Shown here one piece after another: positions 1-35,899 of a stretch of 35,899 nt of DNA; the stretch's first letter is position 1; each line of letters starts with the position of its first letter. The stretch comes from Paludibacteraceae bacterium (lineage in GTDB: Bacteria > Bacteroidota > Bacteroidia > Bacteroidales > Paludibacteraceae), in contig JAFYWK010000077.1 of assembly GCA_017558065.1 (NCBI GenBank), positions 1 to 35,899 of the forward strand, in the 5' to 3' direction. The position numbers and the translations under genes were made by a program. The notes beneath the pieces are model-generated. The model did not search any database. It was given only the letters and a program-made list of their open reading frames with translations, and was not told where the DNA came from.

Positions 1-57
1 GAGGGGTAGCGAAGAGGAGGGGTGGCGAAGGGGAGGGGTGGCGAAGAGGGAGGGGTG
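1..57. repeat. 16-bp-period tandem repeat, (partial) four units
   Basis: The 14-base core GAGGGGTGGCGAAG occurs at 17-30 and 33-46. A one-mismatch copy (GAGGGGTAGCGAAG) is at 1-14 and a partial copy at 50-57. Spacings are 16, 16 and 17 bp. The array touches the window edge and may extend further left. It lies upstream of the first promoter, with no gene visible. It belongs to the same class of short intergenic tandem repeats seen throughout this window. Confidence 0.85.
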
Positions 58-112
58 AAACGGTAGAGAACACACTTTTGACATATGTAAGTATCACAAA
101 AAAAGTCAAAAT

Positions 113-144
113 ATTGCACATATCAACAAAAAATACTACCTTTG
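113..144 (+). promoter_or_regulatory. Bacteroidota-type promoter for the first gene
   Basis: ATTG at 113-116 (an imperfect upstream TTTG), 20 bp, then TACCTTTG at 137-144. This matches the TTTG-N19/20-TAnnTTTG promoter of this phylum. The 7-bp inverted repeat TTTTGAC/GTCAAAA (76-82 and 105-111) lies just upstream and could be an operator, which is only a guess. Confidence 0.6.
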
Positions 145-158
145 TCGCCGAAAAGCGT

Positions 159-241
159 GAGAGCGTGTACTACTAACACGAAAGCATGTACTACGACAAC
201 GAGAGCGTGCACCATGACAACGAGAGGTGCACTACTGACAC
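159..241. repeat. 21-bp-period tandem repeat in a 5' leader, four units
   Basis: Units are 159-179, 180-200, 201-221 and 222-241 (the last one base short). They share a GAGAGCGTG-like head and a tail resembling CTACTACGACAAC. The array lies between the promoter at 113-144 and the start codon of the first gene, so it should be transcribed as part of an approximately 140-nt leader. A minus-strand open frame across it encodes Val/His-rich repeats and looks like a by-product of the repeat. Confidence 0.85.
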
Positions 242-294
242 GTAGGAACAAACCAAGAGACAAACAGCAATAAAAAAAAGAACAAGTGTACAGA

Positions 295-894
295 ATGATG
301 AAACGAATAACCTTTATTCTCGCGTGCCTATTGTGCACGATTACAATGTTAGGAGAGGAGCATTTGATGTTTCGATCCCTGCCCATCGATGGTGATTTGA
401 AAACCGCAGTGAAAACCGTCAAGAAGTGGGGATTTATGGGCATGAAAATCAAGAATGTCGCAGCTTTGATGGGAAAATTGGACAACGAAGATGTGATACT
501 CACCCTCATGGCAACCCCAGAGAGCCATACCTTATTTTCGGTCACCATTATCTACGAGGGTGCAAAGCAATGGGATGATTCTTGGGCTGAGTATCAAAAC
601 ATTAACGCGGCTGTTGCGGCTCAATATGGCGAGCCAACCGAAATTATTAGCCAGTGGGAATCACCTTATTCCATGGATAACAATCCTATGCAAGCATTCA
701 AAGAGGACAAAGTCACTTATAGCAGCATGTACACTGCCCAAGGAGGAAAAGTGGTTGTAAATATGGTGTATATTGAGGAAAAGATATGTACAATAGTCGC
801 CTATATTGACGAACAGAACGCAGCCCTATACAAAGCCGAAGGCGGTACTGAGAACATAATAGACGAGAATGCAGCCCTCAATATTGAGGAGTGA
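295..894 (+). CDS. Small exported protein of unknown function
   Basis: 199 residues. I do not recognise the family. The N-terminus (MMKRITFILACLLCTITMLG) is a signal peptide with a basic start and hydrophobic core; a likely mature start is near the EE that follows. The rest is soluble, mixed alpha/beta, ends in an acidic tail, and has no visible catalytic motif. An upstream in-frame GTG at 286 gives three extra residues; ATG 295 (or ATG 298) is preferred because it begins the canonical MMKR/MKR signal peptide. It is probably monocistronic: its own promoter at 113-144, a leader with a 21-bp repeat, and a hairpin terminator after the stop. A periplasmic or surface location is inferred. Confidence 0.75.
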   Translation: MMKRITFILACLLCTITMLGEEHLMFRSLPIDGDLKTAVKTVKKWGFMGMKIKNVAALMGKLDNEDVILTLMATPESHTLFSVTIIYEGAKQWDDSWAEYQNINAAVAAQYGEPTEIISQWESPYSMDNNPMQAFKEDKVTYSSMYTAQGGKVVVNMVYIEEKICTIVAYIDEQNAALYKAEGGTENIIDENAALNIEE

Positions 895-923
895 GAGATG
901 CGGTATAATAAAATAGCGTATAA

Positions 924-961
924 AATAATAGGGCGCGTCTTAACGGACACGCCCTATTATT
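924..961. terminator. Bidirectional hairpin terminator
   Basis: A 16-bp stem (924-939 with 946-961) has one mismatch and a 6-nt loop. The ends are A/T-rich, so both strands offer a T-rich tail. It separates two convergent genes and can serve both. Confidence 0.8.
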
Positions 962-978
962 ATTTAAGGATGAGTAAC

Positions 979-1284
979 TTAAAAATCATTGTGTGACTCA
1001 CAGCCATCTGCATCACCATCAGCTGTTTTCGCATAGCTAACAACAGCCTTGTTGCCACTTTGCTTGTAAACCTCTTGCAGCGTACGGACAACATGGCTCT
1101 CTGTATCCCAAGCATACATTGTACCATCTAAGATGCCAGCATTTGAGATAGTGAAAGTCCAGCACTTGAATTCGGTGTTGTCTAACTCGTCAGGTTCAAG
1201 ACTCATGATATCGAGTCCTTTCTTCTCGCAGCCCGTCAAAGCGAGAGCTGCTACTGCAATAAATGCAAATAAAAACTTTTTCAT
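979..1284 (-). CDS. Small putative lipoprotein
   Basis: 101 residues. The N-terminus has a lipoprotein signal: a KK start, a hydrophobic core and the lipobox LTGC with the acceptor Cys at residue 19. The mature part of about 80 residues begins CEKKG and contains the segment FKCWTFTISNAG. I do not recognise a family; many small Bacteroidales lipoproteins look like this. It has its own promoter at 1325-1356 (minus strand) and shares the hairpin terminator at 924-961 with the convergent upstream gene. An envelope location is inferred from the lipobox alone. Confidence 0.75.
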   Translation of the reverse strand: MKKFLFAFIAVAALALTGCEKKGLDIMSLEPDELDNTEFKCWTFTISNAGILDGTMYAWDTESHVVRTLQEVYKQSGNKAVVSYAKTADGDADGCESHNDF

Positions 1285-1324
1285 GTGTGTTGTTATTTAG
1301 TATGTCATGGTACTTTTTCGGTTG

Positions 1325-1356
1325 CAAAGGTACTATATTTTTTTCACATAGACAAA
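1325..1356 (-). promoter_or_regulatory. Promoter of the small lipoprotein gene
   Basis: Minus-strand TTTG (plus 1353-1356), 20 bp, then TACCTTTG (plus 1325-1332). It is about 40 bp upstream of the lipoprotein ATG, and lies back to back with the tryptophanase promoter. Confidence 0.75.
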
Positions 1357-1392
1357 TAAAAATCATTTTTTTGATGTCTTAACGGAAAATAA

Positions 1393-1424
1393 TTTGTGTA
1401 TTCGCATTTTTTTTTGTACCTTTG
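1393..1424 (+). promoter_or_regulatory. Promoter of the tnaA operon
   Basis: TTTG at 1393-1396, 20 bp, TACCTTTG at 1417-1424, followed by CAGC. The start codon is at 1471, so the leader is only about 40 nt. That leaves no room for a tnaC-like leader peptide with Rho sites as in E. coli. Confidence 0.8.
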
Positions 1425-1470
1425 CAGCACCTTAATAGTTATTAGGAATTTTTAACCTTATATAAACACC

Positions 1471-2847
1471 ATGGAATTACCTTTTGCAGAATCGTGGAAA
1501 ATTAAGATGGTAGAGCCCATCAAGAAATCCACCCGCGCAGAGCGCGAACAATGGCTGAAAGACGCCAAGAACAACATCTTTATGCTCCGCAGCGAGCAAG
1601 TTTACATCGACCTTTTGACCGACTCGGGTACAGGCGCTATGTCTGACCGCCAATGGGCAGCATTGATGCTGGGCGATGAGAGTTATTCGGGTAGTAAGTC
1701 GTTCTTTGAGTTGAAGGACACGATTACTCGTATCACCGGTTTTGAGTATGTGATCCCTACCCACCAAGGTCGTGCAGCGGAGAACGTACTCTTCTCGCAC
1801 CTCGTAAAAGAGGGACAAGTCATCCCTGGCAACGCGCACTTTGATACGACTAAGGGACATATTGAGGCGCGCAAAGCGCACGCGATAGATGTGACTATCA
1901 AAGAGGCGAAGGATACCCAGTTGGAGATTCCATTCAAGGGTAATGTGGATCTGGAGCACCTGGAGCAGATATTGAAGGATAACCCTGGCAATGTGCCATT
2001 TATGGTATTGACCGTAACGAATAATACCGTAGGTGGTCAGCCCGTTTCGATGAAGAATATCCGCGAGACATGCGAATTGTGCCACAAGTATGGCGTGCCA
2101 GTGAATATGGACTCTGCGCGCTTTGCGGAGAACGCGTATTTCATCAAGACCCGCGAGGAGGGATATGCCGACAAGAGCATTCAAGAGATTGCCAAGGAGA
2201 TGTTCTCCTATGCGGATAGCATGACGATGTCCGCTAAGAAGGACGGAATCGTCAATATGGGCGGATTCATCGCAACAAATCGTGAAGATTGGTACGAAGG
2301 TTGCAAGCGCTATTGTATCCCATTTGAGGGCTTTATCACATATGGTGGCATGAACGGTCGCGATATGGCAGCTTTGGCCGTTGGATTGGAGGAAAATACG
2401 CAGTTTGACATGTTGCAAACGCGTATTCATCAGGTGGAGTATTTGGCGGAATTACTCGATGAATACGGCATTCCTTACCAACGCCCTGCAGGTGGTCATG
2501 CTATTTTTGTGGATGCGGATAAGGTGCTGACGCATGTGCCCATTGAGGAGTTCCCTGCGCAGACACTGACTTGCGAACTGTACTTAGAGGCAGGTATCCG
2601 AGCGTGCGAGATTGGTTATATCTTGGCAGACCGCGATCCCGAGACACGCGAGAACCGCTTCTCTGGTCTAGATTTAGTTCGCCTCTGCATCCCTCGTCGC
2701 GTATATACGGATAATCACATGAAAGTGATTGCTGCAGCGTTGAAGAATGTGTATGACCGTCGCGAGACGATTACCCGCGGTTTGGCCATCACAAAAGAAG
2801 CGCCATTGATGCGCCATTTCACCGTTGAATTGGAGCGATTAGGATAA
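1471..2847 (+). CDS. tnaA: Tryptophanase (L-tryptophan indole-lyase)
   Basis: 458 residues, full length. It is a PLP enzyme that cleaves L-tryptophan to indole, pyruvate and ammonia in the cytosol. The PLP lysine is in MSAKKDG (K257 by analogy with the tyrosine phenol-lyase family). The conserved THQGRAAEN and GGQPVSM motifs are present. Two positions separate tryptophanase from tyrosine phenol-lyase: D125 in HFDTTKGH (Thr in tyrosine phenol-lyase) and GIRACEIG where the phenol-lyase has an Arg/Met (GVRSMERG). Both favour tryptophanase. It is the first gene of a tight cluster, with the deacetylase start codon 2 bp after its stop, and no promoter or terminator is seen before the ftsK promoter. 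No tnaB-like permease is adjacent. Confidence 0.95.
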   Translation: MELPFAESWKIKMVEPIKKSTRAEREQWLKDAKNNIFMLRSEQVYIDLLTDSGTGAMSDRQWAALMLGDESYSGSKSFFELKDTITRITGFEYVIPTHQGRAAENVLFSHLVKEGQVIPGNAHFDTTKGHIEARKAHAIDVTIKEAKDTQLEIPFKGNVDLEHLEQILKDNPGNVPFMVLTVTNNTVGGQPVSMKNIRETCELCHKYGVPVNMDSARFAENAYFIKTREEGYADKSIQEIAKEMFSYADSMTMSAKKDGIVNMGGFIATNREDWYEGCKRYCIPFEGFITYGGMNGRDMAALAVGLEENTQFDMLQTRIHQVEYLAELLDEYGIPYQRPAGGHAIFVDADKVLTHVPIEEFPAQTLTCELYLEAGIRACEIGYILADRDPETRENRFSGLDLVRLCIPRRVYTDNHMKVIAAALKNVYDRRETITRGLAITKEAPLMRHFTVELERLG

Positions 2848-2849
2848 AT

Positions 2850-3569
2850 ATGAGATCAAAAATATGGATTTTGTTATGCCTTTGCGGCATGCTATTATCC
2901 ACCCACGCGACGCAAGCCGCTGAGCGATGGTTGGAGGGTTACAAGAAAGTACTCGTGATTGGTGCGCACCCCGATGATCCAGAGACCATGTGCGGCGGCA
3001 CGATGATCAAACTGCGCGAAATGGGTGTAGAGGTAGTTTCTGTGTATTTCACTGGTGGAGAGGCAGGTATCTCTGGTAAGACGCACGAGGAGTCGCGTAC
3101 CATTCGCACCGCCGAAGCCACTAAAGCATGTGAGATGATGGGGGTACGTCCCGTGTTCATGACACAGATTGACGGCAATGCAGAAGTCAATAAGGCACGT
3201 TATGCAGAGATGAAAGCCCTGATTGAAGCGGAGAAGCCCGATATGGTGATTACTCACTGGCCCATCGACTCGCACCGCGACCATCGCGTATGCTCTATCC
3301 TTGTGTATGACGCTTGGCGACAAACAGGTTACAGTTTTGACCTCTATTACGGTGAGGTGATGACAGGTCTGCAAACACAGACTTTTGCGCCCAACCACTG
3401 GGTGAACATCACCGAGCAACACGAGCAGAAAGTGAAAGCCTACTACAGCCACAAGAGCCAAGATATGCCTGTGGTACAAGAGTGGCATGACGCCATGGAA
3501 ATACTCCGCGGCATGGAGTGCCATACCAAATATGCTGAAGCATTTGTGCAACAAGTGTGGAAGGAGTGA
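2850..3569 (+). CDS. Secreted PIG-L (LmbE-like) family deacetylase
   Basis: 239 residues. An N-terminal signal peptide (to about residue 23, ending TQAA) points to export. The PIG-L/LmbE zinc-site motifs are present: GAHPDDPE at 38-45 (His40 and Asp43 as metal ligands, Asp42 as likely base) and SHRDH at 141-145 (third His ligand). The family removes acetyl groups from N-acetylglucosamine-type substrates or acts on related amides. The natural substrate here is unknown; cell-wall sugars, glycans or dietary compounds are all possible. The start codon lies 2 bp after the tnaA stop, so it is probably co-transcribed and translationally coupled. It is followed directly by a 7-bp tandem repeat. Confidence 0.88.
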   Translation: MRSKIWILLCLCGMLLSTHATQAAERWLEGYKKVLVIGAHPDDPETMCGGTMIKLREMGVEVVSVYFTGGEAGISGKTHEESRTIRTAEATKACEMMGVRPVFMTQIDGNAEVNKARYAEMKALIEAEKPDMVITHWPIDSHRDHRVCSILVYDAWRQTGYSFDLYYGEVMTGLQTQTFAPNHWVNITEQHEQKVKAYYSHKSQDMPVVQEWHDAMEILRGMECHTKYAEAFVQQVWKE

Positions 3570-3625
3570 GGTTAAAGGTGAGAGGTTAAAGGTTAAAGGT
3601 TAAAGGTGAGAGGTGAAAGGCAAGG
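3570..3625. repeat. 7-bp tandem repeat, eight units, between two genes
   Basis: Eight consecutive heptamers with no slippage: GGTTAAA, GGTGAGA, GGTTAAA x3, GGTGAGA, GGTGAAA, GGCAAGG. The array begins at the base after the stop codon of the deacetylase gene and ends 3 bp before the GntP start codon, so the whole gap is repeat. The purine-rich units could double as a ribosome-binding region. Confidence 0.95.
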
Positions 3626-3628
3626 ATT

Positions 3629-4924
3629 ATGAATAGTGCATTGGCGGCAGTGATTGGACTGCTACTTTCGATTGTATTGATTATCAAAAAGGTATCACCC
3701 GTCTTCAGTCTGATGTTGGGTGCTATTGTCGGCGGACTACTGGCTGGTTGGGGATTGGAAACGACCGTTACCCATATGATTGGCGGAGTCAAGGATATAA
3801 CCCCCGCCATCGTGCGCATTTTGGCAGCAGGTGTGCTGACAGGCATGCTTGTCAAGACGGGCGCTGCCACCACTATCGCCAAGAGTATCATCAAGGCATT
3901 GGGCGAGAGATATATCTATCTGGCATTAGCCATCTCGGCAATGATACTGACGGGCATGGGTGTGTTCATTGATGTAGCAGTGATTACGATTGCGCCTATC
4001 GCTATTATCATGGGTAGCAGATTGCGTTTGTCGAAATTCAAACTGCTACTGGCCATGATTGGTGGCGGCAAATGCGGTAATATCCTATCGCCGAACCCCA
4101 ATACGATTATCGCTGCGGAGAACTTCGATGCTCCCCTCTCATCCGTGATGGCAGCAGGTATTGTGCCTGCACTAATCGGATTGATTGTCACGGTGTTTGT
4201 TATTGTTCCGTTGATTCCTAAAGGCGATCTGATGGGCGAGGAGGCGAAAGGCGAAAAAGCACCCCACGACACGAGTGCCGTCGGGGACCCCGAAGAGGCG
4301 AAAGGCGAAGAGGCATTGCCGGCTCTATGGCGCAGTCTTTTAGGTCCTATTGTCACCATTATTCTATTAGCACTGCGCCCCATTGCGGGGATTGTGATTG
4401 ATCCGATGATTGCCTTGCCTGTAGGCGGTGTAGTGGGTATTATTGCTACTGGCAAATGGCGCGAGACGGCAGCATGCCTGAGCTATGGATTGGAGAAGAT
4501 GTCGGGTATTGCGATCCTGCTGGTCGGCACAGGTACGTTGGCAGGAATCATCAAGGCATCGGCGATTAAGGATGTGCTGGTGGGCATGTTGGCAGATTGG
4601 AGCAACGGCGGTACGTTTATGGCACCTATCGCAGGTGCGCTGATGTCCGCAGCTACCGCTTCTACGACCGCCGGCGCTACTATTGCTTCGGCTTCGTTTG
4701 GCGAAGCCATTTTGGCAGCAGGGGTAACCGCCGTATGGGGTGCAGCCATGACCAATGCGGGTGCTACCACCCTGGACCACTTGCCACATGGTTCGTTCTT
4801 CCATGCCACGGGTGGATCGATGGGATTCTCCGTCAATGAACGTTTGCGACTGATTCCATATGAGACATTGGTCGGATTGATATTGACGTTGGGTAGTATC
4901 GGTATGTATTTTATTGTAGGTTAA
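3629..4924 (+). CDS. GntP-family sugar-acid permease with an in-frame repeat insert
   Basis: 431 residues, many hydrophobic segments, an inner-membrane proton symporter of the GntP (gluconate/glycerate) family. Family-like stretches include MIGGGKCGNILSPNPNTI (143-160) and, near the C-terminus, TNAGATTLDHLPHGSF. The neighbour encodes glycerate kinase, so D-glycerate or a related sugar acid is the likely substrate (inference). Residues about 204-231, in a loop between membrane segments, are a hydrophilic Glu/Ala/Lys/Gly insert encoded by two pairs of the heptamer GGCGAAA/GGCGAAG. The same heptamer family fills the intergenic gaps on both sides of this gene. The last Gly codon and the TAA stop fall inside the downstream repeat array. 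Confidence 0.9.
   Translation: MNSALAAVIGLLLSIVLIIKKVSPVFSLMLGAIVGGLLAGWGLETTVTHMIGGVKDITPAIVRILAAGVLTGMLVKTGAATTIAKSIIKALGERYIYLALAISAMILTGMGVFIDVAVITIAPIAIIMGSRLRLSKFKLLLAMIGGGKCGNILSPNPNTIIAAENFDAPLSSVMAAGIVPALIGLIVTVFVIVPLIPKGDLMGEEAKGEKAPHDTSAVGDPEEAKGEEALPALWRSLLGPIVTIILLALRPIAGIVIDPMIALPVGGVVGIIATGKWRETAACLSYGLEKMSGIAILLVGTGTLAGIIKASAIKDVLVGMLADWSNGGTFMAPIAGALMSAATASTTAGATIASASFGEAILAAGVTAVWGAAMTNAGATTLDHLPHGSFFHATGGSMGFSVNERLRLIPYETLVGLILTLGSIGMYFIVG
4243..4310 (+). repeat. In-frame heptamer repeat inside the permease gene
   Basis: GGCGAAA twice in tandem at 4243-4256, and again GGCGAAA GGCGAAG at 4297-4310. About 40 bp of C/G-rich DNA between them includes an imperfect palindrome (CCCCACGAC and GTCGGGG arms). 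The two copies encode EEAKGE twice. The heptamers match those in the intergenic arrays at 3570-3625 and 4919-4964. Confidence 0.9.
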
Positions 4925-4964
4925 AGGCGAGAGGTTAAAGGTGAAAGGTTAAAGGCGAGAGGTA
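4919..4964. repeat. 7-bp tandem repeat spanning a stop codon and abutting a start codon
   Basis: Heptamers in register: GGTTAAA, GGCGAGA, GGTTAAA, GGTGAAA, GGTTAAA, GGCGAGA, then GGTA immediately before the ATG at 4965. The first unit contains the final Gly codon and the TAA stop (4922-4924) of the permease gene. The last units form the purine-rich region where ribosome binding for glycerate kinase would occur. Confidence 0.95.
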
Positions 4965-6113
4965 ATGAAGATTGTTATAGCATCCGATTCATTTAAGGGT
5001 TCGTTGAGTTCGATAGAAGTAGCGCAGGCGGCAACACGCGGTATTAAAGCCGTATATCCCGATTGTGATGTGGTGGCTGTGAATGTGGCAGATGGTGGCG
5101 AAGGCACCGTAGAAGCCGTGGACGATGCCTTGGGCGGCGAGATTGTACGTTGCACGGTTAGTGACCCGTTGGGTCGCCCAATACAAGCGCGCTACGGCAT
5201 TGCAGGCGAAAAAGCCATCATCGAGATGGCTGCTGCCAGCGGTTTACCCCTACTCCAACCAGAAGAACGCAATCCATGGATGACCTCCACTTATGGCACA
5301 GGGGAGATAATCATGGATGCTATTCAAAGAGGTTGCCGTCAGTTTTTGGTGGGTATTGGAGGTAGTGCGACCAACGATGCGGGCACGGGTATGTTGCAAG
5401 CATTGGGATTCAAATTCTACGATTTCAACGGACAAGAGATTACTGATTGCCGAGGTGGCAGATTGCAAGATATTGCCGATTTAGACGATACTTTTGTGCC
5501 AAAAGCAGTACGTGAAGCCCAGTTTATCGTAGCATGTGATGTGGACACGCCCTTCTGCGGTCTAGAAGGCGCTGCCCCAGTGTTCGCTCCGCAAAAAGGA
5601 GCCGATGCAGAGATGGTGCAGAAATTGGATAGAGGTATGGCTTCTTTTGCCCATGTCATCGAAAATAAATACGGTATCAATATCGTACCCGTGGCTGGTG
5701 CTGGTGCAGCAGGTGGCATGGGTGGTGCATTCAGAGCATTCCTGGCTGCCAAACTCCAACGAGGCATAGAGATGGTACTGGATTCTATCGATTTCAACGC
5801 AATAATCCAAGATGCAGACTTGATTATTACAGGCGAAGGGAAGATTGATTTCCAAACAGCCAAAGGTAAGACTGCTGCGGGCGTACTGGCTCGCGCTAAA
5901 CAGCAAGGCATACCTGTAATAGCCATCGGTGGATGCGTGGAAATGTGCGAGAGTGTCGAGCAGATGGGATTTGCAGGCATTTACCCTATCACGGAAGAAA
6001 AACTTCCCCTCGAAATAGCCATGCGAGCGGATGTCGCCGCCAAGAATGTCGAAAAGACTGTTAAAAAAATTTGCGTATGTCATAAATTTTTCGTACCTTT
6101 GCAGCCAAAATAA
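4965..6113 (+). CDS. glxK: Glycerate kinase (type I, GlxK/GarK family)
   Basis: 382 residues. It phosphorylates D-glycerate with ATP, giving a phosphoglycerate that enters glycolysis. The type I family signatures are visible: IASDSFKGSLSS near the N-terminus, NVADGGEGTVEA (residues about 40-51), GIGGSATNDAGTGMLQALG (about 129-147) and ITGEGKIDFQTAKGK near the C-terminus. Paired with a GntP permease, it suggests a sugar-acid uptake and catabolism module. It is the last gene of the tnaA cluster. The final dozen or so residues (ICVCHKFFVPLQPK) are unlike the family and are encoded by the promoter of the next gene, so they may be a tolerated read-through extension. Confidence 0.93.
   Translation: MKIVIASDSFKGSLSSIEVAQAATRGIKAVYPDCDVVAVNVADGGEGTVEAVDDALGGEIVRCTVSDPLGRPIQARYGIAGEKAIIEMAAASGLPLLQPEERNPWMTSTYGTGEIIMDAIQRGCRQFLVGIGGSATNDAGTGMLQALGFKFYDFNGQEITDCRGGRLQDIADLDDTFVPKAVREAQFIVACDVDTPFCGLEGAAPVFAPQKGADAEMVQKLDRGMASFAHVIENKYGINIVPVAGAGAAGGMGGAFRAFLAAKLQRGIEMVLDSIDFNAIIQDADLIITGEGKIDFQTAKGKTAAGVLARAKQQGIPVIAIGGCVEMCESVEQMGFAGIYPITEEKLPLEIAMRADVAAKNVEKTVKKICVCHKFFVPLQPK
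6070..6101 (+). promoter_or_regulatory. Promoter of the ftsK operon, inside the glycerate kinase gene
   Basis: TTTG at 6070-6073, 20 bp, TACCTTTG at 6094-6101, followed by CAGCC. It lies wholly within the last 45 bases of the glycerate kinase reading frame. The ftsK start at 6156 leaves a leader of about 48 nt. No further promoter is seen before trxB. Confidence 0.8.
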
Positions 6114-6155
6114 AAAAAATAGTCCTAACAACAACTATGAATTAAACGTAGATTT

Positions 6156-8651
6156 ATGGCAGCACGAACAGCAAGACCCACACGTCCGACGACAGAAGGC
6201 AAAAAACTCAACTCTTCTAACCTATCTAGGCACAACGATTTTTGGCAATCGTTGCGCTCTTTCTTCCATAGTCAGCAATGCCAACTCATCGTAGGTATCC
6301 TGTTGCTTTTCACAGCACTGATGCTCTTGATTTCATACATCAGTTTCTTCTTTACAGGAGCCAACGACATGTCTATCATTCAGGAAAGTGCCACCCGTTC
6401 GACTTTGCGTGACGGAATCACCAACGCTCTGGGGTTGCCAGGCGCAGTGATTGCCAGTTGGCTGATAGACAGCATGTTCGGCGTACTGATTGTACTACCC
6501 ATACTGCTGATAGGCGTGTATGCACTCCGCATATTGTTCGTTTTCCCTATTAGAGCATGGAAACTGCTCTTCTGCACGCTTTTTGGCGTAGCATGGGGCT
6601 CTATCAGTTTGGGTTTTGCACAACAACTCATGCCCCTCGACTCGTTCTTCCGTTGGGGCGGCGCCTTTGGCGAACAGATTGCAACTTACGCTATCTCTTA
6701 TCTACAACCGCTTGGTTTGGGACTCATCCTGCTTGCCGTGCTGATAATATTCCTTATCGTAGCAGATAAGCACTTTGTAGAGCATTGCCAACAAGCAGGA
6801 GCGTGGATTGCTAACTTGTTTAAGCGACAAGCTAAGGAGGAAGAGTGCATAGATATTCCACAGGAAGAGGAACCATCTGTCCCTATCACTATTGAAATAG
6901 AAGATGCACCTATTTCCGAACCTATCGTACCTGAGATTGTATTGGATGTAGAAGTGCCTCAACAAGAAGAAACGACCGAAGATTTGCGCGATCCACAAAC
7001 CGAAGAAGAGCAAGAAGAGGAGGACGTAGAAGTGTCAGTGGAAGAAGTGAAAGAAGTAGAACTATCGGAGGACGACCCTGAATATCTCTTGAAGAAACTG
7101 GGTCCGTATGATCCACGCAAGGACTTGGAACACTATAAGTTCCCTTCGTTGGGTCTGCTGAAAGTATATGACAACGAGACCGCTCCCGTCATCAACCAAG
7201 AGGAGCAGCAAGCCAATGCCAACCGCATTGTGACTACATTGCGCAACTATGGTATTGAGATTGAGTCGATTAAAGCGACTGTGGGTCCTACCGTAACGCT
7301 CTACGAGATCGTGCCTCAAGCGGGCGTGCGTATCTCGAAGATTCAGAACTTGGAAAGCGACATCATGCTCTCGCTCTCTGCGATGGGTATTCGTATTATT
7401 GCTCCTATTCCAGGCAAAGGCACGATAGGTATTGAAGTGCCAAATGAGAAGCCGCAGGTGGTGTCAATGCACTCGGTGATTGCCAGCAAGCGGTTCCAAG
7501 AGGAGCAAAAGATGAAATTGCCTATCTCTATCGGACGCACCATCACCAACGAGGTGTTTATGTTTGACTTAGCGAAGACCCCACACTTGCTTGTGGCAGG
7601 TGCTACAGGTCAAGGTAAGTCGGTGGCTATCAATGCCATTATCACTTCGTTGCTATACAAGAAACACCCAGCCGAGCTGAAGTTTGTGATGGTGGATCCT
7701 AAGATGGTGGAGTTTGCCCCATACAAGCCGCTGCTCCGTCACTATCTAGCAGCCACCCCTGACACAGAGGATGAGAATATCGTGATTGTGGATTGCGATA
7801 AAGTGGTTAATACCCTCAATTCGCTTGTGATTGAGATGGAGAACCGCTACAAACTGCTGATGGATGCGGGTGTGCGTAATCTAGAAGACTACAACGAGAA
7901 GTTCGTTTCGCGCAGGTTGAATCCAGAGAAGTTGGTGGCAGATAGTTTGCACCACCAGTTCTTGCCATATATCGTGATTATCATCGATGAGTATGGCGAT
8001 TTTATCATGCAAGCAGGCAAACAGGTAGAGACCCCTATCGCGCGTATTACACAGAAAGCACGTGCCGTGGGCATGCACATGATTTTGGCGACCCAACGTC
8101 CTTCGGTGAATATCGTGACGGGTGTGATTAAGGCGAATATCCCAACGCGTATCGCCCTGCGCACGCAGTCCGTAGTGGATTCGCGCACGGTGCTTGACAC
8201 CAAAGGTGCTGACCAACTCATCGGCCGTGGCGACATGCTTTATTCTGGCAACGGCAATATCACCCGTTTACAATGCGCATTCGTGGACACTCCTGAAGTG
8301 GATGCTATCGTTGAACATATTGAGAAACAGCAACATTACTTTGAACCATACCAATTGCCAGAGTATGTGCCTGAGGGTGGCGAAGGCGAGGCATTGGCAC
8401 CTGGTGCGGTGGATTTGAAGCGCCTTGACCCAATGTTCGCGGATGTGGCACGTTATGTAGTGACCAAACAAGAGGGTTCCACCTCGCGCCTGCAACGCGC
8501 GTTTGAGATAGGTTACAACCGCGCGGGCAAATTGTCTGATCAGTTGGAGGCAGCAGGTATTGTAGGCCCCAACAAGGGTCCGAAAGGTCGTGATGTGCTG
8601 ATACAGAGTTTGGATGAATTGGATAAGAAATTGGAAGAATTAGGTTGCTAA
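6156..8651 (+). CDS. ftsK: DNA translocase FtsK (SpoIIIE family)
   Basis: 831 residues, the usual size for this phylum. It pumps DNA at the division septum to resolve chromosome dimers and clear DNA. Layout: a short basic tail, four membrane segments (about 44-66, 100-125, 130-150, 175-200), an acidic Glu-rich linker (about 225-310), the alpha/beta motor, and a C-terminal winged-helix gamma domain (about 760-815, beginning near VARYVVTKQEGSTSRLQRAF) that would read KOPS-like sites. Walker A is GATGQGKS (about 482-489) and Walker B is IIIDEYGDF (about 606-614). It heads the ftsK, LolA-like, trxB run. The next start codon is 1 bp after its stop. Confidence 0.96.
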   Translation: MAARTARPTRPTTEGKKLNSSNLSRHNDFWQSLRSFFHSQQCQLIVGILLLFTALMLLISYISFFFTGANDMSIIQESATRSTLRDGITNALGLPGAVIASWLIDSMFGVLIVLPILLIGVYALRILFVFPIRAWKLLFCTLFGVAWGSISLGFAQQLMPLDSFFRWGGAFGEQIATYAISYLQPLGLGLILLAVLIIFLIVADKHFVEHCQQAGAWIANLFKRQAKEEECIDIPQEEEPSVPITIEIEDAPISEPIVPEIVLDVEVPQQEETTEDLRDPQTEEEQEEEDVEVSVEEVKEVELSEDDPEYLLKKLGPYDPRKDLEHYKFPSLGLLKVYDNETAPVINQEEQQANANRIVTTLRNYGIEIESIKATVGPTVTLYEIVPQAGVRISKIQNLESDIMLSLSAMGIRIIAPIPGKGTIGIEVPNEKPQVVSMHSVIASKRFQEEQKMKLPISIGRTITNEVFMFDLAKTPHLLVAGATGQGKSVAINAIITSLLYKKHPAELKFVMVDPKMVEFAPYKPLLRHYLAATPDTEDENIVIVDCDKVVNTLNSLVIEMENRYKLLMDAGVRNLEDYNEKFVSRRLNPEKLVADSLHHQFLPYIVIIIDEYGDFIMQAGKQVETPIARITQKARAVGMHMILATQRPSVNIVTGVIKANIPTRIALRTQSVVDSRTVLDTKGADQLIGRGDMLYSGNGNITRLQCAFVDTPEVDAIVEHIEKQQHYFEPYQLPEYVPEGGEGEALAPGAVDLKRLDPMFADVARYVVTKQEGSTSRLQRAFEIGYNRAGKLSDQLEAAGIVGPNKGPKGRDVLIQSLDELDKKLEELGC

Positions 8652-8652
8652 C

Positions 8653-9207
8653 ATGAAACTGCTACTCATCACACTTACCGTACTCCAGTCATTGCTTGCG
8701 ACATTGGAACAAAAGACATTGGTATCGGATTTCTCCCTTAGTGTTGCGGAGGCGCAAAACCAACCCATGACCTATACGGGCAGTTTGGCTATGCACAGCA
8801 AGCAATTCACGCTGAGCATGTTCAACATGGAGGCAGCCTACGACGGCAACACCTTATATATGTATAGTGAGGAGTTGGAGGAATTGACCCTCTCTACTCC
8901 AACAGAAGAAGAACTAACACAAACCAATCCATTCCTTTATGCGCAGGCATTGCTGCCTATTTGCCAGTATGCCGAAAAAGTCATAGGCGACAAGACGCAA
9001 ATCACGCTGACACCCAATGATCAATCTGCAGGGATTGCGAAATTTGTGCTGCGAGTAGCTACAGCCACCCTACTCCCGACGCACATAGAGATACACGAGA
9101 CGGATGGTAAACAGACAACCCTCCGCCTCAACAATGCACGCTATATAGACGAAACGCCATCATTTATCATCAAAAAAGAAGGCGCATTTGTTAACGACCT
9201 AAGATAG
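8653..9207 (+). CDS. LolA-like putative outer-membrane lipoprotein carrier
   Basis: 184 residues. The N-terminus has a hydrophobic export signal (MKLLLITLTVLQSLLA). The body fits the divergent LolA-like fold of Bacteroidota: a GSLAMHSKQFTLSMF strand pair, then YDGNTLYMYSEELEELTLSTP, matching the LolA pattern of a target protein that is compared to a modified lipid-binding half-barrel. Sequence conservation in this family is low. The call rests on these strands, size, signal peptide and position between ftsK and trxB, an arrangement I know from Bacteroides relatives. Its role would be to shuttle lipoproteins across the periplasm. It starts 1 bp after ftsK and lacks its own promoter. Confidence 0.72.
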   Translation: MKLLLITLTVLQSLLATLEQKTLVSDFSLSVAEAQNQPMTYTGSLAMHSKQFTLSMFNMEAAYDGNTLYMYSEELEELTLSTPTEEELTQTNPFLYAQALLPICQYAEKVIGDKTQITLTPNDQSAGIAKFVLRVATATLLPTHIEIHETDGKQTTLRLNNARYIDETPSFIIKKEGAFVNDLR

Positions 9208-9210
9208 CCA

Positions 9211-9253
9211 TTGAAACTCTTATAACATTTGAAACTTTTAAAACTTATATAAC
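9211..9253. repeat. 9-bp tandem repeat filling the gap before trxB
   Basis: Nine-base units TTGAAACTC, TTATAACAT, TTGAAACTT, TTAAAACTT and a partial ATATAAC run from 3 bp after the stop of the LolA-like gene to the trxB start codon. The same TTGAAAC/TAAAACT words and period recur in frame inside trmO (10634-10681). Confidence 0.85.
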
Positions 9254-10180
9254 ATGAAATGTCTTATTATCGGCTCAGGCCCTGCGGGCTATACCGCTGC
9301 AATCTATGCCTCACGTGCTAACCTCCAACCCGTACTCATTGAAGGTATGCAAGTAGGAGGGCAACTCATGATCACCACCGAAGTGGAGAACTTCCCAGGT
9401 TACCCCGACGGTGTAGAACCCTACCAAATGATGGACGACATGCGTCGCCAAGCAGAGCGCTTTGGCACACAATTCGTATCTGGCATGGTCACCAAAGTGG
9501 ATTTTTCATGCTCTCCAAAGAAAGTATGGGTAGAAGATGACCAACTCTACGAGGCTGACACCGTAATCATCGCCACTGGTGCAAGCGCCAAGTTCCTCGG
9601 TATCCAATCCGAAGAAGACTACAAAGGTCGTGGCGTCAGTGCATGCGCAACCTGCGACGGATTCTTCTACCGCAAGAAAACTGTAGCCGTAGTAGGTGGT
9701 GGCGATACCGCCTGCGAAGAAGCAAACTACCTCGCAGGTCTATGCCAAAAAGTATATATGATCGTGCGCAAACCATATCTGCGCGCTTCGGAGATCATGC
9801 AGCAACGAGTAAAAGATAATCCAAAAATCGAGATTCTTTTTGAGCACAACACCCTAAATCTCACAGGCGAGACAAAAGTAGAGGGCGCAGACCTTGTATA
9901 TAAGAAAGGTACACCAGAAGAGGAGATTCGCCACATTGATATCGACGGTTTCTTCCTTGCTATTGGTCATAAGCCTAACACCGACCTTTTTGCCGAGTAT
10001 TTGGAGCGCGATGCAGAAGGATATATCAAGGTAGAAGGTCATAGTCCATGCACCAACGTAACAGGCGTATTTGCCGCAGGTGACTGCGCAGACCCACACT
10101 ATCGTCAAGCCATTGTAGCCGCAGCCAGCGGTTGCAAAGCAGCTATGGAAGCAGAGAAATACCTCGCTTCGCTAGCATAA
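9254..10180 (+). CDS. trxB: Thioredoxin reductase
   Basis: 308 residues, full length. This cytosolic flavoenzyme moves electrons from NADPH through FAD to thioredoxin. The FAD-binding GSGPAG is at residues 7-12, the redox-active CATC at 131-134 (followed by DGFF), the NADPH-binding VGGGDTACEEA motif follows, and the C-terminal TGVFAAGDCAD FAD motif is intact. It probably belongs to the ftsK transcript, since the only sequence between it and the LolA-like gene is a 9-bp repeat array without a promoter match. Downstream is an A/T-rich stretch with a weak hairpin (ACTTTTTT/AAAAAAGT near 10203-10222) that could end transcription before the tRNA promoter. Confidence 0.96.
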   Translation: MKCLIIGSGPAGYTAAIYASRANLQPVLIEGMQVGGQLMITTEVENFPGYPDGVEPYQMMDDMRRQAERFGTQFVSGMVTKVDFSCSPKKVWVEDDQLYEADTVIIATGASAKFLGIQSEEDYKGRGVSACATCDGFFYRKKTVAVVGGGDTACEEANYLAGLCQKVYMIVRKPYLRASEIMQQRVKDNPKIEILFEHNTLNLTGETKVEGADLVYKKGTPEEEIRHIDIDGFFLAIGHKPNTDLFAEYLERDAEGYIKVEGHSPCTNVTGVFAAGDCADPHYRQAIVAAASGCKAAMEAEKYLASLA

Positions 10181-10232
10181 AAGCACCAAAAACAAGAAAA
10201 ATACTTTTTTTTTCGAAAAAAGTGCCAAAATA

Positions 10233-10264
10233 TTTGGTCAGTTCAAAAAAAAGCAGTACCTTTG
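10233..10264 (+). promoter_or_regulatory. Promoter of tRNA-Phe
   Basis: TTTG at 10233-10236, 20 bp, TACCTTTG at 10257-10264, followed by CAGCC. The mature tRNA begins 22 bp beyond the downstream box. Confidence 0.8.
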
Positions 10265-10286
10265 CAGCCGATTTGGAAAAATCAAT

Positions 10287-10359
10287 GGTGCCATAGCTCA
10301 GTTGGTAGAGCAAAGGACTGAAACTCCTTGTGTCCCCGGTTCGATTCCTGGTGGCACCA
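10287..10359 (+). tRNA. tRNA-Phe (anticodon GAA)
   Basis: 73 nt fold as a standard cloverleaf: acceptor GGTGCCA/TGGCACC, D stem GCTC/GAGC, anticodon stem AAGGA/TCCTT with loop CTGAAAC (anticodon GAA), a 5-nt variable loop, and T arm CCCGG-TTCGATT-CCTGG. The discriminator is A10359. The 3' CCA is not encoded, so it must be added after transcription. It has its own promoter and a perfect hairpin terminator. Confidence 0.97.
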
Positions 10360-10366
10360 CACAAAG

Positions 10367-10399
10367 AAGACTTCAAGGATAACTTGAAGTCTTTTTTGT
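10367..10399 (+). terminator. Intrinsic terminator of tRNA-Phe
   Basis: A perfect 11-bp stem (10367-10377 with 10383-10393), loop GATAA, and a T run. It lies between the tRNA and trmO, so trmO would need read-through or an unrecognised promoter. Confidence 0.88.
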
Positions 10400-10443
10400 T
10401 TATAACATATACAACACTACACAATACTAAACACCCATACACC

Positions 10444-11178
10444 ATGCAACTCCAAGTTATCGCTCACGCACGTAACGGTTTTTCACAAAAATTTGGTATC
10501 CCACGCCAAAGTAGAGAAGAATCTTGTATCGAGACACATATTATATTCACGCCCGCGTATCGCGTGCGCGAGGCACTGCGCGGAATAGAAGACTACTCGC
10601 ACCTGTGGCTGCTATGGGGATTTCATGAGGCATTTAAAACTCCTTCTGAAACCCTTGAAACATCTAAAACTCCTAAAACTACCAAGGCCCCATCTTGGTC
10701 TCCCACTGTGCGTCCGCCACGCTTGGGTGGCAATAAGCGCATGGGCGTTTTCGCCACACGCTCACCCTTTCGACCAAATCCGATTGGGCTGACCAGCGTA
10801 AAACTGCTGCGCATAGAAGAGACTCCTGATAATGGTTTGGTACTCGTTGTTTCAGGAGCCGACTTATTAGACGGCACTCCCATTTATGACATCAAACCCT
10901 ATTTGGCGTTTTCCGATAGCCACCCTGAGGCGAGAAATGGATTTGCAGAAGCCACTCAAGACTACCATTTAGAAGTGCAAATTCCCAACCATTTGTTACA
11001 AGAGATCCAACCCCAAGGTTGCCCATGGGATGCGATAAAAGAGATACTCAGTCAAGACCCTCGACCCGCCTACCAAAACGACCCCGAACGCATCTATCAT
11101 CTGGATTATGCCAATTGGAAAATTGACTTCATAGTAGATAATTCTACCCTTTATGTGCAAAATATAGGGGAAATTTAG
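10444..11178 (+). CDS. trmO: tRNA (adenine(37)-N6)-methyltransferase TrmO, with an in-frame repeat insert
   Basis: 244 residues from ATG 10444. The reading frame is open further upstream to 10330, but that part covers the tRNA and its terminator, so I reject the longer start. TrmO (TsaA/YaeB) uses SAM to N6-methylate t6A37 in certain tRNAs. Family motifs: KFGIPRQS at the N-terminus, EDYSHLWLLWGFHEA, VRPPRLGGNKRMGVFATRSPFRPNPIGL (core substrate/SAM site) and GADLLDGTPIYDIKPYL. Between FHEA and SWSPTVRPPRLGG there is an extra Thr/Lys-rich stretch of about 20 residues absent from the E. coli protein. It is encoded by 9-bp repeats like those in the gap before trxB. No promoter is visible between the tRNA terminator and the start. 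Confidence 0.92.
   Translation: MQLQVIAHARNGFSQKFGIPRQSREESCIETHIIFTPAYRVREALRGIEDYSHLWLLWGFHEAFKTPSETLETSKTPKTTKAPSWSPTVRPPRLGGNKRMGVFATRSPFRPNPIGLTSVKLLRIEETPDNGLVLVVSGADLLDGTPIYDIKPYLAFSDSHPEARNGFAEATQDYHLEVQIPNHLLQEIQPQGCPWDAIKEILSQDPRPAYQNDPERIYHLDYANWKIDFIVDNSTLYVQNIGEI
10634..10681 (+). repeat. In-frame 9-bp repeat inside trmO
   Basis: Units TTAAAACTC (10634), a 12-base CTTCTGAAACCC, TTGAAACAT (10655), CTAAAACTC (10664), CTAAAACTA (10673). Being a multiple of three, the repeat encodes a three-residue periodic segment (KTP, SET, LET, SKT, PKT). The words and period match the intergenic array at 9211-9253. Confidence 0.85.
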
Positions 11179-11195
11179 GTAATTTTAATAAATTA

Positions 11196-11227
11196 TTTGC
11201 CCATATCAAAAAAAAAGCGTAACTTTG
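11196..11227 (+). promoter_or_regulatory. Promoter of the alpha-amylase gene
   Basis: TTTG at 11196-11199, 20 bp, TAACTTTG at 11220-11227. The start codon is at 11302, leaving a leader of about 70 nt, A/T-rich and with no obvious structure. Confidence 0.78.
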
Positions 11228-11301
11228 CGGGTTGAATTTGCGCAACTAATAAAATATATTAACATAAATCGAAATACAAACAAAAACAATTATAAACAAT
11301 C

Positions 11302-14300
11302 ATGAAAAGATTTACTTTATTTTTATTATCCGTATTCGTTAGCAGCTTTATTGCTATGTTCGCTGCTCCATACGGATTGTTAATCAATGGCACAACTAAG
11401 TTGGAGGCTGTTGCTCAATCTGAAACAGATCACCAAGGACGTGAGCAATTTTTGGTATCTTGCGTATCCTTGCAACAAGGTGACAAAGTACAACTTCACG
11501 ACATGGGTAGTGGTGCATCATGGATGTGCGCGATTGATCCATATGGTGAGTATCAAAAATTCACTAAAAACACGGATCACCTTATCTGTAATGCCGCAGG
11601 TTCATACGATTTCTACATTAAATTGAAATATGAGGATGATATGCTCTATATCGGTCCTGGACAAAACTGCGGCAATGTCACCCCTCCTACCCCAGATCCA
11701 AATGCCACATACTATGTGACTGGTTCTGCCGAACTTGTAGGCGCCGACAAAGCTTGGAGCGAGACTGCTATTGCAATGACCAAAAACGCAGACAACACCT
11801 TCACCCATACTTTCACAGACTTGGCTGCAGGTGTGATATATCGCATGAAAATCACCAACGGAACATGGGATGCTAACTGGGGTTATAATGCAGTACAGAA
11901 TGCTCATGCTGGTGTGACTGGTGATTCAGATGGAAATGTTGTATTTAAGTTGGCAACAAAAGGTAATGTAGATATTGCTTTTAATGGTGCAAGTATTACA
12001 TTAAAGGGAGACTTTACAGACGAAAAACCAATTAACGCTAACTCCGTTCCTTCAGAATGTGAAGATGTTATGTTGCAAGCATTCTATTATGACTCATACC
12101 GAGATGGCGCTCCTGGTGATGTTCTTATTAACGGGAAACAATTGGGAAATACCAAGTGGAATGTGCTACTCAGCCAATCAGGTGAGATAGGCACTTACTT
12201 CGATCTCGTGTGGTTGCCACCATCGGGCAAATCAGAAGGTGGTACAGGTTATCACCAAACACAATACAGCAATCAAAACTCCGACTGGGGTTCACAAAAA
12301 GAACTACTCGAATTTATCAGTCGCATGCACGCTGCTGACACCAAAGTCGTTGCCGACATCGTGATTAACCACGCAGGCTGTAAGTCTTCTTGGTGTGACT
12401 TCTACCCACAAAACTTCGGCGAGTATGGAACCTTCCAACCAGATGCATCTTGGATTTGCACTACCGATGAAGTAAACCAAAATCCTGAAGCTGGCGAATG
12501 GTATGGCAAAGCAACTGGTACAGATGATGGCGGCTACAATTGGCAAGACAACTATGCATCAGCTCGCGACTGGGCACACGCTAAGCCAGAAGTACAAGAG
12601 ATGATGAAAGCATATCTCAAATGGATGAAGAATGTTATCGGCTTTGATGGCTGGCGCTATGACTATGCACAGGGCTTCAAAGGCAAATACATTGATATGT
12701 ACAACAGCGCATCGGAGAACTACTTCTCTGTAGTAGAGTTCTGGAATGGTGATATGAACAACATTAAGAGCTATCTCAACGATGTAAACTGGAACACTTT
12801 GGCATTTGACTTTAGCACCAAATATTCTGCAATTCAAGGTATTGCAGATGGCGACTACACAAAATGTATGGGTTCTGGACTTTTGGGCGCTGGTCTGAGC
12901 AAGTACGCTGTGACATTCGTGGATAGCCACGATACTTATTTCGGTTGCCAAGGCGGTCGTGATAACAACGATGAGATTGGCGGTTGCGGTAAATCTATGG
13001 AGGACTACAACAAAGACCGCGTTCTCGGTGCCAATGCCTTTATTCTCTCTATGCCTGGCGTACCATGCGTGTTCTATCCTCACTGGGTGAAATACAAAGA
13101 CGCTATCGGCAAAATGGTATTGGCTCGTAAGGCAGCAGGTGTGCACTCTGAATCTAAAGTGAGCGATGAAGCAGGCAATGGTTACTACAAATCAACTATC
13201 ACTGGTAAAAACGGATCAATCCGCCTATTGCTCGGTCCTAACAGCGGATACAACACTACTCCTTCGGGATATAAATTGGCGTACAAGGGTGGTAATTTCG
13301 CAATGTATTACACCACTACTCAAGCAGAAGTTCCTGTACTCAACATTACATCTTCTACTATCTACAAGACTCCTACTTTTGAGGTAGAAATGAGTGCAGT
13401 TGCTCTGAGCGGCACTCCTACTATTTATTATACAATAGATGGTTCCGACCCTATGACTTCAGCGACTAAAAAGACTTATACCAGTGCCTTCACTATCAAT
13501 GGAACAGTCACTGTGAAAGCATATGCAGAACTCAATGGCGTAAAATCAGCCGTACAAGAAGCTACATATACCTACCAAGAACCACAAAAGACACCTCTTA
13601 CCGTGAAGTTTATGCCACCTACTTCTTGGGAGAAAGTATATCTCTATGCATGGGATGGCGCTTCTTTGGGTGCATGGCCAGGTATGGAGTGGAAGACCAA
13701 AGATAGCGAAGGTTGGCTCTACCATGTTTTCTCAGGTGATGTAAAAGAAGTTAAAATCATCTTCAATAATGGCAAGGATAGCAAGGATGGTGGCGAACAA
13801 TCCAGCGACATTATCCTCGACCAAGATGCTTGCTACGAGTGGCAAGGTATGGAGGTTTTGAGTCAAAACTGCTCACTCTCTAATATTCCATTCCAACTCA
13901 TCATTTCTCCAGAAGGCAAAGTATTCAAAACTGAGTCTTTGGAAATCACCATGAGCACAGTGGGCGAAGAGGGTACATCTGCTATTTATTATACATTAGA
14001 TAATACAGATCCTAAGACCTCTTCTACTAAGAAGCAATATACAGCTCCTATTGTCATCAAAACAACTACTACACTCAAGGCATATGCAAAAGATGGCGCT
14101 AAAGAGACAGAGGTACAAACCCACACCTACACCTATGAGACACCTCAAGCGACACCACTAACAATCAGTTTTGCTAAGCCAAGCGATTGGACTACCGTTT
14201 ACCTCTACTCATGGAATGATGGCGGTGCAACCCTTTATACAGGTGAGTGGCCAGGCTCAGAGATGACTCAGCAGAACTCCAAGGGCTGGTACTACCACCA

Positions 14301-14571
14301 ATTCGATGCTTCTGTCAAAGAGGTGAACTTTATCTTCAACAATGATAGTGGCACACAGACTGCCGATCTTTGGACAGATGAGGATGTTTGCTACGGTTGG
14401 GAGAATGATAAAGCAGTTCTCATCCCTTGCGATGGTACTGCCGTTGAAAATATCACTACTGCAACTCCTCAATTGGATATCACCCTACCTATGTACAATG
14501 TGCTGGGACAACAAGTGAATGCCACCTATCGCGGTATCGTCATCCAAAACGGACATAAATACCTACGTTAA
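11302..14571 (+). CDS. Secreted multi-domain alpha-amylase (GH13) with starch-binding modules
   Basis: 1089 residues. A signal peptide (to about residue 21) is followed by an N-terminal beta module (about 22-118), a second beta module starting YYVTG (about 134-238), then the GH13 barrel (about 253-650). The catalytic triad is visible: nucleophile D454 (GWRYDYAQGF), acid/base E479 (FSVVEFWNG) and D544 (FVDSHDTY). VVADIVINHAG is the conserved first region. Next come two copies of a pair: a chitobiase-C-terminal-like repeat (IYYTIDGSDP at about 730, IYYTLDNTDP in the second) and a CBM26-like starch-binding module (about 764-858 and 950-1040). The tail MYNVLGQ...GIVIQNGHKYLR resembles a sorting signal. 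It hydrolyses alpha-1,4-glucan outside the cell (inferred). It has its own promoter and a perfect 14-bp terminator. No susC/susD pair is nearby. Confidence 0.94.
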   Translation: MKRFTLFLLSVFVSSFIAMFAAPYGLLINGTTKLEAVAQSETDHQGREQFLVSCVSLQQGDKVQLHDMGSGASWMCAIDPYGEYQKFTKNTDHLICNAAGSYDFYIKLKYEDDMLYIGPGQNCGNVTPPTPDPNATYYVTGSAELVGADKAWSETAIAMTKNADNTFTHTFTDLAAGVIYRMKITNGTWDANWGYNAVQNAHAGVTGDSDGNVVFKLATKGNVDIAFNGASITLKGDFTDEKPINANSVPSECEDVMLQAFYYDSYRDGAPGDVLINGKQLGNTKWNVLLSQSGEIGTYFDLVWLPPSGKSEGGTGYHQTQYSNQNSDWGSQKELLEFISRMHAADTKVVADIVINHAGCKSSWCDFYPQNFGEYGTFQPDASWICTTDEVNQNPEAGEWYGKATGTDDGGYNWQDNYASARDWAHAKPEVQEMMKAYLKWMKNVIGFDGWRYDYAQGFKGKYIDMYNSASENYFSVVEFWNGDMNNIKSYLNDVNWNTLAFDFSTKYSAIQGIADGDYTKCMGSGLLGAGLSKYAVTFVDSHDTYFGCQGGRDNNDEIGGCGKSMEDYNKDRVLGANAFILSMPGVPCVFYPHWVKYKDAIGKMVLARKAAGVHSESKVSDEAGNGYYKSTITGKNGSIRLLLGPNSGYNTTPSGYKLAYKGGNFAMYYTTTQAEVPVLNITSSTIYKTPTFEVEMSAVALSGTPTIYYTIDGSDPMTSATKKTYTSAFTINGTVTVKAYAELNGVKSAVQEATYTYQEPQKTPLTVKFMPPTSWEKVYLYAWDGASLGAWPGMEWKTKDSEGWLYHVFSGDVKEVKIIFNNGKDSKDGGEQSSDIILDQDACYEWQGMEVLSQNCSLSNIPFQLIISPEGKVFKTESLEITMSTVGEEGTSAIYYTLDNTDPKTSSTKKQYTAPIVIKTTTTLKAYAKDGAKETEVQTHTYTYETPQATPLTISFAKPSDWTTVYLYSWNDGGATLYTGEWPGSEMTQQNSKGWYYHQFDASVKEVNFIFNNDSGTQTADLWTDEDVCYGWENDKAVLIPCDGTAVENITTATPQLDITLPMYNVLGQQVNATYRGIVIQNGHKYLR

Positions 14572-14577
14572 TTCCAT

Positions 14578-14619
14578 TTGGTGCGTGATAAGTCATCATT
14601 TATCACGCACCAACCTTTT
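14578..14619 (+). terminator. Terminator after the amylase gene
   Basis: A perfect 14-bp stem (14578-14591 with 14600-14613), 8-nt loop, then CCTTTTG. It begins 7 bp after the amylase stop. Confidence 0.85.
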
Positions 14620-14665
14620 GACATATAACAACTTTATATAACTATTAACTTATAATTCATTTTTT

Positions 14666-16087
14666 ATGAAAAAAATCTTCACTTTTTTTGCTGCATTGGC
14701 ATGCACTATGTCAATGTTTGCTGCAACTGAAACCGTTTATTTCGTAAACGCTGACAAATGGACAGGAACTATCAATGCGTATGCATGGGAGCCACAAAAT
14801 GCTAACTGGCCAGGCGTACCTGCCACCAAAGAGGCAGAACAACTTGCAGGTTGTGATGTATATTCATATTCTGCAGAAGCTGGCACCTATGCCAATGTGA
14901 TCTTCAACAATGGTGCTAAACAAACTGCTGACCTCAAATGGACTGCTGGTAAATACTATGTTCGCGATGGTTGGTACACCAAAGAGGAAGCGCTCGTTAA
15001 ACTCGGACAACCAGTTGAATATGAATCAGTTTATTTCGTTAACGTAGATGGCTGGAGCTCTGTTAAAATCTATACTTGGAGTCCTTCTGTTGGTGACTGG
15101 CCAGGTATTGATATGAAAAAAGAAACTGAGACTATTGGTGGCAAGGAAGTATGGTCACATACTGAAATGAAAGGCGCATCTTTTGGTGGTGTGATCTTCA
15201 ACAACGGAAGTGGCACACAAACTGCTGACCTCACTTGGAATGCTGGTAAATATTTTGTCACCGACGGTTGGTACACCAAAGAGGAAGCAGAGGCTAAACT
15301 CAGTGGTAGCACTCCTGTAGATCCAAAACCACAAGGTGCTTATTATATCACAGGTAACGACGCATTGTTTGGCGCTAATGCATGGAAATCGGATGCTATC
15401 GCTATGACAGAGGCAGAGGGTATTTACACCCACACATTCACTGCTGTAGAAGCTGGTGTAGAGTGCCAATTCAAGATTACCGACGGTACTTGGAATAATA
15501 GCTGGGGCTTTTCTAACCTCACAACCACACCTACTGGCGTAACTGGCAACAACGACAACAATATCATCTTCACCCTCGCAGAGGCTGGCGATGTAGTTGT
15601 TTCTTTCAGTGCTGAGAAAATCACTATCACTGGCAACTTCGCTGGTTCAAGCGTAGATCCTGCTCAAATCACATATGTATTGATGGGTGTAGCTGGCGAT
15701 TGGACCACTGGTATCGAATTGACCAAGAACGAAGGTGCTGAGTGGGAAGAATATATGCTTTTAGGCCAAACCATTTCTGAGGGAGACTCAGTGAAGGTTG
15801 TACGCCTTGAGGCGGGTGTTGCTAAACACTGGTGCGGTAATGTCAAAGAGGGAGTTACTGTAACTATTACCCCTGATGATAAGAATGGTAACATCATCTT
15901 GGCTCCTGGCACATACGACTTCTACTATGATGTAGCTGCAGATGCTCTTTGGATTGCAGAAGCTGCTCAATCTGCTGTTGACAACGTGATTTTGGAAAAC
16001 AAAGCTACCAAGATCATCCGCAACGGACAAATGTATATCATCCGCGACGAAGTAATGTTCAATGTACTCGGTCAAGTAGTTGAATAA
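14666..16087 (+). CDS. Secreted non-catalytic starch-binding protein
   Basis: 473 residues. Signal peptide to about residue 20; then two CBM26-like modules (about 22-105 and 120-205), each with a tryptophan pattern of the type WPG...NNG...QTADL...GWYTKEEA; then a YYITGNDALFG module (about 225-325) closely like residues 134-238 of the upstream amylase; then a module (about 335-432) resembling the amylase N-terminus (both end GTYDFYYD or GSYDFYIK followed by a LWI/LYI strand). There is no catalytic domain. The C-terminus (KIIRNGQMYIIRDEVMFNVLGQ) is a probable sorting tail. The role inferred is starch binding at the cell surface or in secreted complexes. No consensus promoter is visible in the 50 bp between the amylase terminator and this start, so it may depend on read-through or a variant promoter. 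Confidence 0.85.
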   Translation: MKKIFTFFAALACTMSMFAATETVYFVNADKWTGTINAYAWEPQNANWPGVPATKEAEQLAGCDVYSYSAEAGTYANVIFNNGAKQTADLKWTAGKYYVRDGWYTKEEALVKLGQPVEYESVYFVNVDGWSSVKIYTWSPSVGDWPGIDMKKETETIGGKEVWSHTEMKGASFGGVIFNNGSGTQTADLTWNAGKYFVTDGWYTKEEAEAKLSGSTPVDPKPQGAYYITGNDALFGANAWKSDAIAMTEAEGIYTHTFTAVEAGVECQFKITDGTWNNSWGFSNLTTTPTGVTGNNDNNIIFTLAEAGDVVVSFSAEKITITGNFAGSSVDPAQITYVLMGVAGDWTTGIELTKNEGAEWEEYMLLGQTISEGDSVKVVRLEAGVAKHWCGNVKEGVTVTITPDDKNGNIILAPGTYDFYYDVAADALWIAEAAQSAVDNVILENKATKIIRNGQMYIIRDEVMFNVLGQVVE

Positions 16088-16139
16088 TTTATACCCAATC
16101 CTTCCCTTCTGAGAGGGCTTAGGAGACGGATTTTACCTA

Positions 16140-16176
16140 AAAATGGTGTGTCAGCAATGGCACACCATTTTCTTTT
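16140..16176 (+). terminator. Terminator after the starch-binding protein
   Basis: A perfect 11-bp stem AAAATGGTGTG/CACACCATTTT (16140-16150 with 16161-16171), 10-nt loop, then a T-rich tail. Confidence 0.85.
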
Positions 16177-16191
16177 TCGCCATTTTTGGGG

Positions 16192-16223
16192 ATTGCCCAC
16201 ATGAGCAAAAAGCAGTACCTTTG
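16192..16223 (+). promoter_or_regulatory. Promoter of the TonB-dependent receptor gene
   Basis: ATTG at 16192-16195 (imperfect TTTG), 20 bp, TACCTTTG at 16216-16223. The start codon follows at 16258, so the leader is about 28 nt. I see no clear Fur- or Zur-type palindrome. Confidence 0.7.
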
Positions 16224-16257
16224 CACCCGATTTCGAAGGTACAAAATATAATAATAT

Positions 16258-18612
16258 ATGAACAAAAAAATTCTTATTTTCTTTTCAATCCTTGCTGGTT
16301 TATTGTCCAGCAACACCCTGCTGTTGGCGCAACACCAACACAATCACAATCATCACAACCACGAAAAGAAGTCCGACGCCCATATCGCGGGACATGTCTT
16401 AGATGCGCACACCCGAGAGCATCTTTCTTTTGTTAATGTACAGGTCAAAGGCACTGCACTCGGTTGCCTTACCGATGAATCGGGACACTTCTACCTCAAG
16501 AACCTCCCCGAAGGCGAACTCACTATCGTCTTCTCCATGATTGGCTACGAGACAGAAGAACGTACCCTTCACCTGCACCGCGACACCCTCATTGAGATGA
16601 ATGTGGAAATTGCTGAAACATCGTTTATGATTGACAATGTGGTTGTTACTGCCAATAAGTACGAAACCAAACAAAAAGAAGTGGCGACTATCGTCAATGT
16701 CATATCGCCTCTTATCATCGAATCCACCACCTCCAACACCATGGCAGATGTACTCAATTTCCAGACAGGTCTGCGTGTGGAAGAGACCTGTTCCAACTGC
16801 GGTGTACCACAAATCCGCATCAACGGTCTGGAGGGGCAATACACACAGATCCTCATGGACTCGCACCCAATCTTTTCTTCTCTGGCTTCAGTCTATGGCT
16901 TGGAACAACTGCCTGCGGGCATGATTGACCGCATCGAGGTCATTCGTGGTGGCGGTAGCGCACTCTATGGCGCCAATGCCATCGCAGGCGTAGTGAATAT
17001 CATCACCAAAGAGCCATCGCGCAATTTCTTCAATGTCAATCACACTACCGCTTTCACCCAAAGCGGCACCTATGACATCAACACCGCCATGAACGCCAGC
17101 GTCGTATCGGAGAACCAAAAAGCAGGCATCTTCCTTTTTGGCGTACAACGCAACCGCGAGCAATACGATCGCGATCATGATGGTTATTCCGATATTCCGC
17201 TGCTCAACTCCACCACAGCGGGATTCCGCTCGTTCTTCAAGACATCCGACTACTCCAAACTCACCGCTGAGTACCACCACACTACCGAGTACCGCCGCGG
17301 CGGATATGGCATCGACAGCGTTCAACCACACGAATCGCCTCTCACCGAACAACTGCGCCACAATATCGATGCCGCTACCCTCAAATGGGATATGTACACT
17401 GCCGATAACAAGCATTTCCTCAGCGCATATACCAGTTTCCAACATATCGGTCGCCACAGCTATTTCGGCACCAATTACAATCCTAACGCCTATGGCAAAT
17501 CCACCGATATTGTCTCCGTTACAGGCGCGCAATACCGTTTCTCCTATCCTTGCGGCTGGATGAATGCTGACCTCAGCGCAGGGGCTGAGTATTCCTACAA
17601 CCAACTGCGCGACCAGATCCTCGGCTACGACCGCAACACTCTCCAATACGTGCACTTGGGTGGCGGATATGTGCAAAACGAGTGGAAAAACAAATACCTC
17701 TCCGTCTTGGTGGGCGGACGTCTGGAGCAACACTCCCTGCTTGACAAACCCATTTTCTCCCCCCGCGCCAATGTGCGCTATACGCCCTTTGCCAATCGCC
17801 AATCGCCAGTCGCCGACCTCATTCTGCGCTTGAGTTATGCCAGCGGTTACCGCGCACCACAGATCTACGAGGAAGACCTCCATGTTGGTGCTGTAGGTGG
17901 CGAAGTATCGCTTATCTCGTTGGCTGAAGACCTCAGACCCGAATACAGCCACTCCGTTAGCGGCAGTATCGACATGTACAAACGCCTGGGCAAATGGGAT
18001 CTCAACCTCACCCTGGAGGGATTCTTCACCCAACTCAATGATGTCTTCACTCTCGTGGAGAACGGACACGATGCACAAGGCAACCTGCTGCTCACACGCA
18101 CCAACGCAAGCGGCGCACGCGTGGCGGGCTTGAATGTAGAAGCCAAGGTGGGATATGGCCACTTGCTCACTTTCCAAGCGGGCTACACCTACAACCACAG
18201 CCGCTATATCCAGCCCGAACAATGGAGCGAAAACCCCAATATAACCCCTCAACGCCGCATGTTCCGCACACCTGACCACTATGGCTATTTCCTGTGCAAC
18301 ATTGAGCCCATAAAGCATTTCCATATCGTCACCAATGGCAAGGTCACAGGCAGCATGCTCGTGCAGCACTTTGCGGGCTATGTGCCAGAGGATGAGGAAG
18401 TGGAGACACCCGTGTTCTTTGAGTGGGATGTAAAACTCTGCTACGATATTCCAATCTATAAGCACTACACATTAGAGATTAACGCAGGCGTGAAGAACCT
18501 ACTCGACCATTTCCAATCTGACATTGACCAAGGTATGGACCGCGATGCAGGCTACATCTATGGTCCTGCTGCCCCACGAACCTTCTTCGCAGGCATCAAC
18601 CTGAAAATATAA
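16258..18612 (+). CDS. TonB-dependent outer-membrane receptor with a His-rich N-terminus
   Basis: 784 residues. Signal peptide to about residue 24, then a His/Asn cluster (six His between residues 26 and 35). A carboxypeptidase-regulatory-like beta domain follows (about 42-125), then a TonB plug (about 130-255: VVVTANKYETKQKEV; IEVIRGGGSALYGANAIAGVVNIITKEP) and a C-terminal beta-barrel ending in RTFFAGINLKI. The plug has C178 and C181 in ETCSNCGVPQIRINGLEG. The substrate is unknown. The His cluster and the CxxC, plus the convergent Cys-rich lipoprotein next door, suggest a metal ion or metal complex (inference). A 7-bp repeat is translated within the barrel (17791-17818). It is monocistronic: own promoter and terminator. 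Confidence 0.92.
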   Translation: MNKKILIFFSILAGLLSSNTLLLAQHQHNHNHHNHEKKSDAHIAGHVLDAHTREHLSFVNVQVKGTALGCLTDESGHFYLKNLPEGELTIVFSMIGYETEERTLHLHRDTLIEMNVEIAETSFMIDNVVVTANKYETKQKEVATIVNVISPLIIESTTSNTMADVLNFQTGLRVEETCSNCGVPQIRINGLEGQYTQILMDSHPIFSSLASVYGLEQLPAGMIDRIEVIRGGGSALYGANAIAGVVNIITKEPSRNFFNVNHTTAFTQSGTYDINTAMNASVVSENQKAGIFLFGVQRNREQYDRDHDGYSDIPLLNSTTAGFRSFFKTSDYSKLTAEYHHTTEYRRGGYGIDSVQPHESPLTEQLRHNIDAATLKWDMYTADNKHFLSAYTSFQHIGRHSYFGTNYNPNAYGKSTDIVSVTGAQYRFSYPCGWMNADLSAGAEYSYNQLRDQILGYDRNTLQYVHLGGGYVQNEWKNKYLSVLVGGRLEQHSLLDKPIFSPRANVRYTPFANRQSPVADLILRLSYASGYRAPQIYEEDLHVGAVGGEVSLISLAEDLRPEYSHSVSGSIDMYKRLGKWDLNLTLEGFFTQLNDVFTLVENGHDAQGNLLLTRTNASGARVAGLNVEAKVGYGHLLTFQAGYTYNHSRYIQPEQWSENPNITPQRRMFRTPDHYGYFLCNIEPIKHFHIVTNGKVTGSMLVQHFAGYVPEDEEVETPVFFEWDVKLCYDIPIYKHYTLEINAGVKNLLDHFQSDIDQGMDRDAGYIYGPAAPRTFFAGINLKI
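17791..17818 (+). repeat. In-frame 7-bp repeat inside the TonB receptor gene
   Basis: Four heptamers in register: GCCAATC, GCCAATC, GCCAGTC, GCCGACC. They encode ANRQSPVAD within a barrel segment, between the strand RANVRYTP and the strand LILRLSYASGYRAP, where a turn is expected. The length and style match the intergenic heptamer arrays, although the unit differs. Confidence 0.8.
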
Positions 18613-18632
18613 TCCCCTACCTACACAAAACA

Positions 18633-18667
18633 AAAAACCGTCTAACAATCAATGTTAGGCGGTTTTT
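18633..18667. terminator. Bidirectional terminator between convergent genes
   Basis: A 15-bp stem (18633-18647 with 18653-18667) has one G-T wobble, a 5-nt loop, and A and T runs at its ends. It can terminate the TonB receptor on the plus strand and the Cys-rich lipoprotein on the minus strand. Confidence 0.85.
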
Positions 18668-18689
18668 AATATGATTCGTAACCCACAGA

Positions 18690-18935
18690 TTACTCTGCCA
18701 CTTCTGCTACTGGAGCCTCTGGGCATTGAGTTTTGCAAGCTTCAGCCTTTTTGCAACATTCAGCTTTCTTAGGACACTCTGCCTTCTTGCAGCATTCGGC
18801 TTTCTTAGGGCACTCAGCTTTTTGGCAGCACTCAGTAACAGGTTTATCACAGCATTTGTCTTGTTGGCAATTTGCCTTCTTGCAGCAACCCATAGCAGCA
18901 ACAGCTATGGCAGCAATCAATAAAATCTTCTTCAT
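18690..18935 (-). CDS. Small Cys/Lys-rich putative lipoprotein
   Basis: 81 residues with 15 cysteines. The N-terminus (MKKILLIAAIAVAAMGCC) is a signal peptide with a plausible lipobox (AMGC, acceptor Cys17). The mature part has CC pairs and then a six-residue repeat KAEC(P/C)K in five copies (encoded by an 18-bp repeat), ending in a Pro/Ala/Glu tail. I do not recognise a named family; the pattern resembles a metallothionein-like or redox-buffering protein in composition only. Support for this strand: its own promoter at 19008-19039, the signal peptide, and a shared terminator. The plus-strand frames over the same DNA lack these. It may bind metal at the envelope (inference), next to a His-rich TonB receptor. 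Confidence 0.75.
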   Translation of the reverse strand: MKKILLIAAIAVAAMGCCKKANCQQDKCCDKPVTECCQKAECPKKAECCKKAECPKKAECCKKAEACKTQCPEAPVAEVAE

Positions 18936-19007
18936 AACACTTTAAAAAAGTTAATAGTTAAAAAAGTTTCAATAGTTGAATTCTACCCACAATGAACAAA
19001 ATTCATG

Positions 19008-19039
19008 CAAAAGTAGCATTATTTTTGCATATACGCAAA
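19008..19039 (-). promoter_or_regulatory. Promoter of the Cys-rich lipoprotein gene (overlapping a divergent promoter)
   Basis: Minus-strand TTTG (plus 19036-19039), 20 bp, TACTTTTG (plus 19008-19015). It overlaps the plus-strand PASTA-gene promoter by 16 bp, so polymerase should not occupy both at once. The leader is about 65 nt. Confidence 0.72.
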
Positions 19040-19055
19040 AAAAAGTGTAACTTTG
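19024..19055 (+). promoter_or_regulatory. Promoter of the PASTA-rluD-porX cluster
   Basis: TTTG at 19024-19027, 20 bp, TAACTTTG at 19048-19055, followed by CAGC. It decides the start of the PASTA gene: an in-frame ATG at 18992 lies upstream of this promoter, so ATG 19076 is chosen. Confidence 0.78.
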
Positions 19056-19075
19056 CAGCAAAATTATATATTTTT

Positions 19076-19900
19076 ATGGAAAAAGCAAAGAAAAATCATA
19101 CTACATCCCTCTGGAAAGTTATTTTAATCAACTTCTTGATTGCAGCAGCGGTGGCCTTCGTCTTACTTGCTATCCTGCTTATCGGTTTACGCCAATACAC
19201 ACAACATGGTGTAGAGATTACTGTCCCTGAGATTACCGAGCTCTACCTCGAAGAGGCACGAATCATATTGGAATCTGAGGGCTTACACATTGAGGTCATT
19301 GACTCCACCTACTCCACCAAAGTACCTCAAGGAACCATCGTAGAGCAAACACCATTGGCGGGTTCCAAAGTGAAACATGGTCGCACTATTTATGTGATTC
19401 AGAATGCACAAATGCGTCGTCCGGTTGTCCTGCCTGAGTTGCGTGACATGAGCCTACGCCAAGCGAAAGCCACCCTTTCATCTTTAGGATTGGTCATTGA
19501 TAGCATCGCCTACGAGCCCTCTGCCTACCGCGATATTGTATTGGATATCCGCATGGGAGATAGCATTATCAACGCGGGCACCCGAGTATCTGAAGGTAGC
19601 CCTGTATTGCTCATTGTGGGAAAAGGACAAGGCACCGAAGAAGTGACTATCCCAACGGTGGTGGGCAAATCGCTGGACGATGCACGCTCATGGTTGCTCT
19701 CACACACCCTAACGGTCGGTATTGTGCAATACGATATTCCTCCTACAGAAGAAAACAAGCTCCACTATATTGTCTATTCACAAGAACCTGCCAGTGGCAC
19801 GGTTGTTGTAGAGGGTACAAGTGTAAACCTCAAGTTATCAATGGATATTGAGAAAACTGTCACCGCTGATAACGAGCAAGATGAGGAGGAGTTTTTCTAA
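19076..19900 (+). CDS. Membrane-anchored PASTA-domain protein
   Basis: 274 residues. A short basic cytoplasmic tail, one membrane segment (about 14-36), then three PASTA repeats (about 45-110, 115-185, 188-260), each with the VP-x-(I/V/L) start and a GS-x-V or G-T-x-V end (PEITELYLEEARIILESEGL; LPELRDMSLRQAKATLSSLGL; IPTVVGKSLDDARSWLLSHTL). PASTA domains bind peptidoglycan stem peptides or beta-lactams in better-studied kinases and PBPs. There is no kinase or transpeptidase domain here. It ends in an acidic tail. The rluD-type gene begins 21 bp later, an arrangement I know from other Bacteroidales. A role in envelope sensing or wall assembly is inferred. Confidence 0.88.
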   Translation: MEKAKKNHTTSLWKVILINFLIAAAVAFVLLAILLIGLRQYTQHGVEITVPEITELYLEEARIILESEGLHIEVIDSTYSTKVPQGTIVEQTPLAGSKVKHGRTIYVIQNAQMRRPVVLPELRDMSLRQAKATLSSLGLVIDSIAYEPSAYRDIVLDIRMGDSIINAGTRVSEGSPVLLIVGKGQGTEEVTIPTVVGKSLDDARSWLLSHTLTVGIVQYDIPPTEENKLHYIVYSQEPASGTVVVEGTSVNLKLSMDIEKTVTADNEQDEEEFF

Positions 19901-19921
19901 TTTACTATTTGACAATTTACC

Positions 19922-20965
19922 ATGTACAATTTGGATACAGAGTTAGACATTGAACCCCAAGAGGTATGGGAGCGTTGGCGCACGGAGGTGGACAAAGGTC
20001 AAACACCGCAGCGCATAGATAAGTATTTGGCAGAGCACATGACAGGTACTTCGCGCAACCGTATCCAGAACGCAGCCGATGCAGGTAACATCTGGGTCAA
20101 TGGCAAACCCGTCAGCAGCAACTACAAGGTCAAACCCTTTGATATTATCCAAGTCCTGCTTGACCACGAGCCACATGACTATACCATTCACCCTGAGGAG
20201 ATAGCCCTTGAGATTGTCTATGAGGACGACGACGTACTGGTCATCAACAAACCCGCAGGTATGGTCGTCCACCCTGGTCACGGCAACTACGAACACACCC
20301 TGCTCAACGCTCTGGCATGGCATTTCCGCGACAAGTTGGACATCAACGACCCCAATATCGGTCTCGTTCACCGCATCGACAAGGACACCAGCGGACTGCT
20401 GCTCATTGCTAAGACCCCCGAGGCGAAAACGCACCTCGGCAAGCAGTTCTTTGACCACACCACCGAGCGCACCTATAACGCCCTCGTTTGGGGCACTTTC
20501 ACCGAAGACAGCGGCACGATTGAAGGCGCTCTCGCACGCGACAACCGCGACCGCACCATCTACCGCGTATGGGATCTGGAGGAGAACCCCAACGCCAAAG
20601 AGGCCATCACTCATTGGCGCGTCTTGGAGCGTTTCCCATATGTCACCCTCGTGGAGTGTCGTTTAGAGACGGGTCGCACGCACCAGATACGCGTACATAT
20701 GAAGACCATCGGTCACCCTCTCTTTGCCGATGAGAAGTATGGCGGCATGGAGGTGCTCAAAGGTCTGCGCACACAGAAATATAAGCAGTACATCCAAAAC
20801 TGCTTTGCCCTTTGTCCACGACAAGTGTTGCATGCCAAGACATTGGGCTTCACCCACCCCCGAACGGGAGAAAGAATGCACTTTGATAGCCCTTGGGCTG
20901 AAGATATGTTAAACCTAATAAACAAATGGAGAAACTATGAACCGAATACTTTGGGCGGACGATGA
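19922..20965 (+). CDS. rluD: RluD-type (RluA family) pseudouridine synthase
   Basis: 347 residues. It isomerises uridine to pseudouridine in RNA, most likely 23S rRNA. Domains: an N-terminal S4-like RNA-binding domain (about 28-90: PQRIDKYLAEHMTGTSRNRIQNAADAGNIWVNGKPV, shown in parts), then the catalytic domain with VINKPAGMVVHPG and LVHRIDKDTSGLLL, whose D153 is the catalytic Asp, and ETGRTHQIRVHM near the end. Which uridines are targets cannot be read from sequence; RluD fits best by the S4 domain and position. The gene overlaps the porX start by 29 bp, implying coupled translation. Confidence 0.9.
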   Translation: MYNLDTELDIEPQEVWERWRTEVDKGQTPQRIDKYLAEHMTGTSRNRIQNAADAGNIWVNGKPVSSNYKVKPFDIIQVLLDHEPHDYTIHPEEIALEIVYEDDDVLVINKPAGMVVHPGHGNYEHTLLNALAWHFRDKLDINDPNIGLVHRIDKDTSGLLLIAKTPEAKTHLGKQFFDHTTERTYNALVWGTFTEDSGTIEGALARDNRDRTIYRVWDLEENPNAKEAITHWRVLERFPYVTLVECRLETGRTHQIRVHMKTIGHPLFADEKYGGMEVLKGLRTQKYKQYIQNCFALCPRQVLHAKTLGFTHPRTGERMHFDSPWAEDMLNLINKWRNYEPNTLGGR

Positions 20966-22475
20966 GATTCATCTGCTGAAGCCCTACATCATTTACCTAC
21001 AAGAAAAAGGGTACCACGTTACCCCAGTCAATAACGGACAAGATGCTATTGATGCTTGCCGCGAGGAGCAGTTTGATATTGTTTTCTTGGATGAGAACAT
21101 GCCTGGTCTGTCGGGTCTGGAAGCCTTGCAAGAGATCAAGGAGGCACACCCCACCCTGCCTGTGGTGATGATCACCAAGTCCGAAGAGGAGCACATCATG
21201 GAGCAAGCCATCGGTCAGAAGATTGCCGATTACCTTATCAAGCCCGTCAATCCCAGCCAGATTCTGCTCTGCCTCAAGAAGCATATCCACCAGCGCGAGA
21301 TTGTAGAGGAGCATACCAACACCACCTACCGTCAGGAGTTCTCCGACATCACCTATATGATTGACACCGCCAACACCATCGAGGAGTGGATGGCGATTGA
21401 GCGCACCCTCACCCGCTGGGAATTGGAGTTAGAGAAGGTGGACTCCGCCATGCACGACATGCTACGCATGCAACGCGAGCAAGCAAACAAAGCTTTTGCA
21501 AAATATATTGCCAAGAATTATGAGAGTTGGTGGGCTAATCCAGCCACACGCCCTACCATGTCGCAAGATGTGATGAAGAAATATATCTTCCCGCTGCTCG
21601 ACGAGGGCGAAAAAGTGTTCTTCGTGGTGATTGACAACTTCCGCTACGACCAATGGAAGATTATCCAACCTCTTCTTTCCGAGTGGTTTACCGTCAAGGA
21701 GGAACAGATGTACACCTCTATGCTCCCTACTGCCACGCAGTATGCGCGCAATGCTATCTTCTCGGGACTCAGTCCCTTGCAGATACAGGAGATGTACCCT
21801 CACCTGTGGATCGACGAGGACGAGGAGGAGAGCAAGAACAACAACGAGAAAGACCTCATTCAGACCCAACTTGACCGTTTCCGCAAACGCTATGGCTATA
21901 GCTATTTCAAGGTCAACGAAAGCGACTTCTGCGAGAAGATTACCAAGCAGTTCAAGGGCTTGCAGACACCACTCAATGTGGTGGTACTCAACTTCATCGA
22001 CATGCTCTCTCACTCACGCACCGAGAGCAAGATGATGCGCGAACTCGCCAACGACGAGGCCGCCTACCGCAGCCTCACACTCAGTTGGCTACGCCACTCG
22101 CCTACAGCGGAGATGTTCCGCCGTATCGCTTCGTTGGGCTACAAAGTTGTACTCACCACCGATCACGGCACCACGCGTGTGACCAATGCGGTGCAAATCA
22201 TCGGCGACAAGAACACCAACACCAACCTGCGCTACAAAGTCGGCAAAGCACTCAACTGCCAGTCCAAGAACTGCTTTGAGATCACCCGTCCAAAGCAAGT
22301 GGGTCTGCCTTGTCCGAATGTCAGCAGTAGCTATGTCTTCTGTACGGGAGAGGACTTCTTTGCGTACCCCAACAACTTCAACCACTACGCACAGTTCTAT
22401 CGCGACACCTTCCAGCACGGAGGAATATCCTTGGAGGAGATGTTGGTGCCAATCGTTACACTCGACCCTAAATAA
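20937..22475 (+). CDS. porX: PorX-like response regulator with a PglZ domain
   Basis: 512 residues. Residues 1-120 are a response-regulator receiver domain: acidic pocket DDE (8-10), phospho-acceptor D52 (FLDENMPG), and K102 (LIKPVNPS). From about 200 is a PglZ/alkaline-phosphatase superfamily domain with VVIDNFRYDQW, the MYTSMLPTATQYARNA Thr-containing segment and the metal-site TTDHGTTRV. In Porphyromonas gingivalis, PorX controls type IX secretion genes, and its PglZ domain is reported to have phosphodiesterase activity on oligonucleotides. There is no DNA-binding helix-turn-helix. A cognate histidine kinase is not in the window. It starts inside rluD (29-bp overlap), with a GGAG upstream. 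Confidence 0.93.
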   Translation: MNRILWADDEIHLLKPYIIYLQEKGYHVTPVNNGQDAIDACREEQFDIVFLDENMPGLSGLEALQEIKEAHPTLPVVMITKSEEEHIMEQAIGQKIADYLIKPVNPSQILLCLKKHIHQREIVEEHTNTTYRQEFSDITYMIDTANTIEEWMAIERTLTRWELELEKVDSAMHDMLRMQREQANKAFAKYIAKNYESWWANPATRPTMSQDVMKKYIFPLLDEGEKVFFVVIDNFRYDQWKIIQPLLSEWFTVKEEQMYTSMLPTATQYARNAIFSGLSPLQIQEMYPHLWIDEDEEESKNNNEKDLIQTQLDRFRKRYGYSYFKVNESDFCEKITKQFKGLQTPLNVVVLNFIDMLSHSRTESKMMRELANDEAAYRSLTLSWLRHSPTAEMFRRIASLGYKVVLTTDHGTTRVTNAVQIIGDKNTNTNLRYKVGKALNCQSKNCFEITRPKQVGLPCPNVSSSYVFCTGEDFFAYPNNFNHYAQFYRDTFQHGGISLEEMLVPIVTLDPK

Positions 22476-22477
22476 GC

Positions 22478-23356
22478 ATGCGCAATCTTTGGCGAACGAT
22501 AAAAATAGTGATACTACTTCTGCTCATTGGGGTAGTATCCCTTTTTGTTTCTCACCAGTGGAAACAGCCGCAGCAGGATTTCTCCCACACGCTCAAGGTG
22601 CTGACCTACAACACTCATGCGCTCTGCATGGGCAATAAGCAGCAAGCGCGCCAGATGCTTGCCTACCTCAACGAGCAGGACGCGGATATCATCTGCCTGC
22701 AAGAGGTCAGGGTATATAAGGACGCACAACGCATGACCCTCAACCAGTTGCGCCAAGCCATGAGCCAATACCCCTATACCTACTACGATTTCAAGCGCTA
22801 TAACAGCCGTCGGCAGTTCGGGAATGTCGTCTTTTCTCGCTACCCGCTCATCAACAAACAGACTATCTCCTACGAGTCGCAGAATAACATCAGCAGCCAG
22901 TGCGATGTGGTTATCAAGAAGGACACCATCCGCCTCATTGTGAATCACTTGGAGAGTTTTCGCCTCATGAAAGAAGATTTGCAACTGGACACGCTGTCCG
23001 TCAGCCATTTCAAGCAGAGCACCCTTAATCAGAAGCTCCACGCAGCCAGTGAGCTGCGCCAAGAGCAGGCGAAGGCGGTGAAAGCGGCGATTAACCAATC
23101 GCCTCACCCTGTAGTGGCTGTAGGCGATTTCAATTCCATTCCGTTGTCGTATGTGTATAGCAAGATTCGTTGGGGCATGCGCGACTGCTTTTTGGAGGGC
23201 AGTTTCGGCAAGTTGGGCAACACCTACAAGAAAGGTCCTCTGGGCATTCGCATTGATTATATCCTCTGCTCGCGCAACATGACTCCTATAACCTGCGAAG
23301 TGGACAGAGTCTCCTACTCCGACCACTTCCCTGTATGTGCTACGATTGGCTGGTAA
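22478..23356 (+). CDS. Membrane-anchored endonuclease/exonuclease/phosphatase-family protein
   Basis: 292 residues. The N-terminus has one membrane segment (about 8-24), probably leaving the catalytic domain outside the cytoplasm. Family motifs in order: LTYNTHAL, DIICLQEVR (metal-binding Glu), IVNHLESF, VAVGDFNSIP (Asp/Asn pair) and SYSDHFPV (catalytic Asp-His). The superfamily includes DNases, sphingomyelinases and inositol phosphatases; which phosphodiester or phosphomonoester this one cleaves is not clear. The start lies 2 bp after the porX stop, so it is likely co-transcribed. The cluster ends at the strong hairpin at 23461-23500. Confidence 0.88.
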   Translation: MRNLWRTIKIVILLLLIGVVSLFVSHQWKQPQQDFSHTLKVLTYNTHALCMGNKQQARQMLAYLNEQDADIICLQEVRVYKDAQRMTLNQLRQAMSQYPYTYYDFKRYNSRRQFGNVVFSRYPLINKQTISYESQNNISSQCDVVIKKDTIRLIVNHLESFRLMKEDLQLDTLSVSHFKQSTLNQKLHAASELRQEQAKAVKAAINQSPHPVVAVGDFNSIPLSYVYSKIRWGMRDCFLEGSFGKLGNTYKKGPLGIRIDYILCSRNMTPITCEVDRVSYSDHFPVCATIGW

Positions 23357-23387
23357 TGCCTCTTAATTTCCCCATACACACCACACA

Positions 23388-23420
23388 ATAACCATACTAT
23401 AACCATACAATAACCACACT
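23388..23420. repeat. 11-bp tandem repeat, three units
   Basis: ATAACCATACT, ATAACCATACA, ATAACCACACT in register, with a weaker unit before them. It sits between the endonuclease/phosphatase-family gene and its terminator. Confidence 0.75.
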
Positions 23421-23460
23421 ATTCGTGGCGGATATAGAGCCCCGCGAGAGGAAAGAGAAA

Positions 23461-23500
23461 AGATAGCAAGTGCGGACATTTCTGTCCGCACTTGCTATCT
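23461..23500. terminator. Long perfect hairpin between convergent genes
   Basis: An 18-bp perfect stem (23461-23478 with 23483-23500) and a TTTC loop. The T run after it is weak on the plus strand, slightly better on the minus strand (TTTTCTC). It probably terminates both the plus-strand PASTA-porX cluster and the minus-strand C10 protease. Confidence 0.8.
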
Positions 23501-23507
23501 AACTATA

Positions 23508-23544
23508 GTCCAGAGGGCGTTCACTAAACAGTAGCGAAGCGTCC
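23508..23544. repeat. Interspersed repeat copy (GGACGCTTCGCTA ... CGCCCT), minus orientation
   Basis: On the minus strand this reads GGACGCTTCGCTA, a 12-base spacer, then CGCCCTCTGG. A second copy on the plus strand at 32283-32310 has the same 13-mer, a 5-base spacer and CGCCCTTTGG. Both lie just beyond the 3' end of a gene. Confidence 0.7.
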
Positions 23545-23557
23545 TATAAACACTAAA

Positions 23558-26545
23558 TTACAATTCCTGTCCCATAACATTGTACATTTTGTTATCACGA
23601 ATAATCAATAGGTGACCATTTCTTAAAAGTTTCTTTGTCTTGGTTGTGATTGTTGCTACATCCTCTACACACGTAGGTGTTACAACTACGATTAATGTAG
23701 TTTCTTCTCCCAAATATTGTTGATTATTGTCCATTGGACGCACACCAATGGTATATTGTCCTACTTCTGGAACTGTAAATGTAATCTGGCTTTCAGATGT
23801 TTGCGTTTTACCTATTTGCTTGTTATTCGCATTCAAGAGTCGCACCTCCACTAACGGAGCTTTCGTAGTCCATCCCACGGTGACTTTCAAATCTTCAATG
23901 TTTACCAACGCGAGATCTATTACAGAATAATCATCTACTTCTATTACTAATTTCACTTCGTCCGCCAAGTATTGCTTATCTTCATCCACTGGGCGCACAC
24001 AGATAGTATATTTGCCAACTTCTGGTGCATTGAAAGAAACTTGTTTTTCGGATGTGTACATCTTGCCTATTTGCTTGTTCTTAGCATTAAGTAAACGCAC
24101 TTCTACTATGGTCGCTTCGCTCTCCCAAGCAAAAGTAACCTTCATACCCTCAATACTAACCAACGATAAGGATTTAATGCTATAATCACGTTGAGTAGAT
24201 TTTTCATTAAATTCATAGATATATCCTTGAATCTCTGGCTCTGTACCATTTTTGGTTTGTAGAACTCCTAATACGACCACTTCATTAGCAATATTTATTT
24301 CTTCCCCTGTTGTAAAATCGGTATTATCCAGCCAACGAGTATTGTAGCAATAGAGTTGATTTGCGGTTGTGCCATCTTCAGAAATATCAAAACAAGCAGA
24401 CTGATATTGCGTGATTTCTTCTGGAGTATTGCGTATATTGGATACGATACCACGCACAAAATAAGGCATAGTAGTTCCTCCTTTTGTAGCAAAAGATTGC
24501 GCAATGTTCGATGATCGAGATGGCGTGAGCCATGCTGCGAGATCATAAGTCACTTGACTATCGTAATAATATGCAGCACTACCATCTAACATATACCATG
24601 TAGGTGTAATGGTATGTTTCTCACGATGTATTTCCCCATCAATCTCCATATAATATGTGAATTGTAGTGTCCCATTTTCACCTTCGCTAATGGTCAAGTG
24701 CAATTGTTTTGGGGTATATGTTTTGCAGGCTTGTGAAATACCTATCGCATAAACTGCACTACTGATACTACCCATTTGTTTACTATAAGCAGCATCCAGC
24801 ACATAGGTTCCAACGATAGACGTTGTACTACTGCTTTGAATTATTAATTGTATTCCCACATCTGTACTAGATGGATCGGCTGCCAAAAATCCATCTGAAT
24901 AAAGAGTTACTTGCCATAGTTTAGTGCCATTCATGTAAATGATTTGTGCCTGAGTGATGGGTGCGAGTTCTGCTGGCTCTTGTGGGACAAACGAGATAGA
25001 TGACTCACTAATAGTCATAGGGATACGCACTACTCCTTTGTCTTTTACCAAAATCGGGCGAATAGTGTTGGTGGCATCTTTATACACCACCTCCAATTTG
25101 TATTCGCCTACGGACAGGTTCGAAGGAATAGCATGAGATAGAGGGATAGGAGTAGTATAGAAATAACCCGATGCCAACTCAAAATCTCTCGCTTCCACTT
25201 CACTTACAAGATTATCATTTTTATCATAGATGTGATACATCAGTATGCCAACAGCATCTATGATGCCTCTGCTCATAAAACCAGACAATGCTAAATTTAG
25301 TTTATCATTTCTACCTATTTCATCATTGGATGTGCGTTCGATGGCACTTACGGTTACAAGTGGTGTAGCAACTCCACCTTGATTAGGTTGAATACCCGTA
25401 TATGTTATTACACGTTGGGTAAATGCCAAGTTGCTGCTACTGCCACCAGTACCCTGTACATCTGGAGCCAGTGCCGAGTATGCGAAGTAGCCATTAGAGA
25501 TGCCATCCCAACCCCAGTTGATATGTAAGAATCCATCGGATTGCATACCATCGCATACGAAAGCATGACCCTCGCTATTGATAGTAGTTCCTTCCATAAA
25601 CACAGGACGCCCTGCTTCCAAATCTGTAGCAATTGCCCGCAAAACATCAATTTCTTGTACATATCCCTTGGGTAAAACAGTAATATCCGCATCATAACCA
25701 AAATACGTATATAACGCTTTCATGGCATTAGCTCCTATTGCTCCACTGAAGTTGGGTGCATAATCCATATCCATAGCAATACCTGCATGCAACATCAGCG
25801 TTGCTACTGCTGTCGCTTGCTCTTCTGAATACGAACCAGAATAATCTGGCAGCATATTTGCCCAATCATATGTTGTTGCCCCAAAATCTGCACTCAAGGA
25901 TACTTTGTGAGAATTGGTCTTGTAGGAGTGGCTACCAGTACCTTGTGCGGGATATTGATGCTTGTACATAATCTGCGCAATGGCAGTCGCAGCACAACCT
26001 GTAGGGGTTTTGTAGCCGCTCACAGTAGGGCATAGATTGTTGAATGGCGTAGTTTGTCCCCATATAACACCATCCAATAGAGGTTCTATTGTAGGATAAT
26101 GCGCTGGATCAAGATACATGGGTACCGATAGTGATGTAAAACCATTTGGCAGTGGAGATTGGTTAGCGACACTTGCCAACTCTTCAGCATACATGCGCAA
26201 CCAAAAAGCCATATTCGCAGGAATATTATCTGCATCAAATTTTCCGTTATCAGCGTAACCTAAAATAGTGCGAGCCTCATCTTCTGCCGACACGAGTACA
26301 AATCCATTATTCTCCGTTGCATTGAAAATATAGAATGCAGGAGTAGTATCGTCTAATTGATAATGAGTATATGCCAATTCCACAGGGCGTTGCATTGCTG
26401 TGCGTTGTGCGTGTGATGGAATCATGATACTACGTTTTGCAATAAAATCGTTAGCTACTTGTGCTGCTTCTTGCAAAGTGCGCGCCTGAATCATGCTGAT
26501 GCTATTCAATAGCAATACCAATAAGAATGTAGAAATCTTTTTCAT
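23558..26545 (-). CDS. Secreted C10-family (streptopain-like) cysteine protease
   Basis: 995 residues. Signal peptide (to about 21), a Spi-type propeptide (about 22-140) and a C10 peptidase domain (about 145-375). Oxyanion Gln164 (WGQ), catalytic C184 (TPTGCAATAIAQIM) and H327 (EGHAFVCDG), then HINWGWDG, are all intact. Downstream: beta-rich modules, an OB-fold-like domain (about 668-785, beginning near PYFVRGIVSNI), and two tandem 84-residue repeats (788-871 and 872-955). These share VEVRLLNA-NKQIGK and PEVG-YTI-VRP, probably Ig-like. The C-terminus KLLRNGHLLIIRDNKMYNVMGQEL looks like a sorting tail. Relatives include interpain A and Bfp proteases that degrade host proteins; the substrate here is unknown. 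Confidence 0.93.
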   Translation of the reverse strand: MKKISTFLLVLLLNSISMIQARTLQEAAQVANDFIAKRSIMIPSHAQRTAMQRPVELAYTHYQLDDTTPAFYIFNATENNGFVLVSAEDEARTILGYADNGKFDADNIPANMAFWLRMYAEELASVANQSPLPNGFTSLSVPMYLDPAHYPTIEPLLDGVIWGQTTPFNNLCPTVSGYKTPTGCAATAIAQIMYKHQYPAQGTGSHSYKTNSHKVSLSADFGATTYDWANMLPDYSGSYSEEQATAVATLMLHAGIAMDMDYAPNFSGAIGANAMKALYTYFGYDADITVLPKGYVQEIDVLRAIATDLEAGRPVFMEGTTINSEGHAFVCDGMQSDGFLHINWGWDGISNGYFAYSALAPDVQGTGGSSSNLAFTQRVITYTGIQPNQGGVATPLVTVSAIERTSNDEIGRNDKLNLALSGFMSRGIIDAVGILMYHIYDKNDNLVSEVEARDFELASGYFYTTPIPLSHAIPSNLSVGEYKLEVVYKDATNTIRPILVKDKGVVRIPMTISESSISFVPQEPAELAPITQAQIIYMNGTKLWQVTLYSDGFLAADPSSTDVGIQLIIQSSSTTSIVGTYVLDAAYSKQMGSISSAVYAIGISQACKTYTPKQLHLTISEGENGTLQFTYYMEIDGEIHREKHTITPTWYMLDGSAAYYYDSQVTYDLAAWLTPSRSSNIAQSFATKGGTTMPYFVRGIVSNIRNTPEEITQYQSACFDISEDGTTANQLYCYNTRWLDNTDFTTGEEINIANEVVVLGVLQTKNGTEPEIQGYIYEFNEKSTQRDYSIKSLSLVSIEGMKVTFAWESEATIVEVRLLNAKNKQIGKMYTSEKQVSFNAPEVGKYTICVRPVDEDKQYLADEVKLVIEVDDYSVIDLALVNIEDLKVTVGWTTKAPLVEVRLLNANNKQIGKTQTSESQITFTVPEVGQYTIGVRPMDNNQQYLGEETTLIVVVTPTCVEDVATITTKTKKLLRNGHLLIIRDNKMYNVMGQEL

Positions 26546-26603
26546 AGCGAAAAATGATTAAATTGTGAATAGTTGAATTCGTTATTACCAGATAATACCG
26601 CTG

Positions 26604-26635
26604 CAAAGGTAGCGAAAATCTCTGAATTATACAAA
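26604..26635 (-). promoter_or_regulatory. Promoter of the C10 protease gene
   Basis: Minus-strand TTTG (plus 26632-26635), 20 bp, TACCTTTG (plus 26604-26611). The leader is about 50 nt. Confidence 0.78.
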
Positions 26636-26707
26636 TAGTTTTTAGATATTTCTCCCATATTGATGAATTTAGTGGTTAATATGTGCAAAGGCACGCCTTT
26701 TTAATAC

Positions 26708-26753
26708 AAAAAGCGCAGACCTCCGTTGATTATTCACCAATAGAGGTCTTCGC
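26708..26753 (-). terminator. Minus-strand terminator of the candidate RNA unit
   Basis: An 11-bp stem with one mismatch (plus 26713-26723 with 26743-26753) is followed on the minus strand by TTTTT. Read leftward, it lies between the candidate RNA below and the C10 protease promoter. Confidence 0.7.
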
Positions 26754-27016
26754 ATTACCCACAGAGTCAAATAAACAACAGGAAACCTACGCTGGTATGA
26801 AAACACACTACACCAATGAGAGATGTAGTATGGATACAATCATACCCATAGGCATCTATTGAATACTTTGATTTTGACTCTGTCTGAAAGTTGCGAAGTT
26901 TCTATTGGTCAAACGCAAAGCGTCAATAAACGCTATTCAATATGTCAGAAACCTACCCCAAAAGTGCATTCGCAAAACGCTTTTTGCAAAACATATCTGC
27001 CCTCCAGCGTAAGAAT
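26708..27016 (-). ncRNA. Candidate structured non-coding RNA, about 310 nt
   Basis: A minus-strand promoter (27023-27054) and a minus-strand terminator (26708-26753) bracket about 310 nt with no convincing protein. The longest ATG frame from the 5' end gives 13 residues (MFCKKRFANALLG). There are several complementary segments: an 8-bp long-range pair (plus 26788-26795 with 27004-27011), a perfect 11-bp pair ACAGAGTCAAA/TTTGACTCTGT (26761-26771 with 26873-26883), and hairpins such as AGCGT/ACGCT near 26924-26939. It does not show the signatures of RNase P RNA, tmRNA or SRP RNA. Alternatives are a decayed gene or a small non-autonomous mobile element. The whole gene-free stretch 26546-27363 holds this unit, the protease promoter and two repeats. 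Confidence 0.45.
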
Positions 27017-27022
27017 CGACTG

Positions 27023-27054
27023 CAAAGGTAGTGAATTATTTTGGATTGAGCAAG
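27023..27054 (-). promoter_or_regulatory. Promoter with no protein gene downstream
   Basis: Minus-strand CTTG (plus 27051-27054, imperfect TTTG), 20 bp, TACCTTTG (plus 27023-27030), followed by CAG. It points leftward into a region without a protein gene. Confidence 0.65.
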
Positions 27055-27144
27055 AAAAGTTGCTGTTTTTTTGTAGTTTTTAAGGTTGGTTATGGAGATC
27101 AATGTTTAATCAAAGTTCGCTCAACCACCAGTGAAGTGCCAGGA

Positions 27145-27210
27145 ATTGTGCGCTTATTGTGCGTGTATTGTCCGTCTATTGTGCGTGAATAGTGCGTGTA
27201 TTGTGCGTAA
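27145..27210. repeat. 11-bp tandem repeat, six units in perfect register
   Basis: ATTGTGCGCTT, ATTGTGCGTGT, ATTGTCCGTCT, ATTGTGCGTGA, ATAGTGCGTGT, ATTGTGCGTAA. There is no insertion or deletion across 66 bp, although bases vary within units. The period is close to one helical turn. It lies between the rhomboid terminator and the promoter of the candidate RNA. Confidence 0.92.
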
Positions 27211-27261
27211 GATATAAGAGAAAAGCAAAACACACAGTGCTCGATTTGCTAAAGAAGCAAA

Positions 27262-27305
27262 TGAAAAAAAATCGCCATTCATGTCCGAAAACACGAATGG
27301 CGATT
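27262..27305 (-). terminator. Terminator of the rhomboid gene
   Basis: A perfect 11-bp stem AATCGCCATTC/GAATGGCGATT (plus 27270-27280 with 27295-27305), then a run of T on the minus strand (plus A run 27264-27270). Confidence 0.85.
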
Positions 27306-27310
27306 GATTC

Positions 27311-27382
27311 TACAACAATTCGAGAACGTACAACAGTTAAAGAAGTTTCAACAGTTCGAGTGGCTACAACGGCTCGTGGTAG
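27311..27382. repeat. 18-bp tandem repeat, four units, covering the rhomboid stop codon
   Basis: Units at 27311-27328, 27329-27346, 27347-27364 and 27365-27382, of the type TACAACAGTTCGAGAAGT. The last unit encodes, on the minus strand, the final residues (YHEPL) and the TAG stop of the rhomboid protease. This suggests the protein's end was set by the repeat. Confidence 0.85.
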
Positions 27383-28182
27383 TGGTAGTCGCGGTAGTTG
27401 GTGTCCTTATCGCGATTGATGCGCGGGTGGCGTGGTGGGAACTTGTCTTCCCACTTGTCTCTTATCCAGCGCTTCACATTCTCCCACCAACGGCGGAGCG
27501 AGCCATCGTTCCATGGCGTAGAATCAAAACCATCATACCCGCGATGACGCCACCACAGTATCAGCAGCCAACCAAAAATCATACCGCCCAAGTGTGCAAA
27601 ATGCGCCACATTGTCGCCCGCAGTGGGCGCCAAACCTGTAAACAACTCTATCAAAGCATATATAATCACTAAAGTTCGCGCGCGTATAGGAATCGGAATG
27701 AACATAATGAACATACGCACATCGGGGAACAGCCAACCAAACGCCAACAAAATGCCAAACACCGCACCACTGGCACCAATAGTCACCACGCGGTTAGCCA
27801 ATTTGGCAGCCATCAAGGGGTCAAGCGTACTCAAGACAGGTTGCAGTTGCAATGCCCAGACTGCCTCTTGCACGACCGCAGCGCCCAAACCCGTCACCAG
27901 ATAGTATATCAAAAAGCGTTTGCCTCCCCAACGCTCTTCCAAGGCAGGAGCAAACATCAGCACCGCGAACATATTGAAGAAGATATGCGAGAAGTTCGCA
28001 TGCATAAACATATACGTCAGCGGTTGCCACAGGCGAAAGTCAGAAGCCGTCAAATAATGCAAGCCAAAAACATGGCTAAAACTAATGCCATAACGCTGAA
28101 AAACCACATCCGCAAGATAGCAGATGAGGTTTATCAACAACAGATTTTTTGTAATCGGTGGTAAATTTCTAAACATTGTCAA
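27364..28182 (-). CDS. Rhomboid-family intramembrane serine protease
   Basis: 272 residues. It cleaves membrane proteins within the bilayer. The six-helix core holds HANFSHIFFNM (H66, N70), the catalytic Ser138 in GASGAVFG and His197 in HFAHLGGM. The C-terminal tail (about residues 214-272) is highly charged and Trp/Arg-rich and probably cytoplasmic. The first ATG is used; a second ATG two codons later is equally possible. It has its own promoter (28202-28232) and a hairpin terminator. The stop codon lies inside an 18-bp tandem repeat. Substrates are unknown. It is divergent from the HU gene. Confidence 0.92.
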   Translation of the reverse strand: MTMFRNLPPITKNLLLINLICYLADVVFQRYGISFSHVFGLHYLTASDFRLWQPLTYMFMHANFSHIFFNMFAVLMFAPALEERWGGKRFLIYYLVTGLGAAVVQEAVWALQLQPVLSTLDPLMAAKLANRVVTIGASGAVFGILLAFGWLFPDVRMFIMFIPIPIRARTLVIIYALIELFTGLAPTAGDNVAHFAHLGGMIFGWLLILWWRHRGYDGFDSTPWNDGSLRRWWENVKRWIRDKWEDKFPPRHPRINRDKDTNYRDYHYHEPL

Positions 28183-28201
28183 TTGATTGATGATTTCTAT
28201 G

Positions 28202-28232
28202 CAAAAGTAGTAAAAAACAATGAAAACACAAA
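28202..28232 (-). promoter_or_regulatory. Promoter of the rhomboid gene
   Basis: Minus-strand TTTG (plus 28229-28232), 19 bp, TACTTTTG (plus 28202-28209). The leader is about 15-20 nt. Confidence 0.72.
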
Positions 28233-28249
28233 CAAAAACTGTGCTATAA

Positions 28250-28289
28250 GGCAGAAAAATGCAAAAAATGGCAGAAAAATGACATTTTT
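28250..28289. promoter_or_regulatory. Direct and inverted repeats between divergent promoters (possible operator)
   Basis: The 12-mer GGCAGAAAAATG occurs at 28250-28261 and 28270-28281, 20 bp apart. The second copy runs into the perfect inverted repeat AAAAATG-A-CATTTTT (28275-28289). They lie between the rhomboid and HU promoters. A protein-binding role is a guess based on spacing and position. Confidence 0.4.
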
Positions 28290-28301
28290 TCAGTCAAAAT
28301 A

Positions 28302-28332
28302 TTTGCAGAATTAGAAAATTGTTGTAACTTTG
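28302..28332 (+). promoter_or_regulatory. Promoter of the HU gene
   Basis: TTTG at 28302-28305, 19 bp, TAACTTTG at 28325-28332, followed by CATGC. The start codon at 28398 leaves a leader of about 60 nt. Confidence 0.78.
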
Positions 28333-28397
28333 CATGCAATTCGTTGGAAAAGCCAATGTAAAATACTTAATGTTTAATAATTTAATCTAATTTTCGT

Positions 28398-28661
28398 ATG
28401 AATAAAGCAGATTTGGTAGCTGCTATTGCAGCTGAGGCTGGTTTGACAAAAGTACAAGCACAAGGTGCTCTTGAGGCAACTGTAAACGCAATCGCTGGTG
28501 CACTCCAAAAGGGTGAGAGCGTACAATTGGTAGGTTTCGGTACTTTCTCTGTAGTTGAGAAAGCTGCTCGCCAAGGCGTTAACCCTGCTACTGGCGCTAA
28601 GATTGAGATCGCTGCTAAGAAAGTAGCTAAGTTCAAAGCTGGTAAAGGTTTGGCTCTCTAA
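28398..28661 (+). CDS. HU-family DNA-binding protein
   Basis: 87 residues, typical HU size. It bends and compacts DNA as a dimer. The N-terminal helices (MNKADLVAAIAAEAGLTK), the GFGTFSVVEKAARQGVNPATGAKIEI arm (with the RxGxNPxTG motif) and the C-terminal KKVAKFKAGKGL helix are all present. It is monocistronic with a strong promoter and terminator, as expected for an abundant protein. Codons look optimised (many GCT, GTA and AAG). Confidence 0.96.
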   Translation: MNKADLVAAIAAEAGLTKVQAQGALEATVNAIAGALQKGESVQLVGFGTFSVVEKAARQGVNPATGAKIEIAAKKVAKFKAGKGLAL

Positions 28662-28680
28662 TCCAATTATGTAGATACTG

Positions 28681-28712
28681 CGAGTTGCTCTTTTGGGGGC
28701 AACTCGTTTTGT
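28681..28712 (+). terminator. Terminator after the HU gene
   Basis: Stem CGAGTTGCTC/GGGCAACTCG (28681-28690 with 28697-28706, one wobble), then TTTTG. Confidence 0.85.
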
Positions 28713-28752
28713 GTCAAAAACCATTCTACACAATACAACACAATTCTACAAT

Positions 28753-29328
28753 ATGCTCAACATCATCCTCTGCGGTGCCCCAGGTAGTGGCAAGGGCACA
28801 CAATCTGACCTTATCGTACAAAAATACGGATTGCAACACCTCTCTACGGGTGATGCGCTTCGCGCCGAAATCAAATCGGGCAGCGAACTCGGCAAAGAGA
28901 TTGGCGAACTCATTGCAGGCGGCAACCTCGTACCAGACCACAAGATGATTCACCTCATCGCACGCTACCTCGATAACCTGCCAGCTGATTGCAAAGGTGT
29001 TATCTTCGACGGTTTCCCACGCACTGTGGCTCAAGCCGAAGCACTGGAACTGCTGCTCGAACGCCGCCAAATGAAGGCAGTGTTGCTTGACCTCTTTGTA
29101 GAGGAAGACGAGGTAATCAAACGTCTTCTCAACCGCGGCAAGACTAGCGGTCGCGCCGACGACAACTACGAGACCATCAAAAAACGTCTCCTAGTATATC
29201 AAACAGAGACCAAGCCTGTTTGCACATACTACCTCCATCGTCATAACTACTTTGCTATCAATGGCAACTACTCTATGGAGGACACCTTCAGCCAAATCGA
29301 CAACATCCTCAACATCATACAAAAATAA
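28753..29328 (+). CDS. adk: Adenylate kinase
   Basis: 191 residues from ATG 28753. An in-frame ATG at 28693 would start inside the HU terminator and is rejected. It interconverts AMP, ATP and ADP. The P-loop GAPGSGKGT is at residues 8-16, STGDALR and DGFPRT motifs bind AMP, and the NRGKTSGRADD segment is a short LID lacking zinc cysteines. The obg gene begins 3 bp after the stop, the adk-obg pair being common in Bacteroidota. No consensus promoter is visible in the 40 bp before it, so it may depend on read-through past the HU terminator. Confidence 0.96.
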   Translation: MLNIILCGAPGSGKGTQSDLIVQKYGLQHLSTGDALRAEIKSGSELGKEIGELIAGGNLVPDHKMIHLIARYLDNLPADCKGVIFDGFPRTVAQAEALELLLERRQMKAVLLDLFVEEDEVIKRLLNRGKTSGRADDNYETIKKRLLVYQTETKPVCTYYLHRHNYFAINGNYSMEDTFSQIDNILNIIQK

Positions 29329-29331
29329 AAC

Positions 29332-30504
29332 ATGGCATCTTCCTCGTTTATCGATTATGTAAAGATCTACTGCCGCTCGGGCAAAGGCGGACCAGGTAGC
29401 ATGCACTTCCACCGTGCGAAATATGTGCCCAAAGGCGGACCCGATGGCGGCGACGGCGGACGAGGAGGACATATCATCCTTCGCGGCAATCGCAACCTGT
29501 GGACACTGCTGCACCTCAAGTACCAGAAGCATATCTTCGCCACCGATGGTGGCAAAGGTGGCGCTTCGCGCTCATACGGCAAGGATGGCGAGGACAAGAT
29601 CATCGAAGTACCTTGCGGTACTGTAGTTTACAACGGTGATACAGGTGAGTGGATGTGCGAAATCAAAGAGCACCAAGAGGAGATCATTCTCTTCCGTGGT
29701 GGAAAAGGAGGATTGGGAAACTGGCATTTCCGTACCGCGACGAATCAAGCTCCCCGTTATTCGCAACCAGGTGAACCATGCATGGAAGCCAATGTCATTC
29801 TCCAGCTCAAAGTGCTCGCCGACGTAGGTCTGGTGGGTTTCCCCAATGCGGGCAAATCCACTCTACTCTCCGTAGTCAGCGCAGCCAAACCAGAGATTGC
29901 GGACTATCCGTTTACTACGCTGACCCCCCAACTCGGTATCGTCTCATATCGCGACAACCAATCCTTCTGTATGGCGGATATCCCTGGTATCATAGAGGGC
30001 GCTGCCGAAGGACGCGGACTGGGACTTCGTTTCTTGCGCCATATCGAGCGCAACGCCGTGCTACTCTTCATGGTGCCTGTTATCACAGAGGACATCAAGA
30101 AGGAGTATGAGATCCTGCTCGCCGAGTTGGAGAAATACAATCCTCAACTGCTCACCAAAGCACGCATCTTGGCTATCTCCAAATGCGACATCGCTGATCC
30201 TGAGATTGACCTCGACAAACTGACAAAAGACCTATCAGAGGAGTTAGAAATACCCGTCATTACCTTCTCATCCGCCAGCGGCATGGGTATAACCGAACTC
30301 AAAGATATGCTGTGGGAGGAACTCAACAAAGAGCAGAACCAAGTTATCGACATCTCCCACGCGCCTATCGAAGTCAAACTCATTGAGCGCGACGAGGAAC
30401 CTGAAGAAGAAGACGACGAACCACACACCATCTACCTCAACGAGGTGGAAGAGGAGTGGGATCTCGACAAATATCGCGGCATAGGTTGGGACACTCAAGA
30501 ATAA
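29332..30504 (+). CDS. obg: GTPase Obg (CgtA)
   Basis: 390 residues. This ribosome-associated GTPase acts in 50S assembly and the stringent response. The N-terminal Gly-rich Obg fold (about 1-160) has [13 protein letters not shown]. The G domain has P-loop GFPNAGKS (169-176), switch [11 protein letters not shown] (about 216) and SKCD as the NKxD equivalent. The C-terminus is acidic ([10 protein letters not shown]). It is coupled to adk (3-nt gap). The following ClC frame probably begins within its last 50 bases. Confidence 0.96.
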
Positions 30505-32264
30505 CATACGACCGCTTCATCGCTTGGCGTGAGCAACATATCCCACAGAAGAACCTCGTTCTCATTCTGAGTTTCTTTGTGGGCGCATTAGCATCTTGTG
30601 CAGCGCAGTTGCTCAAGTTCATGATTCACGGAATCCAACATTTCGTGGAGAACCAACTCATCGCCCAAGACCACTGGTGGTATCTCATCACCCCTATGAT
30701 TGGTATCACCCTCGCGGGGCTCTTTGTCAAATACATTGTCAAGGACGACATCTCGCACGGTATCACCAAGATTCTCTACGCCATCTCACAGCGCAAATCC
30801 ATCATCAAGATTCACAACATGTGGTCGTCCCTGGTGGGTTCGGCACTGACTATCGGTTTTGGCGGTTCGGTCGGAGCTGAGGCACCTATCGTGCTCACAG
30901 GTTCGGCTATCGGCAGCAATCTTGCCAAACTCTTCCGCCTTGACCAAAAGACCATGATGCTCATGATTGGTTGTGGTGCCGCAGGTGCGGTAGGTGGCAT
31001 CTTCCAAGCCCCTATAGCGGGTCTGGTCTTCACTCTCGAAGTGCTGATGATGGACCTTACCATGACCTCCGTGGCGCCATTGCTCATCTCTTCAGTCACG
31101 GCTACCGCTATCTCCTTCATAGCCAACGGACAAGAGGCCATGTTCCCGCTGGTGAATAGTGAACCTTTCTTCGTGGAGCGCCTGCCTTGGTATATCATTT
31201 TAGGTATCCTATGCGGACTGGTGTCGCTCTACTTCACACGCGGCATGAACCGCTTGGAGCAACTCTTCAAACGCCATGTCCAGAACATCTGGGTGAAGTT
31301 CCTCGTGGGTGGTTCGGCATTGGGCTTGCTGCTTTTCCTCTTCCCTCCACTCTATGGCGAGGGATACGATGTCATCAAGCAACTCATCAACGGCGATTCT
31401 GTTTCTGCCATTGCCAACAGTCCTTTTGAGCGTTTTGGCACGGGCTCGTGGATACTGGTAGGCTATTTCTCTGCCATTGTGCTGCTCAAGATTTTCGCTT
31501 CGGTTGCCACCAACGGTGGTGGCGGTGTAGGCGGAATCTTCGCGCCTTCACTTTTCATGGGTGCTATCGTCGGATTTATCTGTGCCCGACTCATGAACAT
31601 GCTCGGCATCGGTGTTCCCGAAGCCAATTTTGCATTAGCGGGTATGTCAGGTCTCATGGCAGGTGTCATGCACGCCCCTCTGACGGGTATCTTCCTCATT
31701 GCCGAACTCACAGGCGGCTATCACCTCTTCATGCCACTCATGGCGGTGGCGGTTGTCTCCTACCTAACGATTAAAATCTTCGAGCCTCATAGTCTGTACG
31801 CCATGCGTTTGGCACAAAAAGGCGAACTGCTCACGCACAACAAAGACCGCTCTGTCCTCACGCTCATGAAGATGGAGAATGTCCTCGAGACCGACCTTCG
31901 CACCCTCAACCCCGACATGACTTTGGGCGAACTGGTTAAGGTAATATCGCAGAGCCATCGCAACATCTTCCCAGTGGTAAACGAGGAAGGCAAGTTGCTA
32001 GGAATCTTGCTCTTAGACGAGGTGCGCAACATTATGTTCCAACCTCGCCTATATAACCGCTTCACAGTCAAGCAACTCATGAACTCGCCGCAGGCCATCC
32101 TCACCGACACCATGCCTATGGGCAAGGTGATGGAGATCTTCGAGGATACAGGCGCATGGAACCTGCCCGTAGTGGATGAACAAAAAAAATACCTCGGATT
32201 TGTCTCGAAATCCAAGATATTCAACTCTTACCGCCACGTCCTCGTACACTTCTCCGAGGAGTGA
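30456..32264 (+). CDS. ClC-family chloride channel or antiporter with two CBS domains
   Basis: Up to 602 residues. The start is uncertain: the only canonical choice in frame near the expected N-terminus is GTG 30456, overlapping obg by 49 bp. The next ATG (30624) would remove part of the first helix. Membrane core (about 30-430) with GSVGAEAP (137-143), whose Glu142 matches the gating glutamate, and GIFAP (360-364). The C-terminal cytoplasmic part has two CBS domains (about 476-530 and 538-595), which usually bind adenine nucleotides. Whether it is a channel or a proton-coupled exchanger cannot be told from this. It lies in the adk-obg transcript. Just downstream is an interspersed repeat (32271-32325). 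Confidence 0.9.
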
Positions 32265-32270
32265 TCTTGC

Positions 32271-32325
32271 CTATTGGATAATGGACGCTTCGCTAATGGA
32301 CGCCCTTTGGGCTATTGGATAATGG
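32271..32325. repeat. Direct-repeat element downstream of the ClC gene
   Basis: The 14-mer CTATTGGATAATGG occurs at 32271-32284 and 32312-32325. Between them is GGACGCTTCGCTAATGGACGCC, in which GGACGC itself repeats. The 13-mer GGACGCTTCGCTA and the following CGCCCT recur in opposite orientation at 23508-23544. It lies in the gap between the ClC gene and the convergent xseB. Confidence 0.85.
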
Positions 32326-32335
32326 TTTCATAGCC

Positions 32336-32521
32336 TCACTCCTTTGGAGTGACAATACTCTCCATTTTCCCCTCCCAATCGGTCAACTGCTTTTGACAGA
32401 AAGATAGCAGTTCTTTCGCCTCTTTGGCTTTCACTTGATAGGCATCCATACTCAACGCCTCCGATTGCTCCAATTCACTCACAATCTGCTCAATTCGTTG
32501 TATTGCTTCATCGTAACTCAT
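32336..32521 (-). CDS. xseB: Exodeoxyribonuclease VII small subunit
   Basis: 61 residues, typical size. XseB is the small helical subunit that wraps XseA in exonuclease VII, a single-strand DNA nuclease. The family pattern is clear: MSYDEAIQRIEQIVSELEQSEALSMDAYQVKAKEAKELLSFCQ, shown here only as landmarks IVSELE and LSFCQKQL. The partner gene xseA is not adjacent, unlike in many bacteria, and is not seen in the window. It lies at the end of the minus-strand tsaC-sugar transferase run, separated from it by a heptamer array with no promoter match. Confidence 0.88.
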   Translation of the reverse strand: MSYDEAIQRIEQIVSELEQSEALSMDAYQVKAKEAKELLSFCQKQLTDWEGKMESIVTPKE

Positions 32522-32530
32522 AATACCTTC

Positions 32531-32565
32531 CTTTACACTTTACACTCTACACTTTACACCCAACA
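32531..32565. repeat. 7-bp tandem repeat between the sugar transferase and xseB
   Basis: CTTTACA, CTTTACA, CTCTACA, CTTTACA, CCCAACA in register. The array ends at the base before the sugar-transferase stop codon (32566) and begins 9 bp from the xseB start, so the intergenic gap is almost wholly repeat. Confidence 0.9.
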
Positions 32566-33861
32566 CTATTTCCCTTTGCCATCCAGAATCACCCCAATCG
32601 TGTGGAAGAGAATCTTAAAGTCCAATTGCAAGGACATATTCTCCACATAGACTATGTCATAATTCAAGCGTTGCACCATCTTTTCAATCGTATCGGTATA
32701 GCCCACTTTCACAGGTCCCCAACTGGTCAGACCTGGACGAATCTTATATAGCAAACAATAGTAAGGTGCCTGTTTCTCTATCTGCTCAATGAAATACCTA
32801 CGTTCAGGGCGTGGACCCACGATAGACATATCGCCCTTTAACACATTCCACATCTGTGGCAGCTCATCCAAACGATATTTACGCAGTATTTTTCCTATGT
32901 TCGTTACACGCGGATCATGGTCTGCACTCAATTGTGGCACGCCATCTTCGGCGTTATGACACATGGTGCGGTACTTCAAAATATTAAAAGGAATACCATG
33001 CAAACCTATACGTTCCTGCTTGTAGATAGCAGGTCCTTTGGAGGTACACCATACCAACACAAATATCACTATATACAGAGGAGACAACACCAACAGCGAT
33101 ACCAATGAGAAAATAATATCAAAAGCCCGCTTCATACACAATTGGCTATCACTCATCTTATGCTCTGTGATACGAACCAGAGGCATGTCTTCTACCCCTT
33201 TGATACTGGCTGCGCCAGTGAGCATGTCATACAAACGAGGTTTGACTGCAATCTCCACGCCATATGGATACAACTGATTGATAATCGTGTAAATATCCTT
33301 CTCGTTGGCAGTGGCAGGCAAATCTATAATCACCTCATCATACACTTCTTCCTGCTGAAGGCGCTTGAAATTGACAATATCCTCCAGACTATGCAGCGTA
33401 TATTGCTTTGTGTTCTTCGCAACACGCCAACGCGAACAAGTCGTTGCTAATACGCGTGGGATATAACTCAACACAAACTGCAAACAGATCAGCATCACCA
33501 ACGAAGTCATATAATTGCGATAACTGCTGACTGGATCGTCAATGATAATCAAGAAAAACGCACCTAACGCAATCAACAAGGCAGAAACCAATGTCGTCCG
33601 AAACTCCTTGGCATAGTCCTTCCTAAAGGGACGAATGTAGTAGCCCGATAGATAATATATCACGATACACCCTAATGGATACAACAGCAATGGGCGATAG
33701 AAATCAAATATAGGAATCAGTATCGTATCAACACTAAAAACCTTTCCTTCGTGCACCAACCAACGAAAACCAAGAAATGCCACCCACACTAAGAGCGAAG
33801 ATAGCAGATCTAAAAAGATATAGGTAAATTGTTGTTTGCGATATGAAGTTAAAAAAGTCAT
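32566..33861 (-). CDS. Polyprenyl-phosphate sugar-phosphate transferase (initiating glycosyltransferase)
   Basis: 431 residues. The N-terminal half has several membrane segments (about 11-32, 55-75, 90-108, 118-135). The C-terminal half is the bacterial sugar transferase domain (about 243-431): KRAFDIIFSL membrane re-entry, YKQERIG, KYRTM, RKYRLDELPQMWNVLKGDMSIVGPRPE (330-353 region, the catalytic Asp/Glu and Arg motif). Such enzymes move a sugar phosphate from a nucleotide sugar to undecaprenyl phosphate to begin capsule, exopolysaccharide or glycan assembly. The sugar is unknown. No other polysaccharide genes are near. Its start overlaps the tsaC stop by 4 bases (ATGA), so translation is coupled. 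Confidence 0.92.
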   Translation of the reverse strand: MTFLTSYRKQQFTYIFLDLLSSLLVWVAFLGFRWLVHEGKVFSVDTILIPIFDFYRPLLLYPLGCIVIYYLSGYYIRPFRKDYAKEFRTTLVSALLIALGAFFLIIIDDPVSSYRNYMTSLVMLICLQFVLSYIPRVLATTCSRWRVAKNTKQYTLHSLEDIVNFKRLQQEEVYDEVIIDLPATANEKDIYTIINQLYPYGVEIAVKPRLYDMLTGAASIKGVEDMPLVRITEHKMSDSQLCMKRAFDIIFSLVSLLVLSPLYIVIFVLVWCTSKGPAIYKQERIGLHGIPFNILKYRTMCHNAEDGVPQLSADHDPRVTNIGKILRKYRLDELPQMWNVLKGDMSIVGPRPERRYFIEQIEKQAPYYCLLYKIRPGLTSWGPVKVGYTDTIEKMVQRLNYDIVYVENMSLQLDFKILFHTIGVILDGKGK

Positions 33862-34442
33862 GGGCGAATGATAGTTATACGTTCTCTTTCATCAATCTTA
33901 ATGATGGACGACGGCAACTGGCGCGTAGTATCTTCACGACGAAACGCACACACATAATCCACCGCATCTAACAGTTCAGGATTGATTTCACTAAAAATCT
34001 TTGCAGCCGGTTCACCGCTGAAGTTGGCTGAAGTAGAAATAATAGGGCGACGCAATTGCTCACAAAGAGCCTTAGAAAAAGGTTCACTCGTAATGCGAAT
34101 CCCCACACTACCATCCTCTGCCAAGAGATTAGGCGCCAAATTACGCGCATTGGGATAGATAATCGTCAGCGGTCGTTGCCCCTCTGCTGCCTCCAATAGC
34201 ATCCATGCCGTTTCTGGCACTTGTTGCATATACCCCTGCAATTTGCCAGCTCCGTCAAGCAGCACAAGCATTGCCTTGCTATCTACACGCCTTTTTATTT
34301 CGTACACGCGCGCGACAGCCGCAGCATTAGTAGCATCGCAACCAATACCCCACACCGTATCAGTGGGATAAAGAATCACACCACCCTCACGCAACACACG
34401 GAGGGCCTGCTGTAAATCTTGTTTGTCGTAGCGATTTTCCAT
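33858..34442 (-). CDS. tsaC: L-threonylcarbamoyladenylate synthase (Sua5/YciO/YrdC family)
   Basis: 194 residues from ATG at 34442. The open frame extends to 34481 but the promoter downstream box lies at 34451-34458, so the longer start is untenable. It uses threonine, bicarbonate and ATP to make threonylcarbamoyl-AMP for the t6A37 modification of ANN-decoding tRNAs. Motifs: GGVILYPTDTVWGIGCDA, VYEIKRR and PIISTSANFSGEPA. There is no C-terminal Sua5 domain, so it is the short TsaC type. The predicted transcription start is only a few bases before the ATG, so the message may be nearly leaderless. It heads the tsaC, sugar transferase, xseB run. Confidence 0.92.
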   Translation of the reverse strand: MENRYDKQDLQQALRVLREGGVILYPTDTVWGIGCDATNAAAVARVYEIKRRVDSKAMLVLLDGAGKLQGYMQQVPETAWMLLEAAEGQRPLTIIYPNARNLAPNLLAEDGSVGIRITSEPFSKALCEQLRRPIISTSANFSGEPAAKIFSEINPELLDAVDYVCAFRREDTTRQLPSSIIKIDERERITIIRP

Positions 34443-34450
34443 TTTGACTG

Positions 34451-34482
34451 CAAAGATACAACAAAAAATGCACATGTGCAAA
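34451..34482 (-). promoter_or_regulatory. Promoter of tsaC, very close to its start codon
   Basis: Minus-strand TTTG (plus 34479-34482), 20 bp, TATCTTTG (plus 34451-34458), followed by CAG. The ATG begins 8 bases past the box. It settles the tsaC start and implies a leader of only about 0-5 nt. Confidence 0.75.
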
Positions 34483-34491
34483 TTTTTTGGA

Positions 34492-34526
34492 GGTTAAAGG
34501 CGAAAGGTTATAGGTTAGAGGCAAGA
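34492..34526. repeat. 7-bp tandem repeat upstream of tsaC
   Basis: Five heptamers in register: GGTTAAA, GGCGAAA, GGTTATA, GGTTAGA, GGCAAGA. The units are the same GGTTAAA/GGCGAAA types found around and within the GntP permease gene 30 kb away. It lies between the tsaC promoter and the terminator of the candidate small RNA. Confidence 0.9.
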
Positions 34527-34532
34527 ATATAC

Positions 34533-34564
34533 AAAAAAAAGAAGGATTGTCATCCCGACAACCC
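34533..34564 (-). terminator. Terminator of the candidate small RNA
   Basis: An 8-bp stem with one wobble (plus 34544-34551 with 34557-34564), 5-nt loop, then TTCTTTTTTTT on the minus strand. Confidence 0.78.
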
Positions 34565-34602
34565 AATCTTTACTTAACCTTAAATCTAATACCATGAAAA
34601 AC
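34533..34602 (-). ncRNA. Candidate small RNA (or tiny-peptide message), about 65-70 nt
   Basis: A full promoter (34609-34640, minus) is followed by about 45 nt, then an intrinsic terminator with eight T (34533-34564). The unit holds an ATG at 34594. Its frame (MVLDLRLSKDWVVGMTILLF...) runs through the terminator, so a peptide would be ribosome-read across the hairpin. A small RNA, or a leader/attenuator for the downstream tsaC operon, is more likely. I recognise no known RNA family. Confidence 0.45.
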
Positions 34603-34608
34603 ACGGTG

Positions 34609-34640
34609 CAAAGGTACTGCTTTTTTTCATACCCACCAAA
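34609..34640 (-). promoter_or_regulatory. Promoter of the candidate small RNA
   Basis: Minus-strand TTTG (plus 34637-34640), 20 bp, TACCTTTG (plus 34609-34616), followed by CACC. Confidence 0.75.
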
Positions 34641-34727
34641 TAATTTGACAAAAAAATATGTTTTATAGCATGTTTTTCGTATTTTTGCAACATGAAAGTG
34701 ACAAAATAGCGGTAAAATGCGAAAAAA

Positions 34728-34759
34728 TTTGCCCATTTCAAAAAATAGTAGTAATTTTG
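34728..34759 (+). promoter_or_regulatory. Promoter of pckA
   Basis: TTTG at 34728-34731, 20 bp, TAATTTTG at 34752-34759. The start codon is at 34851, leaving a leader of about 85 nt that is A-rich and has no clear riboswitch structure. Confidence 0.7.
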
Positions 34760-34850
34760 TACCCGATAAAATTTGCGTCAATAGGCAATTGGCATAAAAT
34801 TTGCAAAGAAATAAGTAAAAAAACAACAAAATAACCTTTTTAATTAAACA

Positions 34851-35899
34851 ATGAAACAATTAGATTTGACCCAGTACGGCATCGTAGGTACAACCGAGAT
34901 CGTACACAATCCTTCTTACGAAGTACTCTTCGCAGAGGAGACAAAAGCAGAATTAACTGGCTTTGATAAGGGCCAAGAGACTGAGCTTGGCGCAGTAAAC
35001 GTGATGACAGGTGTTTACACCGGTCGTTCTCCTAAGGACAAATTCATCGTGGACGATGCACAAAGCCACGATAACGTTTGGTGGACAAGCGAGGAATACA
35101 AGAATGACAACAAACCAATGACTGAGGCTGCTTGGGCTGTAGTTAAAGATCTCGCTATCAAAGAGCTCTCTAACAAACGCCTCTTCGTAGTAGACGCTTT
35201 CTGCGGTACTAACCCTGATACTCGTATTGCTGTTCGCTTCATCGTTGAGGTAGCATGGCAAGCACACTTCGTTACCAACATGTTCATCCAACCTACCGCT
35301 GAGGAGTTGGAGAACTTCGAGCCTAACTTCGTAATCTACAACGCTTCTAAGGCTAAAGTAGAGAACTACAAAGAGCTTGGTTTGAACTCTGAGACTTGCG
35401 TTGCTTTCAACACTACAAGCCGCGAGCAAGTTATCCTCAACACATGGTACGGTGGTGAGATGAAGAAAGGTATGTTCTCTATGATGAACTACTTCCTCCC
35501 ACTCCAAGGTATCGCTTCTATGCACTGCTCTGCTAACACCGATATGAACGGTGAGAACACCGCAGTATTCTTCGGTCTCTCTGGTACAGGTAAGACCACT
35601 TTGTCTACCGATCCTAAGCGTTTGCTTATCGGTGATGACGAGCACGGATGGGATGACAATGGTGTGTTCAACTTCGAGGGCGGTTGCTACGCTAAGGTTA
35701 TCAACCTCGACAAAGAGTCTGAGCCAGACATCTACGCTGCTATCAAGCGCAACGCATTGCTCGAGAACGTTACTGTTGACGAGAACGGCAAGATCGATTT
35801 CACCGACAAGAGCGTTACTGAGAACACCCGCGTAAGCTACCCAATCGATCACATCGAGAAGATCGTTCGTCCTATCTCTGCTGGTCCTGCAGCTAAGAA
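34851..35899 (+). CDS. pckA: Phosphoenolpyruvate carboxykinase (ATP), 3' end cut by the window
   Basis: 349 codons visible, open to the window edge (the full protein is about 535 residues). It interconverts oxaloacetate and PEP with ATP/ADP. In gut Bacteroidales it often fixes CO2 in the PEP-to-oxaloacetate direction on the way to succinate. Visible motifs: [15 protein letters not shown] (residues about 51-65, substrate Arg), [16 protein letters not shown], the P-loop-like [11 protein letters not shown] (about 242-252) and [10 protein letters not shown] (metal-binding Asp). Start chosen at ATG 34851, 92 bases past the promoter box. Codon use is strongly biased, as expected for a highly expressed gene. 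Confidence 0.95.

Follow-up and report, generated by a model that had tools for sequence, protein, structure and literature searches.

Do the many short repeated stretches between the genes of this gut bacterium of the Bacteroidales form one class, or have different kinds of repeat been taken together? The window, i.e. the whole stretch of 35,899 nucleotides that was analysed (G000:C9:1-35899, G000 being its genome of origin), starts at a contig end. Inspection of the window confirmed that all ten stretches listed in a preliminary description are periodic. They were compared with dinucleotide-shuffled versions of 50,781 intergenic bases (50.8 kb) of G000, the shuffling being repeated 60 times. 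Six of the ten were never equalled in the 60 shuffles, i.e. 1-57, 159-241, 3570-3625, 23388-23420, 27145-27210 and 32531-32565. The arrays at 4919, 9211 and 27311 were weaker, with 0.18, 0.12 and 0.03 arrays expected at the same lag and 1.17, 3.05 and 0.57 at any lag from 5 to 24; these numbers are per 50.8 kb of shuffled DNA, and no more than about 3.8 kb of the window is free of called genes. The array at 34492 (1.32 and 21.5 on the same basis) was by itself at chance level. Strict phasing was supported as being far beyond chance, and the comparison with shuffled intergenic DNA of like composition, named beforehand as able to refute the arrays, did not do so.

Three arrays, all read on the plus strand, are built from the heptad GGYDARR. 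The array at 3570..3625, with seven units and an eighth that is degenerate, occupies the gap between a PIG-L gene (2850-3569) and a GntP permease gene (3629-4924) and is identified by periodicity, genome matches, orthologous gaps and the shuffles. The next one (4919..4964, six full units) starts within the final GntP codons and stops just upstream of the glycerate kinase start (4965); weak by lag score alone, it is defined by its unit and by orthologous gaps. The degenerate heptads at 34492..34526, not significant alone, were recognised because their unit is GGYDARR, as in 4919. A second heptad type, CTTTACA, is located at 32531..32565 (periodicity, shuffles). The 11-bp array on the minus strand at 27145..27210 was assigned by periodicity and genome copies to an element with the frame ACGNNNNATAN, here of the ACGCACAATAN type. 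It reads sense to both adjoining minus-strand genes, rhomboid and C10 peptidase. The 11-bp array at 23388..23420 (ACCAYACWATA; periodicity, shuffles) is situated in a convergent gap and resembles weakly one ATTGTGCG-type copy (L126), with no exact ACGNNNNATAN match. A 9-bp array at 9211..9253, periodic and weak by shuffles, fills the gap between a LolA-like gene and a reductase gene. Gap filling by arrays, as described before, is supported. The 16-bp array at the contig end (1..57) and the 21-bp array (159..241) are supported by periodicity and shuffles, and an imperfect 18-bp array (27311..27382) and the rhomboid gene overlap at the gene's 3' end.

In addition to the window, 40 other stretches of G000 were fetched. 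According to the preliminary description units differ between most loci, and the arrays constitute a single class with unrelated units. Neither statement was supported. The GGYDARR unit common to 3570, 4919 and 34492 matched in 28-29 of the 40 stretches, half of which were chosen for holding this unit. Copies of the 27145 array were present in three other stretches (identity up to 98%), 32531 had matches in six, and 9211 and 23388 had one matching stretch each. Only 1-57, 159-241 and 27311 were without matches in the 40 stretches. At least two unit families, the GGYDARR heptads and the ACGNNNNATAN 11-mers, are dispersed, and they are unlike in tempo, in orientation and in the size of their gaps. 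A single class of unrelated units was rejected, since members of one unit family turn up at loci that are otherwise unrelated. A genome-wide habit of arrays, as suspected before, was borne out. A blind scan of 435 kb of the genome revealed an excess of arrays at periods of 7, 9, 10 and 11 bp, and 56 of the 230 gene gaps in this sample contained arrays. The first 20 stretches were on contigs with known heptads, and heptads were also the centres of the second 20; because stretches were chosen by heptad content, the heptad density of G000 is somewhat inflated. Array densities compared between sets rest on different gene models per set, and the set labelled Clostridia consists of 61 loci mostly, not only, from other phyla. 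Genes were called with our own hexamer scorer and start codons are accordingly approximate; the genomes compared are drafts, mostly metagenome-assembled where named. We consider it probable that two phenomena had been merged, minisatellites driven by slippage and an 11-mer cis element with a putative reader.

The 11-bp arrays of consensus ACGNNNNATAN are head-to-tail 11-mers dispersed between genes, with four or five units in 45 of 68 arrays. Copies of 55-69 bp were 94-98% identical and had unrelated flanks. Three units of the frame were detected in 80 of 151 members of the genus; the reversed pattern had 32 matches across all 151 genomes vs 180 real ones in G033 alone. Elsewhere in the order, outside the genus, 2 of 390 genomes had them. 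In co-directional gaps 40 of 43 arrays were sense (18 of 19 in G000, G248 and G033 only), counts which across species are not independent because some of the compared arrays are orthologous. Counted on its own, the ACGCAC (ATTGTGCG) type was less oriented (13 vs 5). The arrays were not nearer to the gene whose direction they follow (4 of 8 in convergent, 7 of 12 in divergent gaps). Replication-strand polarity was judged unlikely as a cause of the orientation, the signs alternating (-, +, -, +) over four places on one 521-kb contig of G248. Promoter-like motifs were present before some arrays and after others. With the promoter motif TAnnTTTG, a fixed distance to the promoter was not seen. Nor was a single regulon: the neighbours, judged by eye from protein starts, were mixed, ranging from secreted proteins to TrmD-, MraY- and acyl-carrier-like genes. 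A structured RNA was not indicated, as no Rfam match covered an array in the window or in the 14 stretches examined among the first 20; four arrays did not fold better than shuffles (z-scores -0.01 to 0.98). A literature search, mostly without subscription papers, returned no description of such an 11-bp element, and the repeat is apparently undescribed so far.

Variation is unevenly distributed across the 11-mer. Two orthologous pairs had 19 differences, 16 of them at positions 4 and 11. These two positions differed in 16 of 20 comparisons vs 3 of 90 elsewhere, a contrast inflated by the search pattern, in which nine positions were fixed for two or more units. The elements downstream of pckA were located by gene, not by pattern. 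Among those of G247, G014 and G058 the sole differences are in one position 4 and one position 11; in G248 and G039 other positions differ, too. The pckA-linked element was absent in G000, G054 and G038; of 29 usable loci, the remaining 24 had no such element either. Because it is missing at most pckA loci examined, it is dispensable. Combinations of inner bases and eleventh base included ATAG/TTAG, GTAG, CACA/GACA, TAGG/TAAC and GACG/GTCG, several of them together in G248. Base-for-base conservation across distant relatives had been named as an argument against the arrays as described; near-identity existed for some 11-bp elements in near relatives, not across distant ones. We propose that the ACGNNNNATAN-frame arrays, mostly of four to five units and oriented with transcription, are a cis element read, on RNA or DNA, by a putative protein with an 11-nucleotide pitch, the inner bases and the eleventh base being a changeable part of the site. 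Counted against this proposal were the dispensability at pckA, the further differences in G248 and G039, the choice of the two pairs by pattern, the weaker orientation of the ACGCAC type, the positions in convergent and divergent gaps, the variable placement of promoter-like motifs and the mixed neighbours. Tentatively, (ACGNNNNATAN)n could be a new class of transcription-oriented cis element, nearly confined to the genus, in which ACG...ATA is fixed and dialects drift, with a putative reader of 11-nucleotide pitch; element and putative reader may then be co-evolving. If the 11-mers are read by a protein, they form a genus-wide control layer within gaps which annotation ignores, and the dialects would make co-evolution of site and reader testable over some 80 species.

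GGYDARR had 161 exact matches in G000 vs 2 for the reversed pattern. It dominates among the heptad units. Its distribution within the genus is patchy; in this survey the reversed control was high in G035 (27 vs 29 real), G054 (20 vs 55) and G027 (18 vs 0). In orthologous gaps with conserved flanking genes unit numbers varied: 8, 7, 5, 5 and 3 before GntP, and 8, 6, 5, 4 and 1-2 or 0 before glycerate kinase. Thus, in comparisons between species, copy number changes by whole units, and slippage, already named as a possible cause, fits the 7-bp arrays. In 25 orthologous gap pairs of G000 and G054 (of 295 gaps tested, the fetched part of G054 contained both anchors for 25), the array was in G000 only in 10, in G054 only in 2, in both in 4 and in neither in 9. 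Over all samples 58 of 85 heptad arrays were intergenic; in G000 alone 15-16 were inside ORFs, varying with the pattern used. Units without stop codons accounted for 53 of 89 inside ORFs vs 46 of 201 between genes (p = 3e-9). In our account the 7-bp arrays, GGYDARR and a few other heptads, change by whole units, gained or lost most likely through slippage during replication, and the short gaps between genes in which they are situated would tolerate much change. The 8-, 9- and 10-bp arrays are probably of the same minisatellite kind. Since unrelated loci have the same set of heptad units, slippage must be supplemented by copying from locus to locus or by a common preference. Slippage alone leaves the shared unit family unexplained, and this was counted against the account given here for the heptads.

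Another interpretation is that the G-rich heptads act as quadruplexes, or as translation signals beside start and stop codons. Beside stops the G-strand was sense in 32 and antisense in 6 arrays over all samples, and 17 vs 5 in G000 alone. A stop-side placement is also described for GGGNATC heptads in the accessible part of that report (PMC4692102). In addition, 20 sense arrays were within 50 nt before a start. Yet 8 arrays before starts were antisense, 27 of 85 arrays were inside ORFs, and in co-directional gaps of G000 only 14 of 22 were sense (p = 0.29). Nine sense cases were next to GntP or glycerate kinase in named relatives, and some of these represent one and the same orthologous gap. 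Outside G000 a 5'-neighbour rule held in 15 of 22 (p = 0.13), in small samples of 4 to 12 arrays each; the seven named loci had been retrieved through their glycerate kinase, and in G248 the stretches were picked around 11-mers. ViennaRNA with quadruplexes enabled predicted none for two heptad arrays of the window (0.0 and -0.2 kcal/mol), in contrast to -8.4 kcal/mol for a four-unit GGGAATC control. We regard this interpretation as very unlikely. Because a unit without predicted quadruplex has a similar placement at stop codons, the data suggest that quadruplex formation is dispensable for stop-side placement of heptads.

Might all 7- and 11-bp arrays be neutral slippage products of a mutation-prone genus, unread and with periods set by polymerase or helix geometry? 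Several unrelated units and periods exist side by side, co-directional, divergent and convergent gaps have 11-bp arrays about as often as their lengths would predict, and most orthologous gap pairs do not have arrays in common. Unit families common to unrelated loci and many species, the 40 to 3 orientation with transcription, the modal unit number and the uneven variation across the unit make this unlikely. Even if all were neutral, a unit family common to many loci still needs a copying process or a preference which is not understood. The 11-mer arrays might also be cores of BrickBuilt-like non-autonomous mobile elements spread by a transposase or recombination, the orientation reflecting tolerated insertion. 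The dispersed copies with unrelated flanks, the leader and trailer conserved around some arrays, the presence or absence at the pckA site, and a Bacteroidales precedent described in the part of the report available (PMC4596501) are consistent with this. Yet inspection of the alignments by eye revealed neither target duplications nor terminal inverted repeats, the orientation with genes is strong, and one 11-mer type matched 0 viral contigs; mobility thus appears quite unlikely. Assembly or binning artefacts of metagenome-assembled genomes are extremely improbable: the genome is a draft of 83 contigs and the array 1-57 is at a contig end, yet the families recur in numerous species assembled independently of one another, and also at orthologous places, and reversed-pattern controls were far lower overall. 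Most likely, the 7-bp arrays are a slippage-driven minisatellite and the 11-bp arrays a recognised cis element with a putative reader. Dispersal, orientation, modal unit number, uneven variation across the unit and near-restriction to one genus are results of computation, whereas the reader protein, any influence on adjacent genes and heptad slippage are inferred.

Heptamer arrays, with several families per genome as in the heptads here, are found in filamentous cyanobacteria as short tandemly repeated repetitive (STRR) heptamers. These belong to another phylum and have other units. The statement that no named element matches was too strong for the heptads, as heptamer direct repeats have been described (PMC4679880, PMC4692102). 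Our heptads qualify as such: tandem 7-nt units at many, mainly intergenic loci, with whole-unit changes. According to the accessible part of the report (PMC4679880), the TAACTGA repeats are likewise direct 7-nt arrays, largely intergenic and patchy between species, often just before start codons and with indels in 7-nt steps between close strains. The unit is TAACTGA there and dominantly GGYDARR here; TAACTGA is mostly forward before starts in the main species, whereas our heptads have both orientations and are strongest after stops. The GGGNATC heptads of Xanthomonas and Nostoc, as far as covered in the available text (Rehm 2015, PMC4692102), are also G-rich and genome-wide, with the G-strand sense near or overlapping stops. 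Their unit has runs of three Gs and their quadruplexes were measured, whereas ours has two Gs and no quadruplex predicted for the two window arrays. The heptads are thus a Bacteroidales addition to a poorly explained repeat class. For the 11-mers, BrickBuilt of Porphyromonas gingivalis is the comparison: in the available portion of the source (Klein 2015, PMC4596501) it has a 23-nt unit, small inverted-repeat ends and 19 copies in one strain. Both are Bacteroidales repeats, dispersed and intergenic, with a tandem array between leader and tail. Unlike BrickBuilt, the 11-mers have 11-nt units, mostly 4-5, are gene-oriented, and by eye displayed no inverted ends. As a minor observation, one heptad pattern matched 22 viral stretches.

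The window forms the beginning of contig 9 in the draft genome G000 (83 contigs, 2.44 Mb). According to Pfam its gene content is ordinary for Bacteroidales, with FtsK, a GntP permease, glycerate kinase, a CBM26 amylase, a PglZ response regulator, a C10 peptidase, a rhomboid protease and Obg among the matches. Seven Paludibacteraceae assembled from ruminant-gut metagenomes are the closest named relatives, judged by a glycerate kinase identity of 76-93%. The 5' part of pckA (34851-35897, plus strand) is ended by the contig edge; its 3' part lies on contig 43.

The tandem arrays of the preliminary description were recovered by Tandem Repeats Finder and by direct reading. Arrays were scored as lag-match segments, and the scores were compared with those from 50,781 intergenic bases shuffled 60 times with dinucleotide counts preserved. 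That they surpass shuffled DNA held for six arrays, which were unequalled in all 60 shuffles; those starting at 4919, 9211 and 27311 were weaker, and the lag score of the array at 34492 is expected by chance more than once per 50 kb. A motif-free scan covered 435 kb of G000, namely the window and 20 further stretches, with 230 gaps in all. Segments scoring at least 12 numbered 23 for lag 7, 7 for lag 9, 11 for lag 10 and 24 for lag 11, and were also counted at lags 14, 18, 20, 21, 22 and 28; shuffles gave 0 to 0.2. An array was present in 56 of the 230 gaps of this sample (11.0 per 10 kb of gap), in 18 of 76 gaps of the seven named relatives (12.3), in 14 of 98 gaps at ten loci from other Bacteroidales (7.1), where lag-11 segments were absent, and in 8 of 485 gaps at 61 loci mostly from other phyla (0.58). 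Among three further species scanned, 7-bp arrays were numerous in G014, 8- and 11-bp arrays occurred in G011 with 7-bp arrays scarce, and arrays were nearly absent from G028. From these densities and periods we conclude that the arrays are a lineage trait, the period varying by species. In G011, which prefers 8 bp where G000 prefers 7, one 230-bp gap is almost completely taken up by an 8-bp array that spans 222 bp (stretch L160, 12865-13086).

The 7-bp arrays (heptads) at 3570, 4919 and 34492 share the unit GGYDARR. Three such units followed by GG matched 161 times in G000, against 2 matches of the reversed pattern. With detection by lag 7 only, 52 of 77 arrays in sampled G000 stretches had GG at the 7-bp period. 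GGTTAAA, GGTTAGA, GGCGAGA and GGCGAAA were the most frequent units; in genome G190, GGTGAAA stood at nearly every place among the matches listed. Within the genus 35 of 61 members matched, 17 of them at least ten times, with the reversed control high in G035 and G054. Matches were found in 40 of 200 genomes of a family sample (17 of 165 outside the genus) and in 39 of 295 of an order sample (37 of 293 outside the genus, where G442 with 114 matches was the single rich genome). Heptamer arrays are an already known kind (PMC4679880 and PMC4692102), and the introduction of the former credits Mrazek et al. (2007) with the finding that heptanucleotide repeats are the commonest class in most genomes. 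A FopS small RNA, a Bacteroidetes family in Rfam, matches at 34532-34604 on the minus strand (76 bits, cutoff 56) and adjoins the heptads at 34492-34526.

Placement was evaluated for 85 heptad arrays from five samples, 58 of them intergenic. Within 50 nt of a stop the G-strand was sense 32 times and antisense 6 times (17 versus 5 in G000 alone), a placement like that described for the GGGNATC heptads of Xanthomonas and Nostoc (PMC4692102). Of the 58 intergenic arrays, 40 lay closer to the 5' neighbour (p = 0.005): 25 of 36 in G000 and 15 of 22 in the other samples (p = 0.13). In co-directional gaps 29 of 41 were sense, in G000 just 14 of 22 (p = 0.29). Of 27 arrays within called ORFs 22 were sense, and stop-free units accounted for 53 of 89 inside ORFs versus 46 of 201 in intergenic DNA (p = 3e-9). 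No quadruplex was predicted for two heptad arrays of the window.

Between conserved flanking genes the orthologous gaps ahead of GntP held 8, 7, 5, 5 and 3 heptad units, those ahead of glycerate kinase 8, 6, 5, 4 and 1-2 or 0; in four relatives the sequence upstream of GntP was unrelated. Among 25 orthologous gap pairs of G000 and G054 (median flank identity 83%), an array was present in G000 only in 10, in G054 only in 2, in both in 4 and in neither in 9. The change by whole units between species, together with a tolerance that depends on position, suggests slippage, and the simplest account of the heptads is expansion by slippage with selection purging gene-breaking arrays. This leaves unexplained that one unit family occupies many loci, for which copying between loci or a preference would be needed. 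Within the GntP gene itself lies an in-frame insertion (4265-4330) in which GGCGAAA-like sequence is abundant; it is absent in five of the seven relatives and shorter in two.

The 11-bp arrays (11-mers) are of a different make. A gap-against-gap comparison identified them as copies of a few elements: the window array 27145-27210 (minus strand) is 98% identical to two other copies over 57 and 55 bp, respectively, and four TATCTATCGTA-type copies have five units each and shared edges within differing flanks. The TATCTANCGTN type occurred in 46 of 121 genus members, with a maximum of 198 matches in G033 and a reversed control of 0 everywhere; the first 100 of these 198 listed matches comprised 11 arrays of 8-14 units each. 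The ATWGTGCGNNN type was found in 15 of 121 members, the few reversed-control matches falling in other genomes. When written on the same strand as the adjacent genes, the types have a common frame, ACGNNNNATAN. Of 151 genus members, 80 contained three units of it; G033 had 180 matches, and the reversed control gave 32 over all 151 genomes. In an order sample 3 of 393 genomes matched, or 2 of 390 outside the genus. Viral contigs had no match for one 11-mer type.

Orientation was read from 68 distinct 11-mer arrays of at least three units in sampled DNA. In co-directional gaps 40 were sense and 3 antisense (p = 3e-9), several of the 68 loci being orthologous or sampled one per genome; in G000, G248 and G033 only, 18 of 19 were sense. 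By type, the bias was 28 versus 2 for TATCTA and just 13 versus 5 for ATTGTGCG. The remaining arrays lay in divergent (12) or convergent gaps (8), at edges (4) or inside an ORF (1), and where the two genes converge or diverge, the element was no closer to the gene of matching direction (4 of 8 and 7 of 12, respectively). Median distances were 68 nt past the upstream stop and 120 nt ahead of the downstream start (n = 40), and 45 of the 68 arrays had 4 or 5 units. The genes alongside were mixed. Promoter-like motifs of the consensus TAnnTTTG were located ahead of some arrays and behind others. Four arrays folded no better than shuffles, and Rfam placed no family over any array in the window and 14 of the first 20 G000 stretches.

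Conservation was examined at pckA loci located by gene, independently of the pattern. In 5 of 29 usable loci (G248, G247, G039, G014 and G058) an ACGCAC-type array with roughly five units begins 66-154 nt past the stop; this type was absent after pckA in G000, G054 and G038, and the G000 gap has another 11-bp array. Two differences in all, affecting one position 4 and one position 11, separated the arrays of G247, G014 and G058; those of G248 and G039 differed at additional positions. Of 30 rhomboid loci, 4 had 11-bp arrays downstream of the gene: G000, G252 (G000 type, inverted), and G039 and G265 (other types). In two orthologous pairs found by pattern, five units were kept between flanks of 74-87% identity, and differences affected 16 of 20 comparisons at positions 4 and 11 versus 3 of 90 at the nine remaining positions, a contrast inflated because the finding pattern fixes those nine in at least two units. 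One element was identical in G248 and G054, the sequence preceding it being not alignable.

Because of the orientation with transcription, the modal unit number, the frame with two free positions and the one-turn spacing, we infer a protein and an effect: the 11-mer array may constitute a row of sites for an oligomeric protein, on RNA or DNA. Possibly the dispersal is of mobile origin, by analogy with BrickBuilt (PMC4596501); such an origin would not conflict with the element serving as a site at a later stage. A literature search, with most subscription journals outside its coverage, returned no description of the 11-mer element.

Longer periodic or dispersed sequences were also seen. An 18-bp repeat (18731-18840) lies within a small minus-strand ORF (18690-18935) that has no Pfam match. 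A sequence with 21-bp periodicity recurs imperfectly (at most 84% over 123 bp) in two G000 gaps (stretch L113, 17771-18652, and L120, 526-1347), and adjacent gaps of another G000 stretch, L127 (252-798, 1713-2246 and 3554-4364), share a longer dispersed repeat, 89% identical over 378 bp.
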